Shown in pieces: positions 1-64,000 of a stretch of DNA of 64,000 nt. The notes under the pieces are model-generated. The model saw only the letters and a program-made list of their open reading frames with translations. It was not told the DNA's origin and did not search any database. Made by a program: the position numbers and the translations under genes. Source of the stretch: Sphingosinicella sp. CPCC 101087 (lineage in GTDB: Bacteria > Pseudomonadota > Alphaproteobacteria > Sphingomonadales > Sphingomonadaceae); NCBI RefSeq assembly GCF_004151485.1, contig NZ_SBFF01000002.1, positions 310,001 through 374,000 of the forward strand, given 5' to 3'. Every line of letters begins with the position of its first letter. Position 1 is the first letter of the stretch.

Positions 1-1229
1 AGCGGATCGTCCGTCTCCGTCCAACGTGGCGCCGGCTGCTGCGGGAAGACCCGGCCGATGATCGCATTGGTGAGGTCGGTCCTGCCCGCGCCGCTGGCCC
101 GGCCTCCGGTGGTCGACACGAAGAAGCCGAAGCCCCGCTCAGGCGCGATCACCAGGTTGGAATGGAAGTCGCCGGTATTGCCGCCATGGCCGACCAGCCG
201 CGGATTGGCCTCCCGGATGACGTAGAAGCCGTGTGCCATCCCGGGAAGGTCGGGCGCGTTGGCGATGGAATCGCCGAACAGCAAGGCGACCGAATCCGGC
301 CGGAGGATGCGCGCCGGTCCGAGCTGCCCGCCGCCGAGCATCGCCATGATGAAACGGGCCATGTCGGGCGCCGTCGCGGCCGACGAGCCGGCAGGCATGA
401 TCGAGCCGATAAGCTCGAAGGGCTGGGCCATGAACCGCCCGTCGACCAGCTCGTAGCCGGTGGCCATATGTTCGTGCAGCGCGCCGGTGAGCGGCTCGCG
501 GAATGTCGTCAACGCCATGCCGAGCGGCGCGAAGATGTGATTCTCGACATAGTCGGCGAACGGCTCGCCCGAGACGCGCTCGACGATGTAGCCGGCCAGC
601 GCAGAGCCGTAGTTGGAATAGGCAATCTCGGTTCCGGCCTCCCATAGGCGGGCGGGTATGTGCGCCTTGATCCACTCGCCATATTCGGCGACCTTCTCCG
701 GGTCGCGGGTGATGATGCCGCCGACGTCGCTCATGCCCGGCGTGTGCTGCAGGAGGTCGCGCACGCGGATTGGCCGGTCGCCGTGCGGTGGAATCTCGAA
801 ATCGAGATAGGTGTTCACATCGGCATCGAGGTCGACGCGGCCGAGCTCGACCTGCTGCATCAGCGCTGTCCAGGTGAACAGCTTGGAAACCGAGCCAGGT
901 CGAAAGAGCGTGCGCATCGGGTCGACCGGGCGCCGCTCGTCGACATCGGCGAAACCATAGCCTCGCGTGAACAGGATCCGCCCGTCATGCACAACGGTGA
1001 CGACGGCTCCGGCGACCTCGCGAGCCGCGATCTGCTCGGCCATGACACCGTCGACGAAATCGGCCAGGCCTTGCAATCGCGCGGAATCGAAAGTCCCCGC
1101 CTCCGCGGGAGCCTGGGCAGAGATCGGATCGACAGCGGCCGGGGTCCAGGACAGGGCCGCGGCAGCGGCCGCGAGAAGCAGGATGCGGGAGCCGCGCCGC
1201 GCCGTCCGATTGCGCCCGAAATGGATCAT
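1..1229 (-). CDS. Serine hydrolase, class C beta-lactamase/DD-peptidase fold (3' end outside window)
   Basis: 409 residues are visible and the frame is still open at base 1, so the C-terminus is missing. Residues about 15-28 form a hydrophobic export signal. The three active-site elements of the family are present: S-V-S-K (Ser113, Lys116), a Y-S-N motif and H-G-G near the visible end. In this family Ser attacks an amide or ester; a D-aminopeptidase or peptidoglycan-peptide substrate is inferred from the neighbours, not from the motifs. The ATG at 1229 is chosen because GGAGAG lies just upstream; another in-frame ATG at 1259 would add ten residues. It is the last visible gene of a long minus-strand array. 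It resembles the 664-residue hydrolase at 14625-16619 more than the pair at 3027-6321, sharing the F-R-P-G-S context. Confidence 0.85.
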   Translation of the reverse strand, partial: MIHFGRNRTARRGSRILLLAAAAAALSWTPAAVDPISAQAPAEAGTFDSARLQGLADFVDGVMAEQIAAREVAGAVVTVVHDGRILFTRGYGFADVDERRPVDPMRTLFRPGSVSKLFTWTALMQQVELGRVDLDADVNTYLDFEIPPHGDRPIRVRDLLQHTPGMSDVGGIITRDPEKVAEYGEWIKAHIPARLWEAGTEIAYSNYGSALAGYIVERVSGEPFADYVENHIFAPLGMALTTFREPLTGALHEHMATGYELVDGRFMAQPFELIGSIMPAGSSAATAPDMARFIMAMLGGGQLGPARILRPDSVALLFGDSIANAPDLPGMAHGFYVIREANPRLVGHGGNTGDFHSNLVIAPERGFGFFVSTTGGRASGAGRTDLTNAIIGRVFPQQPAPRWTETDDP

Positions 1230-1276
1230 CCCGTGTCTCTCCGTTTTCCAATGGATCATAGGCATCCCGGAACCGT

Positions 1277-2998
1277 TCAGCCTTGCCGGCCGCACGCGCC
1301 CCTGTCCGGCCAACCCTTCCAGCCGGGCCCACGCACGACGCGGCCGGGTGTCGCGCCCGTGTGGCGCCCGCCGGCGACTACCTGGATGCCGTTGACGAAA
1401 ACGTCGCTCACCCCGGTCGAATATCGGTGCGGCTCGGCATAGGTGGCGTGGTCGGTGATTTCCTCGGGATCGAAGATCACGATGTCCGCAAAATTGCCGG
1501 CGGCGAGGCGGCCGCGATCGCGCAGCCCCAGATTGGAGGCGGGCAACGCGGTCAGCCCGTGAATCGCCTGCGCCAGCGGCAGGGCCCGCTGCTCACGGAC
1601 ATATCTTCCGAGCAGCCGCGCGAAATTGCCGTAGGTGCGCGGATGCGCGCTGCTTTCGAGAGCCTCGCCTTCGGCGGCAGGGGCGGCGGCGTCGGATCCG
1701 AAGCTCATCCAGGGCAATGCTGTCTGACGCCGGACATTGTCCTCGGACATCATGAAATAGATGGCCCCGATCCGGCTGTCCTCCAGCACGAGGTCGATGG
1801 CGGTATCCTCCACGCTCGTCCCGCGCGTTGCCGCCACTTCCGCCAGGGTTTTTCCGAGGATTGGCCTCAGTGCCGGATTCTCCACCTCGACCAGCAGGAC
1901 ACCTTCGCCGCCGCCGGAGGCGCGCAGGAGATTTTCCCAATCGCTTTCCGGCGCGCGCATCGCCTCCAGCACTCGCGCCCGGATCTCGGGGTCGCGCAAC
2001 CGCGCCAGGAACGCATCGCGGCCGCCATCCTGCACCCACGGCGGCATGACCGCATCGAGGCCGGTTCCGCCGGCGGTGTAGAGATACATGTTGGTCGTGA
2101 TCCTCTGCCCGGCGGCGCGCGCTGCTTCAATTTGCGCGATGACCTCCGGCAGCCGATCCCAATTGCGCGTTCCGGCGAGCTTTAGATGATAGATTTCGGC
2201 CGGCAGGTTCCCCTCGCGAGCGATGGTGATGACCTCGTCGATGGCGTCGTCGATGTCGTCGGCTTCCGACCGCATATGGCTGATGTACATGCCGCCGCAC
2301 CGGCCCGCCTCGCTCGCCAGCGCAATGAGTTCCGGCGTTTCGGCATAATTGGCCGGCGCGTAGATGAGCGCCGATCCGACCCCGAGCGCACCTTCTTCCA
2401 TGGCCTGGCGGACCAGCGCGCGCATTCGACCGAGCTGTTCGGGCGTCGGATCGACATCCGCCTCCCCGAGCACGTGAATGCGGATCGTCGTAGCGCCCAC
2501 GAAGCTTGCGACATTGGGCGAGACGCCCCGATTCTCGAGGTGGTCGAGATACTCGCCGAGCGTCGTCCAGACCACCGGGAAGGCGCCTTCATTCTCCTCC
2601 CGCATCTGGTGCCGCATCGCCTCGCTGACGGGCCCCATCGTCCAGCCTTCGCCGAACACTTCCAGCGTCACCCCCTGATAGATGTCGGACATCGCGCGTC
2701 CGTCCTCGAGGAGCGACCGAGTTGCCCAGCTCAGCATGTTGATGAAACCGGGTGCAACGGCCTTTCCGGCGGCGGAGATCTCGTGCCGCCCCGTCCCGTC
2801 GACCTCACCGACCGCGACGATGCGGTCGTTCTCGACGGCGACGTCCCCGACATAAGGCGCGCCGCCCGAACCGTCATAGACGGTGCCGCCGCGGATCACG
2901 AGATCATAGGCCGGCGCGGGCACAGGTGTGGCCGCGATCGCCCCGGGAGCGCTCAGCACCGCCCACATCAGTGCAAGCCGGAAGCTCCGCCTCGTCAT
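1277..2998 (-). CDS. N-acyl-D-amino-acid deacylase family amidohydrolase with altered metal site
   Basis: 573 residues, signal peptide at about 1-22, then the amidohydrolase barrel. The D-aminoacylase family removes N-acyl groups from D-amino acids with a zinc centre. Visible family features are two metal-type histidines, His241 in S-H-M-R and His271 in Y-H-L-K, and a G-S-D motif carrying the expected catalytic Asp. The usual H-x-H after the first strand is absent: residues 84-91 read G-F-I-N-M-L-S-W. The Cys-containing segment of classical enzymes reads G-E-G. The ATG at 2998 gives a proper signal peptide; the frame upstream to 3202 lies in the next gene. It sits 28 bases after the upstream serine hydrolase and 47 bases before the next one, so probably co-transcribed. 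Periplasmic location and a D-peptide-related substrate are inferred. Confidence 0.8.
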   Translation of the reverse strand: MTRRSFRLALMWAVLSAPGAIAATPVPAPAYDLVIRGGTVYDGSGGAPYVGDVAVENDRIVAVGEVDGTGRHEISAAGKAVAPGFINMLSWATRSLLEDGRAMSDIYQGVTLEVFGEGWTMGPVSEAMRHQMREENEGAFPVVWTTLGEYLDHLENRGVSPNVASFVGATTIRIHVLGEADVDPTPEQLGRMRALVRQAMEEGALGVGSALIYAPANYAETPELIALASEAGRCGGMYISHMRSEADDIDDAIDEVITIAREGNLPAEIYHLKLAGTRNWDRLPEVIAQIEAARAAGQRITTNMYLYTAGGTGLDAVMPPWVQDGGRDAFLARLRDPEIRARVLEAMRAPESDWENLLRASGGGEGVLLVEVENPALRPILGKTLAEVAATRGTSVEDTAIDLVLEDSRIGAIYFMMSEDNVRRQTALPWMSFGSDAAAPAAEGEALESSAHPRTYGNFARLLGRYVREQRALPLAQAIHGLTALPASNLGLRDRGRLAAGNFADIVIFDPEEITDHATYAEPHRYSTGVSDVFVNGIQVVAGGRHTGATPGRVVRGPGWKGWPDRGACGRQG

Positions 2999-3026
2999 CT
3001 TTCCGCTCCAGGAACTTGGTGCCGCC

Positions 3027-4649
3027 TCATTCGGCTTCATCGGCCGGTGTGAAGAGCAGGTCATGATAATCGTAGCTGAAGTCTGCCGCCGGCGAGACGG
3101 CGCGCAGGGTGATGCGGTCGACATCTCCGTTCGGCCCAAGCGCAAAGGTGACGAAGGCGGGTTCAACCGCGGGATCGCTGAAGCGCGTGCGGAACGTGTC
3201 ATATTGGTGATGCTCCAGAGTTGCCGTCAGCCCCGGCCAGTGCGGCCAATCGACGTGGAGCGTCCCTCCCTCCTCCCGGATCGCGATCGTGCCGAACCAG
3301 GGATCCGTGTAGCGGCCGGCATAACGAGCAAGGGGGAGCGACGGGCCGACCTCGGCCGGCTGCGCCGCGGGCGCTTGCAGGGCAGCGGCCGCCGCGGCGA
3401 GGCGTTGATCGAGGAAGCTTCTGAAATGCGCCGGCCAGTCCGCGCGCGGGGCGCCGAGATAGTGATCGAGCAGCTCGTAGGTGAGTCCGCTCAGCAGCGC
3501 CGCATCCTCGGAGTTTAAGGCGATGTAGAAGCCGGTGTTGCGCTCCGGGATGAGCACGACCATCGCGATCGAACCGTACACTCCGCCCGAATGCATGACG
3601 ATGCGGTGGCCGTGATAGTCGCGCACGTTCCAGCCGAGCGCATAGGTGCTGAACATCGGCTGCGTCGCGGCGAGCGGTCCGGGCAGTGGCCGCACCGGCA
3701 TCAGCACGGCCGGGTTCCACATTTCGCGCGCCTGCGCCTCGCTGAACAGCCGAGCTTCGCCCGGGAGGTCGCCGCGAGCGAGCTGGAGGGCGAGCCATTT
3801 CGTCATGTCTTTGGCGCTGACGGTGAGCCCGCCCGCCGGCGCCGCATTGTCCGAGATGGCGGCGGATTCGTCCAGCTCGACGAGGTCGCCGAGGCCGCGG
3901 ACCGGGCCGTTGAGACGAGCATGGGGAAGCGCGAGGTTGCGGGTGGCACGGCGACCCGAACCGTCGACGGTCACGCGGTTCATTCCGGCCGGTCGCAGCA
4001 CCTGCTCCAGCATGAAACGCTCCCAGCTCTGGCCGCTCACCTCCTCGATCAGCTGCCCGGCGACGATGTAGAGGATATTGTCATAGGCATAAGCACTGCG
4101 GAAGCTGGTCGCAGGGCGGATGTGACGGAGCCGGCGCACCGTTTCCTCACGCGAGAGATTGCTGCGCGGTACGAACAGGAGGTCGCCCGCGCCGAGCCCG
4201 AGACCGCTGCGATGGACGAGCAGGTCGCGGATCGTCATCTCGCGCGTGACCCAGGGATCGTACATCCGGAAGTCCGGCATATGATCGATCACGCGATCGT
4301 CCCAGCGGATCCGCCCCTGATCGACAAGGATGGCCAATGCGGCGGAGGTGAAGGCCTTGCCCGTCGATCCGGTCGCGAAATTGGTGTCTGCGTCGACGGC
4401 GCGTCCGCCCTCCAGCTCCGTCCGGCCGAAGCCGCGGGCGAAGGTCGTCTCGCCGTTCTCGACGATGGCCACGGTCATTCCGGGGACTCCGAACGACTGG
4501 CGCAGGGTCTCGACGCGCTCGGCGAGATCCGCCGGCGGGTCGGCGAGGGCGGAGGAAGGCGCCAGGAGAAGAGCCAGCGCCACCAGCAGACGAACCCAGG
4601 GGGAGCCATCCCGCCGAAGCCGGCGCGGGCGTATCGGGTACGTGTTCAT
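3027..4649 (-). CDS. Serine hydrolase, beta-lactamase/D-aminopeptidase family
   Basis: 540 residues from the ATG at 4649, beginning with an arginine-rich stretch and a hydrophobic signal segment ending in A-L-A. The active-site elements are S-T-G-K, Y-D-N and H-S-G-G, so this is the DD-peptidase/esterase superfamily. A C-terminal lipocalin-like beta domain of about 110 residues follows, as in several D-aminopeptidase-type members. It is closely similar along its whole length to the neighbour at 4696-6321, so the two arose by tandem duplication. An alternative ATG at 4709 has a strong AGGGAGG upstream and overlaps the end of the upstream gene by 14 bases; it would make an unusually long 56-residue export signal, but translational coupling from there is possible. 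Confidence 0.83.
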   Translation of the reverse strand: MNTYPIRPRRLRRDGSPWVRLLVALALLLAPSSALADPPADLAERVETLRQSFGVPGMTVAIVENGETTFARGFGRTELEGGRAVDADTNFATGSTGKAFTSAALAILVDQGRIRWDDRVIDHMPDFRMYDPWVTREMTIRDLLVHRSGLGLGAGDLLFVPRSNLSREETVRRLRHIRPATSFRSAYAYDNILYIVAGQLIEEVSGQSWERFMLEQVLRPAGMNRVTVDGSGRRATRNLALPHARLNGPVRGLGDLVELDESAAISDNAAPAGGLTVSAKDMTKWLALQLARGDLPGEARLFSEAQAREMWNPAVLMPVRPLPGPLAATQPMFSTYALGWNVRDYHGHRIVMHSGGVYGSIAMVVLIPERNTGFYIALNSEDAALLSGLTYELLDHYLGAPRADWPAHFRSFLDQRLAAAAAALQAPAAQPAEVGPSLPLARYAGRYTDPWFGTIAIREEGGTLHVDWPHWPGLTATLEHHQYDTFRTRFSDPAVEPAFVTFALGPNGDVDRITLRAVSPAADFSYDYHDLLFTPADEAE

Positions 4650-4695
4650 CACATGCGGTCTTCGCTGGGAAGTCCGTCCGGCTTCGATCCCGATC

Positions 4696-6321
4696 CTAAG
4701 GCGCGGCATGATCCCCTCCCTGGGCGACGGGCGTGAACAGAAGGTCGTGATAGTCGAAGCTGAAATCGGCGAGCGGCGAGACGGCGCGCATGGTGATGCG
4801 CTCGACCTTGCCGTCGGCGTCGAGCTGGAAGGTCACGTAGGCCGGCTCCATGTTCGGATCGTCGAAGCGGGTCCGGAACGTGTCATATTGCCAGTGCTCG
4901 AGCTCGGCCGAGAGCCCGAATGCGTGCGGGAAGGAAACCGTAAGTCGGCCGCCGGCCTCCCTGATGCCGATCGTGCCGTACCAGGGATCCGCAAAGTCGC
5001 CGGCGTAGCGGGCGAGTGGAAGCGAAGGGCCGACTTCGGCGGGCGCTGCTGCCGGCGCCTGCAACGCCGCTATCGCCTGCTCGGTTCGGGCCCGCTTGAA
5101 GTCGCGCAGCTGCTCGGGCCAGCCTGCATGCGGAAGGCCGAGATAATGGTCGAGCAGCTCGTACATCAGCCCGCGCACCATCTCGCCTTCTTCGCTGTTC
5201 ACCGCGATGAACAGGCCGACATTGCGGTCGGGCAGCAAGGCGACGGCGGCGAGCGAGCCGAACACCGCCCCGCCGTGCCAGACCAGGCGCGCGCCGCGAT
5301 AGTCCTGCACGTCCCAGCCCAGCGCGTAAGTCGAGAAGTTCGGCTGGGTCGCAGCAAGGTTGGCCGGCCATTCCGCCACCGGCTGGAGCACGACGGGGGT
5401 CCACATCTCGCGAGACGCCGCCTCGCTGAACAGGCGCTCCCCCTCGGGAAGGGCACCTCGCGCGAGCTGTACGGCGAGCCAGCGGGTCATCTCGTCGGCG
5501 CTGATCGCCAGGCCGCCGGCCGGCGCCGCATTGGGCGCGACGTTCAGTCTTTCGTCGAGCGGGACCTGGTCTCCGGTGCCGCGGATCGCACCGTTCAGCC
5601 GGGCGTGCGGACGGGCCCGATTGGGTTCGGCAAGCAGTTGTGCATCGCTCGCGGTCGACCGGCGCATGCCGATCCGGCGCATCACGTCCTCGCGGACGAA
5701 CTCTTCCCACGTGCGTCCGGTGACCGCCTCGATCAGCTGCCCGGCAACGATGTAGAGCACATTGTCGTAGGCATAGCCGCTGCGGAAGCTCGTCGCCGGC
5801 CGGATGTGGCGCAATCGGCGCACCGTCTCCTCGCGCGAAAGGTCGCTGCGCGGCACGAACAGGAGGTCGCCGGCGCCGAGCCCGAGACCGCTTCGGTGGA
5901 CGAGCAGGTCACGGACCGTCATCTCGCGCGTGACCCACGGATCCCACATCCGGAAATCCGGCATATGGTCGATCACCCGGTCGTCCCAGCCGATCCTTCC
6001 CTGATCGACCAGCAAGGCGAGCGCAGCGACGGTGAAGGCCTTTCCGGTGGATCCGGTGGCAAACAGCGTGTCGGCATTCACGGCTTGCGGCGCGGAAAGG
6101 TCCGTGACTCCGAAGCCGCGGGCGAACGTGGTGCGTCCATCCTCGACTATCGCGAACGTCGCCCCCGGCACGCCGAGCGCTTCCCGCAATGCCTCGACTC
6201 GCTGGGCCAAGCCCGCGGGCGGCTCGGACGCGGCGGCGACAGGTGCGAAAAGGAAAACGAGGGCGAGAAGGAGCCTTGCGCCCGCGGGGGCACCTCGGCG
6301 ACGACGAACACTAGGCCGCAT
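4696..6321 (-). CDS. Serine hydrolase, beta-lactamase/D-aminopeptidase family (tandem paralogue)
   Basis: 541 residues with an N-terminal Arg-rich stretch and hydrophobic signal, about residues 14-31. The S-T-G-K, Y-D-N and W-H-G-G elements match the downstream paralogue, as do long blocks around the Y-D-N site and the C-terminal beta domain. The ATG at 6321 overlaps the stop of the permease gene by 11 bases and is preceded by GGGGAGAAG, which supports translation coupled to the permease. It is probably a periplasmic amidase or peptidase. Class C beta-lactamase activity cannot be excluded from motifs, but the array of four such genes next to D-glutamate enzymes argues for peptide or amide substrates. 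Confidence 0.85.
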   Translation of the reverse strand: MRPSVRRRRGAPAGARLLLALVFLFAPVAAASEPPAGLAQRVEALREALGVPGATFAIVEDGRTTFARGFGVTDLSAPQAVNADTLFATGSTGKAFTVAALALLVDQGRIGWDDRVIDHMPDFRMWDPWVTREMTVRDLLVHRSGLGLGAGDLLFVPRSDLSREETVRRLRHIRPATSFRSGYAYDNVLYIVAGQLIEAVTGRTWEEFVREDVMRRIGMRRSTASDAQLLAEPNRARPHARLNGAIRGTGDQVPLDERLNVAPNAAPAGGLAISADEMTRWLAVQLARGALPEGERLFSEAASREMWTPVVLQPVAEWPANLAATQPNFSTYALGWDVQDYRGARLVWHGGAVFGSLAAVALLPDRNVGLFIAVNSEEGEMVRGLMYELLDHYLGLPHAGWPEQLRDFKRARTEQAIAALQAPAAAPAEVGPSLPLARYAGDFADPWYGTIGIREAGGRLTVSFPHAFGLSAELEHWQYDTFRTRFDDPNMEPAYVTFQLDADGKVERITMRAVSPLADFSFDYHDLLFTPVAQGGDHAAP

Positions 6322-7453
6322 GAGCTTCTCCCCTCTCCGGTTCGCCGCCCTTGCGCGCCATCAGACGCGCGACGCCGATCGTGGCGAGCGGAAGCACGAA
6401 CAAAGCGAGCATGATCCAGCCGAAGGCGCCGTAGCCACGGGCGATCAGGTCGATGAGGCCGAAGCGGGCCGCGACCACGCCCGAGCCGATCACCAGGGCG
6501 GCGCTCAAGGCGAGCCGCTGCGCCCGGCCGAACCGTTGCCTGCGACGCTCCAGGCTCGCCGCCACCCGCTCGTTGATCGCATTGACCATTCCGACGCCGG
6601 TCTCGAGCAAGGCGCATAGGATCATCGCCTGGAACAGGAGGTGGAACCAGGGCGCTTCCAGCCGGCGCAGCAGGAAATCGGAGGGCAGGGCCTCACCGCC
6701 GACCTCGGGATAGAAGGCGACCATGCACAGGAAGAAGAGCAGGGCCGGCAGCATCGCGACGGGACCGCACAGGAGGCCCGCTGCGACGGCGTCGCGTCGG
6801 CTGGTCAGATGGCGAAGGAAAGGGAGGATGGCGACCGCCGCCACCAGATTGTAGCCCGCATAGGTTGCTCCGCCGGCGATCCAGGCGGCCGCCGGCCCGG
6901 CCTCGGCTGCCGCGAACTGCGGTGCGATCCGCCCGCCGAAGCTCGCCAGGGCGAGGACCAGGAAGCCGCCGTAGACGAGATAGATGAAGGCGGACGAGAA
7001 GCGGAACATCCGCTCCGCCGCCGCGGTGCCGAAGCCGGTTACCCCGACGATCGCCGCCATCAGGGCGGCGGTTCCGGCCCAGTGCGGAAGGCCGAAGGCG
7101 GCGCCGATGCTTCCCGCCGCCGCCGCCATCACCGCCAGGATCAGGACCATGAGCAGGACGTAGACGATCTCGAACAGGAACCAGAAGGGGCCGAGCAAGG
7201 CCCTGAAGAAGGCGCGATAATCGGTGGCGGCGAAGGCGCGAGCGAACAGGAAGGTGAGGGCGCAGACGGCGCTCCACAGCGCCATGGCGAGGAGTATGCC
7301 GTAGAGGCCGCCGATCGGGCCCACGGTGAGGAAGAATTCGGCAATTTCCCGGCCGGTGGCGTAGCCGCCGCCGATCACCACCGCCTTGAAGGCCAGAGCA
7401 GGCAGCAGGAAGCGCTGGAACCAGGTAGACCGTGCTGACGTCCCGCTCGCCAT
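6311..7453 (-). CDS. YkvI-like inner-membrane permease
   Basis: 380 residues with about ten hydrophobic segments and few charged loops. The N-terminal G-G-G-Y-A-T-G-R-E-I stretch and the layout recall the YkvI family of LeuT/APC-fold proteins, whose substrates are mostly unknown. The ATG at 7453 overlaps the stop of the DUF1611 gene in a TAATG arrangement, so the two are translationally coupled; the much longer open frame upstream is only antisense-free GC-rich sequence inside that gene. Being coupled to a D-glutamate N-acetyltransferase-like gene suggests uptake of D-glutamate or a related acidic amino acid. That substrate is an inference from context alone. Confidence 0.75.
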   Translation of the reverse strand: MASGTSARSTWFQRFLLPALAFKAVVIGGGYATGREIAEFFLTVGPIGGLYGILLAMALWSAVCALTFLFARAFAATDYRAFFRALLGPFWFLFEIVYVLLMVLILAVMAAAAGSIGAAFGLPHWAGTAALMAAIVGVTGFGTAAAERMFRFSSAFIYLVYGGFLVLALASFGGRIAPQFAAAEAGPAAAWIAGGATYAGYNLVAAVAILPFLRHLTSRRDAVAAGLLCGPVAMLPALLFFLCMVAFYPEVGGEALPSDFLLRRLEAPWFHLLFQAMILCALLETGVGMVNAINERVAASLERRRQRFGRAQRLALSAALVIGSGVVAARFGLIDLIARGYGAFGWIMLALFVLPLATIGVARLMARKGGEPERGEAHAA

Positions 7454-8517
7454 TAGCCGAGGCAGCTGTCGAGCAGGCGTTCGAAACGTGACCCGCCGCG
7501 AATGGGGTCGGCTACCGGAAGGCCCAGCCGCTCGGCCTCGCGGGCGAGCATCGCTTCGGCCTCGTCCGGCTCGAGCGCCGCCGTGTTGAACGTCACGCCG
7601 CCGCAGCGGATCGCCGGGTTCGTCCTCGAGCCGAGCCGGAGATTGAGCTCGATCACCTCCGCGACGTGCGGAAGCGGGAAATCGGGATGGCCGAGCATGG
7701 TGGGGCGCGACGCGTCGTGACAGACGACGATCACGTCCGGCTGGCTGCCGTGCAGCAGCGCCAGCGAGACTCCGGCATAGGCCGGATGGAAGAGCGAGCC
7801 CTGGCCCTCGATAACGTCCCAATGTCCCGGATCGGCGGCCGGGCTCAGCATCTCCGCTGCGCCGGCAGCGAAATCGGCTACCACCGCGTCCATCGGAATG
7901 CCGCCGCCGGCAATCATGATGCCGGTCTGCCCCGTCGCCCGGAAATCCGAACGCACGCCGCGCCCGACAAAGCCGCGCGCGATCGCCAGCGCGCTATATT
8001 TCTTGCCCAGCGCGCAGTCGGTGCCGACGGTGAGCAGCCTCTTGCCGCTTCTTTTTTCCCCGGTCGCCACCGGGATCTCGGCAGGTGGCGTGCGCACGTC
8101 GATCAGCCTGCGGCCGAGCCTTTCCGCCTTCTCGCCCAGCCGGGCGTCGTCGTTCAAGCGGTTGTGCATGCCGCTGACCAGGTCGAGCCCGGCGTCTAGC
8201 GCATCGAGCAGTGCCGGCATCCACTGAGGCGCGATCACTCCGCCCGAATTGGCGATTCCGATCACCATCGATCTGGCGCCCGCCGCCGCCGCCTCGGCCG
8301 GGGAAAGCCGGGGCAGGCCGGTCGTCACCGTGGCGGCCGGCAAGGCAAGTTCGCCGATGCACTTCTCCGGCGCCCAGTCGCGCAGGCCGAAGGCTGTCTT
8401 CGCATAGCCTGCGTCCACGGCGTCGCCGAGGAACAGGAGATAGGGTGAGGGCAGATCGAGCCCTGGCGCCCTGCTGCTCAGCTGCTTCCGCCGGTGGTCG
8501 AGACGATCGTACAGCAC
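7453..8517 (-). CDS. dgcN: DUF1611 family protein, probable D-glutamate N-acetyltransferase
   Basis: 354 residues. The sequence follows the DUF1611/DgcN pattern: P-Y-L-L-F-L-G-D near the start, then G-E-K-R-x-G-K-R-L-L-T-V-G-T-D-C-x-x-G-K (a P-loop-like segment), F-R-A-T-G-Q-T-G, and I-E-G-Q-G-S-L-F-H-P. DgcN acetylates D-glutamate using acetyl-CoA as the first step of the DgcN-DgcA route to L-glutamate. A matching DgcA candidate lies at 13574-14584 in the same array, which strengthens the call. The start is set at a GTG (8517) with AAAGG six bases upstream; the open frame continues into the receptor gene but without family similarity. It is 35 bases downstream of the TonB receptor. Confidence 0.82.
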   Translation of the reverse strand: MLYDRLDHRRKQLSSRAPGLDLPSPYLLFLGDAVDAGYAKTAFGLRDWAPEKCIGELALPAATVTTGLPRLSPAEAAAAGARSMVIGIANSGGVIAPQWMPALLDALDAGLDLVSGMHNRLNDDARLGEKAERLGRRLIDVRTPPAEIPVATGEKRSGKRLLTVGTDCALGKKYSALAIARGFVGRGVRSDFRATGQTGIMIAGGGIPMDAVVADFAAGAAEMLSPAADPGHWDVIEGQGSLFHPAYAGVSLALLHGSQPDVIVVCHDASRPTMLGHPDFPLPHVAEVIELNLRLGSRTNPAIRCGGVTFNTAALEPDEAEAMLAREAERLGLPVADPIRGGSRFERLLDSCLG

Positions 8518-8552
8518 ATAGAGCCTTTCGAAGGGGCGGAGCAGCCGGAGGA

Positions 8553-10895
8553 TCAGAAGGTTGCGCCGACCGTCACGCCGATCGTGCGCGGACGGATCGA
8601 GGCGGCGGTGGCGAACGGCAGATCGGTCCCTCCTACGACCGGCGGAATCTGCCGTGGGTAGCCGCCGGCGCTGGTCAACCCGTTGGAATTGGTGAGATTG
8701 CGCACATACACAGTCAGCGTATAGCGACCGAAATAGGCCCCGGCGCGCAAGTCGACCGTTTCGTAGCCGTCGATGATGAGCCGCCGGCCGAACGCGGCAC
8801 GATATTGCTGGTCGAACCCTGCGGCCTGGTCGCTCACCGCGCGAACGTTGGCGCCGACGAAGGCGTCGGCGGAGCTGGAGAGCGCCCATTCATAGTCGAC
8901 GGCGAGGTTGGCCGAGATTTCCGGCGTGTAGGGGAGCCGGTCGCCGGCAAGACCGCCGGTCAGGTTCGGAACGCCGGGAGCCGGAGTGGTGTCGTCGAGC
9001 AATTCGGCATCGGTGAAGGCGAGTGTTGCGACGGCACGCAGTCCGCGCATCGGCCGCACGATGGCCGTGATGTCGGCGCCGACGCTTCGCGCCCGCCGGC
9101 CGTTGCCGTTGGCCCCGAACTGCGTTCCGGTATTGGGATCGATGAAGACGGTGTTGATCAGGATGTTGTCCCAGTCGAGCCGATAGAGCGAGGCGTCGAT
9201 GCTGAAGCTGTTGTCGACGGTCTGGCCACGGAAACCGACTTCGTAGCTGACCAATGTATCGGCCTCGAACGAAGCCAGGAATTCCGGCGGCGCACCGGGC
9301 GGAACGGCGTTCGGGCCGCCTGGGCGGTATCCCTTGGCTACTCTCGCGTAGACGGACGCATGATCGTTGATCTCGTAGCGAGGCGCGATCGACCAGGTGA
9401 AGACGTCCTCCGAAGACTGGCCGGTGAAATTCTGGGGCGTGCCGACGATGAGCGACGTTTGCTCGGAATCCTGGCTGTTGTGGCTGAAGCGGCCGCCGGC
9501 GGTGATGTCGAATCGCGGGGAAATATACCAGGTCGCGCTCGCAAATCCCGCAATCTCCTCATAGCTGGATTCGAGGGTCACGAGGACGAGCTCCGGAATC
9601 GTCACCCCGCCAAGGTCGAACGCGGTTGGAAGCAGTTCCTGTGTCGCCAGCGAGAAGGGCTGAAAGCGTTGGAACAGAAGCGCCTCCTCCTTCGTGTAAT
9701 AGGCGCCGATCTGCCATTCGAACCGGTCCGAATTGGGCGATGCGAGCCGCAGCTCCTGGGTGAACTTCTCTGAATCGGTATTGTTGTGAAAGGCCAGCCC
9801 GATCGTCCCGGGCGCCGTCGGCGCATAGAGGCCATTGGCGAGATCCCGTTCACCGCCGTCGCTGATGTCGTTCAGCTGGCGCTGGTCCAGGGTGCCGTAG
9901 CTCGTCGCGGAAGTCAGGTTCGCGAAGCCGAGATCCCAGTTCAGCGTGGCATTGTAGAGCCGATAGTCGACATCGTTCAGTTCGGCGATGCGCTCGAAGC
10001 GTGTGCGCTCGTCGCTCGGCAGGCCGGTCAGCACGTCGACCGGCTCCAGGGTGATTGGATCCGCTTCGAAGGAGGAAGGCGAGTCGACGCGGATATTCTG
10101 CGCAATCGCCATGAGCCTGATCGACACATTGTCGGTAGGCTCGAACAGGAGCGAGGCGCGTCCGCCATAGCTGGCGGAATCGTTGATATTCTCGCCGGTG
10201 CGGCCCACCGCGTCGATGTAACCGGCATTGCGCCGATAAAAGCCGCTAGCGCGGAAGGCCAGGTTCTCGGCGAGCGGGACGTTCACCATCGCATTGCCGG
10301 ACCAGCCGGTACCGCCCTCGTCGACGAATTCGACGCCGCCCTGGGCGCGCGCCGCGAAGGTGTCGAATTCGGGTTGGGCCGTGACGAACTTGAGCGTCCC
10401 GCCCAGGGCGTTGGACCCGTAGAGCGTGCCCTGCGGCCCGCGTAGCACCTCGACCCGTGCGACGTCGAACGTGTCGAAGTCTCCCGCCAGCAAGCCGGCA
10501 TTGATCAGGCTGCCGCTCGATCCGAAGGGGATGTCGTCGACATAGATGGAGACCGTCGCGCCAACGGAATTGGTGTTGATGCCGCGGATGATGACGCGCG
10601 ACTCGCCCGGATTCTCCTGGGTGATGTTGAGCCCGGGAATGAGCGGGGCATAGTCGATGAAGCTCGTCGCGCTCTGGCGCTCGAGCGTTTCATCTCCGAC
10701 CACGGAGACGGATTGGGGCACGTCCGCCAGCGCCTGCTCGCGCCGCTGCACGGTGACGAGGATCTCCTGCTGGTTCTCCTCCTGCGCCAGCTGCTGCTCC
10801 TGCTGCACCGGAGCGTCCTGCGCCCGTGCAGGACCGGCGACCGCGAGCGCGGCGAGCGCTGCCGCCGACGCGCCCATGAAGCGACCCTTGCCCAT
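8553..10895 (-). CDS. TonB-dependent outer-membrane receptor
   Basis: 780 residues: signal peptide ending A-R-A at about residue 25, a Gln/Glu-rich stretch, a TonB-box-like E-I-L-V-T-V segment, a plug domain with the V-E-V-L-R-G-P-Q-G-T-L-Y-G-S-N-A-L-G-G signature, then a 22-strand-type barrel ending in Phe. The class imports large or scarce ligands with TonB energy. It lies between the dipeptidase and dgcN-like genes, so a peptidic or peptidoglycan-derived ligand is the most economical guess; nothing in the sequence fixes the ligand. A start at 10895 follows GGGAGAAGGGGT, a good ribosome site. Confidence 0.88.
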   Translation of the reverse strand: MGKGRFMGASAAALAALAVAGPARAQDAPVQQEQQLAQEENQQEILVTVQRREQALADVPQSVSVVGDETLERQSATSFIDYAPLIPGLNITQENPGESRVIIRGINTNSVGATVSIYVDDIPFGSSGSLINAGLLAGDFDTFDVARVEVLRGPQGTLYGSNALGGTLKFVTAQPEFDTFAARAQGGVEFVDEGGTGWSGNAMVNVPLAENLAFRASGFYRRNAGYIDAVGRTGENINDSASYGGRASLLFEPTDNVSIRLMAIAQNIRVDSPSSFEADPITLEPVDVLTGLPSDERTRFERIAELNDVDYRLYNATLNWDLGFANLTSATSYGTLDQRQLNDISDGGERDLANGLYAPTAPGTIGLAFHNNTDSEKFTQELRLASPNSDRFEWQIGAYYTKEEALLFQRFQPFSLATQELLPTAFDLGGVTIPELVLVTLESSYEEIAGFASATWYISPRFDITAGGRFSHNSQDSEQTSLIVGTPQNFTGQSSEDVFTWSIAPRYEINDHASVYARVAKGYRPGGPNAVPPGAPPEFLASFEADTLVSYEVGFRGQTVDNSFSIDASLYRLDWDNILINTVFIDPNTGTQFGANGNGRRARSVGADITAIVRPMRGLRAVATLAFTDAELLDDTTPAPGVPNLTGGLAGDRLPYTPEISANLAVDYEWALSSSADAFVGANVRAVSDQAAGFDQQYRAAFGRRLIIDGYETVDLRAGAYFGRYTLTVYVRNLTNSNGLTSAGGYPRQIPPVVGGTDLPFATAASIRPRTIGVTVGATF

Positions 10896-10991
10896 ACCCC
10901 TTCTCCCGTTCGTCCCGGGAGCCCGACCTATGTCTGGTCGGTGCTCACTGGACCATGCCTCCCCCCGACCGCCTGCCGGCGGCCGGAATGG

Positions 10992-12143
10992 CTAAGCCGG
11001 CGCCTCGGCCGGCTGTCGCGCCCCCCAGACGGCGCCGAGCAGGCGCCGGAAATTGCCGCCGAGGATCAAGGCGATGTCGGCGTCGCTGTGGCCGCGCCGG
11101 ATCAGTTCCTCGGTCAGGTCGTAGACCTTGCGCGGATGATCGAAGCCGTCGGTGTCGATCTTCTCGCGGAAGGCGTAAGCGGAGGTGTAGGCCCCCTTGA
11201 GCTGCTCATATTGATCGGGCGGCATGTCGTCATAGCCGTTGAGATCGGCGTCCGACCCGATGCCGACATGCTCGATCCCGACCAGCCGCGCGACGTGCTC
11301 GATATGGTCGGCCATATGGCCGATATCGGTCGGCTCCTCGGTGCGCACGAACATGCGCACGCCGGTGATGCCCATCACCCCGTCCTTGGCGGCGAGCGCG
11401 CGGATCGCCTCGTCGCTCTTGTTGCGCGGATGCTCGGCGAGCGCGCGGCAGTTGCTGTGAGTGATCGCGATCGGCTGCCGCGAAAGCTCGATCGCGTCCA
11501 GGGTCGTGCGGTCGCCGCAATGCGACACGTCGACGAGCATGCCCGCGGCATTCATGGCCGCGACGATCTCCGCGCCGTAGCTGCTGACGCCGCCGTCGGC
11601 TCGGTCGGTGCTGCCCGAACCGATCCGGTTCTGATTGTTGTAGGTGAGCTGGGCGCAACGCAGGCCGAGGCTGTGGAAAGTGGCGACGTCCTCGATGCTC
11701 TCGAATGGCGACGCGTTCTGCAGGCCCATGATCATCGCGATCCTGCGGCCGTCATTGGCCCGGTCGAGGTCCTCGGCCGTATCGACGAGCTCGAACAGAT
11801 CGGGATGCCGGCCGGCCAGGCCTTGCTGCGCCGCGAGGAACTCGAGCGCGCTGGAGCGCGAGCCGACGCCGACCGCATTGTGCATGACGTTGATGCCCGA
11901 AGCCCGGAAGTCGGCGATCTCCTGCGCCGACAGCGGTCGGCTGTGGCCGGCAGGGCTGAAGTCGATCCGCGGCACGAACAGCATGTCGACGACGAGCGAG
12001 CGCTCGACCAGGGCGATGGCGCGGGCGGAATAGGTCCGCTCGCTGGCGCCGGCGACGGCGTAGCGGCCGATATTGATCATCGGGAAGGCAAGCAGTCCGG
12101 TCGCGGCCGCGCCCATTAGTAGCCGACGCCGATTCGGATTCAT
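10992..12143 (-). CDS. Membrane dipeptidase (peptidase M19 family) with altered metal ligands
   Basis: 383 residues from the ATG at 12143. The N-terminus has N-R-R-R-L-L-M-G followed by a hydrophobic run, so Tat- or Sec-type export is likely. M19 enzymes hydrolyse dipeptides, often with a D-residue at the C-terminal side. The His ligands in V-D-V-S-H-C (His208) and I-T-H-S-N (His229) and the G-S-D-A-D segment are present. The first-strand H-x-D expected near the start is missing (V-V-D-M-L-F-V), and the bridging Glu is Gln142 (G-L-Q-N). Activity may therefore be mononuclear or changed. A TTG at 12191 is in frame but is less likely, because it lies at the putative -10 element. It is 96 bases upstream of the receptor gene. 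Confidence 0.82.
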   Translation of the reverse strand: MNPNRRRLLMGAAATGLLAFPMINIGRYAVAGASERTYSARAIALVERSLVVDMLFVPRIDFSPAGHSRPLSAQEIADFRASGINVMHNAVGVGSRSSALEFLAAQQGLAGRHPDLFELVDTAEDLDRANDGRRIAMIMGLQNASPFESIEDVATFHSLGLRCAQLTYNNQNRIGSGSTDRADGGVSSYGAEIVAAMNAAGMLVDVSHCGDRTTLDAIELSRQPIAITHSNCRALAEHPRNKSDEAIRALAAKDGVMGITGVRMFVRTEEPTDIGHMADHIEHVARLVGIEHVGIGSDADLNGYDDMPPDQYEQLKGAYTSAYAFREKIDTDGFDHPRKVYDLTEELIRRGHSDADIALILGGNFRRLLGAVWGARQPAEAPA

Positions 12144-12187
12144 CCCGGCCAATCGTTCCTCCCTCGGCGTTTCTATATCTCGTTGGG

Positions 12188-12217
12188 ACAATAGGATCCT
12201 GAGCAGAGAATTGTCAA
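12188..12217 (-). promoter_or_regulatory. Putative promoter of the dipeptidase-receptor-dgcN segment
   Basis: Reading on the minus strand, TTGACA (12217-12212) is followed after 18 bases by TATTGT (12193-12188) and then CCC. The same layout, TTGACA, 18 bases, TTATGT, CCC, occurs in front of the first gene of the array (16740-16709). It lies in the 87-base gap between the transporter stop and the dipeptidase start, so it could provide internal transcription of the downstream genes. No transcript data are available. Confidence 0.5.
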
Positions 12218-12230
12218 ACGCTTCCGGCGG

Positions 12231-13577
12231 TCACCTGCCGCTGCGCATCATCGGCTCGGGCGACACCGCATCGCGCGTTTCGCGAGACGCCAGCACCCGT
12301 CGCGCCGGGCGGTCGAGCGCGAGGAGCAGCGCCGCTGCGGCGCTCGCAATGACGCTGAGCAGGACGAAGAAGGATGCCTGGCTCATGACGCTCCAAAGGG
12401 TGCCGACCAGTCCCGCCGTAAGGCTGCCTGCGAAGATGGCGAGGAACCAGGCCGCGACGGTCGTCGCGCCGAACCGCGGCGGCGCGAGCCGCGCGAACAG
12501 CCCTAGTCCGTTGGGGAGGATGTAGAGCTCGCCCAGGGTGAAGATGAGGAAGAAGCCTGCCAGCCAAAGCCAGCTCGCCCGCCCATCCCCCGCAAGGGCG
12601 GAGGCGACGGCCAGCAGGGCATAAGCGGACGCGACGATGATCGCGCCGATCGCCATCTTCTGCATCGTGGAATGCTCGCGCCCGGCCGCCGCCCGATGCT
12701 TCCAGCGGGCGAGCAGGGCAGGCGTTAACAGGATGACCAGCAGCGGATTGAGCGACTGGAACCAGGTCATCGGAATGGTGAAGGCGCCGGCGGCGCGATC
12801 GACGCCTTCGGCCGCCCACAGCGCCACCGTGTTGCCGACCTGCTCGTAGGCGCCCCGGAACACGGTAACCGCGAGGCCGACCGCGAGCAGCAGTGCATAG
12901 ACCTGTCTGCCCGTCGGAACCGGCGCCGGCTGCGCCGGCCTGGCTGCCGCCCGCGGCGCCTCGGGCGGCAGATACTTGCCTCCCGCGACATAGATGAGCA
13001 GGCCGACGAGCATGCCTATACCGGCCGCCCCGAAGCCCCAGTGCCAACCATATAGCTCGCCCAGCGTGCCGCAGATCAGGGGCGCCAGGAATCCCCCCAG
13101 GTTCACGCCGACATAATAGACATTGTAGGCCCAGGGCCGGCGCGGATCGCCCGCGGAATAGAGATCGTTGATCTGGCTCGGCAGGGTGGGGAGGAAAAGC
13201 CCGTTGCCGAGCGCGATCGTCGCCAGCGCGAAGTAGAAAGCCGGCTCGAACGCCATCATGAAATGGCCCGCCGCCATGATTGTCGCGCCGGAGATCACGG
13301 CCCGCCTCTTGCCGAGCCAGCGATCGGCGATCGTGCCGCCGACGATCGGCGTGAAATAGGCGAAGGCGGTGTAGAAGCCGTAGATGAGGGAACTGGCCTC
13401 CTGCTCGAGCAGGAGGGATCGGGTCATGTAATAGACCAGGAGCGCCCGCATGCCGTAGTAGGAGAAGGTCTCCCACATGTTGGTGAGGAACAGGATGGTG
13501 AGGCCGCGCGGCTGGCCGAACCAGGTCAGTTCTCCGGGATGTTGCGGGCGGTGACTCGCCGCCCCGGCGTCGCTCAC
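12231..13577 (-). CDS. POT/PTR family proton-dependent oligopeptide transporter
   Basis: 448 residues, about twelve to fourteen membrane spans. Visible family marks are N-M-W-E-T-F-S-Y-Y-G-M-R in the first helix (the E-x-x-E-R-F/F-Y-Y-G region), the PTR2 signature from F-Y-T-A-F-A-Y-F-T-P through D-R-W-L-G-K-R, and the late F-T-L-G-E-L-Y-I-L-P-N-G-L block. POT proteins import di- and tripeptides with protons at the inner membrane. The GTG at 13577 overlaps the stop of the DgcA-like gene as GTGA and has AAGGG eight bases upstream; a TTG at 13604 is the only other in-frame option nearby. Placement between a racemase-like enzyme and a dipeptidase fits import of short peptides. Confidence 0.88.
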   Translation of the reverse strand: MSDAGAASHRPQHPGELTWFGQPRGLTILFLTNMWETFSYYGMRALLVYYMTRSLLLEQEASSLIYGFYTAFAYFTPIVGGTIADRWLGKRRAVISGATIMAAGHFMMAFEPAFYFALATIALGNGLFLPTLPSQINDLYSAGDPRRPWAYNVYYVGVNLGGFLAPLICGTLGELYGWHWGFGAAGIGMLVGLLIYVAGGKYLPPEAPRAAARPAQPAPVPTGRQVYALLLAVGLAVTVFRGAYEQVGNTVALWAAEGVDRAAGAFTIPMTWFQSLNPLLVILLTPALLARWKHRAAAGREHSTMQKMAIGAIIVASAYALLAVASALAGDGRASWLWLAGFFLIFTLGELYILPNGLGLFARLAPPRFGATTVAAWFLAIFAGSLTAGLVGTLWSVMSQASFFVLLSVIASAAAALLLALDRPARRVLASRETRDAVSPEPMMRSGR

Positions 13578-14584
13578 GCCGCGACCCTTGCGCCGCCGCC
13601 CCAAACTTCGTCGCTGCAGAAGATCTCACCGTCCCGATAGGTGACGCTCGGGCTTCGGTCGGCGGCGAGGAAGATGGGCCCGTCCAGGTCGACATAGTCG
13701 CACAATTGGCCGAGCAGGAAGCCCGGGGCCATGGCGAGGCTGGTGCCGACCATGTTGCCGACCATCACGCCGAGGCCGAGCCGGCGCGCTTTCTCGGCCA
13801 TCATCAGGCCCTCCGTAAGGCCGCCGCACTTGTCGAGCTTGATGTTCACGATGTCGAACCGGCCGGGGAGGCCGCGTATGTCGGCCAGCGTGAGCGCGCT
13901 CTCGTCGGCCGCGATGGGGATTGCCGACCGATAACCTTCGAGATCGGCCTCGCTGCCCCGGGCGAGCGGCTGCTCGAGCAGGGACACGCGCTGGTCCATC
14001 AACCCGGAGACCAGGCGGTCGAGGTCCCGGCGGGCAAAGCCCTGATTGGCGTCGACGCCGATCCATACGTCGGGACGCGCATCGCGCACCGCCTTCACGC
14101 GCGCCAGATCGAGGTCGAGCTCGCCGGTAAGCTTGATCTTGATCGCCCTGGCACCTTCATGACCTCGCGCTCCGGCCGCCATGGCTTCGGGCGCGTCGGC
14201 TCCCAGCGTGAAGGTCGTGACCAGCGGCTTCATCGAGGGAAGGCCCGCCAGCTCCCAGGCGGCGCGGCCGGCCTGCGCCGCCTCCAGCTCCCACATGGCG
14301 CAGTCGACCGCGTTTCGGGCGCCACCGGCCGGCATCAGCGCGCGCAGGTCCGCGCGATCCGCCCCGCCTTCGATCGCCTCGCGGTATCGCTCTATTTCGC
14401 CGAGCATGTGGTCGAGGTCGTCTCCGAGATAATAAACGCCCGACGCCTCGCCGCGACCGTGGTGCGGACCCTCGGTCAGGGTGACGACGATCGCGTCGGT
14501 CGCCTCGAACACATAGCCCGAGATCCGAAACGGCGCGGCGAGCCGAAGCTTCTCCGCCCGGACCTCGAGGGTCCGCTGCGCCAT
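13574..14584 (-). CDS. dgcA: Enolase-superfamily epimerase, probable N-acetyl-D-glutamate racemase or dipeptide epimerase
   Basis: 336 residues of the muconate-lactonizing-like subgroup. Catalytic elements are I-K-I-K (Lys149, Lys151), metal ligands in V-D-A-N (Asp178), L-E-Q-P (Glu204) and A-D-E-S (Asp227), and the opposite base region N-I-K-L-D-K-C-G-G (Lys249/Lys252). Such enzymes epimerise L-Ala-D/L-Glu dipeptides or, in the DgcA form, N-acetyl-D-glutamate. A DUF1611/DgcN gene in the same array favours the DgcA role; a dipeptide epimerase working on murein peptides is the main alternative, and the two could both fit the locus. The start at 14584 has GGAGGG upstream. The stop overlaps the POT transporter start by four bases. 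Confidence 0.8.
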   Translation of the reverse strand: MAQRTLEVRAEKLRLAAPFRISGYVFEATDAIVVTLTEGPHHGRGEASGVYYLGDDLDHMLGEIERYREAIEGGADRADLRALMPAGGARNAVDCAMWELEAAQAGRAAWELAGLPSMKPLVTTFTLGADAPEAMAAGARGHEGARAIKIKLTGELDLDLARVKAVRDARPDVWIGVDANQGFARRDLDRLVSGLMDQRVSLLEQPLARGSEADLEGYRSAIPIAADESALTLADIRGLPGRFDIVNIKLDKCGGLTEGLMMAEKARRLGLGVMVGNMVGTSLAMAPGFLLGQLCDYVDLDGPIFLAADRSPSVTYRDGEIFCSDEVWGGGARVAA

Positions 14585-14624
14585 CAGCGTCCCTCCCGGT
14601 GGCGCCCAATTGTCCGCCCCGGCA

Positions 14625-16619
14625 TCAGTAGTTGGTCCCGAAGTCGAGCATGTTGAAAGCGAAGCCGACCCAGATCACGATCACCGCCGCGAACAGCAAA
14701 GCGACGCTCCAGGCTTTCGCCTTCCAGCCCGGCTTGCTCCGCCACACCGACCACAGGTTCCACAGGATCGCGGCCAGCCCCCCGAAGAAGGCGATCCAGG
14801 TGAAGAGCTGCAGGACGATGATCACCCCGTCGAAGGCGGCGCTGAGATTGACGAGATCCCCCATCATCATGGAGATGGCCGCGACCCAGCCGATCACCGC
14901 GAGGAGCATTGCCAGGGCGCCGATGCGGCTCGCCCGATAGGCCTGCAATTCCCTTTTCTCGAGCGCCAGCTTCGCGCCGAACCGGCGGCGCACCACCGCC
15001 CGGATCGGCCAGAGCAGGGCGGTCAGGAACAGGATGGCGAGGCTGGCGATCAGCGCGGGCATCAGCCAGGCCGTGTCGCGATGCCACGGCGTACGGTCGA
15101 GCACGATGAAAGGCGCGAAGCCGTCCAGGCTCCACCGCACGATCCGGCCGTCTTCGACCACCGCGGCGAGCCGCTCGTGGCTGTTCAGATCGTGCCAGAC
15201 GAAAGGCTGGACCTCCACCCAGTCGCGCGGTTGCCCGTCAAGGCCGGTGGCGAGCGGGACGATGAGCTCGCCATCGGCTCCGAGGCTGACCTTCACCTGA
15301 CTGAGCAGCTCGACGATGTTCAGGAAGTTGGACTTCGAACCGCGGGACATCACCCAGGTTCCGGTCATCATCCGCGCATGTTCGGCGGCCGTCTCGGGGT
15401 CGACCCGGCGGGTGTCGGCCGGGGCCGGGAAGTAGCGGTCGGCGAACTGCTCGAAAAGGGCGTTCCTCAGGTTGCTGACGGCGCCCTCGCGGCCGCTGCT
15501 GTTGAACGATACGAACAGGCCGACATTGTCGTCCATGAAAAGGTGCAGGTAGGAATGGAAGGCGATCGTGTCGCCGCCATGGCCTATCACCCGACGGCCG
15601 TTGATGCTGGTCTCGTAAAAGCCGAGCATCATGCGGTTGAGCGGCCCCACGCCGGGCGCGGCGGTGGTGTGCATCAGCCGGGCCGTCTCCGGCCTCAGCA
15701 GCCCTGCGCCATTGTTGAGGTGGGCGACCATGAATCGCGCCATGTCCTCCCCGGTCGCAGACAGGGAGCCGGCCGGTCGCGGGCCGACATGCTCGAACGG
15801 GACGGGCTCGCCCGACGCCTGGCTGTAGCCGGTCGCGGCCATCGGCTGCAGCCGGTCCGGCAAAGGCTGGCGGAAGGAAGAGTTGGCCATGCCGAGCGGC
15901 TGGAAGATGTGGCGCTCGACATAGGCGTCGAACGGCTCGCCCGACACGCGCTCGACGATATAGCCGGCGAGGCTGGTGGCGTAGTTGGAATAAGCCGGCG
16001 TCTCGCCGGCCGGGAAGACCCGCTCGGGAGTCCACCGCTTCAGCAGCTCGACATAGTCGGTCACCCCGTCGGGACTGGTCGAGATGATGTCCTTGACCTG
16101 CTCCTCGAAGCCAGGCGTGTGCGTCATCAGGTGGCGGACCGTGATCGGCTGTCCGTCGCGCGGCGGGATCTCGAAGTCGATATAGCGGTTGACGTCGGCA
16201 TCGAGGTCCACTCGGCCCTGCTCGACCAGCTGCATCACCGCGGTCCAGGTGAACAGCTTGGAGATCGATCCCGGTCGGAAGAGTGTGCGCGCCGGATCGA
16301 CTGGTGTGCGACGCTCGACGTTGGCGAAACCGAAGCCGCGCTGAGTGAGTATTTGGCCGTCACGGACGACGACGACGACGCCCCCGGCGATGTCGCCGGT
16401 TCCGAGCGCGTAAGGCAGGAATCCGTCCAGCCAGGCGTTGACGTCCTCGGCTGTGAGCTGGCGCGCGCCTCCCGGCGCGGCGGGGGCGGGCGGCCGCGGC
16501 GCGCCTTCCTCGACCCTTTCTTCCGTTACCGGTGGTTCGAGCGGCGAGGTACGCTGCGCCGCGGTGCCTATTCCGATGAGGGCGATCGCCCCGGCGACCA
16601 GGAACTTGAATGCGCGCAT
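14625..16619 (-). CDS. Serine hydrolase of the beta-lactamase family with C-terminal membrane domain
   Basis: 664 residues: signal or anchor at about 5-22, a proline-rich linker, then the serine hydrolase domain with S-I-S-K, Y-S-N and I-G-H-G-G, and a C-terminal part with four predicted membrane helices from about residue 520. The catalytic domain would face the periplasm. It is the first gene of the minus-strand array, divergent from the XRE-cupin regulator, and the promoter-like element at 16709-16740 points into it. The hydrolase domain is most like the partial gene at 1-1229. Likely substrates are peptides or amides containing D-residues, by context only. Confidence 0.85.
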   Translation of the reverse strand: MRAFKFLVAGAIALIGIGTAAQRTSPLEPPVTEERVEEGAPRPPAPAAPGGARQLTAEDVNAWLDGFLPYALGTGDIAGGVVVVVRDGQILTQRGFGFANVERRTPVDPARTLFRPGSISKLFTWTAVMQLVEQGRVDLDADVNRYIDFEIPPRDGQPITVRHLMTHTPGFEEQVKDIISTSPDGVTDYVELLKRWTPERVFPAGETPAYSNYATSLAGYIVERVSGEPFDAYVERHIFQPLGMANSSFRQPLPDRLQPMAATGYSQASGEPVPFEHVGPRPAGSLSATGEDMARFMVAHLNNGAGLLRPETARLMHTTAAPGVGPLNRMMLGFYETSINGRRVIGHGGDTIAFHSYLHLFMDDNVGLFVSFNSSGREGAVSNLRNALFEQFADRYFPAPADTRRVDPETAAEHARMMTGTWVMSRGSKSNFLNIVELLSQVKVSLGADGELIVPLATGLDGQPRDWVEVQPFVWHDLNSHERLAAVVEDGRIVRWSLDGFAPFIVLDRTPWHRDTAWLMPALIASLAILFLTALLWPIRAVVRRRFGAKLALEKRELQAYRASRIGALAMLLAVIGWVAAISMMMGDLVNLSAAFDGVIIVLQLFTWIAFFGGLAAILWNLWSVWRSKPGWKAKAWSVALLFAAVIVIWVGFAFNMLDFGTNY

Positions 16620-16708
16620 TTCACCCCTCCCTGCATTGGCACGGCCGTTTGCCTCGTGCCCGCTGTGCGGCTAAGCTTACCGAACCTAAGCAGACTTTAA
16701 CCTGTACG

Positions 16709-16740
16709 GGACATAATGTCCTAGTTGGAAAATTTGTCAA
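16709..16740 (-). promoter_or_regulatory. Divergent control region: promoter overlapped by 13-bp palindrome
   Basis: On the minus strand TTGACA (16740-16735) and TTATGT (16716-16711) are separated by 18 bases and point into the serine hydrolase gene. The -10 lies inside the perfect palindrome GGACAT-A-ATGTCC (16709-16721). The plus strand of the same palindrome contains CATAAT, a possible -10 for the regulator gene starting at 16767. One bound repressor could therefore control both directions. The regulator itself is the obvious candidate to bind here, but this is inferred. Confidence 0.55.
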
Positions 16741-16766
16741 ACACGCGATTGAAAGGACGATCGGGA

Positions 16767-17513
16767 ATGGCGGCGGACCAGCCGACCTTGGGCAAGCTGC
16801 TGCGGGGCCTCAGGACCCGAAACAGCTGGACACTCAAGCAGATGAGCGATCGCAGCGGCATTCCGGTGTCGACCCTATCCAAGGTCGAGCATGACCGGCT
16901 GACGCTGACCTACGACAAGCTCCAGCAGCTGAGCCAGCGACTCGGCATCCGCATGTCCGAGTTGTTCGCCGAGCCGGCGGAAGGGGCGGAGGCGGTGGTC
17001 ACTGCGCGGCGCAGCATCGGCCGGACCGATCGAGCGATCCAAGTGACCACGCCCAACTACGACTATCACTATCTCTGCCCGGAGTTGAGGCGGAAGCGCA
17101 TGATCCCGGTGCTGACAAGGATTCGGGCAAAGACCGCCGAGGAGTTCGGCGAGCTCGTCAGGCATTCGGGTGAGGAATATATCTACGTCCTGGAAGGCCG
17201 GATCGAGGTGCATACCGAATTTTACGACCCGGTCGTCCTGGAGGAGGGCGAATCGATCTACATCGATTCGCAGATGGGCCACGCTTACGTCGTCGCGGAA
17301 GATTGCGACGAGGCGGTCGTGCTCGGAGTCTGCTCCAGCGCCGACGAAGGATTGATGAACTCGTTGATGAGCCTCCACGGAACCGACAGGGCCGAGGGCG
17401 AGGGCAGGGTCCATCTGCCGGATCGCCGTCCCCAGCGTCGCAACGCGACGGCGTCTCCCCAGCGCACGAAGCGCGACGGAAAGTCTCCGACTCGAAAGCT
17501 GGTGGAGGGATAA
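16767..17513 (+). CDS. XRE-family transcriptional regulator with C-terminal cupin domain
   Basis: 248 residues. Residues about 6-65 form a helix-turn-helix of the Cro/XRE type (L-G-K-L-L-R-G-L-R, T-L-K-Q-M-S, S-T-L-S-K-V-E). A cupin barrel follows with E-E-Y-I-Y-V-L-E-G and a G-H-A-Y segment. A basic tail of about 40 residues is unusual. XRE-cupin proteins sense small ligands in the cupin pocket and control adjacent catabolic genes; PuuR-type members respond to amine compounds. The ATG at 16767 has AAAGGA nine bases upstream; the in-frame TTG codons further upstream fall inside the control region. Probably the local regulator of the D-peptide array. Confidence 0.85.
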   Translation: MAADQPTLGKLLRGLRTRNSWTLKQMSDRSGIPVSTLSKVEHDRLTLTYDKLQQLSQRLGIRMSELFAEPAEGAEAVVTARRSIGRTDRAIQVTTPNYDYHYLCPELRRKRMIPVLTRIRAKTAEEFGELVRHSGEEYIYVLEGRIEVHTEFYDPVVLEEGESIYIDSQMGHAYVVAEDCDEAVVLGVCSSADEGLMNSLMSLHGTDRAEGEGRVHLPDRRPQRRNATASPQRTKRDGKSPTRKLVEG

Positions 17514-17744
17514 GCGCGGCTTGCCGAGACTGAAGGGAAGCCGCGCTCATTCACGGCCGCAACGGGATAACTCGACCTCATTTTCGTCGCCCTTGCAGGG
17601 CCGACGTCGAGCGCACGCGACCGGCCAGCGCAAGACTCTGCCCTTGCCCGGATGTCCGTGCCGCGCGGGCGGTCCTCCGCCCTTGGCGTAGCGGTCGAAC
17701 CCCTGCACAATGCGCGCGAGGACCACAGCCTGGGACACGCGCTT

Positions 17745-18269
17745 ATGACGTTCACGCTCTACGACGCTTCCGTGCCGATCTTCGTGCGCTCGCTCACCGA
17801 CATGCGAGCCTGGCTCGACAAGGCGGCGATGGAGAAATCCGAGGCCGATCTGTTCGCGGCGCGTCTTGCGCCCGACATGCGCCCGCTTCCCGCGCAGTAC
17901 CAGATGGCCTCCGATACGGCCAAGAACGCGATCGGCCGCCTGTGCGGAATCGAGGCGCCGTCCATGGCCGATACCGAGACGAGCTTCGCCGAACTGAAGG
18001 AACGCTGCGAAAAGACCATCGCCTATGTCGAGAGCATCGATCCCGCCGCCATAGCCGGGAGCGAAGAGCGGGAGGTGGAGCTGCGCTTCCCCGGCGGAAC
18101 CGGCTATCGCTGGATCGGCCGCGACTATCTTACCGGCTTCGCGCTCCCGAACTTCTTCTTCCACGTCACGACCGCTTACGCCATCCTTCGCGCCGCCGGC
18201 ATAAGTCTCGGCAAGCCCGATTTCCTCCAGCACCTCGGCCCGCCCAATCTTGTGCCGGCCGGCTCGTGA
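17745..18269 (+). CDS. DUF1993 family protein
   Basis: 174 residues, predicted cytosolic, starting M-T-F-T-L-Y-D-A-S. The family is all-helical and resembles DinB-like four-helix bundles; no reaction is established. The frame is open upstream to 17652, but the family start is at this ATG. The gap back to the regulator (17514-17744) shows no convincing gene. A sugar acetyltransferase follows 93 bases downstream. Confidence 0.75.
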   Translation: MTFTLYDASVPIFVRSLTDMRAWLDKAAMEKSEADLFAARLAPDMRPLPAQYQMASDTAKNAIGRLCGIEAPSMADTETSFAELKERCEKTIAYVESIDPAAIAGSEEREVELRFPGGTGYRWIGRDYLTGFALPNFFFHVTTAYAILRAAGISLGKPDFLQHLGPPNLVPAGS

Positions 18270-18362
18270 GCGGATCGCCAGGGCCCTGCTCGCCGCAACC
18301 GCCGCAGTCGCCCTGCACCCAGGGGCCGCCGGCGCCTGCCTGATTGCGGCGGAGCCTTCCGG

Positions 18363-18911
18363 ATGACGGCCGAGAAACGCAAGATGCTCGCCGGCGAGCT
18401 CTATCGAGCCGACGATCCCGAGCTCGTCGCGGACCGGCAGCGCGCCGCCGTGTGGATGGACGCCTACAACGCCGCCGGTGCGCACAGCCCGGCCGAGCGG
18501 GAAGAGCTCCTGCGCACGCTGCTCGGATCAGTGGGGGAGGGAGCGGAGGTCCGCCCGCCTTTCCACTGCGACTATGGCTGGAACATCCACCTGGGGGGTG
18601 GCGCCTTCCTCAACTTCGGCTGCATCATCCTCGACGTCGCACGGGTCACGATCGGCGATCGCGCGCAGATTGGCCCGAATGTCCAGATCCTGGCCGCGGA
18701 TCATCCGCGCGATCCAGCGCTTCGCGCTCGGCTGCTCGAAATTGGGCGGCCGGTGACGATCGGCGCGAATACGTGGATCGGCGGCGGCGCGATCATCCTG
18801 CCGGGAATCACGATCGGCGATGATGCGGTGATAGGCGCAGGAAGCGTCGTTACGCGCGACGTCCCTGCCGGGGCGACGGCGGTTGGAAATCCGGCCCGCG
18901 TGCGGAGCTGA
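18363..18911 (+). CDS. Sugar O-acetyltransferase (maltose/galactoside acetyltransferase family)
   Basis: 182 residues. An N-terminal M-L-A-G-E-L-Y motif typical of the Maa/LacA/NodL group is followed by a left-handed beta-helix of hexapeptide repeats (for example V-T-I-G-A-N-T-W-I-G-G-G-A-I-I-L-P-G) and the end motif A-V-G-N-P-A-R-V. These trimeric enzymes transfer acetyl from acetyl-CoA to sugar hydroxyls. The catalytic His lies in A-A-D-H-P. The natural acceptor cannot be told. Good start context with GGAG-like bases just upstream. Confidence 0.88.
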   Translation: MTAEKRKMLAGELYRADDPELVADRQRAAVWMDAYNAAGAHSPAEREELLRTLLGSVGEGAEVRPPFHCDYGWNIHLGGGAFLNFGCIILDVARVTIGDRAQIGPNVQILAADHPRDPALRARLLEIGRPVTIGANTWIGGGAIILPGITIGDDAVIGAGSVVTRDVPAGATAVGNPARVRS

Positions 18912-18994
18912 GAAACGATGGCCTCGCTGTCCACGGCCTATTCGGCCCGCCTGATTTCCGCCGGCCAGGCCTGACGACTCGAGGGAGCCAACGA

Positions 18995-19783
18995 TCAGAG
19001 AAGGTCCGGGTCTGTGAGCTTCGTATCGGCCCGGCCTTCATCCCGGTCGCCGGATCGCGGTTCATCGGCGTTCCGGAGGTCGTCGGGCGCGAGCCGGTAG
19101 GCCGTGCCCCGGACGGCATGGCCATAGCCGCGGAACATCGCGGCCTGACTTCGTACGCCGGAATCCTGTCGAGCGCCTTTTCTTCTCCCTCCGGCCGAAG
19201 TGAAGGAAAGTGCTTCGACCGTCGCCGAGCCGTGGGGAAGGTCGTTCCGTTTCGCAGCAAGGATCGCGAGCGGCGGGTCTGAGGGCGGCTCGCGGCCCGG
19301 CTCAGCGTGGTCCATCATCAACCCGGACCCGAGCGTCGCCATCGTCGCCCCGGCAAGCTTGTCCGCCGACCCCTCGCCGTCCTGCTCGAGCAGCGGATAG
19401 AGGATGCGCTCTTCGAAGGCGATGCGTTGGCGCAGACTGGCGATGAGCGCCGCCAATTCCTCGCAATAAGCACGCCAATGCGCCTCGATGGCAATGGCCG
19501 TCCAGCGGCGCTCATGTTCGGCCAGCCTGTCCGAGAATGTCCCGCCCTCGGCTTGGAGTTCGGCGAGCGCAGCGCATATCTCGGAACTCACGAACCCCCT
19601 CAGCGGATAGATCGCCCAGGCCTCGCGCTTCAGATGGTTCATGACGGCTTCGCGGAACGCGCGCCTGAGCTGGAGAAAGCCGAACGGCTCCGGCGCGTCC
19701 GGGAGGTCGGCAATCGCCTCGAGCCTGCGGGCGAGCCGCTCCAAGTGGCGGTGCTCGCCGTACAGATAGTCAACCTGATCCAC
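18995..19783 (-). CDS. Hemerythrin-like (HHE) domain protein
   Basis: 262 residues from a GTG at 19783 that has GGGGGA upstream; an ATG at 19855 without a ribosome site would add 24 Arg/Ala/Gly-rich residues. Residues 1-140 give a four-helix HHE-like pattern (Y-L-Y-G-E-H-R-H near the start, M-N-H-L-K-R-E, A-E-H-E-R-R-W, F-E-E-R-I-L-Y-P-L-L-E), suited to a diiron or other ligand-binding site. The last 110 residues look low-complexity and could be a spurious extension. Hemerythrin-like proteins often serve in redox or nitric-oxide responses. It lies 148 bases downstream of the fused sensor-regulator gene on the same strand. Confidence 0.6.
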   Translation of the reverse strand: MDQVDYLYGEHRHLERLARRLEAIADLPDAPEPFGFLQLRRAFREAVMNHLKREAWAIYPLRGFVSSEICAALAELQAEGGTFSDRLAEHERRWTAIAIEAHWRAYCEELAALIASLRQRIAFEERILYPLLEQDGEGSADKLAGATMATLGSGLMMDHAEPGREPPSDPPLAILAAKRNDLPHGSATVEALSFTSAGGRRKGARQDSGVRSQAAMFRGYGHAVRGTAYRLAPDDLRNADEPRSGDRDEGRADTKLTDPDLL

Positions 19784-19931
19784 GCGGATCCCCCGGCCTG
19801 CACTCCTGCTGGCACCCCTGCCGGGTGCCTGCCGCGCGTTCGCCCGGTCGACCATACCGTATGAACACGTAATCAGGTCGGCCGGCGGCCTCCTTGCCGC
19901 AGGCAGCGAAGCGTGCGGACTGGTTCCGCAG

Positions 19932-22475
19932 TCATGATTGGGGAGGAACCGAAGGCTCCAGGTTGAAGCATATTGCGGTGCCACCCCCGGCCGCGGGCTC
20001 CCACCGGATCCGCCCGCCATGCGCCTCGATGACGGCCCGGCAGATCGACAGGCCGATGCCTGGCCCGTTCGGCTTGGTGGTGACGAAAGGGGAGAAGAGG
20101 CTGTTCCGAACCTCCTCGGCCATGCCGCGGCCTCTGTCTTCGATCCGAACCTCCACCTGTCCGTCACCCCCGGCCGCGGCTCCGATCCGGATCGTCTTTC
20201 GCGGCGCCCCGGCCATCGCGTCGAGCGCGTTTCGCAGGAGGTTGATCATCACCTGCTGAAGCTGGATGCGATCGGCGCGGACCCATTCCGCTTCGTCGGC
20301 GATGTCGATCGCCAGCACGACCTCGGGATGGCCGGCGAGCACCAGCCTGGCCGAATCCTCGACGATCTGACGAAGGTTTTCCCGCTTGCGCTCGAGCGGC
20401 CCGTGCAACGCCTGCGTTTTCAGCCGGTCCACGATCTGCCAAGCCAAACGGGCGCTGCTCTCGATCCCCTCGATCGCATCGGCCAGGTGCGCCTTGTCCT
20501 CCATGTCGGCCCCGATCGCCCTGCGCAGCCCGCCGGCATAGCTGGTCAAGGCGGCGAGCGGCTGATTGAGTTCGTGGGCGAAGGTCGAGGCCATTGCAGC
20601 CATGGCGTTAGTGCCGGCCGCGCTCACCAGCTCATTCTGAAGGCGCCGCAATTCGATCTCGGTGCGCTCCCGCTCCGTCTCGTCGAGCACAATACCCACC
20701 AGGCGTCGGGAGCGCGGATCCGCCGCGGCGACGGCATCGCCCAGCGCGAGCAGCCAGCGGACCTCACCGCTCGGATGCACGGCCCGATAGCGGCAGCTAT
20801 AAGTCGTCCCGATGGCGATCGCGCTTTCCAGCGCGGCTTTCCAGGCGGGAAAATCGTCGGGATGGACACTGGCCGACCAGCTCGCCTGGGGCAGCTCGCG
20901 AAGCGAGTCGCCCTCGAGACCGTGCATCTCCAGCGCGCGCGCACACAATCGAACCGTCCCCTCGTCGAGGTCGAGATCCCAGGTGCCGGCACCGGCACCG
21001 GCCTGCGCCAGCGCGATCCGCTGGTTCGCCGCCTCGGCCCGCTCCTGCATCGCCTTCAGCGCCGTGACGTCGTTGCCCGAGCCGACCATCCTTGCCGGAG
21101 CCCCGGTTCCGGGATCGCGTTCGACGATCCGGCCGCGATCGCGATTCCATAGCCAATCCCCGTTCCGAGCCTTCAGGCGATACTCGCAGGCGAATATCTC
21201 GCTGCGTCCGGCCAGATGCTCCGCAAGCTGATGCTCCACTTCCGGCCAGTCGTCCGGGTGGATGAGCTCCCTGATCGCATCGAGATTCTCATCGAGCTCG
21301 CCTTGGGCGTAGCCCAGCCGGGCGAGGAAGCGCGGCGACAGCGTGATTCGCCCGGTTGCGATGTCGAAATCCCAGGCGCCGTCTCCGGATGCTTCGAGCG
21401 CGAGCCGAAGACGCTCCTCGCCCTGCTCGAGCGCTGCGTTCGCCGTCCGCGTCCCGGTGATGTCGTGGAAGAATACCTGCAGCCCGCCGGCCATCGGCCG
21501 GATGCTGACGTCAAGCCAGCGGCCGAGGTGCGGCCCGAAGAACTGAAAGCGTGCTGACCGGCGCTCCTCGGCCGCCGCGTGCGCTTCCAGGTAGAGGCGC
21601 GTTCGGGCCGCGCCGGGAAAGACGTCCCACAAGTTCCGCCCGACCATGTCGTCGAGCCCGAACATCTCCTGGGCATTACGGTTGACGTAGGTGATGTTGA
21701 AGTCCCGGTCGACGAGGTACACACCGTCGGTCGTCCCTTCGAGCGTATCCATGACCGGCGGAAGCAATTCTTGGCTCGCCAGCTTTCGCCCCGCCGAAAG
21801 TCTCTTCGCGCCGCCACGCCCGGGGAAGGGGGCCAGCGCCGCCGCCGTCGGTGTGTTTCCGGGGCTGTCTTCGAGCGGGCTCAACTCGGCGGCGATCGCC
21901 ATCCGGATCGCCTCGGCCACCGAGGCGGTACCGAGTTCCGTCATCATCATGGCGCGATGCATCTCGACCGTGCGAGGGCTGAGATCGAGGCGCCGGGCCA
22001 TTTCCTTGTTGCTCATGCCGGCGAGTACGCCGCGCAGGATCTGGCGCTGGCGCTGCGACAGGCCCTGCAGCCGGGCTGCAGCCGCCCTCCGGCCGCGATC
22101 CCGATCCGTCGCTCGCTTGGCTTCCTCGATGGCGCGGTCGATTGCGACGATCAGTTCGGTCTCGTCGTACGGTTTCTCGATGAAGTCGACCGCTCCGCCC
22201 TTGAGCGCGCGGACAGCGGCGGGAATATCGCCCCGGCCGCTCACGATCACCACCGGAAGGTCCAGCCCACGGGCGGTGAGCTCCGCCAGCACCTGGCCGC
22301 CGTCCATGTCCGGCATGCACAGATCGAGCAGGACGCAACCCTCGCGTAGCGGCGTTCGCGCGAGGAATTCCTTCCCGCTCGCGAATACCTGGGTGGAATA
22401 TCCGTGGCCGCTGAGGAGGAAGCTTGTCGCGCTACGTACCGAGGCGTCGTCGTCGATGATGTAGATGGTCTTCAT
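19932..22475 (-). CDS. Fused FixJ-type response regulator and PAS sensor histidine kinase
   Basis: 847 residues in one uninterrupted frame. Order: receiver domain (residues about 1-120; Asp51 acceptor in L-L-D-L-C-M-P, Lys101), LuxR/FixJ helix-turn-helix (about 137-200), a Pro/Ala-rich linker, three PAS domains (about 241-610), then HisKA with H-box F-A-H-E-L-N-Q-P (His634) and HATPase with N-L-L-R-N-A-L-D-A and G-I-G-L-S-I-C. FixL and FixJ are normally separate proteins; here the regulator comes first and its DNA-binding domain is internal. No heme-binding PAS residue is evident. The ATG at 22475 is the natural start of the receiver. The upstream gap leads to the divergent siderophore receptor. 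Confidence 0.85.
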   Translation of the reverse strand: MKTIYIIDDDASVRSATSFLLSGHGYSTQVFASGKEFLARTPLREGCVLLDLCMPDMDGGQVLAELTARGLDLPVVIVSGRGDIPAAVRALKGGAVDFIEKPYDETELIVAIDRAIEEAKRATDRDRGRRAAAARLQGLSQRQRQILRGVLAGMSNKEMARRLDLSPRTVEMHRAMMMTELGTASVAEAIRMAIAAELSPLEDSPGNTPTAAALAPFPGRGGAKRLSAGRKLASQELLPPVMDTLEGTTDGVYLVDRDFNITYVNRNAQEMFGLDDMVGRNLWDVFPGAARTRLYLEAHAAAEERRSARFQFFGPHLGRWLDVSIRPMAGGLQVFFHDITGTRTANAALEQGEERLRLALEASGDGAWDFDIATGRITLSPRFLARLGYAQGELDENLDAIRELIHPDDWPEVEHQLAEHLAGRSEIFACEYRLKARNGDWLWNRDRGRIVERDPGTGAPARMVGSGNDVTALKAMQERAEAANQRIALAQAGAGAGTWDLDLDEGTVRLCARALEMHGLEGDSLRELPQASWSASVHPDDFPAWKAALESAIAIGTTYSCRYRAVHPSGEVRWLLALGDAVAAADPRSRRLVGIVLDETERERTEIELRRLQNELVSAAGTNAMAAMASTFAHELNQPLAALTSYAGGLRRAIGADMEDKAHLADAIEGIESSARLAWQIVDRLKTQALHGPLERKRENLRQIVEDSARLVLAGHPEVVLAIDIADEAEWVRADRIQLQQVMINLLRNALDAMAGAPRKTIRIGAAAGGDGQVEVRIEDRGRGMAEEVRNSLFSPFVTTKPNGPGIGLSICRAVIEAHGGRIRWEPAAGGGTAICFNLEPSVPPQS

Positions 22476-22668
22476 GGACTCCGGACTGTCGATTCTCGGA
22501 AAAAGTCCATGTGAAGCCGTCGTGCCGCCGAGGAAAGTGCGAATGGCGCCGGAACACGCGTCGGCCGCTCGGATCGGCCGGCCCTTCGAACGGCTCGGCT
22601 CCGACATGCAGGATAGCCGCGCTGCATCCCGCTTCCGAACACATGCAAGGGTTCGCACTTGACTTATT

Positions 22669-22687
22669 GCGATCGATTATCATTAGC
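22669..22687 (+). promoter_or_regulatory. Fur-box-like operator upstream of siderophore receptor
   Basis: The 19 bases match the classical Fur consensus at 13 positions, with a near-perfect right half (ATCATTAGC). TTGACT at 22659-22664 just upstream could be the -35. It lies 39 bases ahead of the receptor start, where iron-dependent repression would be expected. Confidence 0.45.
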
Positions 22688-22725
22688 GGGGGAATTGATA
22701 ACAGATCGCAAAAGGGGTGGGCGAC

Positions 22726-24891
22726 ATGACATTAAGAAGGGCCGCGTGGCTGCTCGCCGGGACACTTACACCCGCGGTGGGTGCGCAGGCGGAAATCGCC
22801 GATACGTCATTCGCCGAGACGGAGGAGCATTCAGGGCCGGTTGGTCCGGACGGAGCGGGCGGGCAGGCAGACATAATCGTCACCGGCCGCGCGAGCCGGC
22901 TCTACCGAGCGGGAGAGACCGCGAGCGGCAAGCTGCCTTCCGATCCGCTTGGAAGCCCGTTGGTGATCAACGTCATCACCGAGCAGCTCATCCAGGATCA
23001 AGGAGCGCGCGATGCGCAGGATCTCTATCGCAACATTCCGGGTGTCAGCTTCTTCAGCTATGCCGGGGTGACGGCGCGCGGCTTCCGCCAGGAGGAGATC
23101 TTCTATGACGGGCTGCGTGGCGATCCCTATGCCGGCTTCTCGGTCCCGCAATTGTTCAACATTGCGCGCGTCGAGTTCCTGAAGGGGCCGGCCGGGATGC
23201 TTTACGGACCCGGCGCGCCCGGCGGGCTGTTCAATTACATCACCAAGAAGCCCGCGGACGTTTTTTCCGCTTCGGCCTCGGCAGTGCTCGGCAATCGCGA
23301 CCGCTACGGCGCCTCCGCGGAGATTACCGGTCCGCTCGCCGGCGGGCTGTCCGGCCGCGCCGCCCTGTTCTACGAGGAGCAGGATTCCTTCCGCATCAAC
23401 GCCGGCAGCGAAACCTTCATCGCCGACGGCGGCCTCAGCTACGATTTCGGCCCCGCCCGCCTGATTGTCCAGGCGACCCGCTACGACCAGGACCTTCCCG
23501 GCAACCGGCTGCGCGGCATCCCGGCCGACGATGATGGTCGCTTTCTCGCCGACATCAGCTGGAACCACAATGAGGCGACCGACTTTCTCAACTTGCGCTC
23601 GGACGTCGCCCAGGCGCGGCTCGAGGTGGAACCGCTCGCCGGCGTGACCTTCGACGCGACCCTTCGCTACAATGACGCGTTCGAAGAGCAGCAATATCAC
23701 GAGCCGCGCGGCCTGTTCGATTCCGACGGCGACGGCGTCGTCGATTCGAGCACCCGCGAATTCCGTGACCAGATGCGCTGGCAGGAGACCTGGTCGTTCG
23801 GAACCAACGCCGTGTGGAGCGCCGACGTGGCCCCGAACGTGCGCAACCGAGTCCTGATCGGGTACGACCGGTTCACCGGCGACTTCGACTTTCGCGGCCG
23901 CAGCCTGCGGGGCGCAACCGTCGACACGCCAGGCCTGCCGGGCCCGATCAGCCTGAGAGATCCGGTCTACGGCCGCACCGACCCCAACACCTACAACCAG
24001 ATCCCGTTCACCGTCACCGACACGTCGCAGGAGCGCGAGGGCTTCTACCTTCTCGACGAGCTCACGGTCGGGCCGGTGATCGCAGTGCTGGGAATCCGGC
24101 ACGACCGATTCGACGATCGCGACGGCGCCGACCGCTTCAGCGACAGCGACGAGACGGTCCGCGCCGGTCTCGTCTATCGCGTTACGCCGGAAGTGTCGCT
24201 GTTCGGCCATTATGCCGAGAGCTTCCAGCCGCAGGACATTTCGAGCCAGAATCCGCTCGCCGGCGGCCCGTTCGCCCCCACCGCAGGAGACATTGTCGAA
24301 GGCGGGGTGAAGACGGCCCTGATGGGCGGCCGCCTCCAGTCGACCCTCGCGGGCTACCGGATCCGGCGGACCAACCTCCTCCAGGCGGATCCCGACGGCG
24401 ATTCTGGAAATGACGGCGTCGACGATCTCGTCGCGTTCGGGGAGATCACCTCCAAGGGAATAGAGTTCGATCTCGCCGCCGACATCACCCCGAATTGGGT
24501 CGCGGTCGTCGCTTATGCCTATAACGACACGAGGATCACCCGCGATTCCGGCACCGGCGGCGGCTTCTCCAACAATGTCGGCGACCGCTTCGCCAATGCG
24601 CCCGAGCACACGCTGGGCTTTTGGACCCGCTACCAGTTCCCGCGGCCCGGCATCGCCGTCGCGCTCGGCGGCGACTATGTGTCCGAGCGGCTCAGCATCG
24701 ATGGTCAGAGGGTTCGGCCCTACATGATATTCGACGCGTCGCTGATCTGGGAGCGCGGGCCGTGGCGCGCGCTGCTGCGCGTCGACAATCTGCTGGACAA
24801 GACCTACGCCGCGTCGGGCTTCATCGAGCGCTCGGGTCATTTTCCGGGCGAGCCGCGGACCGTCTTTCTCGAGATCGCACACCGGTGGTAG
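22726..24891 (+). CDS. TonB-dependent siderophore receptor
   Basis: 721 residues. Signal peptide about 1-21, TonB-box-like D-I-I-V-T-G, plug domain with R-V-E-F-L-K-G-P-A-G-M-L-Y-G-P-G-A-P-G-G, the form typical of FhuA/FoxA/FpvA-type siderophore receptors, then the barrel, ending L-E-I-A-H-R-W. It would import a ferric siderophore across the outer membrane. The ATG at 22726 follows AAAGGGG by eight bases; an in-frame GTG nine bases earlier is less likely. The next gene, a PepSY membrane protein, begins 11 bases after the stop, and a Fur-like box lies upstream. Confidence 0.88.
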   Translation: MTLRRAAWLLAGTLTPAVGAQAEIADTSFAETEEHSGPVGPDGAGGQADIIVTGRASRLYRAGETASGKLPSDPLGSPLVINVITEQLIQDQGARDAQDLYRNIPGVSFFSYAGVTARGFRQEEIFYDGLRGDPYAGFSVPQLFNIARVEFLKGPAGMLYGPGAPGGLFNYITKKPADVFSASASAVLGNRDRYGASAEITGPLAGGLSGRAALFYEEQDSFRINAGSETFIADGGLSYDFGPARLIVQATRYDQDLPGNRLRGIPADDDGRFLADISWNHNEATDFLNLRSDVAQARLEVEPLAGVTFDATLRYNDAFEEQQYHEPRGLFDSDGDGVVDSSTREFRDQMRWQETWSFGTNAVWSADVAPNVRNRVLIGYDRFTGDFDFRGRSLRGATVDTPGLPGPISLRDPVYGRTDPNTYNQIPFTVTDTSQEREGFYLLDELTVGPVIAVLGIRHDRFDDRDGADRFSDSDETVRAGLVYRVTPEVSLFGHYAESFQPQDISSQNPLAGGPFAPTAGDIVEGGVKTALMGGRLQSTLAGYRIRRTNLLQADPDGDSGNDGVDDLVAFGEITSKGIEFDLAADITPNWVAVVAYAYNDTRITRDSGTGGGFSNNVGDRFANAPEHTLGFWTRYQFPRPGIAVALGGDYVSERLSIDGQRVRPYMIFDASLIWERGPWRALLRVDNLLDKTYAASGFIERSGHFPGEPRTVFLEIAHRW

Positions 24892-24902
24892 GGCCGGCCG
24901 CC

Positions 24903-26162
24903 ATGGCTCGGAGCGACCCCGCCGGCGCCGGAACCGGTGCCCGCGATTCCGCCGCCGCGGCGCCGGCGACCAAGCGCGCCCGCTTCTGGTGGCTGGTTCA
25001 CCAATGGGCCGGCCTGAAATTCTCCGTGCTGCTGAGCTTCGTCCTGCTTACCGGTACGCTTGCCGTGTTCAGCGCCGAGCTCGACTGGGCGACGCGGCCG
25101 GCGCTGCGCGTCGACCCGGCCAGCGTGTCCGGTTCGGTGAACTTTCCGGCGATCGCGCGGGAGGCGGCGAGAACGCGGCCGGATCACCGGTTCCGGTCGA
25201 TCGAGGCTCCGCCGGCCCGCGCCTTCGCCGCGACCGTCACTGCCGAAAGACCCGACGGCAGCCTCGTCTTCCTCTACGCCCACCCGATCACCGGCGAGAT
25301 CCAGGGGGAGGGCCACTGGGTCGGCGCCAAGCGCGTGCTGAGGAACATGCACCGTCACCTGAACATGCCGATATGGCTCGGCGTGCCGATCGTCTCCTCG
25401 CTGGCGCTGCTGCTGCTGGTCAGCTTGGTCACGTCGCTGATCGTCTACAAGAAATGGTGGCGCGGCTTTGCGCGGCCGATTCGCACGCGCGACGCTCGCA
25501 CCGGAATCGGCGACTTCCACCGGCTCGCCGGCGTCTGGAGCCTGTGGTTCGTGGCACTGATGATCCTCACCGGCTTGTGGTACCTAGCCGAGGAGGTCGC
25601 GGCCGGAGCGCCGCCCGCGCCGCGCCCGGAGCTCGCCGCCGTCCCCATGCCGGTGCAAGCGCTCCCGGACCGACTCGCCGCCGGTCTAGCCGCCGCCCGC
25701 GCCGCCGATCCGGACCTGCGGATCGAGCGGATCGCGTTCCCCACCGACAGCCTTGGCGCCTTCAAGTTCGAAGGGCAGAAGGCGGCGATCCTGGTGCGCC
25801 CGCGCGCCAATGCCGTGTGGACCGATGCGCGCAGCGGGGCGCCGGTCATGCTCGCCGACGCCCGCGACATGAGCGTTCATCAGCGCATTGCCGAGGCGGC
25901 CGACCCACTCCATTTCGGAACCTTCGGCGGCTACTGGACCAAGATCCCCTGGTTCCTTTTCGGCTTGCTGCTGACCGGCCTCTCGATTTCGGGCGTCATG
26001 CTCTATGCGATGCGTATCGGCCGGTCGAAGCGCCTGCGCGGCGAGGGCAAGGGCATGCTTGCGCGCGGCTGGATGGGCATGGGTCCCTGGCGATGGCCCG
26101 CGACCGCGCTCGTCCTGGTCTCCTTCATCCTGCTGCCGACGCTCTTTTCGGTCGGGGATTGA
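24903..26162 (+). CDS. PepSY-associated transmembrane protein (ferri-siderophore reductase type)
   Basis: 419 residues with about four membrane spans: W-L-V-H-Q-W-A-G-L-K near the start, a periplasmic PepSY domain, a span near L-L-L-L-V-S-L-V-T, a conserved R-N-M-H-R-H-L-N and G-D-F-H-R-L-A-G, and a C-terminal span. Proteins of this group sit with siderophore receptors and several reduce or help release iron from siderophores. Conserved histidines in or near the spans could bind heme. It follows the receptor by 11 bases, so an operon is likely. The start at 24903 is chosen by similarity; a longer frame upstream lies inside the receptor gene. Confidence 0.82.
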   Translation: MARSDPAGAGTGARDSAAAAPATKRARFWWLVHQWAGLKFSVLLSFVLLTGTLAVFSAELDWATRPALRVDPASVSGSVNFPAIAREAARTRPDHRFRSIEAPPARAFAATVTAERPDGSLVFLYAHPITGEIQGEGHWVGAKRVLRNMHRHLNMPIWLGVPIVSSLALLLLVSLVTSLIVYKKWWRGFARPIRTRDARTGIGDFHRLAGVWSLWFVALMILTGLWYLAEEVAAGAPPAPRPELAAVPMPVQALPDRLAAGLAAARAADPDLRIERIAFPTDSLGAFKFEGQKAAILVRPRANAVWTDARSGAPVMLADARDMSVHQRIAEAADPLHFGTFGGYWTKIPWFLFGLLLTGLSISGVMLYAMRIGRSKRLRGEGKGMLARGWMGMGPWRWPATALVLVSFILLPTLFSVGD

Positions 26163-26181
26163 GGCGCGGAGCGTTCACGGT

Positions 26182-27054
26182 CTAGCCGTGCGCCGCCGCG
26201 CCCTTGATCCAGTCGCGAAAGGTCCGCATCGCCGAAGTGTCCTGCCGGGACATCATCCGCGTCAGCCAGTAGGCGCCGCAATCGACCTCGATGTCGAAGG
26301 GGCGGACGAGGCGTTCGGCGAGCAGCTCCTTCTCGAACATCGCCACGGGCGCGAGCGCAACGCCTCGGCCTGCGATCGCCGCGGCGACCATCGACGTCGA
26401 GCTGTCGAAGACCATGCCCCGGAGCGGGGGGCAGCCCGCCCCGGCCGCGTCGAACCAGCGAATCCATTCGTCGGGGCGGTAGGAGCGCAGCAGTCGCTCT
26501 CCCGTCAGGGCGCCGGGCCCGGTCAGCCGCTCCGCCACCGCCGGCGCGCAAAGCGGAGTAAGCGGCGCCGCCATGATCAGGTCGGCATGTGTCGCATGCC
26601 ACGCACCGTCGCCGAACCGGATCGCGAGATCCAGCCCTTCGCCCGCCAGGTCGACCCGATTATTGTTGGTCATGATCCTCAGGTCGATCTGGGGATGCTC
26701 GCGCGTGAAGCGGTCGACGCGGTCGAGCAGCCAGCCGACAGCGAAGGTACCGACGACGCCGACCGTCAGCACCTCGCGCAGTCGTCCGTCGGCATAGCGG
26801 TCGAGAGTCGATCCGATCCGTTCGAAAGCATCGGCCAGCACGGGAACGAGCGCCTGTCCCTCGTCGGTGAGCGCGAGGCCGCGGGGAAGGCGTCGGAACA
26901 GAGGCATTCCGAGGCGGCGTTCGAGCGAGGCGACCTGATGGCTCACCGCGCCCTGGCTGACGCACAGTTCGATGGCGGCGCGGGTGAAGTTCAGATGCCG
27001 GGCGGCGGCTTCGAAAGCGCGCAGGGCATTGAGGGGAAGCTGAGCTCGATCCAT
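26182..27054 (-). CDS. LysR-family regulator, AmpR/GcvA type
   Basis: 290 residues. N-terminal winged helix (P-L-N-A-L-R-A-F-E-A-A-A-R-H-L-N-F-T-R-A-A, then S-Q-G-A-V-S-H-Q-V) with the P-L-x-x-L-R-x-F start typical of the GcvA/AmpR subgroup, followed by a two-lobed effector domain. AmpR-type regulators control beta-lactamase genes in response to murein fragments. Here the gene is divergent from a metallo-beta-lactamase, 115 bases away, with a palindromic LysR box between them. Convergent with the PepSY gene. Confidence 0.85.
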   Translation of the reverse strand: MDRAQLPLNALRAFEAAARHLNFTRAAIELCVSQGAVSHQVASLERRLGMPLFRRLPRGLALTDEGQALVPVLADAFERIGSTLDRYADGRLREVLTVGVVGTFAVGWLLDRVDRFTREHPQIDLRIMTNNNRVDLAGEGLDLAIRFGDGAWHATHADLIMAAPLTPLCAPAVAERLTGPGALTGERLLRSYRPDEWIRWFDAAGAGCPPLRGMVFDSSTSMVAAAIAGRGVALAPVAMFEKELLAERLVRPFDIEVDCGAYWLTRMMSRQDTSAMRTFRDWIKGAAAHG

Positions 27055-27056
27055 CG

Positions 27057-27101
27057 ATCAATCATGAGATGATCTCATAACTCTGTCGAGGAATGATTGA
27101 T
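27057..27101. promoter_or_regulatory. LysR operator region: nested palindromes between regulator and beta-lactamase
   Basis: A perfect 7-bp-arm palindrome ATGAGAT-G-ATCTCAT (27064-27078) contains a textbook T-N11-A LysR box (27065-27077). It is enclosed by a second, perfect 9-bp inverted repeat ATCAATCAT / ATGATTGAT (27057-27065 and 27093-27101). Two sites of different quality are typical of LysR activation and autoregulation sites. Position between the divergent genes fits control of both. Confidence 0.6.
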
Positions 27102-27169
27102 TGTCGCCGATGGAGGCCCGCGCCATTTTGCCTGAGCAGGTGGCCGACAATCTTCACGGGAGACGAGAC

Positions 27170-28075
27170 ATGCGATTCATCATGAGCCTGATTGGGGTCA
27201 CGCTGGCCGCCGCGGCGCCTGCGCAGGAGGTGGACGATCCGCTTGTACGCCCGATCGCACCCGAGCAGGCGAGCAAGTGGCTGACGCCGCAGCCACCAAC
27301 CCGTATCTTCGGCAACACTTATCTCGTCGGCTTCGGCGGGCTGAACGTCGCGCTGATCCGCACCAGCGCCGGGCTCATCCTCATCGACGGAGGTGTGCCG
27401 CAGGCGGTGCGGCGGATCGAGGACAATGTGCGAAGCCTCGGATTGGACCTGCGCGACATCAAGCTCATCCTGAGCACCGAGCCCCATTGGGATCACGCCG
27501 GCGGCATTGCTGCGCTCGAACGGGACACCGGTGCCACCGTGGTGGCGAGCGCGTCGGCGGCGCAGGTTCTTCGCACAGGGCGAAGCGGGCCGGACGATCC
27601 GCAGATGGCGTGGCTGGCGAGCTTTCCCCCGGTGCAGCGCGTTCGTGCCGTCCGGGACGGCGAGGCGTTGCGCCTGGGCGACGTCACCGTGACCGCCGTC
27701 GCAACTCCGGGCCACACACCCGGCTCGATGAGCTGGACCTGGCAGTCGTGCGAGGGGGAACGGTGCGCCCGGGTCGTGTTCGGCTCGAGCCTGAATCCGC
27801 TCGCCGCCGACCCTTACCGGTTCTCGGCACCGGTGAACCGCGCTCATCTCGCCGCCTTTCGCCATACTCTGGAACGTCTGCGTTCCCTCCCGTGCGACAT
27901 TCTGTTGACCTCTCATCCGGCCCAGTCCGACGGGGAGTCGAAGGTCGAGCAATTGCGGGAGCGGCCGGAACACAATCCCTTCTTCGATCCGCGGGCCTGC
28001 CGTGCTTATGCCGACGGGGCCGAGCGGAAGTTGGACGAGCGTCTGGCAGAGGAGGCGGCGGGTTCCACGCCATGA
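27170..28075 (+). CDS. Subclass B3 metallo-beta-lactamase, E116-type active site
   Basis: 301 residues with a signal peptide ending at about residue 18. The metallo-hydrolase fold is clear: L-I-D-G-G, then the metal motif E-P-H-W-D-H (Glu104, His106, Asp108, His109), G-H-T-P-G-S (His182), a B3-like F-G-S-S-L-N segment, and T-S-H-P (His249). In ordinary B3 enzymes the motif is H-x-H-x-D-H; the first His is Glu here, as in the minority group of B3 enzymes with an altered residue 116. Periplasmic hydrolysis of beta-lactams is expected but the substrate range may differ. ATG at 27170 with GGGAG seven bases upstream; divergent from an AmpR-type regulator. Confidence 0.85.
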   Translation: MRFIMSLIGVTLAAAAPAQEVDDPLVRPIAPEQASKWLTPQPPTRIFGNTYLVGFGGLNVALIRTSAGLILIDGGVPQAVRRIEDNVRSLGLDLRDIKLILSTEPHWDHAGGIAALERDTGATVVASASAAQVLRTGRSGPDDPQMAWLASFPPVQRVRAVRDGEALRLGDVTVTAVATPGHTPGSMSWTWQSCEGERCARVVFGSSLNPLAADPYRFSAPVNRAHLAAFRHTLERLRSLPCDILLTSHPAQSDGESKVEQLRERPEHNPFFDPRACRAYADGAERKLDERLAEEAAGSTP

Positions 28076-28085
28076 GCGAGGCGCA

Positions 28086-28116
28086 GGAGGCGCTGGCCCT
28101 GTCAGTGAGCGCCTCC
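28086..28116 (+). terminator. Possible hairpin terminator after the metallo-beta-lactamase gene
   Basis: A perfect 9-bp stem, GGAGGCGCT pairing with AGCGCCTCC, encloses a 13-base loop and lies 10 bases after the stop codon. No T-tract follows, so rho-independent termination is uncertain. Confidence 0.4.
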
Positions 28117-28273
28117 CTTGCCCCCTGCGTGAGCGTTGCCTTTGTCTTCGCGACGCAATGAACGCCCCGGCAGAGCCGACCATACCAAGGTGTTAGCGTG
28201 CGAGCCGAGCGTAGAATGAACGGGAGCACGAGGAAGGCTTATCCTCTCGCCATGATCAGGGAGGAGTTTCGCC

Positions 28274-29086
28274 ATGTCCAAGACCGTCATGCTCATCCAC
28301 GGCGCCTGGCTCAATTCTGCGAGCTGGGCGGGTTTCAAGGCGCGCTATGAGGCAAAGGGATTCACGGTCCTCGCGCCGGACTGGCCGCTCGATGACCGGC
28401 CGCCGGCGGAGCTTCGGGCTGCGCCGCATCCCGGGCTCGCCGGCAGCGGCCAACGTGCCATCGTCGATCATTACGAGCGGATGATCCGCGCCCTCGCCGA
28501 GGAGCCGATCTTGATCGGCCATTCGCTCGGTGGCGTTCTCGTCCAGCACCTGCTCGGCCGCGGTCTCGGTGTCGCCGGCGTTGCGATCGATCCCGCGCCG
28601 ACGCCTGGCGTGCCGCTCTATCCCCACGCCATCGTCTCGGCGCTTCCGGTTTTCCTCGATCCGCTGAGTTTCCGGCGACTGAAGACGATGTCGCGCCGTT
28701 ACTTCCGGCGCCGCTTCGCTCAATCCGTACCGCCGGAGCAGAGCGGCGCAGTCTACGACCGCTACATCGTGCCGACGGCAGGCAAGGTCTATTGGGACGG
28801 AATCGTCAATCCGCTCAGGATCCGCTGGGACAATCCCGATCGCGCGCCGCTGCTGCTGATCGGCGGGGGGAGGGATCTGATCGCCGATGCCGCCATGACA
28901 CGCGCCATCTACCGCAAGCAGAGCCGTGCTCCGTCGCGGACGGACTTGCGCATTTTCCCCGACCGCTCGCATTGGACCTGTCTCGAGCCCGGCTGGGAGC
29001 AGGTCGCCGATCTTGCGCTGGACTGGGCGGTGGACCATGCGCGTGTGCCGAAGGCCGTTCGGGCCGATCGGCCGATCGCGGCCTGA
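28274..29086 (+). CDS. Alpha/beta hydrolase
   Basis: 270 residues, cytosolic. Alpha/beta-hydrolase fold with an oxyanion-hole H-G-A-W, nucleophile elbow G-H-S-L-G-G, acid in G-G-G-R-D and base in R-S-H-W-T. Such proteins are esterases, lipases or hydrolases of unknown substrate. GGGAGGAG lies in front of the ATG at 28274. A cyclopropane-fatty-acid synthase follows about 100 bases on; a lipid-related substrate is conceivable but not shown. Confidence 0.83.
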   Translation: MSKTVMLIHGAWLNSASWAGFKARYEAKGFTVLAPDWPLDDRPPAELRAAPHPGLAGSGQRAIVDHYERMIRALAEEPILIGHSLGGVLVQHLLGRGLGVAGVAIDPAPTPGVPLYPHAIVSALPVFLDPLSFRRLKTMSRRYFRRRFAQSVPPEQSGAVYDRYIVPTAGKVYWDGIVNPLRIRWDNPDRAPLLLIGGGRDLIADAAMTRAIYRKQSRAPSRTDLRIFPDRSHWTCLEPGWEQVADLALDWAVDHARVPKAVRADRPIAA

Positions 29087-29185
29087 CGTGCGAGAGACGG
29101 GCGCCACAAGGCCGCCATGGTTCGGCCGTACGAGCGGGCGCGTCAGACAGGCGAATCGGATCCGCGAACCGGAAAGGACCAGATC

Positions 29186-30517
29186 GTGTGGATTCTCGAC
29201 AGGATGCTTCGGCGCTTCCTTCATCGTGGCGAGCTCACCATCGTCGATCATGACGGCAGCGTTCATCGGGTCGGGGCGCCCGCGGCCGGGATCGAGCCGG
29301 TTTCGATCCGCCTCACCGATGCGCGCGTTGCGCGCGAGATCGTGCGCAGCGTTCAACTCGGCACCGCCGAGGCTTACATGGATGGCCGCCTCCTGTTCGA
29401 GCGCGGCGACATATTGGCGCTGATACGGCTGGTCAGCGCGAATCGACGCTGGGAGGATGCGCCGCCGCCGCCGGAGTGGCGGAGGCGGCTGGGTGCCATC
29501 CGGGGCTATTTCGCGGCCCGCAATCACGAGGCCAGGGCGCGCCGCAACGTTGCGCACCATTACGACATCGGCAACCGGCTCTATGCCCTCTTCCTCGACG
29601 AGGACTGGCAATATAGCTGCGGCTACTTCACCGATCCGGCCAACGGGCTCGACCAGGCGCAGGCCGACAAGAAGGCGCACATCGCGGCCAAGCTATTCCT
29701 GCAGCCGGGTCAGAAGGTCCTCGACATCGGTTGTGGCTGGGGCGGAATGGCGCTCTATCTCCATCGGCACTACGACGTCGACGTGCTCGGCGTCACATTG
29801 TCGGAGGCGCAACTTCAGGTGGCGCGCGAACGCGCCGCCGCTGCAGGCGTCGCGGACCGGGTGCGGTTCGAGATGCTGGATTACCGAAACGTGACCGGTC
29901 AGTTCGACCGCATCGTCTCGGTCGGAATGTTCGAGCATGTCGGCGCCGCGCATTACGATGCCTTCTTCCGCCGGTGCGCCGAGCTTCTGGTGCCGCAGGG
30001 CGTGATGCTGCTGCACACGATCGGCCGCTTCGACCATCCCAAGTCCGGCGACCCCTTCGCCGACAAATATATCTTCCCCGGATATCATCTGCCCAATCTG
30101 TCGCAGATCATCCAGGCGAGCGAGCGCAGCCGCCTCATCGCCTCCGACGTCGAGACGCTCCGGCTCCATTACGCCCTGACTCTCGGCCATTGGCTGGATC
30201 GTACCCGCGCACACCGTGCGGACATCGTCGAAATGTATGACGAGCGCTTCTTCCGCATGTGGGAGGTCTATCTCGCGGCGGCGCTTGCGATGTTCGAGAC
30301 CGGGGCCGGCTGCGTATTTCAGGTTCAATATGTCCGCCACCGTGGCGCGCTGCCCATCACCCGCGACTATATGGAGGCCGAGGAGCGGCGGCTGCGCGCC
30401 GGCGCTCAGGCTATGCCTCCGATCGAGCTCGCACTTTCCGAGCCGGAGCCGGCGGCGGATATGCCCGGCCGGACCGACCTCCGCAGCGTCCCGGCCGAGA
30501 TACAGACGCCGCAATAA
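29186..30517 (+). CDS. Cyclopropane-fatty-acyl-phospholipid synthase family methyltransferase
   Basis: 443 residues. The SAM-binding site V-L-D-I-G-C-G-W-G-G is preceded by A-H-H-Y-D-I-G-N and E-D-W-Q-Y-S-C-G-Y-F, all hallmarks of CFA synthases, which add a methylene bridge to unsaturated membrane phospholipids. The N-terminal domain (about 1-110) matches the lipid-binding part. Start is placed at a GTG (29186) with AAAGGA upstream; an ATG at 29117 would add 23 residues that look less conserved. The protein works at the inner face of the membrane. Confidence 0.88.
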   Translation: MWILDRMLRRFLHRGELTIVDHDGSVHRVGAPAAGIEPVSIRLTDARVAREIVRSVQLGTAEAYMDGRLLFERGDILALIRLVSANRRWEDAPPPPEWRRRLGAIRGYFAARNHEARARRNVAHHYDIGNRLYALFLDEDWQYSCGYFTDPANGLDQAQADKKAHIAAKLFLQPGQKVLDIGCGWGGMALYLHRHYDVDVLGVTLSEAQLQVARERAAAAGVADRVRFEMLDYRNVTGQFDRIVSVGMFEHVGAAHYDAFFRRCAELLVPQGVMLLHTIGRFDHPKSGDPFADKYIFPGYHLPNLSQIIQASERSRLIASDVETLRLHYALTLGHWLDRTRAHRADIVEMYDERFFRMWEVYLAAALAMFETGAGCVFQVQYVRHRGALPITRDYMEAEERRLRAGAQAMPPIELALSEPEPAADMPGRTDLRSVPAEIQTPQ

Positions 30518-30912
30518 GCGGCCGCGAACAACCCTCGCCGGAATGATCGCCGCTCCACGCATGGGAGCGGAAGGCCGCGCGAATCGCACCGCACGGGCGA
30601 GGGCGCCGGACCGGGCGGCCAATGCGGTCGTCGACCTCCGATCGCCTTGCGGTTGCCCCCGCCGAGACCTACCTTCGATTCATGATGAAATTCTCCGTCG
30701 TCGGGCGGTTTCGGCTGCACGGGAGCAGCCTGATGTCGCGAACCTTGCCCTCGGTGCGCGGCTTCTAGCCGCCGCCGAGGGTCGCTCAGCCGGTCCGGTG
30801 CCAGACGCGCCACCTCGGGCTCCGTCGCCATAGGCGCGATGGCGCGCGGTAGCCGGGCCATTCCCGGACGATTCACGAAAGCGCGGGCCGACGGCCGGCG
30901 CGGGAGCATATC
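30518..30912. other. Intergenic stretch, no gene recognised
   Basis: Some 395 bases between the CFA synthase and the globin-like gene. Open frames exist on both strands but show only Arg/Pro-rich composition typical of GC-rich non-coding frames. No hairpin with a T-tract or clear promoter was seen. Confidence 0.4.
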
Positions 30913-31332
30913 ATGTCATTGGTCATCGACGAATCCGCCCGGACGATCCTCGCCCGGTCGCTTCCCCTGCTGCAGGCGAACAAGCACGCTATCGAAGAAG
31001 CCATGGAAGCCAGCTTCCGGACGGCTGGCGAGCGCGAGGAAGGCTTCGGGGACGCCGGGACCGCCGCTACCTCGCTCGTCGAGATGCTGATCGCCCAGGG
31101 GCGCCATCTGGCCGACACCGGTCGAACGAGCGGGGTCAAGGGGACGCTGGTCGCGCAGCGCGCGCTCGGAATCACCGGGCGCCATTATTCACGCTTCGGC
31201 GACGCGCTGGTGGCCGTCCTCGGGGACGTCCTCGGGCCCAACCTTCCTCATGAGGTGCGTTCGGTCTGGTGCGACGCCTTCTGGGTGATGGTCCGGGCCA
31301 TGACCGCATCCGAGGAAAAGGTCGAGGCCTGA
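30913..31332 (+). CDS. Globin-like protein, probable single-domain
   Basis: 139 residues, all-helical. The layout follows the globin domain of flavohemoglobin-like proteins: an N-terminal helix ending in L-P-L-L, a central helix before L-G-I-T-G-R-H-Y, and a C-terminal pair of helices (F-G-D-A-L-V-A-V-L-G-D-V-L-G, then W-C-D-A-F-W). The position where the proximal heme His is expected carries Gln82 instead, so heme binding is doubtful. Without a profile search the family call is tentative. It starts at an ATG shortly after GGGAGC. Confidence 0.5.
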   Translation: MSLVIDESARTILARSLPLLQANKHAIEEAMEASFRTAGEREEGFGDAGTAATSLVEMLIAQGRHLADTGRTSGVKGTLVAQRALGITGRHYSRFGDALVAVLGDVLGPNLPHEVRSVWCDAFWVMVRAMTASEEKVEA

Positions 31333-31473
31333 CGCGAGCCGCGGTTCGGCTTGGTGGCGGCCGACATATCCGATGTGCCGGAGCGCTTCGGTCGCGCAGG
31401 CTCCCAGAGCCGGTGGGCATGAGCGCGCGGATTCCGGACGTGGGGCGATCGCGGCTCGTGCCCGCGAGGCCCT

Positions 31474-31809
31474 CTAGCTGACGGCACGGCAGCGCATCGG
31501 CGTCATTCGACCGACGGTATAGGTCAGCGCCTGACCGCGCCCGCGTATCGAATGGGTCGACGATTCGTACCAGAAGCCGGTGAGCGCGCGGCGCCTCTGC
31601 AACTCGACCGGCGGCCCTCCGGGTGTGATGAGCCGCGCCCGGCCGCCCTCGAAGATTACCGTGAGGCGGGGACCTCGCTCGCAGACGTAGGTGACCCGGC
31701 CGGTCTTGGGCGCGGTGGCGCAACCTGCCGCGAGCAGTGCTCCGGCGGCCGCTGCCGCCGTCCACGCGCTGGGACGGAGCCGGCCTTCAGCCCACCGGAG
31801 CCCAGACAT
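31474..31809 (-). CDS. MliC-like lipoprotein (lysozyme inhibitor family)
   Basis: 111 residues. Lipobox L-L-A-A-G-C gives a lipoprotein. The mature part has Y-V-C-E-R-G near the start, a central F-W-Y-E-S and a final M-R-C, the two-cysteine pattern of the MliC/PliC beta-barrel fold. Family members protect the cell wall from c-type lysozyme. The ATG at 31809 has GGAGGAG upstream. It overlaps the META protein gene by 23 bases, so the pair is probably co-translated. Confidence 0.72.
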   Translation of the reverse strand: MSGLRWAEGRLRPSAWTAAAAAGALLAAGCATAPKTGRVTYVCERGPRLTVIFEGGRARLITPGGPPVELQRRRALTGFWYESSTHSIRGRGQALTYTVGRMTPMRCRAVS

Positions 31810-32233
31810 AGTCTCCTCCATCCATCATCAGATTGAGGTGAAGGCGGCCATCGGCGATCACGAACGTCCGCACGTTTGAGAGGTCCGCCGGAAGTCGTTC
31901 GATCTGCCCGGGCGGGCAGGCGGCCATCGTCGATGCGAGCGGCTGGATCGTAACCCTTCCTCTGGTCTGCGCGGCGTCCGGGGACGACCAGCTACCCGTG
32001 CCGCGATTGCAGGAAAGTTGCATCGACGCCGTGCCGTCGCGGGCCAGGAGCAAGGTATAGCTTTCCTCCGGCCCCGGTCGGACATTGCCGATCGCGTCCT
32101 TCGACGACTCGAAATGAACCAGGCGCCATTCCGTCCCGACCAGTGACGGGCCGGAAGGGGAGGGAGGCGTCGCGCAGCCAGGCTGCAGCAAGGCCGCCCC
32201 AGCCGCGACGAGCGAGATGACGTGCGCGCGCAT
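31787..32233 (-). CDS. META-domain lipoprotein
   Basis: 148 residues. Lipobox near L-Q-P-G-C at about residue 20 and the META-type core L-V-G-T-E-W-R-L-V, then A-S-M-Q-L-S-C-N-R-G-T-G-S-W and I-Q-P-L-A-S-T-M-A-A-C-P. META/HslJ domains occur in outer-membrane lipoproteins linked to heat or novobiocin tolerance; the exact role here is unknown. The gene follows the crystallin-like gene almost directly (stop at 32235) and runs into the MliC-like gene. Confidence 0.75.
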   Translation of the reverse strand: MRAHVISLVAAGAALLQPGCATPPSPSGPSLVGTEWRLVHFESSKDAIGNVRPGPEESYTLLLARDGTASMQLSCNRGTGSWSSPDAAQTRGRVTIQPLASTMAACPPGQIERLPADLSNVRTFVIADGRLHLNLMMDGGDYVWAPVG

Positions 32234-32234
32234 C

Positions 32235-32786
32235 TCAGAAGGCGGCCCGGGTACAGAGCAGATCGGCCAGGAAATTGCGCCCGCCCACCGTTTCCTGCCG
32301 GTGATAGCCGGCGCCGTTCCAGCCGCGCGACCGGCAGAAGGCGCGGGCACTGTCGGCCGCGCACGCTGCCGCGCCCGATGCGCAGGAGATGACGCGGCCC
32401 CGCCCGTCGCTGGGACGTGGGAAGAATTCGGCGCTCATGCCGCGCAGCGACTCGCCGCCGCCGGGCTCCGGCAGCATGATGGCCGTCGGGCGCGCGGACG
32501 CGACCGCCCAGCGGACATTCGCGACGTTCCGGGAAAGCCGATTGCAGGGGCCGCGAAATCGCGTGCGCGAGCACAGCTCCCATTGCTCGCCGGAGGCGAC
32601 ACGCGCGCTTCGAACCGCCCAAGGGACTCGCACGGTCTGCCGCTCGCCGCTGATGACGAACGTCTGTCCGCGAAAGCCGATCTGGCTGAACAGGATTACT
32701 TCGCCGCGATTCTGCGCCGGCACCGGGGTCGAAAGGAAACAGGTGCCTGCGGCGGCGGCACAAAGGGCAAGGGTCAGCTTCCGCAT
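32235..32786 (-). CDS. Exported beta/gamma-crystallin-like protein
   Basis: 183 residues with a signal peptide of about 28 residues ending P-A-Q. Two Greek-key-like units are suggested by V-I-L-F-S-Q-I-G-F-R-G and W-E-L-C-S-R-T-R-F-R-G, as in beta/gamma-crystallin domains, some of which bind calcium. A Cys-rich C-terminal region (six Cys) probably forms disulfides in the periplasm. First gene of a three-gene cluster with the META and MliC-like proteins. Start ATG 32786 follows GGAGGA. Confidence 0.68.
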   Translation of the reverse strand: MRKLTLALCAAAAGTCFLSTPVPAQNRGEVILFSQIGFRGQTFVISGERQTVRVPWAVRSARVASGEQWELCSRTRFRGPCNRLSRNVANVRWAVASARPTAIMLPEPGGGESLRGMSAEFFPRPSDGRGRVISCASGAAACAADSARAFCRSRGWNGAGYHRQETVGGRNFLADLLCTRAAF

Positions 32787-32962
32787 CTCTTCCTCCATCG
32801 CCGTGGCGTCCCCGGCTGCCCGTTACCGAGCGCGCGACCCATCGGCGGGCTGCCCCGCTTGCGCCTCCATCTCCCGAACGGGTGCGCCATGGCATCGGGG
32901 GAAACCCCGATTTGTCCGGCCGAGTATGCCGCTCGGCGCTGCCGGCCGAGCGCGGTGGTCCG

Positions 32963-33373
32963 TCAGACCGGTGGATCGACCGAGACGAGCGTCAGCAGGC
33001 GTTCGCCGCCATGACCGTCCGGCCAGGCGATGGACTGTCCGGCCGAGAGGCCGATCAGCGCCGCGCCCGCCTTCGTAAGCACCGAGATGGCGCCTTTCTC
33101 GATATCTGCCTCGTAAGGCAGGACGAGCTTCACGCGGTGGGTGCGGCCGGTGCTTTCGCTGATGAACTCGACGTCCGATCCGATCCGCACCGTGTCCGAC
33201 GGCAGCTGCCGCGACGCGACGATTTCCGCGCGGTCGATCTCCTCGAGAATGAGCCGGGACAGCTCCGGTGATTGCGGCTCGATCACCAAGGCGAGATCGG
33301 CGAGGAGGTCGGCCTCGGCGTCGACGAGGCGAATGGGCGGCTTTGCCGCAAGGCTGCCTGCGGGCAGGTTCAT
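32963..33373 (-). CDS. Rnk-like GreA/GreB C-terminal domain protein
   Basis: 136 residues: a short helical N-terminus and a C-terminal FKBP-like domain of the GreA/Rnk type (D-T-V-R-I-G-S-D-V-E-F, then L-V-L-P-Y-E-A-D, I-S-V-L-T-K-A-G-A-A-L-I-G-L). Rnk, the regulator of nucleoside diphosphate kinase, binds RNA polymerase but lacks the transcript-cleavage coiled coil. That role is inferred from the domain. The ATG has AAAGGAAC upstream. Confidence 0.8.
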   Translation of the reverse strand: MNLPAGSLAAKPPIRLVDAEADLLADLALVIEPQSPELSRLILEEIDRAEIVASRQLPSDTVRIGSDVEFISESTGRTHRVKLVLPYEADIEKGAISVLTKAGAALIGLSAGQSIAWPDGHGGERLLTLVSVDPPV

Positions 33374-33616
33374 GATATTGTTCCTTTTGGAAAAAGAGGC
33401 ACGTCCCGGCCGAACCCGTCGCTTGCCGGGGCGGCCTCGAAGAAGGATGCGGCTGACCCGGAACTCGATCGAGCGGGATCGAGCCCGGGCTAAAGGCGTG
33501 CGGGCAATTGCCCTGCGTGCGTGAAGAGGCGAGCCGCGCGCTTGTGCATGCGGTCAGCCTAGGGGCAGACGGCGGCAAGTCAAATATAGCCTAGGCCCGG
33601 AGGGGCGGATTCGGCC

Positions 33617-33991
33617 CTAGCGGCTTACCGTCTCCGCCTCCGGCTGCTCGCGGCATTCCAGGCGTTCCGCGAGCGCCTGGCGGACGCCGAGGGCCGCGGC
33701 CCGGGGCAGCATGTCCGGATGGCTCTCCAGATAGTCCGTCACCAGCTCGGCCGCCTGGCGATTGTTCAGCGGGGCCGGGCAGAGCAACGGCTCGGCGTCG
33801 CGCGAGCCTGCATAGAAGAGGCCGTCGAGAACGCCGGCGACGTACATCGAACATTGGCCGCCATTCGGGCGGCTGCAGATCTCGTAGAGCGACTGACCGG
33901 TGAAGAAGGCCGGGATAAGCGGCGGCTGGCCCGCGGCCTGGATGCCGAACAGGAGCAGCAGGGCAGTCGCGGTCATGAGGAGTCCATCCAT
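33617..33991 (-). CDS. Rap1a/Tai-like exported protein
   Basis: 124 residues with a signal peptide (T-A-L-L-L-L-F-G-I). The mature region F-F-T-G-Q-S-L-Y-E-I-C, Y-V-A-G-V-L-D-G and a late R-L-E-C fits the Rap1a/Tai immunity-protein fold, whose members neutralise type VI amidase effectors; most chromosomal stand-alone copies have no shown role. No effector gene is adjacent. Two starts are possible, 33991 and 33976. Confidence 0.65.
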   Translation of the reverse strand: MDGLLMTATALLLLFGIQAAGQPPLIPAFFTGQSLYEICSRPNGGQCSMYVAGVLDGLFYAGSRDAEPLLCPAPLNNRQAAELVTDYLESHPDMLPRAAALGVRQALAERLECREQPEAETVSR

Positions 33992-34265
33992 TGCCTTGGC
34001 GTCGCGCCGCGCGGCTGCGCGAGCGCGATCCCGGCGCGATAGTCGGCAGCGGCCGAAGGGAGGCGGCTGCCGGGCGGGGCGGGATCGCCGGGAAGACTAT
34101 CTTGGCCCGTGCCGCGGCGCAACCGGAGCCGGCCGCCTCGACAGGCCAAATCCTCGCCTGGCCTTGCTTTTCGAGGATGTGGAGTCCGGACTTGCCGTGG
34201 TTTGTGGATGGAAGGACTCCGATCGATCCTCGGGTGCAGCAGTCGACCCTCGTCCGAACGCCGGA

Positions 34266-35069
34266 TCAGGCGTTGCCGAGCAAGCGCCGGTGCGCTTCCT
34301 CCCAAGCCTCCGGGGTGGAGGCGGCGAGCAGGCCCGAACCGCGGCTCGCGGGCTGGTAAGCGGACCCGTCGGGCCGCACCGCTTTTCCACCCGCTTCCTC
34401 GAGGAAGAGCGCCCCGGCAGCATGGTCCCAGGGCAAGGTTCGCCAGTAGAAGACGAAGTCCCGCTCACCCAAAGCGAGCAACGGATAGTCGGCGCCCGCG
34501 CATTTGAGCATGGGCAGCAGCTCGCCGCCGGCTCTTGCCCGCCTCACCACCTCTTGCTCCATCGCCGCCGGCATGAAGCGACCGATCGATCCGCGCAGCG
34601 CCGTGCCCGGCCGATGCGGCGGCGCGACGAGGCGCTCTCCGCCAAGCCAGGCGCCGGCGCCGCGCTCGGCGCGGGCGAGGCGGCCGGAAAGCGGATCGAG
34701 CATCCAACCCGCCACCGTCGTCCCGTCGCGAAGCAGGGCGACCATGACCGCGAAAACCTCTTCGCCCGCGGCGAAGTTGGAGGTGCCGTCGAGCGGGTCG
34801 ACCAACCAGACCAACCCCTGATCCAGTCCCTCCATCAAGGCCGGATCGACGGCGCAGGCTTCCTCGCCGACGACGCGGGCGCCCTCGATCAGGCCGGCGA
34901 GGCCCGCCGTGAGGATCGCCTCGGAATCGCGGTCGGCGGCGGTGACGAGCTCGCCCGGAGACTTCTCCTCCACCTCATGTTCCGCGAGCAGACGAAAACG
35001 CGGCAGGATGGCGCGGTCGGCCGCTTCGCGCATCAGCGCTTCGACGCGCTCGAGGGGGTCACGGTTCAT
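34266..35069 (-). CDS. Inositol monophosphatase family protein
   Basis: 267 residues. Metal-dependent phosphatase motifs are present: V-G-E-E, W-L-V-D-P-L-D-G-T-S-N-F and W-D-H-A-A-G-A-L-F-L-E-E-A-G-G. The family removes phosphate from inositol, histidinol or PAP-like substrates; the substrate here is not clear. The ATG at 35069 is chosen as the first residue compatible with the family N-terminus; the frame upstream overlaps cueR. It is 79 bases downstream of cueR on the same strand, but its function seems unrelated to copper. Confidence 0.82.
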   Translation of the reverse strand: MNRDPLERVEALMREAADRAILPRFRLLAEHEVEEKSPGELVTAADRDSEAILTAGLAGLIEGARVVGEEACAVDPALMEGLDQGLVWLVDPLDGTSNFAAGEEVFAVMVALLRDGTTVAGWMLDPLSGRLARAERGAGAWLGGERLVAPPHRPGTALRGSIGRFMPAAMEQEVVRRARAGGELLPMLKCAGADYPLLALGERDFVFYWRTLPWDHAAGALFLEEAGGKAVRPDGSAYQPASRGSGLLAASTPEAWEEAHRRLLGNA

Positions 35070-35148
35070 GGCGCTGGTCTCGGCCTCCTCCGCATGGCGT
35101 GCCTGCTTGCAGGGCGGATTCCGGCTTGTCCATCCACGGCGTGCGTGA

Positions 35149-35535
35149 TCATTCGGAGGCGAGGCCGTCGAGGATCGGGCAGTCGGGCTTGTCGTCTCCA
35201 TGGCAGGCGTCGATCAGGCGGTTCAAGGTCCGCTCCATCTCGCGCAATTCAGCGATTTTCGACCGGATCTGGGCGAGATGGCGCTCTGCCGCCTCGCGCA
35301 CGTCCGCGCTCGAGCGCGTGCGATCCCGATACAGCGCGAGCAGGCGGCGGCACTCCTCGATGCTGAACCCAAGGGCACGCGCCCGGGCGACGAAGCGGAG
35401 TTCGTGTACGTCGCGCTCGGCATAATCGCGATAGTCATTGTCGCGCCTCGCCGGTGTCATCAGGCCTATCTGTTCATAATAGCGGATCGTCTTCGCCGGC
35501 AGGCCGGAGCGTCGCGACGCTTCGCCGATATTCAT
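35149..35535 (-). CDS. cueR: Copper-responsive MerR-type regulator CueR
   Basis: 128 residues. MerR helix-turn-helix ([22 protein letters not shown]) with a dimerisation helix and the Cu(I)-binding pair C-x7-C in the segment [10 protein letters not shown]. CueR activates copper export genes by bending promoters with a long spacer. The ATG overlaps the ATPase stop as ATGA, so both are made from one transcript. A matching operator lies upstream of the ATPase (37951-37974). Confidence 0.9.
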
Positions 35536-37907
35536 GCGTCTCCCTCCAGGCCGAGACCGCGAAGCCTCAGCGCATTTCCGATCACCGACACGGACGAAAG
35601 GCTCATTGCGAGCGCAGCAATCATCGGGCTGAGCAGGATTCCGAACAGGGGATAGAGCAATCCTGCCGCGACCGGTACGCCGAGCGCATTGTAGCCGAAG
35701 GCGAAGATGAGGTTCTGCCGGATGTTGCGCGTCACCGCACGGGACAGGCGCCGTGCGCGCACCAGCCCGGCCAGGTCCCCCTTTATTAGCGTGACGTCGG
35801 CGCTCTCGACGGCGACATCCGCGCCGGTGCCCATCGCGATCCCGATATCGGCCCGCGCCAGCGCCGGGGCGTCGTTGACGCCGTCTCCCGCCATGGCGAC
35901 CGTGCGGCCTTCCTCGCGCAGCCGCGCCACGGCCGCATCCTTGTCCTGGGGCAGCACGTCGGCGACCACCTCGTCTATGCCCAGCCGGCGCGCCACCGCT
36001 TCGGCCGTGCGGCGATTGTCGCCGGTCAGCATGATGATCCGCAACCCCTCCCGATGCAGCGCCGCGATCGCCGCCCCGGCGCTCGGCTTGATCCGGTCGG
36101 CGACGGCAACGAGCCCGGCCGCTCGGCCGTCGATGGCGACGAACATCACCGTTGCCCCGTCATCGCGATGCGCTCCCGCAAGAGCGTCCAGAGCCGCGAC
36201 GTCGGCGCCTTCGTCGGTCAACAGGGCCGCATTGCCGACCGCGATCCGCTGCCCCCCGATCGTTCCGGTGATGCCCTTGCCCGCGACCGACGCGAAGGTG
36301 AGCACGTCCTCCAGCGCGAGGCCCTTTTCCTCCGCCCCGGCGAGGATGGCCTGGGCAAGCGGATGGGCGCTGCGACTTTCGAGCGACGCGGCGAGCGTCA
36401 GGATGCGATCCTCGCCGCCGGCCTGGGCGGCTTCGACGGAGACCAGCGCCGGCCTGCCCTCGGTCAGGGTCCCCGTCTTGTCGACGACCAACGTGTCGAC
36501 CGCCGCGAACCGCTCCAGCGCCTCGGCATTCTTGATGAGCACGCCGTTCTGCGCGCCCTTGCCGACGCCGACCATGATCGACATCGGCGTCGCCAGCCCG
36601 AGCGCGCAGGGGCAGGCGATGATCAGCACCGATACCGACGCGACGAGAGCGAAGGGCAGGCTGGGCGCCGGGGCAGCGAACGACCAGAAGATGAAGGCTG
36701 CAACCGCCACCGCGATGACGCTGGGCACGAACCAGGCGGCGACCCTGTCGACCCGGCGCTGGATGGGCGCCTGGCTGCGCTGCGCTTGCGCGACCATCTG
36801 CACGATTCGGGCGAGCATCGTCTCGGCGCCGACGCGCTCGGCGGTCATGACGAAGCTGCCGTCACCATTGATCGAGCCGCCGGTGACGAGGTCGGACGGC
36901 GACTTTTCGACCGGCAGCGGCTCGCCGGTCAGCATCGATTCGTCAATGGCCGAGCTGCCTTCGGTGACCTTCCCGTCCACCGGCACCTTCTCCCCGGGCT
37001 TCACCCGGAGGCGGTCGCCGACTTGAACCAGATCGAGCGGGATCGTCCGCTCGCCGCCGTCCGCCACCAGGTGCGCCGTCTTGGGGGCGAGATCGAGCAA
37101 GGCACGGATCGCCGATCCGGTCTGCTCGCGGGCGCGCAACTCCAGCACCTGGCCGAGCAGCACCAGTGTGACGATCACCGCCGCCGCCTCGAAGTAGAGC
37201 CCGACCCCGCCATGCGCGTCGCGCACGGCCGGCGGGAAGATTTGCGGCGCGAGCGCGCCGATCACCGAATAGGTCCAGGCGATGCCCGTGCCCACGGCAA
37301 TGAGAGTGAACATGTTGAGGTGGCGCGATACCAGGCTGTGCCACCCGCGCACGAAGAAGGGCCAGCCGCCCCAAAGCACGACCGGCGTCGCCAGCACGAG
37401 TTCGGTCAAGTCGAGCGAGCGCGCTCCGATCGCGTCGACCGTCGCCGGCCAGAAATGGCGGAGCATGACCATGACGAACAGCGGCGCCGTGAGCAGAGCG
37501 GAGACGATGAAGCGTCGCCGCATGTCCCGAAATTCCTCGGAAGGCTCCTGCGTCGACGCAAACGTCTTCGGCTCGAGCGCCATGCCGCAGATCGGACAAG
37601 CGCCGGGACCGAATTGTTCGATCTCGGGATGCATCGGACAGGTATAGACGGCGTCCTCGGCCACTTTCTGCGGCTGCGGGCGGGGCCGATCTTGTCCAAT
37701 GAACAGCTCGGGGCGGGATTCGAACCGGTCGCGGCATTTGGCCGAGCAGAAATGATAATCCTCACCGTCGAACCGCGCGTGGTGGGGAGTCGTCGCCGGA
37801 TCCACGGTCATTCCGCAGACCGGATCCGTCGCGAGGTGTTGCCGTTGCGACGGCTCCGCTTGGGCCGGTTCGTGATGGGCATGCGCGTGACAATCGTTCT
37901 TCGGCAT
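35532..37907 (-). CDS. copA: Copper-transporting P1B-type ATPase
   Basis: 791 residues. His-rich N-terminus, a YHS domain (D-P-V-C-G-M to E-L-F-I), a heavy-metal-binding segment Y-T-C-P-M-H-P-E-I to C-P-I-C-G-M, then eight membrane helices. The C-P-C motif ([11 protein letters not shown]), D-K-T-G-T phosphorylation site and G-D-G-V-N-D-A-P hinge are present. CPC and the linked cueR indicate Cu(I) export from the cytosol. The start at 37907 has GGAAG upstream; a start four codons earlier is possible. The symbol is shared in the literature with the multicopper oxidase gene in this locus. Confidence 0.9.
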
Positions 37908-37950
37908 TCGGTCTTCCAATTCAGACTCTTGCAGACGAACCGCGAGATGG

Positions 37951-37974
37951 GGATTCCAGCAGCTGGAAGGTCAA
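37951..37974 (-). promoter_or_regulatory. CueR-type operator/promoter
   Basis: On the minus strand TTGACC is followed by TTCCAGC-T-GCTGGAA, a perfect 7-bp-arm palindrome, matching the TTGACCTTCC...TGCTGGAA pattern of CueR/HmrR promoters. It lies 44 bases before the ATPase start. No strong -10 follows at 19 bases, which would fit a promoter needing activation. Confidence 0.6.
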
Positions 37975-38020
37975 GGGGCTTGTTGAAAAGCGGATGGCGG
38001 CGGCATAGGTTGCAAGCTCC

Positions 38021-38347
38021 ATGTCCCGTTACCTGCTGTCGATCATCGCGCTCTTCGCCCTCCTGGTCGCGCCGATCGGCATGATCGGCGGGACGGCCAT
38101 GGCGATGCCGCATCACCAGCCGCAGGCTGCTGCCGTCCATTGCGCCGGAGCGCCCGCGCCGGACCATCGCGGCGACGAGGACCGGACGGCGATCGACTGC
38201 ATGATCGCCTGTGCGGGAGTGCCGGCCATTCCGCCTTCCGCGCCGTCCGCCGTGGCGCCGGCCGCGGTCAGTCCGGACGAAGCGCCGTTGCGCTCGCTTC
38301 ACGGCCTGCAGCCTGAAGCCGCAACGCCGCCTCCCCGATTCTCCTGA
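38021..38347 (+). CDS. Small exported protein of copper locus
   Basis: 108 residues, signal or anchor at about 4-28 ending M-A-M, then His, Cys and Met residues (M-P-H-H-Q, H-C-A-G-A, D-C-M-I-A-C-A-G) and a Pro/Ala-rich tail. Similar small proteins with metal-binding residues commonly sit at the head of sphingomonad copper clusters; a copper-binding role is likely but not proven. First gene of the plus-strand copper operon, divergent from the ATPase. Confidence 0.65.
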   Translation: MSRYLLSIIALFALLVAPIGMIGGTAMAMPHHQPQAAAVHCAGAPAPDHRGDEDRTAIDCMIACAGVPAIPPSAPSAVAPAAVSPDEAPLRSLHGLQPEAATPPPRFS

Positions 38348-38386
38348 ACGAACAGAGACAGACCCTCTTTTTCGACGGAGATTGGA

Positions 38387-38671
38387 ATGAAGACCTTCAT
38401 CGCTGCGATGGCGCTCGCCATCGCCTTTCCCGCCGTTGCCCAGGCTCAGCCGCTGGGCGCCCAGCCGCTGCCCCAGCACGCCCAGCATGGCGGGCAGGCG
38501 CACGGCCAGGCCGCCGGGCATCGCGGGCAGGAGCAGCATCGCCAGCAGCAGGGCCATGCTTGCGCCTGCTGCGCCCGTGACGGAAATGCCGGCGCCGAAC
38601 GGCACCGCCAGGGCCATGTCGAAGGGCAGGGCAGCGAGCCCCGTCTTTCGGCCGACCAGCCCGCCCGGTAA
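38387..38671 (+). CDS. Small His/Gln-rich exported protein of copper locus
   Basis: 94 residues: signal peptide about 1-20 (A-Q-A), then a His/Gln/Gly-rich stretch (for example H-A-Q-H-G-G, E-Q-H-R-Q-Q-Q-G-H) and A-C-A-C-C-A-R. The His and Cys content suggests periplasmic copper or silver binding. The last 30 residues look less typical, so a frameshift near the Cys cluster cannot be excluded. It begins 39 bases after the previous small gene. Confidence 0.6.
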   Translation: MKTFIAAMALAIAFPAVAQAQPLGAQPLPQHAQHGGQAHGQAAGHRGQEQHRQQQGHACACCARDGNAGAERHRQGHVEGQGSEPRLSADQPAR

Positions 38672-38758
38672 CGACGGATCGGAGGGCGGCGGCCGGGTCG
38701 CCGCCCTTCACCCGGCCAGAATGGAAGCGGCGCCCGACGCAGCCGCTGAGAGAGACTT

Positions 38759-40492
38759 ATGATCGATTCACGATTGACCCGCCGAGGCCTGCTCGGCGCC
38801 GCCGCACTGGGCGGGATCGGCCTTGCCTGGCCGGGCCTGCTGCCCGCCTGGGCACGGACCGGAAGTCACGGCATCGCGGCAAAGGATTTTGCCACGCTCA
38901 CCGGCCAGGAGATTGCCTTGGCCGTCGCGAACAGCGCCTTCACCGTCGACGGCCGAAGGGGGCATGCGGTGACGATCAACGGAACCTTGCCCGCACCGCT
39001 CCTGCGCCTGCGCGAAGGGCAGAATGTGCGCCTCGCCGTCACGAACCACCTCGACGAGGACACGTCGATCCACTGGCACGGGCTGCTCGTTCCCTTCACG
39101 ATGGACGGCGTACCCGGCGTGAGCTTCCCAGGCATCCGCCCGCACGAGACTTTCGTCTATGAATTTCCGGTCCGGCAGAGCGGGACCTATTGGTATCACA
39201 GCCATTCGGGCCTGCAGGAGCAGCAGGGCCATTACGGCCCGATCGTGATCGATCCGGCGGGTGAGGATCCCGTCGCGGCAGACCGCGAACATGTCGTCCT
39301 GCTGTCGGACTGGAGCTTCCTCCATCCGCACCAGATCTTCAGCCGCCTGAAGCAGGAGGGCGGCTTCTTCAACCGGCAGCGCCTGACCCTGCTCGGCGCG
39401 CGCGAGGGCGAGCCGCGGCTGAGCCGGGAGGACAGGGAGATGTTCGCGAGGGCACGCATGGACCCGACCGACATCGCCGACGTCACCGCCGCCGCCTACA
39501 CTTATCTGATCAACGGCCATTCGCCGGACGAGAATTGGACCGGGCTGTTCCGGCCCGGCGAGCGGGTGCGGCTGCGCATCATCAACGCGGCGGCGATGAC
39601 CATCTTCAACCTTCGCATCCCGGACCTGCCGCTGACCGTCGTCGGAACCGACGGGCAGCTCGTACGCCCGGTCGAGGTGGACGAGCTTCAGATCGCGCCG
39701 GCCGAGACATACGACCTCGTGGTGACGCCCGCCGCGGACCGTGCCTTCACGATCGTCGCGGAATCGATCGACCGGTCCGGCCTGGCGCGCGCCACCCTGG
39801 CGCCGCGTCTAGGCATGGTCGCGCCCGTCCCGCCGCTGCGCGAGCGTCCTCTGCTCGGCATGGCCGACATGGGAATGGGCGGCATGGATCATGGCTCGGG
39901 TCACGGCGGCGGCCACGGCGCCGCCGCGGGGCACGACATGGACATGCGTGACGAAAGCCGGGTCGGCTTTCCGGTTGGCGTCGGCGTCGACATGATCGCG
40001 CCGAACCCGGTGGACCGGACGGGGGATCCGGGAATAGGCCTGGAGAATGTCGGCCATCGGGTGCTCACCTATCGCGACCTCGTCGCGCTGACCCCCAATC
40101 GCGACAGCCGTCCGCCGAGCCGCACCGTCGATGTGCATCTGACCGGGAACATGGAGCGATTCATGTGGTCGTTCGACGGGGTCAAGTTCAGCGAGGGCGC
40201 CGAACCGATCCGCTTCGCGCGCGACGAGCGGGTGCGGGTCCGGCTGATCAACGACACGATGATGTCGCACCCGATCCATCTCCACGGTCATTTCTTCGAG
40301 ATCGTCAACGGACACGGACCGCACCAGCCGCTCAAGCACACCGTCAACGTGCTGCCGGGCAGCGTCACCGCCTTCGACGTCACCGCCGACGCACCCGGCG
40401 ACTGGGCCTTCCACTGCCACCTCCTGCTCCACATGCACGCGGGCATGATGCGGGTGGTTACGGTTCGGCCGCTCGGCGGAGAGGCAGCATGA
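38759..40492 (+). CDS. pcoA: Copper-resistance multicopper oxidase (PcoA/CopA type)
   Basis: 577 residues. Tat signal (T-R-R-G-L-L-G) then three cupredoxin domains with the copper ligands H-W-H-G, W-Y-H-S-H, H-P-I-H-L-H-G-H and H-C-H-L-L-L-H-M-H-A-G-M. A Met/His/Gly-rich loop near residues 370-400 (M-G-M-G-G-M-D-H) is typical of CopA/PcoA. The enzyme oxidises Cu(I) in the periplasm. The stop overlaps the copB start by four bases. Confidence 0.9.
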   Translation: MIDSRLTRRGLLGAAALGGIGLAWPGLLPAWARTGSHGIAAKDFATLTGQEIALAVANSAFTVDGRRGHAVTINGTLPAPLLRLREGQNVRLAVTNHLDEDTSIHWHGLLVPFTMDGVPGVSFPGIRPHETFVYEFPVRQSGTYWYHSHSGLQEQQGHYGPIVIDPAGEDPVAADREHVVLLSDWSFLHPHQIFSRLKQEGGFFNRQRLTLLGAREGEPRLSREDREMFARARMDPTDIADVTAAAYTYLINGHSPDENWTGLFRPGERVRLRIINAAAMTIFNLRIPDLPLTVVGTDGQLVRPVEVDELQIAPAETYDLVVTPAADRAFTIVAESIDRSGLARATLAPRLGMVAPVPPLRERPLLGMADMGMGGMDHGSGHGGGHGAAAGHDMDMRDESRVGFPVGVGVDMIAPNPVDRTGDPGIGLENVGHRVLTYRDLVALTPNRDSRPPSRTVDVHLTGNMERFMWSFDGVKFSEGAEPIRFARDERVRVRLINDTMMSHPIHLHGHFFEIVNGHGPHQPLKHTVNVLPGSVTAFDVTADAPGDWAFHCHLLLHMHAGMMRVVTVRPLGGEAA

Positions 40493-41757
40493 AACCGATG
40501 ATCTTCTTGTTGGCGGCGACCGCCTTGTCCGCCCCGGCCTTGGCCCAATCCGCGCCCGCCACGGCGCAGGCTGATCGAGGGGTGGGGCCCCCGCAGCCGG
40601 CGGACCCGCATGCCGGCCATGAGACGCCCGCCGATCCTCATGCCGGCCATGACATGGCGGCGGATCATGACCAAGGACAGGCCGACCCGCATGCCGGTCA
40701 CTCAATGCCGGCGAACCCTCAGGCCCAGCCCCCGACAACGCCCCCGGAACGGCCGGATTCCCATGCCGGCCATGAGGCGCCCGCCGATCCGCACGCAGGC
40801 CATGACATGGGCGCCGATCATGGCGAGGGACAGACCGGTCCCCATGCCGGTCACGCCATGCCGGCGGAGCCTCCGGCCCAGTTCCCGGCCTCCTCCACGG
40901 CACGGCCGGATCCGCATGCCGGCCATTCGATGCCGGAGGGTCACGGCGCGCACGGCCCGGCCCAGGCCGACCCGCATGCCGGGCACGTCATGCCGGCGGC
41001 CCCGGCGCCCGCTCCGGCCGCGCCGCCGGCCGAGGCCCATTCGGGTCCCGTACACGCCGCCGATTCGGTCTTCGGCGAGGCGCGCATGGCCGCCGCGCGC
41101 GAAGCGCTGCGCGAGACTCACGGCGATGTTCGAACGTCTCGGCTGCTCATCGACCGGTTCGAGGCGCGCCTCCGCGACGGTGACGACGGCTACCTGTGGG
41201 ACGCGCAATTCTGGTGGGGCGGCGACGTCGACAAGCTATGGCTGAAGACTGAAGGCGAGGGAGTCTTCGATCGAGGTGTCGAGTCGGCCGAGGTCCAGGG
41301 ACTGTGGAGCCGGGCGATCGACCCCTGGTTCGATCTCCAAGTCGGCGTGCGCCACGACTTCCGGCCTGCGCCAGACCGTACCCATCTGGTTGTCGGTTTC
41401 CAAGGGCTGGCACCTTATTGGTTTGAAATCGATGGCGCTCTCTTCCTCTCCCACGAAGGAGAAGTCAGCGCCCGCCTGGAGGCTGAATACGACTTGCGCC
41501 TGACCCCGCGCCTGATCGCGCAACCGCAAGCGGAGCTTGAACTCGCCGCCCAGGACATGCCCGAGCTCGGTGTTGGTGCCGGCCTTTCCACCGCCGAACT
41601 GGGGCTGCGGCTGCGCTACGAAATCGCGCCGGAATTCGCCCCCTATGTCGGCATTGCCTATGAGCGGGCCTTCGGCGACACCGCGGACTACTGGCGTGCC
41701 GAGGGCGAGGATGCCGGCGGCTGGTCCTTGCTCCTCGGTCTGAGGGCTTGGTTCTAG
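40489..41757 (+). CDS. copB: Copper-resistance outer-membrane protein CopB with His-rich repeats
   Basis: 422 residues: signal peptide about 1-20, a His/Pro-rich region with eight x-x-H-A-G-H units (residues about 39-172), then the CopB/PcoB beta-barrel domain from about residue 200, ending in Phe as for outer-membrane proteins. CopB acts with the multicopper oxidase in copper tolerance. The ATG at 40489 overlaps the oxidase stop as ATGA. Confidence 0.88.
   Translation: MKPMIFLLAATALSAPALAQSAPATAQADRGVGPPQPADPHAGHETPADPHAGHDMAADHDQGQADPHAGHSMPANPQAQPPTTPPERPDSHAGHEAPADPHAGHDMGADHGEGQTGPHAGHAMPAEPPAQFPASSTARPDPHAGHSMPEGHGAHGPAQADPHAGHVMPAAPAPAPAAPPAEAHSGPVHAADSVFGEARMAAAREALRETHGDVRTSRLLIDRFEARLRDGDDGYLWDAQFWWGGDVDKLWLKTEGEGVFDRGVESAEVQGLWSRAIDPWFDLQVGVRHDFRPAPDRTHLVVGFQGLAPYWFEIDGALFLSHEGEVSARLEAEYDLRLTPRLIAQPQAELELAAQDMPELGVGAGLSTAELGLRLRYEIAPEFAPYVGIAYERAFGDTADYWRAEGEDAGGWSLLLGLRAWF
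40603..41001 (+). repeat. Tandem 153-bp repeat inside copB
   Basis: Two full copies of a 51-codon unit (40603-40755 and 40756-40908) and a third shortened copy to about 41001. Each full unit carries three H-A-G-H boxes. The exact 153-base spacing shows duplication at DNA level, with later divergence. Confidence 0.75.
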
Positions 41758-41912
41758 GCCCTGCAGGGGGCCGCCTTATGGCTCCTCGCATGCGCGCCTG
41801 AGAATGCCGCGGCGATCGGGCCGCTACGCCGAACATCCGCAAGCGTCCGCGCGGGGAACTTTCATCCGGCGACACGGTCCGATTCCGCCGAATCGGATCG
41901 TGCCGTCCGCAT

Positions 41913-42500
41913 TCAGCCTGCGGCGAACACCCCGCAGGCGATGCGGTCGCCGCTATTGCCGGACGGGTCCGTCCTCTGGTCGTCCGCCGACGCGTGGATC
42001 ACCATCGCCGATCCGTCGTCATCGGAAAGGCCTTCAAGGGTCCCGCCAACCAGCTGATATTCCATGCTGCCGCGGCCATCTTCGCCGACCACCAGATTGG
42101 GCATGTCTCCGGCATGCTGCCCTTGCGGATTCTCCAGACCATGCTGCCTCTCGGCCGGATTCCAATGCCCCCCAGCGCTTTCGAAGCCCGGGGCGTCGCA
42201 CTGGCCGGTCATGTGGACATGGGCGCCATGCTGGCCCGGCGGGAGCCCTTCGACGCTCAAGGACAACATGATGCCGCCCTCACCGGCGGTTGCAGTGGCG
42301 GTTCCCGCAGCCGCGCCCTCGGCGGTCTGCAGCGTCGCGACCGCCTGCCTGGCCGTTCCGGAATCGCCGATGTCGTTCGACGCCATTCCATTATCGGGCG
42401 ACCCCACCGCCTCGTTTCCGGCTTCCTGCGTCGTGTCGGGCGCTCCGCAACCGCTCAGCCCGACCGCCAGGGCGAGTGCCATCCAGCCTGATCTGTTCAT
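41913..42500 (-). CDS. sodC: Cu/Zn superoxide dismutase, lipoprotein form
   Basis: 195 residues. Lipobox G-L-S-G-C, a Ser/Asn/Gly-rich linker, then the SodC domain. Copper ligands are in H-V-H and V-I-H-A; zinc ligands in G-G-H-W-N-P, R-Q-H-G and H-A-G-D; the disulfide pair is in G-Q-C and I-A-C-G. It dismutates periplasmic superoxide. The ATG at 42500 has GGAG upstream. It lies convergent to the copper operon and may profit from copper import to the periplasm. Confidence 0.88.
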   Translation of the reverse strand: MNRSGWMALALAVGLSGCGAPDTTQEAGNEAVGSPDNGMASNDIGDSGTARQAVATLQTAEGAAAGTATATAGEGGIMLSLSVEGLPPGQHGAHVHMTGQCDAPGFESAGGHWNPAERQHGLENPQGQHAGDMPNLVVGEDGRGSMEYQLVGGTLEGLSDDDGSAMVIHASADDQRTDPSGNSGDRIACGVFAAG

Positions 42501-42694
42501 CGTCGACTCCGCTTCGTTGTGGCCCGCAAACAATCTATCGGGCGCCCAGTTCGTTCCGTTTCACGCCCGATTCGATCCCACTAGCCTCGGGCCAATGGAT
42601 GACGCAACCTTCGCAAAGGCCCGGCAAGGCGTCACCGCAGCCCCGCGACTGAAGCGCGGCAGGAACCCCCGGCCCAGCCGGCAGTTGCCGGTCC

Positions 42695-42859
42695 ATGGAG
42701 CCGAACGAAGAATTCGACCGCTCCGCGACGCACAAGGCCGAAGACGTCCGCGGCGGCGAGATCATTCTCCGTACGCGGCGCCGGCGCGTGATCTTCATCG
42801 CCGGGCTGGTCGGCTTCGCGCGGCTTGCCGTGAGATTGCGCTTGGCAGCAGCGATCTGA
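42695..42859 (+). CDS. Short membrane-anchored protein candidate
   Basis: 54 residues: an acidic, polar N-terminus, the segment R-G-G-E-I-I-L-R-T-R-R-R-R, and a short hydrophobic stretch (V-I-F-I-A-G-L-V-G-F). This order looks like a genuine small inner-membrane protein with a positive-inside cluster, though no ribosome site is seen and the C-terminal part is Arg/Leu/Ala-rich. A one-base shift after the hydrophobic stretch could hide the true end. No known function. Confidence 0.4.
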   Translation: MEPNEEFDRSATHKAEDVRGGEIILRTRRRRVIFIAGLVGFARLAVRLRLAAAI

Positions 42860-43141
42860 GTTCGGCCGCGACCCGCATTGCTCTCGATCGCCTTCGGCGC
42901 GTCGCGCCTGAGCCGAGTCTGCCCGGGCGCGACCGGGTCGTTGGCCGGGATGGCGGCTCACTTCAGGGTCCCGCACGCCCGGGAGATCCAATCCGCCTCC
43001 GCATGACCGCGTTGCGTGCCGGATATACCGTGTCCCGTCGCCAGGAAGCTTGACTCGCGAGGCGGGAAAGATAGGACGACGTCATACGAATTTCGCGCCG
43101 ATCATTAGGTTTCGGTGACGACGAAATCGAGGAGTGGACGA
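42860..43141. other. Intergenic region before the aromatic catabolism operon
   Basis: No gene seen. TTGACT at 43050-43055 with TAGGAC 16 bases on (43072-43077) is a weak promoter candidate for the aldehyde dehydrogenase operon, whose ribosome site is GAGGAG near 43130. Confidence 0.3.
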
Positions 43142-44617
43142 ATGGCGGACGCAGAGCAACGCCTGATCCCCGTGCGCAATCCGCGCACCGGCGCGGTCGA
43201 TTTCCAGCTCAAGGTTTCACCGCCCGAGGAAGTCGCCGCCAAGGCCGCCCGGCTGCGCGCGAATCAGAAAGCCTGGGCGGCGCGGACGACTGCCGAGCGC
43301 GTGGCCGTCATGCGGCGCTGGCTGGAAGCGGTCTCCCGCAAGGCGCAGGCGCTCGCCGAGGCGGACGCGGTCGATACCGGCGGCTGCCACACCTCCTATC
43401 TCCAGGGTTTCATCACCATGGGGAATATCGGCGGCTGGATCGAGGATGCCGAGGCCGCGCTCGACCGGGCCCTCTACGAAGGGCCGTCCAGGTCGATGCC
43501 GACCGTGGAGGTGCGCTCGCAGCTCGTTCCCTATCCGCTGGTCGGCATCATCTCGCCCTGGAACGCGCCGATGATGCTGGCCTTGCTCGACGCCGTGCCG
43601 GCGCTGTTCGCGGGCTCGGCGGTGCTGCTGAAGCCGTCCGAGGTCACGCCGCGCTTCGTCGAGCCCCTCTTCGAGACGGTCGCGGAGGTGCCCGAGCTGG
43701 CGGCGGTGTTCGACCATGTGATGGGCGACGGGCGCACCGGTCAGGACCTGATCGCCAATGCCGACCTGGTCTGCTTCACCGGCAGCGTGCCGACCGGACG
43801 CAAGGTCGCCGTCGCCTGCGCCGAGCGGTTGATCCCCTGCTTCCTCGAGCTTGGCGGCAAGGATCCGGCGATCGTGACCGCGTCCGCCGACCTCGACCGC
43901 GCCGCCACTTCGGTCCTGCGCGGTGCCGTCCATGCCACCGGCCAGGTCTGCTTCTCGGTCGAACGCATCTATGTCGACGCGTCCGCGCATGACGATTTCG
44001 TCGCCTTGCTCGTCGAGAAGGCGGGCAAGGTCCGTCTCAACAGCGACGATCCGCGCGCCGGCCATCTCCATCCGTTCACCTTCGCGCCTCAGGCTGAAAT
44101 CGTGGCGAGCCATGTTGCCGACGCCGTGGCGAAAGGCGCCCGGGTGCTGACCGGTGGCCAGGTCGAGACGATCGGCGGCGGCCTCTACATGCGGCCGACC
44201 GTGATCGTCGACGTGGCCCACGACATGACGATCATGCGCGACGAAACGTTCGGGCCGATCCTGCCGGTGATGCGCTACCAAACGATCGACGAGGCGGTGG
44301 CGCTCGCCAACGACACCGCTTTCGGCCTCACCGCCTCCGTCATCGCCGGCAGCGAGGAAGAGGCGCTGCCGATCGCGCGCCGGGTGAATGCCGGTGCCGT
44401 CTTCATTCAGGACACCTTCCTCACCTTCGGCAAGAACCGCACCGTCGGCACCCATTCGTTCGGCTGGTCGGGCCTGGGTGGCTCGCGCACCGGCCCGGAG
44501 TCGATCCTGCGTTTCGTGCGCCGCAAGGCGCTGATGACGCAGCATGGCCCCGTGGCCGACATTCTCGACGATCACCACCTAGGAAAGCCGGGCCAGCCCG
44601 GCGGAGCGAAACGATGA
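43142..44617 (+). CDS. Aldehyde dehydrogenase (NAD(P)-dependent family)
   Basis: 491 residues. Family motifs: I-S-P-W-N-A-P, L-K-P-S-E-V-T-P, F-T-G-S-V-P-T-G, the general base Glu in L-E-L-G-G-K-D-P and the catalytic Cys in T-G-Q-V-C-F-S, then E-T-F-G-P-I-L-P. The enzyme oxidises aldehydes to acids. As first gene of an operon with a stilbene/carotenoid-type cleavage oxygenase, it could oxidise the aromatic aldehyde produced. Start ATG 43142 with GAGGAG nearby; an earlier in-frame ATG at 43115 is less likely. Confidence 0.87.
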   Translation: MADAEQRLIPVRNPRTGAVDFQLKVSPPEEVAAKAARLRANQKAWAARTTAERVAVMRRWLEAVSRKAQALAEADAVDTGGCHTSYLQGFITMGNIGGWIEDAEAALDRALYEGPSRSMPTVEVRSQLVPYPLVGIISPWNAPMMLALLDAVPALFAGSAVLLKPSEVTPRFVEPLFETVAEVPELAAVFDHVMGDGRTGQDLIANADLVCFTGSVPTGRKVAVACAERLIPCFLELGGKDPAIVTASADLDRAATSVLRGAVHATGQVCFSVERIYVDASAHDDFVALLVEKAGKVRLNSDDPRAGHLHPFTFAPQAEIVASHVADAVAKGARVLTGGQVETIGGGLYMRPTVIVDVAHDMTIMRDETFGPILPVMRYQTIDEAVALANDTAFGLTASVIAGSEEEALPIARRVNAGAVFIQDTFLTFGKNRTVGTHSFGWSGLGGSRTGPESILRFVRRKALMTQHGPVADILDDHHLGKPGQPGGAKR

Positions 44618-46083
44618 CGCAGCCGATCCGATTTCCCGAAATCCAGCTCTATTCGGGCTGGGGCGAGCCGATGCGCACCGAGTGCACGATCGATGCGCTC
44701 GAGATCGTTCAGGGCGAGATCCCGGCCGGTCTCGAGGGCACGCTCTACCGCAACGGCGCCGACCGCCAATATCCGTCGGGACGGGACGACGACATCTTCA
44801 TCGACGGCGAGGGCATGTTCCACATGTTCCGCTTCGGCGGCGGCCAGGTGGATTATAAGTGCCGCTGGGTCCGCACGGCGCGCTTCGAGGTCCAGGAGCA
44901 AGCGCGGCGCGGCCTGTTCGGACGCTATCGCAACACCTTCACCAACGATCCGTCGGTCCAGGGCGTGCACATGGGCACGGCGAACACGACCGCCATGTTC
45001 CACGCCGGCCATCTCTACGCCCTCAAGGAGGACGATCTCCCCTATGAGGTCGATCCGGACACGCTGGCGACGATCGGCAGGACCGACATGCAAGGGCAGA
45101 TCGGCGCGACCCGATTCACCGCCCATCCCAAGGTCGACCCCATCTCCAACGAGCTGCTCGGCTTCGCCTACCAGGCGCGCGGCGACGGAACGAAGGACAT
45201 CGCTTATTATCTGTTCGACAAGGACGGCCGGAAGATCAAGGAAATCTGGTTCGAGATGCCCTATGCGGCCTGCGTCCACGATTTCGCCGTCACCGACGAA
45301 TGGATCGTCTTGCCCTTCTTCCCGCTGATCACCGACATGGACGCGGTGAAGGCGGGCGGCTCCTTCTTCCAGTGGCACCCCGACGAGGAGACGGTGATCG
45401 CGCTCGTCCCGCGCTACGGCGATGCGGAAGGCATACGCTGGTTCCGGGGCCCCGCGACGAGCGCCGGGCACATGATGAACGCCTATCGCGATGGATCGAA
45501 GATCCACCTCGACGTGTGCCTGTACGAAGGCAATTGCTTTCCGTTCTTCACGACCCCGTCGGGAGAGACGACCGAGCCGGTTCCGCCCTTCCTCACCCGG
45601 ATCACGATGGACCTGTCGCGCAACGACGATGCGTTCGGCAAGCGGCGGCTCTGCAACGTCCCGTCGGAAATGCCGCGCACGGACGATCGCTACCAGGGGC
45701 GACCCTACCGCCAGGGCTACATGATCGTCTATCGCTCGGCCGACGGCTCCAGCTCGATCGGCCGGATCGACCAGGAGACCGGCGCGCTCGACGTCTGGTC
45801 GCCGGGGCCGGGCGATACGGTCCAGGAATGCCAGTTCGTCCCGCGCACGCCGGACAGCCCGGAAGGCGATGGCTGGCTGCTCGTGCCCGTGGGGCGGGTG
45901 TCGAAGGTCCGAAGCGACCTCGTCATCCTCGATGCGCAGAACCTGGCCGCAGGGCCGGTCGCGACGGTCAAGCTGCCGGTCCGCGTGCGCTCCACTTTCC
46001 ACGGGACCTGGGTGCCGGCGGACACGCTGAAGACGGGGCTCTATCCCTACAGTCTGGGGGCGGGGACGGCTCAACCTTCCTGA
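44614..46083 (+). CDS. Carotenoid/lignostilbene oxygenase family protein
   Basis: 489 residues, seven-bladed propeller of the RPE65/CCD family. Four iron ligands are suggested by T-A-H-P-K, V-H-D-F-A-V-T, G-H-M-M-N and F-H-G-T-W. These enzymes split a C=C bond with O2; bacterial sphingomonad members cleave lignostilbenes into two aldehydes. The start overlaps the dehydrogenase stop by four bases (ATGA), implying tight coupling of cleavage and aldehyde oxidation. Confidence 0.85.
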   Translation: MTQPIRFPEIQLYSGWGEPMRTECTIDALEIVQGEIPAGLEGTLYRNGADRQYPSGRDDDIFIDGEGMFHMFRFGGGQVDYKCRWVRTARFEVQEQARRGLFGRYRNTFTNDPSVQGVHMGTANTTAMFHAGHLYALKEDDLPYEVDPDTLATIGRTDMQGQIGATRFTAHPKVDPISNELLGFAYQARGDGTKDIAYYLFDKDGRKIKEIWFEMPYAACVHDFAVTDEWIVLPFFPLITDMDAVKAGGSFFQWHPDEETVIALVPRYGDAEGIRWFRGPATSAGHMMNAYRDGSKIHLDVCLYEGNCFPFFTTPSGETTEPVPPFLTRITMDLSRNDDAFGKRRLCNVPSEMPRTDDRYQGRPYRQGYMIVYRSADGSSSIGRIDQETGALDVWSPGPGDTVQECQFVPRTPDSPEGDGWLLVPVGRVSKVRSDLVILDAQNLAAGPVATVKLPVRVRSTFHGTWVPADTLKTGLYPYSLGAGTAQPS

Positions 46084-46107
46084 CGAACACGAGAAAGAGG
46101 AGAAGGC

Positions 46108-47157
46108 ATGGCGGCGAAATTCCGGAAGATCGCGACCGAGGAGGCCTTCTCGATACCGGAGGTCGCCGAGTCGCTGCGCGACGTCGCCCGCTCTCCGAGC
46201 CAGAGCCTGGATCGGGTGCTGGTCAAGGGCATCTACGACAGCGACACGCCCGGCAAGGGCTATGACGCTCTCAACTTCCTCGGCGGCCTGCTCGACGTCG
46301 AGGAGCGCCGGCTTGCCCAGATGGACGAGTTCGGCGTCGACATGCATCTCCTGTCGCTCACCGCGCCGGGGGTGCAGATGTTCGATGCCGACACCGCCAC
46401 CGATCTCGCCGCATTGGCCAACGACCGGCTTGCAGACATCTGCGCCCGCCATCCCACCCGTTTCGCCGGTCTCGCCAGCTTCGCGCCGCAGAGCCCGAAG
46501 CGGGCGGCGAAGGAGATGGAGCGGGCGATCAACGAGCTGAAGCTCAACGGCTTCATCCTCAACAGCCACACCAACGACGAATATCTCGACGACCCGAAAT
46601 ATTGGCCGGTGCTCGAGGCCGCCGAGGCGTTGGGCGCCTGCATCTACATCCATCCGCGCGCCGCCTCCTACGGGTTCAAGGGCCCGCTTCAGGATTACGG
46701 CCTGGACTCGGCGATGTGGGGCTATGGCATGGAAACCGGCACCCATGCGGTCCGGATGATGGTCTCCGGCCTGTTCGATCGATTCCCGAAGCTCACCATC
46801 TGCCTCGGGCATATGGGGGAGGCGATCCCCTTCTGGCTGTGGCGCCTCAACTTCATGAACAGCCGCGCCCAGGCCGGCGGGCGGTCTCCGAAGACCGAGC
46901 TCAGCATGGAGGAATATTTCCTTCGCAATTTCGTGATCACGACGAGCGGCGTCGAGGACCATCTCGCGCTCGATTACGCGATCCGGAAGCTCGGCGCGGA
47001 CAATGTGCTCTGGGCAATCGACTATCCCTATCAGCCGATGGCTCCCGCCGTCGAATTCATGGAAAGCGCCCCGGTCGACGACGAGACCAAGGCCAAACTC
47101 TTCCATCGCAACGCCGAACGCGTCTTCCGGATCGCGCCTGCGGAGGCGGTGCAATGA
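46108..47157 (+). CDS. Amidohydrolase-superfamily decarboxylase, LigW/gamma-resorcylate type
   Basis: 349 residues. Starts with the I-A-T-E-E-A-F motif of the LigW/resorcylate decarboxylase group; metal ligands fit Y-I-H-P, the G-H-M-G-E segment and D-Y-P-Y-Q. LigW removes the carboxylate of 5-carboxyvanillate in sphingomonads. A hydroxybenzoate-type carboxylic acid is therefore a plausible substrate; a hydrolase role is the alternative. It begins 24 bases after the oxygenase gene and its stop overlaps the Rieske gene. Confidence 0.8.
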   Translation: MAAKFRKIATEEAFSIPEVAESLRDVARSPSQSLDRVLVKGIYDSDTPGKGYDALNFLGGLLDVEERRLAQMDEFGVDMHLLSLTAPGVQMFDADTATDLAALANDRLADICARHPTRFAGLASFAPQSPKRAAKEMERAINELKLNGFILNSHTNDEYLDDPKYWPVLEAAEALGACIYIHPRAASYGFKGPLQDYGLDSAMWGYGMETGTHAVRMMVSGLFDRFPKLTICLGHMGEAIPFWLWRLNFMNSRAQAGGRSPKTELSMEEYFLRNFVITTSGVEDHLALDYAIRKLGADNVLWAIDYPYQPMAPAVEFMESAPVDDETKAKLFHRNAERVFRIAPAEAVQ

Positions 47158-48236
47158 CCTATCTCCGTAATGCCTGGTACATGGCCGGCTGGGACCGCGA
47201 CTTCGCGCCCGAGACGCCCAAAGCGGAGACGATCCTCGGCGAGCCGATCGTCCTCTATCGGACGGAAAGCGGGACCGCCGCGCTGGCGGATCGCTGCGTG
47301 CATCGGCTGGCGCCGCTTTCCCTCGGGCGGTGCGAGGGGAAGAATCTGCGCTGCATGTATCACGGTCTGCTGTTCGATCCGTCGGGTATGTGCATCGAGA
47401 TTCCGGGCCAGGAGGTGATCCCGAAGGCGGCGCGCGTCCGGGCCTATCCGGTGGTCGAGCGGCACGCGGGCGTCTGGATCTGGATGGGCGATCCGGCGCT
47501 CGCCGACGAGGCTCTGATCCCGCCCTTCGTCGGCTATCGCGACTCGGCCTGGGCGATGGAGCCGGGGCGCATTGACTATCAGGCGCCGGCCAGGCTCATC
47601 CACGACAATCTGCTCGACCTCAGCCATATCGCTTATGTCCACCTGAACAGCTTTTCAGGCGGCAACCCGGCATCGGGGCGGGGCTGGATCGACGCGGACA
47701 CGATCTACACCACGCTGCCGCGCGGCGTTCGGGTTTCGCGCTGGATGAAGGGAATGCCGCCGTCCGCCGCCGGGCCGGCGCCGGGGCAGGTGAAGGCCGG
47801 CGAGGCGATGGACGTGTGGACCTCGTACGATTTTCTCGCGCCCGGAATCTTCCTGCAGAAGACTCAGCGTTACCGCAGCGGTGCCTATGAGGTGGGGGAG
47901 GATGGCGGACCGCGCGGCGGCGAGACTCTCTTCGAAACCTTCACCTGCCAGGCGGTCACGCCCCTCACCGAGAAGACGGCCTGCTACTTCTTCGCCTACG
48001 GGCCCTGGTCGCGCGAATCGGAGCGCAAGGCCTTCTTCGCCGATCTCGGCCGCCGTGCCTTCGAGGAGGACCGGCAGATGATCGAGGCGCAGCACCGGAC
48101 CATCCAGGCGACCGAGGCGCCGCGGATGATGCCGATGGCGATGGACAAGGCCGTGCTCACTTATGCCGGCGTCCTGAAGCGGCTGCTGCGCGAGGAGGCG
48201 GAGGCGGGCGGACGCGCTGTCGCCGAAGTCGCATGA
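47154..48236 (+). CDS. Rieske non-heme iron oxygenase, VanA-type O-demethylase
   Basis: 360 residues. Rieske cluster ligands C-V-H and C-M-Y-H sit in D-R-C-V-H-R-L-A-P-L-S and L-R-C-M-Y-H-G-L. The mononuclear iron site is D-N-L-L-D-L-S-H-I-A-Y-V-H. This matches vanillate O-demethylase-like oxygenases that remove methyl from methoxyaromatics. The partner reductase is not encoded in the window. The ATG overlaps the upstream stop (ATGA) and the downstream NTF2-like gene is overlapped likewise. Confidence 0.87.
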   Translation: MTYLRNAWYMAGWDRDFAPETPKAETILGEPIVLYRTESGTAALADRCVHRLAPLSLGRCEGKNLRCMYHGLLFDPSGMCIEIPGQEVIPKAARVRAYPVVERHAGVWIWMGDPALADEALIPPFVGYRDSAWAMEPGRIDYQAPARLIHDNLLDLSHIAYVHLNSFSGGNPASGRGWIDADTIYTTLPRGVRVSRWMKGMPPSAAGPAPGQVKAGEAMDVWTSYDFLAPGIFLQKTQRYRSGAYEVGEDGGPRGGETLFETFTCQAVTPLTEKTACYFFAYGPWSRESERKAFFADLGRRAFEEDRQMIEAQHRTIQATEAPRMMPMAMDKAVLTYAGVLKRLLREEAEAGGRAVAEVA

Positions 48237-48721
48237 GCCGATCGCCGAGCCGCCGGGAGCTGCTCGCCGCGGGCGGCGCGATGCTGACGCTGGGCCCGGC
48301 GCTGGCAAAGGCGCAGGCACCGCAATTGCCGGGAACGCGCCCCTGGTTCGACGCCTATCTCGAAGCCTTCAATGCCCGCGATTATGCCGGCTTCTCCGCT
48401 TTCTACGCCCCGGGCCTGCGTTTCTTCGGCCAAGCGGCGACGCTGGAGGGGGCCGCGGCGGTGGTGGATTTCTATCGCAAGGTCCATGCCCGGATCGACG
48501 AGAAGGTCGAATTGCTGACCTTCGTGAGCGGCGGCTCCGCGCGGATCGCGGCCGAGCTCCGCACCACCTTGGTCGCGCGCGAGGACTGGCCCGATTTCCC
48601 GACCGGCGCGCTGATCCGTGGTCAGCGGCGGCAGAGCCTCAATTTCGCGATGTACGATATCGAGGACGGCCGTTTCGTCCGTATTCGCTCGGCCCGGTTC
48701 CGCAGGCTCGACGATGGCTGA
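48233..48721 (+). CDS. Exported NTF2/SnoaL-like protein
   Basis: 162 residues. Tat-type signal (S-R-R-E-L-L-A-A-G-G) then an NTF2-like domain (Y-L-E-A-F-N-A-R-D-Y). The fold serves in isomerases, cyclases and ligand binding; the reaction here is unknown. It overlaps the Rieske gene by four bases and the next NTF2-like gene by eight, so it is part of the operon. Export distinguishes it from its neighbour. Confidence 0.78.
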   Translation: MSRSPSRRELLAAGGAMLTLGPALAKAQAPQLPGTRPWFDAYLEAFNARDYAGFSAFYAPGLRFFGQAATLEGAAAVVDFYRKVHARIDEKVELLTFVSGGSARIAAELRTTLVAREDWPDFPTGALIRGQRRQSLNFAMYDIEDGRFVRIRSARFRRLDDG

Positions 48722-49142
48722 GCCGCAGGCCGAGGTCGCGCGCTTCCGCGACTATATCGCCGCCTTCAACCGACACGATTATGCCGCTCTGATCGGCTAC
48801 TACCATCCCGACATCGTCCTGGTGATCGGCAACGGTACTCAGCTCGAAGGTCGGCAGGCGATCGTCGATTTCTACAGCGAAGTGAACGATGCCACGACCC
48901 GGGAGATCGAGATCGTCCAGGCCTTCGCGGACGGCGAGGTGCTTGCCGCGGAGCTGCGGTCGGAATTCCTGGCGCTTCGCGACGCGCCCGACTTCACCTC
49001 GGGTCCCATGGCTCGGGGCGATCGGCTCTTCATCAACAGCTTCGCCCTCTACGATCTGCGCGACGGGCTTTATGCGCGCATCCGTGCCGCTGTTTTCCGC
49101 CGCGAATGGCGCCGGGTCGGCCAGTCGGAGGCGGCTCGCTGA
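48714..49142 (+). CDS. NTF2/SnoaL-like protein
   Basis: 142 residues, no signal. It is a relative of the preceding gene product (Y-I-A-A-F-N-R-H-D-Y, then A-L-Y-D-L-R-D-G-L-Y). Probably cytosolic and last gene of the plus-strand operon. Its conserved start and end blocks also match the broken gene at 56550-56721. Function unknown; isomerase or hydratase roles are common in the fold. Confidence 0.75.
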   Translation: MAEPQAEVARFRDYIAAFNRHDYAALIGYYHPDIVLVIGNGTQLEGRQAIVDFYSEVNDATTREIEIVQAFADGEVLAAELRSEFLALRDAPDFTSGPMARGDRLFINSFALYDLRDGLYARIRAAVFRREWRRVGQSEAAR

Positions 49143-49179
49143 TCCGCGTCGATAGCTCGGAATTTGAACCGCTTCTCTC

Positions 49180-49821
49180 TCACTCGGCGGGGCAGGTCTT
49201 CGCCTCGGCCAGCTCGCCCGCCCGGGTGGCGGGGGCCTCGTCGGATCCTCGGATCGTGAAGAACGGCAGCGTCACGTGCACGATCGGTCCGATGGCCAGC
49301 GCATAGAGCAGGGTACCGACGCCGACCGTGCCACCGAGCATCCAGCCGATAGCGAGGACCGAGAGTTCGATCCCGGTCCGCACGACTCGGACCGACCCGC
49401 CGGTGCGGGCGACGATTCCCGTCATCAGCCCGTCGCGGGGCCCCGGCCCGAGCCCGGCGCCGATATAGGCGCCGCTGGCCACGCCGATGATCAGGATGCC
49501 GCCGAGGAGGAAGGCGACTCGGAGCGTAAGCGATTGGAGGTCCGGTATCAGCCAGAGCCCGAGATCTGCGGCGAGGCCAATGACGAAGATGTTGCTGACG
49601 GTCCCGATGCCGGGCCGCTGGCGCATCGGGATCCAGAGGAGCAGCACGACCGCACCGGTGATGATCACGACCGTGCCGAAGCTGAGCGACAATCGATCGG
49701 CGAGCCCCTGGTGGAACACGTCCCACGGATCGAGGCCGAGATCCGCCCGGATCAGCAGGGCCATCGACAGACCGTAGAACAGCAGCCCCACATAAAGCTG
49801 GACGAGGCGGCGGGTCATCAT
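49180..49821 (-). CDS. yczE: YczE-like membrane protein
   Basis: 213 residues, about five membrane helices. L-Y-V-G-L-L-F-Y-G-L-S-M-A-L and L-G-L-D-P-W-D-V-F-H-Q-G-L match the YczE/YitT-like family; A-G-L-G-P-G-P-R-D-G-L is the second conserved block. The function is unknown. It is divergent from a YczR-type MocR regulator, the usual partner, with a 60-base shared control region. Confidence 0.78.
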   Translation of the reverse strand: MMTRRLVQLYVGLLFYGLSMALLIRADLGLDPWDVFHQGLADRLSLSFGTVVIITGAVVLLLWIPMRQRPGIGTVSNIFVIGLAADLGLWLIPDLQSLTLRVAFLLGGILIIGVASGAYIGAGLGPGPRDGLMTGIVARTGGSVRVVRTGIELSVLAIGWMLGGTVGVGTLLYALAIGPIVHVTLPFFTIRGSDEAPATRAGELAEAKTCPAE

Positions 49822-49842
49822 GCGACGCGGATCGCAGGAAAT

Positions 49843-49861
49843 GGCCTTGAATGTAAGGTCC
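49843..49861. promoter_or_regulatory. Candidate MocR operator between yczE and yczR
   Basis: GGCCTT and AAGGTC form an imperfect inverted repeat six bases apart, within the short divergent gap. MocR regulators usually bind repeats close to their own start. Weak evidence only. Confidence 0.3.
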
Positions 49862-49881
49862 ACTTTGCCGACACTGGCTTT

Positions 49882-51348
49882 GTGACTCGGCGAAAGATCG
49901 GTGCAGCGTCCCTGGTGCGGCTGCTGGGGCAATGGCGGCTGGCGAGCCGTGGGCTGCCCGCTTATCGTCAGCTCGCCGACGCGTTGCGCCTCCTGATCCT
50001 CGACGGACGGCTCGGACTCGACATGCGGCTCCCGGGGGAGCGGCAGCTGGCGGAGGCGCTCGGCCTCAGCCGCACTACCTTGAGCTCGGCCTTCGCCGCG
50101 CTTCGCGAGGAGGGATTTCTCGCCAGCCGCCACGGTGCAGGGAGCGTCACGTCGCTGCCGGGAAGGTCGGGGGCAGTGCCGCCGGAGCCGCCGCAGGACG
50201 GCGCGCTCGGCCGAGGCATGATCGACTTCTCGATCGCGGCGCTTCCGGCCGGCGAGGCGGTGCATCGCGCCTATGTCGACGCGATGTCCGCCCTGCCGGC
50301 ACACCTGCCGGGCACGGGATACGAGCCTGTCGGCCTCCCGGAGCTGCGGGCGGCGGTGGCCGAGCTCTACGCAGCGCGCGGGGTACCGACGCACCCGGAC
50401 GAAATCATGATCACCCACGGTGCGCAGCACGGCTTCGCGCTCGTCCTGCGGCTGCTGACCGGCCCCGGCGACCGCGTCGTGATCGATCATCCCACCTATC
50501 CGCTCGCCATCGACGCCATTGGCCGGGCTTCATGCCGCGCGGTTCCGGTTGCGCTTCCCGCTCAAGGGTGGGACGTGGATGCGCTCGTCGCGGCGCTGCG
50601 CCAGACGGCCCCGCGCCTGGCCTATCTGCAGCCCGATTTCCACAACCCGACCGGGCGCTGCATGGACGCGGGCACCAGGGGGGCGGTCGCCGAGGCGGCC
50701 GCCCGGGCGCACACGTCGGTAGTGGTCGACGAGACGATGGCCGACATGTGGCTCGAAGCGCCGCCCCCGCCGCCTTTGTCCCGCTTCGACCGGGCCGGAC
50801 GCGTGATCGCCTTGGGATCGACCGGCAAGACCTTCTGGGGAGGGCTGCGCGTCGGCTGGATCCGGGCCGATGCGCAGGTCATCGCCGCGCTCGCCCGGGC
50901 GCGCGCCTCGCTCGACCTCGGCACACCGGTCTTGGAGCAGCTGGCGGTTGCGTCATTGCTCCGGGCGCCCGACGAGCCGCTGGCGCGGCGCCGCGCCACG
51001 CTGTGCGAGCGCCGGGACCTTGTCATTGAGCTGGCCCGGCGCCTGATGCCGGAATGGTCGTTGCCCAGGCCGGAGGGAGGGCTGTGCCTTTGGGCCGAGC
51101 TGCCCTTCCCCTGCGCGACGCCGCTTGCCGCGGCGGCGGAGGCGTGCGGAGTTCGGATCGGCGCAGGCCCCAGGTTCGGAATCGAGGGCGCGTTCGAGCG
51201 GTTCGTGCGGCTTCCGTTCACGCTCGAGCCCGAGCTGCTGGAGTCGGCGATGGAGCGGCTCGCCGCGGCCTGGCGCCTGGTCCGCGAGCCGGCAGGGCGC
51301 CGGTCCGCCTCCGCGGAGGGTGCGACCCGGCTCGAGCCCGTTATCTGA
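49882..51348 (+). CDS. yczR: MocR-family regulator, YczR type (GntR DNA-binding plus aminotransferase domain)
   Basis: 488 residues from a GTG at 49882. N-terminal GntR winged helix (L-P-A-Y-R-Q-L-A-D-A-L-R-L-L-I-L-D-G-R, L-P-G-E-R-Q-L-A-E-A-L-G-L-S-R-T-T) and a fold-type I aminotransferase domain with the PLP lysine in G-S-T-G-K-T-F-W-G-G. MocR proteins use PLP as effector. The pairing with yczE matches the YczR group. The open frame extends well upstream to 49276 but only antisense to yczE. It ends three bases before the MFS gene, on the opposite strand. Confidence 0.85.
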   Translation: MTRRKIGAASLVRLLGQWRLASRGLPAYRQLADALRLLILDGRLGLDMRLPGERQLAEALGLSRTTLSSAFAALREEGFLASRHGAGSVTSLPGRSGAVPPEPPQDGALGRGMIDFSIAALPAGEAVHRAYVDAMSALPAHLPGTGYEPVGLPELRAAVAELYAARGVPTHPDEIMITHGAQHGFALVLRLLTGPGDRVVIDHPTYPLAIDAIGRASCRAVPVALPAQGWDVDALVAALRQTAPRLAYLQPDFHNPTGRCMDAGTRGAVAEAAARAHTSVVVDETMADMWLEAPPPPPLSRFDRAGRVIALGSTGKTFWGGLRVGWIRADAQVIAALARARASLDLGTPVLEQLAVASLLRAPDEPLARRRATLCERRDLVIELARRLMPEWSLPRPEGGLCLWAELPFPCATPLAAAAEACGVRIGAGPRFGIEGAFERFVRLPFTLEPELLESAMERLAAAWRLVREPAGRRSASAEGATRLEPVI

Positions 51349-51351
51349 CGG

Positions 51352-52703
51352 TCAGGCCGCCGCCGCGTATCTCTCGCCGGCCCGTGCCGCCATGAGATAA
51401 TGGACTCCGGCCCAGGCGTAGAGCGGCGTCGAGGCGATGAAGGCGTGGCGCAGGCCGATGCCGGCAACTTCGACGCAGGCCGGGCTTGCCGATCCCGGCG
51501 GGCAGACGAGGCCCGGGCGCTGCAGCAGCTCCCAGCCCGCGAAAGGTCGCTGAGGAAGCCTATCAGCGTCGGGGCCAGCGACAAGGCGACGGCGTTCACC
51601 ACGAGCATGTAGATGGCGATGGTCGAAGCGCGGGTGCGGGCGGTCGCCAGGTTCTGGACGATGGCGAGGCCGGGTCCGTAATGCAGGAGCAGGCAGATTC
51701 CGGCGGCGACGACCAGCGCGATGTTCAGCGTCAGTCCCGAAGTGGTGAATGCGGCGATGTAGAGCGGTGCGGCGAGGAAGAGGCCGATGGCCGGGATGCC
51801 GGCATACCAGCGAAGGTCTCGCCGTCCGAGCCGGTCCGCGAGCCAGCCGCCGATCAGCAGGCCGCCGCCCACCGAGACGAAGGTGACGAGACCGTAGATC
51901 ATTCCGGCCAGGGAGAATGGGAGTCCGTGGACGCGCACGAAATAGACGCCGAGGAACTGGCCGAGCCCGTGCAGCCCGAAGCCGGCGAGCGTTCCGCCGG
52001 CAAGGACGTGGCGGAAGACCGGATCGGCGAAGACCTGACGCGCGACATGGCGCAGCGGCGGAACCTCGTCGGCCTGCTCAGCCTCGGCATGGCCGCGTGG
52101 GGGCTCGCGCAGCGTCAGGAAGACGAGCAAGGCGATCAGCACGCCCGGCGCGCCCATGATGACGAATGCCCAGCGCCAGCCGATCGACTGGGCGATCATG
52201 CCGCCCGCCATGGCGCCGATGAGCGCGCCGAACGGGACGCCGAGCATCACGATCGAGGTCGCGAAGGCGCGGCGGTCGCGCTTGAAATGATCGCCGAGCA
52301 ATGAGGTGGCGGGCGACATGAAGCCGGCCTCGCCTACGCCGACCGCGATCCGCATCAGCAGCAGCTGGGCGAAATTGGCGGCGGCGCCGCAGACCATCGT
52401 TGCTGCCGACCACAGAAAGGTCGCGGCGGCGATGATGTTCACCCGGCTGCGCCGTTCCGCCAGCCGCGCGAACGGGATGCCCAGCACCGAATAGAGCAAG
52501 GCGAAGCTCAGCCCCTGGAGCAGCCCGAGCTGAAGGTCGTTGAGGCCCAGGTCCCGCCGCAGCGGCTCGGCGACGGCGCCGACCACCGAGCGGTCGGCAT
52601 AGTTGATCGCGCAGACGATCAGCAGGACCGTCAGCAGCCAGCCGCGATAGGCGCGGGAGAAACGTTCGCTCGCAGGCGGCGGCGCCGCGACGGCTGCGTC
52701 CAT
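51352..52703 (-). pseudogene. MFS transporter (aromatic acid/spinster-like), single-base frameshift near C-terminus
   Basis: From the ATG at 52703 a twelve-helix major facilitator is readable (Y-A-D-R-S-V-V-G-A, then G-D-H-F-K-R-D-R-R-A, L-I-G-G-W-L-A-D-R-L-G-R-R). After G-F-L-S-D-L-S the frame breaks at about 51534-51540; a shift by one missing base restores W-E-L-L-Q, the helix G-L-R-H-A-F-I-A-S-T-P-L-Y-A-W-A-G-V-H-Y-L and a stop at 51352. Without the shift the frame runs about 900 bases into antisense of yczR. Either a recent inactivating deletion or a base-calling error. The start overlaps the receptor stop (TGATG), so it would have been the inner-membrane partner of that receptor. Confidence 0.75.
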
Positions 52704-55027
52704 CAGAATCCCGCCCTGAGTGTCACGCCATAGGTCCGCGGCGCGCGGATGTTGGCGTAGAACAGGGTCGGATCGCCACCCGCCGCCACGCCGCGCGAGA
52801 AGGCGTAGCGGCCGCCGCCGGTATGGATGGCTTCCTTGGTCAGGTTCCGGCCCCACAAGGTGATCGTATAGCCGTCGGTGGATTCGAAGCTGATGTCGGC
52901 ATTGAGCGCGACATAGCCTTCGTCGCGGCCCGACTCGATGAAGTCGGGCGACAGATACTGGCCGCTGGCGAATTGGAGGTCGGCGCCCGCGACGATCCGA
53001 TGGCCGGCGCCGATGTCGAACCGATGCTCGTAGCCGGCGCTGCCGGACCATTTCGGCGCGCGCACGAGCGGCATGCCCGAGCAGTCGACGCTCTGCTGCG
53101 AATCGGTGAGCAGGGCTGGCGGCACCGGCACGCCGGGCGGCAAAGGCGGGTTGTCGTTGAGCGTATAGGGCCTGACCGGCCCCAGCGTGCAGCCGGTGGC
53201 TTCCGCAGGATAGCTGTTGACGAAACCGGGGAAGGGTGGGGCGATCGGCGGGCTGTAAACGTCGTAGACGAACCGGTCATAATTGGTGTGCAGATATTCC
53301 GCCGCGGCGCGGAAAGTGCCCTGTCGGGTCGGCCTCCAGACCAGGTCGACGCTGGCGCCGTAGAGCGTGGCCCGGCCCGCATTGGTGGTGAGCAGGCCGG
53401 TCGTGCCCGACGGCGTGGCGCCCAGGAACCGTTCCTGCTTGTCCCGATACTTCCAGTAGAATCCCTCGAGGTTCAGCTGGAGCGTGTTGCCGAAGAACCG
53501 GTTGCGCGAGCCGACGGTGAAGGCGGTCAGCGTTTCCGGTTCGAAGTCGTTGTTCGGCGCCGGCACCGAGGGGAAGAAGCCGCCCGATTTGTATCCGCGC
53601 GCCGCGGTCGCAAACAACATGTTCTCGGGGCCCGCATCATATTCGACGCCGGCTCGCCAGCTTATGTCGTCGAAGGTGCGCCGGCCTTCATTGTCGATCG
53701 TCGCGACGGTCGGAAGGAAGGCGTTGGTGAAACCGCCCTGGCGCTTGCGGTCCTCGGAATAGCGCAGCCCGCCGATCACCCGGAAGCGGTCGGTGAGGCT
53801 GTAGGTCGCTTCGCCGAACGCCGCCCAGCTGCGCGTGTCTAGCGTGGTGTCGACGATGCTGCGCTGGATCGGGAGCGCCTGGAGCTCGTAGAGCTGGGTC
53901 TGGTCCTCGTCGAAATAATAGACGCCCGCGACCCATTTCAGCCGGTCGCCGTCATTGCCGAGCCGAAGCTCGTAGCTCTGCTGCTGGGAGGTCTCCTGCG
54001 TGTCGAAACGGAAACCTGGCGTATAGGTCAGGTAGCTCGCCCGCGTGTCGCGATACGCCGGGATGAAGGTGAGCGTGGCCGCGCCCAGGTCGATGTTCAG
54101 CTCGGCGCTGACCGCCCACACGTCGATGTCGTTGAAGCCGTCATCGCGGATCCGCGTGCCGCCGGGGATGAAGGCGGTCGGCGGCTGCTGCACGTCTCCG
54201 ACCGATGGTCCTTCCCAGGGGTCGTCGGGCACCGGGGTCAGGGTCGAGCGCTTGACCGTCGCCGCGCCCTGGCTGTCGACGCTGACATATTCGCCGGTCA
54301 CCAGCAGGTCGATATTGTGCGCGGGCCGCCACAGAGCGGACAGCCGGCCGGCGATACTGTGCTCGTCGTCATAGCCGTCGCTCAGATAGCCGTCGCGGTC
54401 GCTATATTGCACGGCGGCGCGCACCGCGAAGGTGTCGCTGCCGCCGCCGATCGCGCCGGTCAGGCGGACGAGGTCGTGATTGCCGATGTCGATGCTGGCT
54501 TCGCCGGAAATGCCGGCCTCGGGCCGCCGGGTGATCAGGTTGATCGCGCCGCCGGTCGCGTTCCGGCCGTAGAGCGTGCCCTGCGGGCCTTTCAGCACCT
54601 CGACCCGCTCGAGGTCGAAGAAGATCGGGCCGATGCCGTTCGGGCGGGAGATGTAGACGCCGTTGATGTTGTAGGCGATCGCCGATTCCGCCGCCGCGTC
54701 GGTCGCGAAGCTGCCGACCCCGCGCAAATAGGTCTGCGTGGTGCCGCCGCCGAGGCTGACGGTAAGCCCGGGAACGACCGCACCCAGGTCGGTTGCCTGC
54801 GTGACTCCCGCCTCTGCCAGGCTGTCGCCGCCGAGCACGGAGATCGACAGCGACGAATCCTGCACCGATTCCGCCCGGCGCGACGCCGTGACGATGATAT
54901 CTTCCACACCGTCCTGCCGGGCCGCCGCACCCGCCTCTTCCGCACCCGGTGGCGCTTCGGCCTGCTGGGCGTGCGCGGCCGTCTCGGTCAAGGCGGCCAG
55001 GCTTGCCATCAGGAGCAGATATTTCAT
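52703..55027 (-). CDS. TonB-dependent outer-membrane receptor
   Basis: 774 residues. Signal peptide about 1-20, TonB-box-like D-I-I-V-T-A, plug with V-E-V-L-K-G-P-Q-G-T-L-Y-G-R-N-A-T-G-G, and a barrel ending R-A-G-F. This is the IroN/FecA-unlike, sphingomonad catabolic class, in which receptors import aromatic compounds or glycans. Coupled with an MFS gene and controlled perhaps by the MarR gene upstream, it probably takes up the aromatic substrate of the neighbouring enzymes. Confidence 0.87.
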   Translation of the reverse strand: MKYLLLMASLAALTETAAHAQQAEAPPGAEEAGAAARQDGVEDIIVTASRRAESVQDSSLSISVLGGDSLAEAGVTQATDLGAVVPGLTVSLGGGTTQTYLRGVGSFATDAAAESAIAYNINGVYISRPNGIGPIFFDLERVEVLKGPQGTLYGRNATGGAINLITRRPEAGISGEASIDIGNHDLVRLTGAIGGGSDTFAVRAAVQYSDRDGYLSDGYDDEHSIAGRLSALWRPAHNIDLLVTGEYVSVDSQGAATVKRSTLTPVPDDPWEGPSVGDVQQPPTAFIPGGTRIRDDGFNDIDVWAVSAELNIDLGAATLTFIPAYRDTRASYLTYTPGFRFDTQETSQQQSYELRLGNDGDRLKWVAGVYYFDEDQTQLYELQALPIQRSIVDTTLDTRSWAAFGEATYSLTDRFRVIGGLRYSEDRKRQGGFTNAFLPTVATIDNEGRRTFDDISWRAGVEYDAGPENMLFATAARGYKSGGFFPSVPAPNNDFEPETLTAFTVGSRNRFFGNTLQLNLEGFYWKYRDKQERFLGATPSGTTGLLTTNAGRATLYGASVDLVWRPTRQGTFRAAAEYLHTNYDRFVYDVYSPPIAPPFPGFVNSYPAEATGCTLGPVRPYTLNDNPPLPPGVPVPPALLTDSQQSVDCSGMPLVRAPKWSGSAGYEHRFDIGAGHRIVAGADLQFASGQYLSPDFIESGRDEGYVALNADISFESTDGYTITLWGRNLTKEAIHTGGGRYAFSRGVAAGGDPTLFYANIRAPRTYGVTLRAGF

Positions 55028-55388
55028 GGTCTTTCCATCCCTCGGATTGATCTCGTTCTGCGCGAAGTGCGGTGTTTAGGCGGCCCTGAGTGCCGGCGCC
55101 GGACCCCACCACGGCTTCGGCGTCCGGGGCCGTGAATCGTCGGGCACCGGCCCCGCGAAAGCGGGTCCTTGCAATGTTGTCGGAGCGCTTCGGCGATTGA
55201 CCAGATCCGCACTTCGCATGGCCGGAGCGATCCGTTGCATACGCCTTCCAGGCGATCGGTCATTCGCCTCGCCGCCGGTCCGCGGCTTGGGCAATACGGC
55301 GGCGGCCATTCCACTCTCCCATCGCGGCGAGGCTCTAGCGGCCTCCTCTCAATCGTCCGACGTCGTTGTATCCGCACGGCGGATACAG
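55028..55388. other. Intergenic stretch between receptor and MarR gene
   Basis: No gene seen. It presumably holds the receptor promoter. A perfect 9-bp inverted repeat TGTATCCGC-ACG-GCGGATACA lies at 55367-55387, directly after the MarR stop. Confidence 0.4.
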
Positions 55389-56375
55389 TCAAGGCGCGGC
55401 CATGACGCCGGGGAAGCGGAGGCGATGGCTGTGGTCGCGGACGATCGCCTGCAGCTGGCGGACGAGCCATCGTGTCCGGGCGGCGGGCTCCCCCCTGAAG
55501 ATGAGCCGCTCCGAACGATCCACGAGGGGCTGGGCCTTGAGCAGGATGGATCGGCCTTGGTCCGTAATGGCGTAGATCCGCTCGCGCTTGTCCTGCGCCG
55601 AGCGGGTGCCGGCGATCAGCCCGCGCGACACCAGACCCCGTATGATGACGGCGCAGGTTGACGGGTCGAGCCCGAACAGGCGCGCGAATGCCGCCTGGGT
55701 GATCGCCTCTCGGGCCGAGACGATGTAGAGCAGGGAGAATTGCCGGAGCGTCAGGTTGAGCCCCGGCGTGCAGGCGACGAACTGGGCCTGGAAGAGTTGC
55801 AGGGCGCGACGGCACAGGAAGCTCAGCGATGTGTCCAGAATGCCGACGGCGGGATGGCAGGCAGGTACCCACAAGGGCGCGGGGCTCATGGGGTTCGAAC
55901 CCAGCTTGTGCAGTAGGGTGACGGCGCGCGGCAACGCGTCCGCGTCGAGGGGCCGCGCCAGCTGGCGCTGCAAGTCCGCGAATTGCCGCTCGATGCGCGC
56001 GATCTGCGATTGGCCCGTCGGCGTCAGGGAGACGAGGGCGCGGCGGCGATCTTCGCGGCACGGGCCGCGCTCCACCCATCCACGGGCGTTCAGGTTTTCG
56101 ATGATGTAAGCCGTGGTCGATTTGTCGACCCCGGCGCAGCGGGCGAGCTTGATCTGGGGGCTGGGCCCGAGCACCCCGAGCAGCATGAGGAGTTCGGCTT
56201 GGGCGAGCGTCTCCCCACCGTCCAGGCTGCCGTAGATCGCGGTGCAGATTTGGTCGATGCGTGCCAGCAGGAAGCCGGGCCTGGCCAGGAAGCGCGACAT
56301 GATCGCTTCGTCTGACACGGCCGACCTCGTTCGATCGGAGACCCGGAATTCGGCCTGGGGTGCGGCGTGGTGCAT
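55389..56375 (-). CDS. Double-domain MarR-family regulator
   Basis: 328 residues with two MarR winged-helix domains in tandem. The first (about 25-150) has I-K-L-A-R-C-A-G-V-D-K-S-T-T-A-Y-I and a wing ending D-R-R-R-A-L-V-S-L-T-P-T-G; the second (about 190-315) has F-A-R-L-F-G-L-D-P-S-T-C-A-V and D-K-R-E-R-I-Y-A-I-T-D-Q-G. MarR proteins normally dimerise one-domain chains, so this could be an internal pseudo-dimer. They often sense phenolic acids or CoA thioesters. ATG 56375 with AAAGGA six bases upstream. Located between the receptor and the plus-strand oxidoreductase genes. Confidence 0.82.
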   Translation of the reverse strand: MHHAAPQAEFRVSDRTRSAVSDEAIMSRFLARPGFLLARIDQICTAIYGSLDGGETLAQAELLMLLGVLGPSPQIKLARCAGVDKSTTAYIIENLNARGWVERGPCREDRRRALVSLTPTGQSQIARIERQFADLQRQLARPLDADALPRAVTLLHKLGSNPMSPAPLWVPACHPAVGILDTSLSFLCRRALQLFQAQFVACTPGLNLTLRQFSLLYIVSAREAITQAAFARLFGLDPSTCAVIIRGLVSRGLIAGTRSAQDKRERIYAITDQGRSILLKAQPLVDRSERLIFRGEPAARTRWLVRQLQAIVRDHSHRLRFPGVMAAP

Positions 56376-56549
56376 GTCCGTCCTTTCGCGTCCCGCAACT
56401 TGACCAGAACGATGCGAAAGGCAACTCGGGGCCCGCGGTCCGAGGCTCGGGGGCGCGGCTTGCGATGAGGGGACTTCTCGCCTAGCCCGCGCCAGCCGAG
56501 AGGGGCGGTGCCGGTGCGCCGGAAGTAGGCCGACGCGACGGAGAAGCCC

Positions 56550-56721
56550 ATGAATGCTCGGGATTATGAAGACTATATCGCCTGCTTCAACCGGGCCCGA
56601 CTTCATCGCCGGGCGGCTCATGAAGGGGGAGACGATCAGGATCGAGAGTCTCGGCTATTACTATCTCGAGGAGGGGAAGATCGCCCGGATCCTGGGTGCG
56701 CGCTTCAAGACCCTAGATTGA
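56550..56721 (+). pseudogene. Remnant of an NTF2-like gene with internal deletion
   Basis: The start encodes M-N-A-R-D-Y-E-D-Y-I-A-C-F-N, the typical NTF2-like N-terminus (compare Y-I-A-A-F-N at 48714). In the next frame, from 56596, comes P-D-F-I-A-G-R-L-M-K-G-E to A-R-F-K-T-L-D and a stop at 56719, the typical C-terminal third. The middle of roughly 60-70 codons is missing and the frame is broken. Confidence 0.7.
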
Positions 56722-56742
56722 CCAACCTTGCCGGAGCAGCCC

Positions 56743-57216
56743 ATGTTTGACCCACTCGCCGTCTCCCTCGAGCATGTCTTCGACATCCGCGTCGAATTCA
56801 ACGACGAGCGATGCACGTTCGGTCCGCTTCCGGGCGGCCACAGCCAGGGCTACACGCCGACGACCGGCGGCGCCATCTCGGGACCCCGGCTGTCGGGACG
56901 GGTCGTCCCGAACAGCGGCGCGGACTTCGCCACCGTGCGTCCCGATGGTGTGATCGAGATCAACTCGCATTACCTCCTCGAGACCGACGACGGGACGAAG
57001 ATCTATATTCGCAACAACGGCTATCTGGTTCGTGCGCCGGCCGGCAGCGGGCGGATCTCGCACGGGACGCCGCAGCCCGATTATTTCCGCTTCACGCCTA
57101 CCTTCAGGGTGCCGCAGGGGCCGCATGACTGGCTGGCGCGCTCGGTGCTGCTGGGCGCGGGCGAGCGGCGCTCTAATCCGGATCACTCGATCTTTCGCTA
57201 TTATCTGGTCGGCTGA
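56743..57216 (+). CDS. DUF3237 family protein
   Basis: 157 residues, no signal. Contains the family core G-P-R-L-S-G-R-V-V-P, D-G-V-I-E-I-N-S-H-Y and F-R-F-T-P-T-F. DUF3237 is a lipocalin-like beta fold without a settled function, often near aromatic or lignin-related catabolic genes. The ATG at 56743 has GGAG upstream; a TTG five codons earlier is in frame. The GMC oxidoreductase gene follows after 40 bases. Confidence 0.78.
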   Translation: MFDPLAVSLEHVFDIRVEFNDERCTFGPLPGGHSQGYTPTTGGAISGPRLSGRVVPNSGADFATVRPDGVIEINSHYLLETDDGTKIYIRNNGYLVRAPAGSGRISHGTPQPDYFRFTPTFRVPQGPHDWLARSVLLGAGERRSNPDHSIFRYYLVG

Positions 57217-57256
57217 GGCGCGCCGGGGGCAGGATTTCAGGAGAGGAGTCGATCGG

Positions 57257-58912
57257 GTGCCTGAACGTCACGACCCTGAGCGTTACGACTATGTCATCGT
57301 CGGCGCCGGATCCGCCGGCTGCGTCCTCGCCAACCGTCTCACCGAGGATCCCGATACGACGGTGCTGCTGCTCGAGGCGGGCGGCCGCGACCGCCAATTC
57401 TTCTACCGCCTGGCGCTCGGCTTCCACAGTTGGCGCTATCCCGAGACCAATTGGGGCTATGTGACGGAGCCCGAGCCGCATCTCGGCGGGCGCCGGATTC
57501 CGATCCCGCGCGGCCGGGTGCTCGGCGGCTCGTCCACGGTCAACGGCATGCTCTACTCGCGCGGTCACCCTCGCGACTACGACCATTGGCGCCAGATGGG
57601 CTGCGAGGGCTGGGGTTTCGCCGACGTCCTCCCATATTTCCGGCGCTCCGAGACCAATTGGCGGGGTGAGAATCTCTGGCATGGCGGCGACGGGCCCTTG
57701 CAGGTGAGCCGGATCGACACGCGAAAGCTCCTGCACGAGCCCTACATGGAGGCGGCGCAGCGGCTCGGCTATCCGATCACCGACGACCATCATGGCGCCT
57801 TTCCCGAGGGGTTCGGGGGCGGGGACACCACGACCACGCGCCGCGGCCGCCGCTCCAGCGCAGCCCAGGCCTATCTGCATCCGGTCACGAGCCGCCCGAA
57901 TCTCACCGTCCGCACGGGCGCACTGACCACCCGCATCCAGATCGAGAATGCGCGCGCCGTGGGCGTGGAATATCGCCGCGGCGGAACGGCCGAGACGGTC
58001 CGCGCCGAGCGCGAGGTGCTGCTCGCGGGCGGCGTCTACAATTCGCCGCAGCTGCTGATGCTCTCCGGCATCGGGCCCGCCGATCATCTGCGCGAGCTCG
58101 GCATCAAGCCGCTGTTCGACCTTCCGGGGGTCGGCGCCAACCTCTCGGAGCATGCCGCCTTCTGGGTGGAATATGCGACGCGCGAGCCGATCTCGCTGCT
58201 GAACGAGTTGCGGGTCGACCGGCTTGCGCTCTCGCTGGTCCGCTGGGCGCTGTTCGGAACGGGCGTCCTCGCCAGCCAGTGCAACTCCTGCCACGCCGAG
58301 ATCCGCTCGCGCCCCGGCCTGGAGCAGCCCGACCTCCAATTCTACTTCAATCCGGTACGGGCGGATGCGAAGCCCTGGTTTCCTGGAATCGGCAGGCGGC
58401 AGGAGCATCTGGTCACGGCGGTCGGCTGCCTGCTGCAACCGGCCAGCCGCGGGTGGATGAAGCTGCGCTCCGCCGATCCCGCCGATCCGCCGCGGATCAC
58501 GCTCAACCTCATGGCCGACCGGCGCGACGTCGACGCCCTGATCCGGGGGGTGAGGATCGCCCGTGACGTGTACCGCACCGAGCCGATGGCAAGCCTGGTC
58601 GACCGCGAGGTCCGCCCCGGTGCGGCGATCGAGACCGACGAGGAGATCGAGAATTTCCTTCGGAAAACGATCGCGACGTCGCACCACTCGGTCGGGACCT
58701 GCGCAATGGGAATCGGTTCGCACTCGGTGGTCGACCCGAAGCTGAAGGTCCACGGTATCGAGGGCCTTCGGGTGTGCGACGCGTCGATCATGCCCACCGT
58801 GCCGGGCGGCAACACGAACGCGCCGACGATCATGGTCGGGGAGAAGGCGGCCGACCTGGTTCGCGGCCGTTCGCTGCCGCGCGACGACTTGGACCTGCAG
58901 GCGGCCGCCTGA
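57257..58912 (+). CDS. GMC-family FAD oxidoreductase (choline dehydrogenase-like)
   Basis: 551 residues from a GTG at 57257 with GAGAGGAG upstream. FAD motif V-I-V-G-A-G-S-A-G-C, L-L-E-A-G-G, GMC signature G-R-V-L-G-G-S-S-T-V-N-G-M, and the catalytic H-H-S-V-G-T-C-A-M-G. It oxidises an alcohol; the substrate is unknown, with an aromatic or aryl-alkyl alcohol suggested by the locus. The family is cytosolic or membrane-linked in bacteria. Confidence 0.88.
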   Translation: MPERHDPERYDYVIVGAGSAGCVLANRLTEDPDTTVLLLEAGGRDRQFFYRLALGFHSWRYPETNWGYVTEPEPHLGGRRIPIPRGRVLGGSSTVNGMLYSRGHPRDYDHWRQMGCEGWGFADVLPYFRRSETNWRGENLWHGGDGPLQVSRIDTRKLLHEPYMEAAQRLGYPITDDHHGAFPEGFGGGDTTTTRRGRRSSAAQAYLHPVTSRPNLTVRTGALTTRIQIENARAVGVEYRRGGTAETVRAEREVLLAGGVYNSPQLLMLSGIGPADHLRELGIKPLFDLPGVGANLSEHAAFWVEYATREPISLLNELRVDRLALSLVRWALFGTGVLASQCNSCHAEIRSRPGLEQPDLQFYFNPVRADAKPWFPGIGRRQEHLVTAVGCLLQPASRGWMKLRSADPADPPRITLNLMADRRDVDALIRGVRIARDVYRTEPMASLVDREVRPGAAIETDEEIENFLRKTIATSHHSVGTCAMGIGSHSVVDPKLKVHGIEGLRVCDASIMPTVPGGNTNAPTIMVGEKAADLVRGRSLPRDDLDLQAAA

Positions 58913-58946
58913 GCCTCAGGTCAGGCGGGAAGACGTTCCGGCGCGA

Positions 58947-59417
58947 TCACGCCGTCCGTTCGAACGCCATGATCCAGTTGGTCTCCCAGGTTTCTCCGCC
59001 GTCGCCTGAAAATGCCTGCTCCCAGCGCGCGCTGTTCGAATCGATCTCCGACCAGATGAAGCGGACCTTGATCGGGCGGCCGCCAAGCTGGTCATCGGCA
59101 TGGAAGGTGCCCACGCCATCGACGAATCGCCCGCTGACCGGCGGCTCGAGCGACGGGTAGCGGGGATCGATCCACCAGATCCACCAGAGCCCCGTGTCGG
59201 GATCGGTGCGGCGGAAGGTCGCGGCATGATACGGCCCGGCCGGATCGTTCAGGAAATGGTCGTCGACATTGCCGGCCCCGCCAAGCAGCTCCCACGCGCT
59301 GCAGGTGCCGTCGAATTCGACCCAGTCGGTTGCTCCGACGAGCCGACCCGACAGCTTTCGGTGACGCACCCGCCAGGTTCCGGTCTGGAAGGCGAAGGCG
59401 TTGCCGGCGTCGCTCAC
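58947..59417 (-). CDS. Small uncharacterised protein, DUF1579-like
   Basis: 156 residues, no signal peptide. It opens with F-A-F-Q-T-G-T-W-R-V-R-H-R-K-L and has W-W-I-W-W-I-D-P and W-E-T-N-W-I-M-A-F; the same plan appears in the upstream gene, so they are paralogues. The fold is probably a lipocalin-like beta barrel. GTG at 59417 overlaps the upstream stop (GTGA). Function unknown; convergent with the GMC gene. Confidence 0.65.
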   Translation of the reverse strand: MSDAGNAFAFQTGTWRVRHRKLSGRLVGATDWVEFDGTCSAWELLGGAGNVDDHFLNDPAGPYHAATFRRTDPDTGLWWIWWIDPRYPSLEPPVSGRFVDGVGTFHADDQLGGRPIKVRFIWSEIDSNSARWEQAFSGDGGETWETNWIMAFERTA

Positions 59418-59998
59418 GTCCGCGCCTCCCGAACGAAGTCCATCGTCCAGTTCGTCTCCCATGAGGCTCCTGCGTCGTCGGAAAAGGCTTGGCTCCACCG
59501 CGCCTGCTCTGGCCCCAGATCCTCGTAGGTGAAGCGGACCCTTATCGGCCGCCCCTCATGCTCGTCCTCGTTGTAGAAGCGTCCGACTTTTCCTTCGAAC
59601 CGGCCGACGACCGGCTTGTCCAGCCCCGCGCGTCGCCCGTCCACCCAGTAGATGGACCAGTTTCGGTCGCGGGGGCTGAACACCCTGATCGACGTCGCGA
59701 GATAGCGGCCCGACGGGTCGTCGAGGACATTCTCGTCGATATTGCCGAGGCCGCCCATGAACGGCCTGACGTCGAGCGTTCCGGTGAACTCCAGCCACTG
59801 CAACGAACCCACGAGACGATCCTTGAGTTTCCGGTGCCGTACGCGCCAGGAGCCGTGAAGGAAGTCGAATCCGTCCGCGCCGGCCGGCCTGGGCGGGCGG
59901 CTCATGGATGCGGCTCCGCCGGGAATGGCGAGCCCTGCAAGCGCGGCCGCGGCCAGCAACTGGCGGCGTGACAATTCGAATGCTCCATGGTCCAACAC
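59414..59998 (-). CDS. Tat-exported uncharacterised protein, DUF1579-like
   Basis: 194 residues. Tat-type signal L-S-R-R-Q-L-L-A-A-A-A followed by F-D-F-L-H-G-S-W-R-V-R-H-R-K-L, the same domain as the cytosolic paralogue downstream. A perfect inverted repeat at 60039-60061 lies in front of the gene and may be an operator. Function unknown. Confidence 0.68.
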   Translation of the reverse strand: MLDHGAFELSRRQLLAAAALAGLAIPGGAASMSRPPRPAGADGFDFLHGSWRVRHRKLKDRLVGSLQWLEFTGTLDVRPFMGGLGNIDENVLDDPSGRYLATSIRVFSPRDRNWSIYWVDGRRAGLDKPVVGRFEGKVGRFYNEDEHEGRPIRVRFTYEDLGPEQARWSQAFSDDAGASWETNWTMDFVREART

Positions 59999-60323
59999 AT
60001 AGGATCTCCCCGACTGTTGGACCCGCTATGAAGGATGGTAGCTGACAATCCGTGTCAGCTATTCCTGGCCGGACTCTTTTCTTGGGCTCGAGCGAATGCG
60101 CGTCGAGGAGGATGGAGTCGGGGTTAGCCGCCCCGCGTTGGCGCCGAAATCGGCCGCGTGCATGGACGTCATGGCCGCGGGCGACGAGGGCCCTGGGCAC
60201 GGCGCGCTGCGGCGGCAGATTCCCGGCCCCGTTCCAATGGGGGATCAGAATGCGCACGGATTCGTGGTCGATCGCGTTGATGCGCGCAGAGCGCCTGGCG
60301 CGCGATCCATGCCTCGCGGCATG
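59999..60323. other. Intergenic stretch with inverted repeat
   Basis: No gene was recognised in about 325 bases. The notable element is the inverted repeat TAGCTGACA / TGTCAGCTA at 60039-60061, 41 bases ahead of the Tat-exported protein gene. Confidence 0.4.
60039..60061. promoter_or_regulatory. Perfect 9-bp inverted repeat, operator candidate
   Basis: TAGCTGACA and TGTCAGCTA are separated by five bases, a spacing typical of binding sites for dimeric helix-turn-helix regulators such as MarR or TetR types. It lies just upstream of the minus-strand gene pair. The binding protein is not known. Confidence 0.45.
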
Positions 60324-60707
60324 TCAAAAGCAGCGGATTCCGATGATCCGCCCGGTCCGGCTGTCGTAGAAGATGTTGAGCCGGTCGGGGTTGAAATCCT
60401 CGGTGATCGGATCCCGATCGGAAGCGAGGCGATAGTCGCGGCGCTCGCGCGGATCCGGCGCGGCGGATCGCGGTTCGCCGATGAGATGGCCGAAAGCCGC
60501 GGCGCCGCACGTATCCGGCTGGGCCTGCAGGCCGGTCCTCGCCGGATCGACCGGTCGCGATTCCCCGCTGGCGCAGGCCATGGGCAGGACGGCGGCGAGC
60601 GCCCATGCGGCCCGGCCCGGCCCGCCAGAGTGACGGACCGGCCGCCGGTGCAGGCCCGTGTCCGGGCTCGAGCGGACGAGAGGCTTGCCGGCGTTCGCGT
60701 GGGTCAT
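60324..60707 (-). CDS. I78-family peptidase-inhibitor-like protein
   Basis: 127 residues in the chosen frame. The C-terminal 65 residues follow the I78 pattern: D-T-C-G-A at the start of the domain, H-L-I-G-E-P, a late D-R-L-N-I-F-Y-D and the final I-R-C. Upstream, A-A-W-A-L-A-A-V-L-P-M-A-C looks like a signal with a lipobox, though the start is unsettled: 60707 gives an unusually long N-terminus. I78 proteins such as the elastase inhibitor AFLEI block serine proteases. Confidence 0.62.
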   Translation of the reverse strand: MTHANAGKPLVRSSPDTGLHRRPVRHSGGPGRAAWALAAVLPMACASGESRPVDPARTGLQAQPDTCGAAAFGHLIGEPRSAAPDPRERRDYRLASDRDPITEDFNPDRLNIFYDSRTGRIIGIRCF

Positions 60708-60858
60708 GAGCTGATGGCTTTCCTGATGGGCTTGGCGGCCATGCCGATACCCGGACGGCGCCGACCCGCTGGACCCGCAACGGGAATGGGAGGGGTGCCG
60801 CTGCCGAGCGGTGAGCAGCGGGCAGGGAAGGGTGGGCAATGGGCGCGCCGATCCGCGG

Positions 60859-61740
60859 TCATGGACGAGGTGTCGATCCCCGGCCGGCGCGGGATTCCGT
60901 TAGCGCCCTTGTCAGCGCCTCGACGATGGCCTCGTGGCGCTCGCGGCCCCGCCTGGCGTCGGCGCGGGCGGGGTCGCCGACATAGCCGTCCGGCGTGATA
61001 CGCCGGGCCTCCTCGCCGCCGGTCCGCCAGCGGGCGAGCCTTTCCGGATCGAGTTCGGCCGGCGGCAGCCGACGCGCAATGTCGGTCCGGACCGTCTCCG
61101 GCCGGATCGCCAGCATTGCCGAGGTCTCGTCCTCGCCGGCGTGGAGGTCGGGGAAGGCTGGGCTTTTCGTCGGCAGCTCCACCCGCACGATGGTTGGTCC
61201 GGTCAGTCCGAGACGGTCCGCAAGCACCGTCGGAGCGAGGAAGCGGACCCGCAAACCGGCCGCGTCAGCCCGCCGCACCGCCTCGGATATGGTCCGGACA
61301 TGGGCGGCGTCCCAATGGCCTGTGAGGCAATAGACCTCGCGGAAGCCGGCCGCCTCGAGGCTGGCGAACACGTCCTCCATCAACCCGGCCATGATCTCGG
61401 GGCGGATGTTGATCGACCCGGGAAAGGCGCCGGTGACGTGATTGACGCCCCAGAAATAGGGCGGAAGCGTCACGCTCTCGATGCCCTGCTGGCGCAGGCG
61501 GCCCGCGACGCCCGCCAGTTGTGCCTGCGGGATGTAGACATCGGTGGCCAGGGGAAGGTGCGGTCCGTGCTGCTCGAGCGCGCCGAGCGCCCACAGCACG
61601 ACCGCGCCGCGCTGCGCGGCGGCCGACAGCTCGACATGGCTGAGTTCGCCGGCCGTCCCGGCGAACAGGGCCGCTGCCGGCTCCGAAGGCGCCGGACTGG
61701 CCAGGGCGACCGTTGCAGCGAGAAGGGCGTGGAACGACAT
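60859..61740 (-). CDS. Creatininase-family protein with signal peptide
   Basis: 293 residues. An N-terminal signal (L-L-A-A-T-V-A-L-A-S) is followed by the creatininase domain with G-A-L-E-Q-H-G-P-H-L-P-L-A-T-D, T-G-H-W-D and H-A-G-E-D-E-T-S, which provide metal ligands. The family hydrolyses cyclic amides or, as in MftE, cuts peptides. Export of such a protein is less common. Substrate unknown. Confidence 0.75.
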   Translation of the reverse strand: MSFHALLAATVALASPAPSEPAAALFAGTAGELSHVELSAAAQRGAVVLWALGALEQHGPHLPLATDVYIPQAQLAGVAGRLRQQGIESVTLPPYFWGVNHVTGAFPGSINIRPEIMAGLMEDVFASLEAAGFREVYCLTGHWDAAHVRTISEAVRRADAAGLRVRFLAPTVLADRLGLTGPTIVRVELPTKSPAFPDLHAGEDETSAMLAIRPETVRTDIARRLPPAELDPERLARWRTGGEEARRITPDGYVGDPARADARRGRERHEAIVEALTRALTESRAGRGSTPRP

Positions 61741-62399
61741 CGGCTTACTCCTGACAGAGCGGCATGGCGCCGTCTTGAACCTATCGGCCAGCCGGGACGG
61801 GTCGGCTCGGGACGGATGAGCTGACGAGCGGCCTTCGAAACAGCGTCAGGCGGAGGCTGGCTTCGGCTCGCGGGCCGGGCTCCCGCAACACAGCGGTGGC
61901 ACCTAGCGCGACAAGCGCGACCACCTCAAGACGCCCAAGGCGCGTGCGGTAACTTTGATCAAGGGCATGGGGGGCCGGCCGGACCCGTGCCGCCCTGCCG
62001 GACGCACGGTAATCTTTCCGCCCTGCCTGTCCCGATTCGGCTCAGTCTTGCCCGCCCGCCCAGATTTCCTCGGCCAGGTTGCGCAAGTATCGATCGTTTC
62101 ACGTCGCGTACCCCATGTCGGGGATGCGATACCGTAAAAGCCGCACTAAGATTTTGTTAACGATCCGGGCACCCGCTCTTCGCGCTGCGCCTCATCCACG
62201 CGCGAGCGTCGTACGGGAAGCTTGGATCGGATCGTCGCCGGGGGCCTGGGCGACGATGAACTATCTGCAGGCCAAGAATGCCAGCCGGTCGAGTGGCAGC
62301 TCGGGCGGGTGGTTCAAGGGATGCTCGAGCAAGCGCCCTGCGACCGCGGCGCGTCAACGCCTCGGCCGTTCAGCTTGCCATATGAGGGAAGGCACAAAG
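61741..62399. other. Long intergenic region upstream of curlin-repeat gene
   Basis: About 660 bases with no convincing gene on either strand. Around 62130-62165 there is a locally AT-rich patch with GATTTTGTTAACGAT that could hold the promoter. The final 25 bases have a strong AGGGAAGG ribosome site. Confidence 0.4.
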
Positions 62400-63566
62400 A
62401 TGAAGCGCAGCATTTACACAACCGTATCCGCACTTGCCCTGTTCTCGGCCGCTCCGGCGCTGGCCCAGAATAACGGCTCTTCCGTCAACCAGGACGGCAC
62501 CGCCAACGAGGCGGTCGTCGGCCAGTCCGGCTCTGGCGCCTCCTCGGAGGTGAACCAACTCGGCACCAACAATCTCGCCACTGTCAGCCAGAGCGGCTCC
62601 GGCGCCAGCGCGACGATCAATCAGGGCGGCGAGCCCAATGCCGGCGAGCAGACGCGCTTCGGCATGTCGGGCATCTATGAGAGCAGCGGCGCCGAAGCGA
62701 CCGTGACGCAGGCCTCGGCCGCCGTTGCGACCGTCGATCAGATCGCGGTCGACGGCGGCGCTACCCGCGAGGTGGAGGCCATCGTCAGTCAGGACGGAAA
62801 TGCCGGCGGGTCGACCGCCGCAATCCGGCAGCGCCTCAGCGGCTCGGCCGATGCGACGATCGAGCAGAGCGGCGGCGACAACCAGTCGACCATCCTGCAA
62901 TATCAGGGCAATCACTCCGCCCTCAACCTGCAGAGCGGGGAAGCGAATCAGTCGACGATCGACCAGGGCGGTTCGAACACGTCGGCCACCGTCATTCAGT
63001 CGGGTGACCGCGGCCGTTCGAACGTCTTCATCTTCGGCAATAATGACGGCGTCTATGTCGAGCAGCTGGGCGAGGACAATGTGTCCGATGTCGGCCAGTA
63101 CGGCACCTCGAACGGCACGGCCAACGTCTACCAGGCCGGCGCCCGCAACACCTCGAATGTCGCTCAGGGCGAACAGAGCTATGCCGAAGTCGACCAGCTC
63201 GGCACCGACGGGACATCGGGAATCAGCCAGCAGTATGGCGACACGGCCCGGGTGACCCAGACGGCCGACTCGGATAATGCCAGCTCGAGCATCACCCAGA
63301 CCGGCGGGTGGTTCTTCCACGACAATGAAGCCACCGTCACGCAAGGCGGCATCGGCGTCCAGTCCACCATCCTGCAGGACGGATCGGGCATGAGCGCGAC
63401 CGTCACGCAGGAAGGCGTGGGTTCGATCTCCGACATCGCCCAGACCGGCAGCGGTCACAGCGCGACGGTGAGCCAGTATTCGGACGGCAACGTCTCCGAC
63501 GTCATGCAGTCTGGAACCGGCAACAGCGCCACCGTGACGCAGGGCACTGCCCCGATCGGAACCTGA
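62400..63566 (+). CDS. Secreted curlin-repeat protein (functional-amyloid type)
   Basis: 388 residues. Signal peptide about 1-22 (A-L-A), then nearly the whole chain is made of about 29 short units of roughly 11 residues with the form V-x-Q-x-G-x-x-N/G-x-A-T, for example V-N-Q-L-G-T-N-N-L-A-T and V-T-Q-E-G-V-G-S-I-S-D. This is the strand-turn pattern of CsgA/CsgB curlin repeats; E. coli CsgA has about ten such strands, so this chain is nearly three times longer. It is rich in Gln, Ser, Gly and Thr and nearly free of Lys. Probably secreted and matrix-forming. No csgG, csgE or csgF-like gene is in the window. Confidence 0.78.
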   Translation: MKRSIYTTVSALALFSAAPALAQNNGSSVNQDGTANEAVVGQSGSGASSEVNQLGTNNLATVSQSGSGASATINQGGEPNAGEQTRFGMSGIYESSGAEATVTQASAAVATVDQIAVDGGATREVEAIVSQDGNAGGSTAAIRQRLSGSADATIEQSGGDNQSTILQYQGNHSALNLQSGEANQSTIDQGGSNTSATVIQSGDRGRSNVFIFGNNDGVYVEQLGEDNVSDVGQYGTSNGTANVYQAGARNTSNVAQGEQSYAEVDQLGTDGTSGISQQYGDTARVTQTADSDNASSSITQTGGWFFHDNEATVTQGGIGVQSTILQDGSGMSATVTQEGVGSISDIAQTGSGHSATVSQYSDGNVSDVMQSGTGNSATVTQGTAPIGT

Positions 63567-63581
63567 TCGCGCTGATCATCG

Positions 63582-63609
63582 ACGGCCGGCGTCTTCGGAC
63601 GCCGGCCGT
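63582..63609 (+). terminator. Intrinsic terminator with UUCG tetraloop
   Basis: A perfect 12-bp stem (ACGGCCGGCGTC with GACGCCGGCCGT) closes a TTCG loop, followed by TTCGATTT. It starts 15 bases after the curlin-repeat stop. Confidence 0.85.
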
Positions 63610-63694
63610 TTCGATTTGCGGTCGCGACCGTTCTTCTGGCCCGCCCTGCTCATTGAGAACTCACTTCCACGCCAGATGCGTCGAGCTTGGCTGC

Positions 63695-64000
63695 CTAATC
63701 CGCGGCGTTCACGTAGCGATGCATGACGTGCAATCCCACGAGACCGTCCGTGGGGTGGTCGAAGGCCTCGGGAACGGTGCCGACGACCGAGAAGCCGAGG
63801 TCCTTCCAGAGACGGACTGCGGCGCTGTTGACCTCGACAACGGCATTGAACTGCATCGCGAGGAAGCCTTCTTCGCGAGCCCACGAAAGCGCGTACTGGC
63901 CGAGCGCACGGCCTACGCCGCGGCCGCGTGCATGCTCGGCCACCATGAAGCTCGCAGTCGCCACATGGGAGCCCGGGCCACCCCTGTTGCGCCCCATCTT
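63695..64000 (-). CDS. GNAT-family N-acetyltransferase (5' end outside window)
   Basis: 102 codons are visible, the frame being open at the right edge, so only the C-terminal part is here. The acetyl-CoA motif V-A-E-H-A-R-G-R-G-V-G-R-A-L-G and the following F-N-A-V-V-E-V-N-S-A-A-V-R-L-W block are typical of GNAT enzymes. The acceptor is unknown. An ATG at 63997 is internal to the domain and is not the true start. Confidence 0.82.
   Translation of the reverse strand, partial: KMGRNRGGPGSHVATASFMVAEHARGRGVGRALGQYALSWAREEGFLAMQFNAVVEVNSAAVRLWKDLGFSVVGTVPEAFDHPTDGLVGLHVMHRYVNAAD

What the first reader, a model, noticed from the sequence alone, without database searches (positions are those of the whole stretch)
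1..17513. Candidate D-glutamate/D-peptide scavenging locus combining DgcN-DgcA with four serine hydrolases, dipeptidase, receptor and transporters
Seen: a continuous minus-strand array with many overlaps, holding a DUF1611 gene and an enolase-superfamily gene together with hydrolases, POT and YkvI permeases, a TonB receptor and a divergent XRE-cupin regulator. Known: DgcN acetylates D-Glu and DgcA epimerises N-acetyl-D-Glu. Inference: the cell degrades murein- or protein-derived peptides containing D-Glu outside and inside the cell and feeds L-Glu into metabolism. An extended locus of this content goes beyond the two-enzyme pathway. The deacetylase needed for N-acetyl-L-Glu is not obvious; the aminoacylase relative is exported, so cannot readily supply it.
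Basis: partly seen in the sequence, partly recalled or inferred. Interest (0 to 1): 0.8.

Follow-up and report, generated by a model that had tools for sequence, protein, structure and literature searches.

The report
Regulated locus for scavenging D-amino-acid peptides
A set of genes kept together in many bacteria, and apparently switched on together, looks built to take up and dismantle peptides that contain mirror-image (D) amino acids; details point away from the simple D-glutamate pathway first proposed, and its transporter belongs to the family closest, among genomes searched, to one found in bacteria that eat the cyanobacterial toxin microcystin.

Summary
Window 3-17513 is a minus-strand array of four S12 serine hydrolases, an aminoacylase-like amidohydrolase, an M19 homologue, a TonB receptor, POT and YkvI-type permeases, DgcN and DgcA homologues, and a divergent XRE-cupin regulator. 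It is not a chance neighbourhood: S12, YkvI and XRE-cupin genes each lie near 0 of 20 same-order DgcN genes above the NCBIfam cut-off, against 12, 14 and 9 of 14 locus-type ones. A conserved promoter/operator pattern matches three places in the 4.7-Mb genome, all in this cluster, one beside a second dgcN left of the window; the unit extends about 8 kb left. The D-glutamate reading is only partly supported: both enzymes score below curated cut-offs; a substrate-loop Arg common in canonical DgcA is Gly in 52 of 53 locus-type copies, as in a hydrophobic dipeptide epimerase; the amidohydrolase and M19 homologue have lost metal-ligand motifs. The ten best matches of microcystin transporter MlrD in 118 genomes are POTs of this locus type. 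Substrate: probably D-residue peptides, identity open.

The parts
3..1259 (-). S12a, S12 serine hydrolase with N-terminal hydrophobic segment (SxxK, YxN, HxG present); runs off the window's left end
   Evidence: PF00144 209 bits; motifs; continues to about G000:C12:309718
1277..2998 (-). AmH, D-aminoacylase-like amidohydrolase with N-terminal hydrophobic segment; HxH lost, NCG replaced by GEG
   Evidence: Amidohydro_3, PRK09061 213 bits of 340, D-aminoacylase 1m7j 244 bits, motifs
3027..4649 (-). S12b, S12 hydrolase with DUF3471
   Evidence: motifs
4696..6321 (-). S12c, S12 hydrolase with DUF3471
   Evidence: motifs; PDB matches include ClbP, alkaline D-peptidase, D-aminopeptidase
6311..7453 (-). 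YkvI-type permease, APC-superfamily fold by model
   Evidence: no Pfam/NCBIfam match; model and fold matches, TMq 0.71-0.72 to YcsG, BasC, SLC7A10; next to DgcN on the same strand for 32 of 61 DgcN
7453..8517 (-). DgcN homologue (DUF1611), locus type; GTG start is a guess
   Evidence: NF041892 450.8 bits, cut-off 480; PDB 7xrj 351 bits
8553..10895 (-). TonB-dependent receptor
   Evidence: PF00593, PF07715
10992..12143 (-). M19 homologue with Tat-like start; HxD lost, bridging Glu replaced by Gln
   Evidence: PF01244 259.5 bits; start; motifs
12181..12217 (-). promoter/operator element upstream of M19
12231..13577 (-). POT (PTR2) peptide transporter, relative of MlrD
   Evidence: PF00854 160 bits
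13574..14584 (-). DgcA homologue (enolase superfamily), loop Arg replaced by Gly23
   Evidence: NF042940 363.2 bits, cut-off 400
14625..16619 (-). S12d, S12 hydrolase with hydrophobic C-terminal segments
   Evidence: PF00144 221.5 bits; hydropathy; motifs
16704..16740 (-). promoter/operator element upstream of S12d in the divergent intergenic region
16767..17513 (+). XRE-cupin regulator, divergent
   Evidence: HTH and Cupin_2 matches

Best explanation
A self-regulated locus for scavenging peptides with D-amino-acid residues. Shown: a conserved gene unit, a shared operator-like element, intact catalytic motifs of the S12 hydrolases and of the DgcA epimerase. Inferred: the TonB receptor(s) bring D-residue peptides into the periplasm; the S12 enzymes (relatives of D-peptidases) and perhaps the M19- and aminoacylase-like proteins trim them; POT imports short peptides and the YkvI-type permease imports freed D-amino acids; inside, DgcN N-acetylates the D-amino acid and DgcA epimerises the N-acetyl-D to the N-acetyl-L form; the XRE-cupin protein represses the promoters until a pathway compound appears. 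DgcN and DgcA belong to a separate, hydrolase-linked branch that probably acts on D-residues other than free D-glutamate.
For: Gene content. Same-order control, 20 DgcN loci above cut-off against 14 locus-type loci: S12 0/20 v 12/14, YkvI 0/20 v 14/14, XRE-cupin 0/20 v 9/14, POT 0/20 v 7/14, M19 0/20 v 8/14, LysR 12/20 v 0/14. Named genomes, 57 v 22 loci: S12 51 v 3, XRE-cupin 40 v 0, YkvI 40 v 2, TonB 47 v 2. All 10 POT genes of 69% or more identity found in 98 genomes lie within about 11 kb of a locus-type DgcN. Operator: three matches in the own genome, all in the cluster; in 118 genomes, 13 of 36 matches lie in 8 genomes that hold the locus, each at the locus. YkvI model is APC-like. S12 relatives include D-peptidases.
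Against: No substrate, activity or growth datum. AmH (11/20 v 9/14) and TonB (7/20 v 12/14) discriminate poorly or only partly. The 57/22 split was made after seeing the architecture. DgcA is missing near DgcN in 16 of 57 loci (loci are at most about 21 kb, some cut). A plasmid copy (L053) has POT, S12d, DgcA and XRE-cupin but no DgcN detected within 29 kb. M19 and AmH may be catalytically dead. No deacetylase for the product. Six locus-bearing genomes of the 118 (G010, G017, G021, G030, G035, G037) have no operator match at the locus.
Confidence: 0.6

Rival explanations
1. One reading: the locus feeds on murein or protein peptides and turns D-glutamate into L-glutamate by the DgcN-DgcA reactions.
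For: DgcN and DgcA are the best-matching NCBIfam families of these proteins; catalytic Lys/Asp/Glu residues and the DxD motif of DgcA are kept; S12 and M19 families act on D-containing peptides (recalled).
Against: Both below cut-off; a LysR-DgcN-DgcA-type locus with AmH and a DctA-like gene is present elsewhere in the genome (L032); loop Arg lost in 52 of 53 locus-type DgcA; DgcN Arg49 is Arg in 20 of 20 above-cut-off copies but Ala in 69 of 72 locus-type copies.
Confidence: 0.28
2. DgcA here is a dipeptide epimerase for L-X-D-Y dipeptides brought in by POT, and DgcN modifies a different compound.
For: Second-best NCBIfam match is L-Ala-D/L-Glu epimerase (221.7 bits); DxD motif kept; POT and DgcA overlap in the window.
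Against: POT is found in only 17 of 57 named loci, DgcA in 41; the family score favours DgcA (363.2 v 221.7 bits).
Confidence: 0.15
3. The locus disposes of beta-lactams or other D-residue antibiotics (hydrolysis plus use of the fragments).
For: A class A beta-lactamase-type gene is in 5 loci: L056, L075, L078, L104, L108, next to DgcN in L056 and L104; the L056 copy passes its cut-off (224.6 of 200 bits). S12 and S15 families include enzymes acting on beta-lactams (recalled).
Against: Only 5 of the 73 loci clustered; the three S12 proteins scanned score far below beta-lactamase cut-offs; TonB, POT and epimerase fit nutrition better.
Confidence: 0.06
4. Chance clustering of abundant sphingomonad families (TonB, S12).
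Against: Same-order control and shared operator.
Confidence: 0.01

Closest known systems
DgcN-DgcA(-DgcR) D-glutamate catabolic system (Yu et al. 2023, recalled, paper not held; mentioned in PMC12363236 and PMC10845958, passages seen)
   Same: DUF1611 protein of the DgcN family plus enolase-superfamily racemase of the DgcA family; catalytic residues of the racemase kept.
   Different: Below curated cut-offs, not adjacent to each other in the window, XRE-cupin instead of LysR regulator, joined to exported hydrolases and peptide uptake, loop Arg of DgcA and Arg49 of DgcN replaced.
mlr microcystin-degradation cluster (mlrA-F)
   Same: S12 hydrolase (mlrB), POT (mlrD), M19 dipeptidase (mlrE) and D-aminoacylase (mlrF) families recur; MlrD is 47.5% identical to the window POT and falls inside the locus POT clade.
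   Different: No MlrA or MlrC counterpart among the window genes tested; MlrB 27%, MlrE 26% and MlrF 33% to window genes; MlrE's best matches are M19 genes mostly elsewhere in the genomes.
L-Ala-D/L-Glu epimerase (YcjG/YkfB) murein-peptide recycling
   Same: Same superfamily, same catalytic residues.
   Different: E. coli enzyme has the loop Arg; the locus type has Gly; neighbours of YcjG not compared here.
Thermotoga maritima hydrophobic dipeptide epimerase (2zad/3deq)
   Same: Gly at the same loop position, counted from the shared Pro-Phe.
   Different: Only remote overall similarity (63.9 bits); its gene neighbourhood was not examined.
D-aminoacylase / N-acyl-D-glutamate deacylase
   Same: Fold family of AmH (244 and 207 bits); equivalents of His220, His250 and Asp366 kept.
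   Different: HxH and the Cys ligand position changed.

Membership tests
DgcN-DgcA D-glutamate pathway | DgcN equivalog score (NF041892, 480 bits) | tested here: not met
   450.8 bits; second copy 434.1 bits; the separate third copy (L032) 500.9 bits
DgcN-DgcA D-glutamate pathway | DgcA equivalog score (NF042940, 400 bits) | tested here: not met
   363.2 bits
DgcN-DgcA D-glutamate pathway | adjacent LysR regulator (dgcR-like) | tested here: not met
   LysR (L032 type) near 0 of 14 locus-type loci, 12 of 20 above-cut-off loci
DgcN-DgcA D-glutamate pathway | racemase catalytic residues | tested here: met
   K149, K151, D178, E204, D227, K249 invariant in 53 of 53
DgcN-DgcA D-glutamate pathway | loop Arg of the canonical racemase | tested here: not met
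   Gly in 52 of 53 locus-type; canonical Arg 15 of 19 and 24 of 24
DgcN-DgcA D-glutamate pathway | N-acetylation of D-Glu and epimerisation of N-acetyl-D-Glu | not testable with these tools
   needs enzyme assay
mlr microcystin cluster | MlrA microcystinase gene in the locus | tested here: not met
   MlrA matched no window gene (to 26.2 kb); one 32% local match (121 aa) to a CAAX-protease gene at L031:10428-11336
mlr microcystin cluster | MlrC gene | tested here: not met
   no match at E 1e-5 in the called genes of the window to 26.2 kb and of L031, L032, L034-L047
mlr microcystin cluster | MlrD-type POT | tested here: met
   47.5% identity; MlrD's ten best matches among 118 genomes are the locus POTs
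L-Ala-D/L-Glu epimerase murein recycling | loop Arg as in E. coli YcjG | tested here: not met
D-aminoacylase (Cys/His/His zinc site with HxH) | HxH and Cys ligand | tested here: not met
   role of these residues in PMC12017989 (passages)
M19 membrane dipeptidase | HxD and bridging Glu metal ligands | tested here: not met
   His replaced by Leu in 26 of 26 and Glu by Gln in 25 of 26 locus-type M19 rows, and both in the window

The most novel reading that the evidence does not exclude
This is an undescribed peptide-utilisation regulon for D-residues other than glutamate (for example hydrophobic or amide D-residues of non-ribosomal peptides). Its DgcN and DgcA have changed specificity, two of its exported amidohydrolase-type proteins have become altered-metal enzymes or binding proteins, and its POT lineage is the source from which microcystin degraders drew MlrD.
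Probability: 0.35. Interest if true: 0.78.

Novelty: new variant of a known kind. Interest (0 to 1): 0.6.

Why it matters
D-residues are thought to be a large, poorly degraded pool in soil and water (recalled). A regulated unit met in Sphingomonadales and, by record title, in Xanthomonas, Pseudoxanthomonas, Luteimonas, Rudaea, Dyella, Povalibacter and Duganella would show how such peptides are taken up and used. It also makes two open points testable: what the below-cut-off DgcN/DgcA branch does, and where the microcystin transporter MlrD came from (the origin of mlrB, mlrC and mlrD is called unknown in PMC6563193, passages seen).

Tried and rejected
Rejected: chance clustering. Rejected: MlrE as a relative of the window M19; its best matches are another M19 group, mostly elsewhere in the genomes, although that group also stands at the end of some loci such as L034 and L036. 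Led nowhere: simple dyad search in the divergent region (the words then gave the motif); tRNA and Rfam scans of the window, no hits; paper searches for DUF1611 (2 papers, both on Dickeya by title), for at least three of dipeptide epimerase, serine hydrolase, TonB-dependent receptor, Sphingomonas (0), for at least four of mlrD, microcystin, oligopeptide transporter, D-glutamate, peptidoglycan (0), and for at least five of D-glutamate, Sphingomonas, D-amino acid, serine hydrolase, peptidoglycan, dipeptidase (1, on Bacillus); DgcN/DgcA papers: 7 listed. That the locus is not described rests on these searches of an open-licence library only.

Weak points told: the 57/22 split was made, at a rank where identity ranges overlap (58-59%). 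The control sets are 20 of the 42 over-cut-off places listed and 20 of its below-cut-off places, picked by me mostly for contig length; L037 among the 14 locus loci proved to be a 54% copy on a short contig. Two enolase rows, L188 (29%) and L197 (31%), were left out of the DgcA loop count as other family members. MlrD has a very long branch (2.56) and lies inside the locus clade only because the long-branched L103 POT falls outside it. Signal peptides and membrane parts were judged by hydropathy and eye. That the loop Arg binds the Glu side chain is recalled, not read.
Full report
What is there. The window is C12:310001-374000 of an unnamed 4.7-Mb genome. Its family is probably Sphingomonadaceae: a genome of the same family code, G030, shares a contig length (700168) with Pacificimonas pallii. 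Window 3-16619 holds, read from right to left: S12d, DgcA, POT, M19, TonB receptor, DgcN, YkvI-type permease, S12c, S12b, AmH, S12a, all on the minus strand, with an XRE-cupin regulator divergent at 16767-17513. Several genes touch or overlap. The last gene runs to about C12:309718. Left of it lie a second XRE-cupin gene (72% identical), an S15-family peptidase, a second DgcN (61% identical) and another TonB receptor. A third DgcN, the only one of the three above the curated cut-off, lies 94 kb to the left of the window's DgcN in a LysR-DgcN-DgcA-AmH-DctA arrangement (L032; the names LysR and DctA were given by eye).

Is it more than chance? Fourteen DgcN loci of relatives were read first. In 57 locus-like against 22 other loci, S12 was found in 51 v 3, XRE-cupin 40 v 0, YkvI 40 v 2, TonB 47 v 2, M19 of either kind 32 v 1 (the window kind in 18 of 57), POT 17 v 0, AmH 28 v 2, DgcA 41 v 18. 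That split followed sight of the data, so a second control used the NCBIfam cut-off. In 20 same-order loci above it, S12, YkvI, XRE-cupin, POT and M19 were each 0 of 20, LysR 12, AmH 11, TonB 7. In 14 locus-type loci the numbers were S12 12, YkvI 14, XRE-cupin 9, POT 7, M19 8, LysR 0, AmH 9, TonB 12; so AmH does not discriminate and TonB only partly. Twenty other below-cut-off loci were mixed: S12 9, YkvI 6, M19 3, AmH 7, TonB 7, LysR 5, POT 0, XRE-cupin 0; some (for example L197, L198, L201) show a hydrolase-linked form without POT and XRE-cupin. Conversely, all 10 POT genes of 69% or more identity in 98 genomes sit within about 11 kb of a locus-type DgcN, and 12 of 13 full-length S12d genes of 53% or more do so too; the thirteenth, in G021, is on another contig (matches per genome were capped). 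Four plasmid records hold a POT of 65-79% identity. Three were read: two carry the core; the third, L053, has POT, S12d, DgcA and XRE-cupin but no DgcN was detected in its 29 kb, a case against strict linkage.

One regulon. In 47 XRE-cupin divergent regions, shared words (AATTGTCAA in 24, GGATCATTA in 22) led to a promoter-like element TTGACAATTTTCTAATCAGGATCATTATGTCCC with an imperfect inverted repeat over the expected -10 region. Forty of 47 regions score above every shuffled one, but the model was trained on them. A strict pattern built from it and from the own-genome sites matches three times in the whole genome, against none for the reversed pattern: upstream of S12d, upstream of M19, and upstream of the second DgcN. 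The three matches are by construction; the absence of a fourth is the test. In 118 genomes the pattern matches 36 times in 27 genomes, the reversed control 11 times. Thirteen matches fall in 8 genomes holding the locus (G000, G005, G009, G012, G014, G015, G022, G067), each at the locus; the other 23 are in genomes where no locus was seen, or, in G030, away from its DgcN. Against: G010, G017, G021, G035 and G037 hold the locus without a match, and G030 without one at it. No such site scored in the canonical locus L032.

What the enzymes say. All four S12 proteins keep SxxK, YxN and HxG, and their solved relatives include ClbP, alkaline D-peptidase, D-amino acid amidase and D-aminopeptidase. DgcA keeps its catalytic Lys, Asp and Glu residues and the DxD motif. 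But at a loop position where canonical copies mostly carry Arg (15 of 19 in the first set; all 24: 18 above cut-off, five LysR-type below it, and L032), 52 of 53 locus-type copies carry Gly. So do five hydrolase-linked copies of the second set (L187, L194, L198, L199, L201) and L202, near which no such hydrolase was detected. The four exceptions of the first set, L115, L119, L129 and L132, also have Gly, three of them without S12 neighbours, so Gly is not strictly tied to the locus. E. coli L-Ala-D/L-Glu epimerase has Arg there; the T. maritima enzyme, which takes hydrophobic dipeptides (PMC5808125 and PMC13338154, passages), has Gly. That this Arg holds the Glu side chain is recalled. In DgcN, Arg49 is Arg in 20 of 20 above-cut-off copies and Ala in 69 of 72 locus-type copies; the other scan copies are mixed (Arg 15, Cys 7, Ala 2, Gln 1), and hydrolase-linked copies without POT keep Arg, except L188 with Cys. 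Of 42 AmH-type proteins aligned, 30 lack HxH and all 30 have GE at the NC site; 11 have HxH, among them L032 and distant amidohydrolases, some of them in locus-type loci, and one is cut. The 30 keep two His and the Asp as far as listed. In a characterised relative the HxH pair was needed for activity (PMC12017989, passages). In the 26 locus-type M19 proteins the HxD His is Leu in 26, the bridging Glu is Gln in 25, and two further His and an Asp are kept in 25 each. These changes are conserved, so the proteins are probably used, but perhaps not as their family names say.

Mechanism. TonB uptake, periplasmic trimming by S12 enzymes, import by POT and an APC-type permease, N-acetylation and epimerisation inside, control by XRE-cupin. 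The permease model matches YcsG, BasC and SLC7A10 (TMq 0.71-0.72) but also metal, sugar and choline transporters at lower scores, so the fold does not fix the substrate. Only the gene unit, the motifs and the operator-like element are shown; the flow is inferred. The fate of the N-acetyl-L-amino acid is open: in the own genome the ArgE-type matches are below cut-off and ArgJ is present. In 7 of 73 loci a leucine-dehydrogenase-like gene, and in 8 an Lrp-type gene, lie at or near the locus, which hints at neutral L-amino acids as products but is a minority.

Link to microcystin degradation. The mlrA primer pattern matched 2 of 396 genomes; one, G236, holds a complete mlrFEBDAC cluster (L051), the other showed none of these genes by eye. 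Its mlrA and mlrB lengths equal those published (1011 and 1626 bp), the others are near (PMC6563193, PMC4520899, passages). MlrD is 47.5% identical to the window POT; its ten best matches in 118 genomes are the locus POTs (41-47%), then a drop to 34-36%. In the tree it groups with the locus POTs (support 100/99) and within them all but L103 (99/85), on a long branch. MlrB, MlrE and MlrF are not specially close to the window genes.

Verdict. Observation confirmed and extended; the D-glutamate inference is only partly supported. It is a new variant of the DgcN-DgcA kind of system, with a clear set of tests.

Noticed in passing
L031:12290-19565 (G000:C12:302290-309565), just left of the window: Second DgcN with its own XRE-cupin regulator, S15 peptidase and TonB receptor; carries one of the three operator matches.
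   Followed up: partly
L031:10428-11336: CAAX-protease (Rce1-like) gene near the second DgcN; 32% over 121 residues to MlrA.
   Followed up: no
L056:2864-3847; also L075, L078, L104, L108: Class A beta-lactamase-type gene in DgcN loci, directly after DgcN in L056 and L104.
   Followed up: partly
L052:8298-9943; L064, L065, L072, L082, L085; dehydrogenase alone L086, Lrp alone L105, L107: Leucine-dehydrogenase-like gene and Lrp-type regulator beside the locus.
   Followed up: partly
L034:15014-16201 and other loci: A second M19 with intact HxD (47% to MlrE) at the end of the locus, beside the altered M19; M19b-type hits in 27 of 57 loci.
   Followed up: partly
L051:3356-11717: Complete mlr microcystin cluster in a relative of the window's organism.
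   Followed up: yes
L055 and L057: Two DgcN-hydrolase units side by side in Sphingobium.
   Followed up: no
window 43142-49142: Plus-strand run of genes that by eye looks like aromatic-acid breakdown (dehydrogenase, Rieske-type oxygenase, amidohydrolase); not checked with any family search.
   Followed up: no
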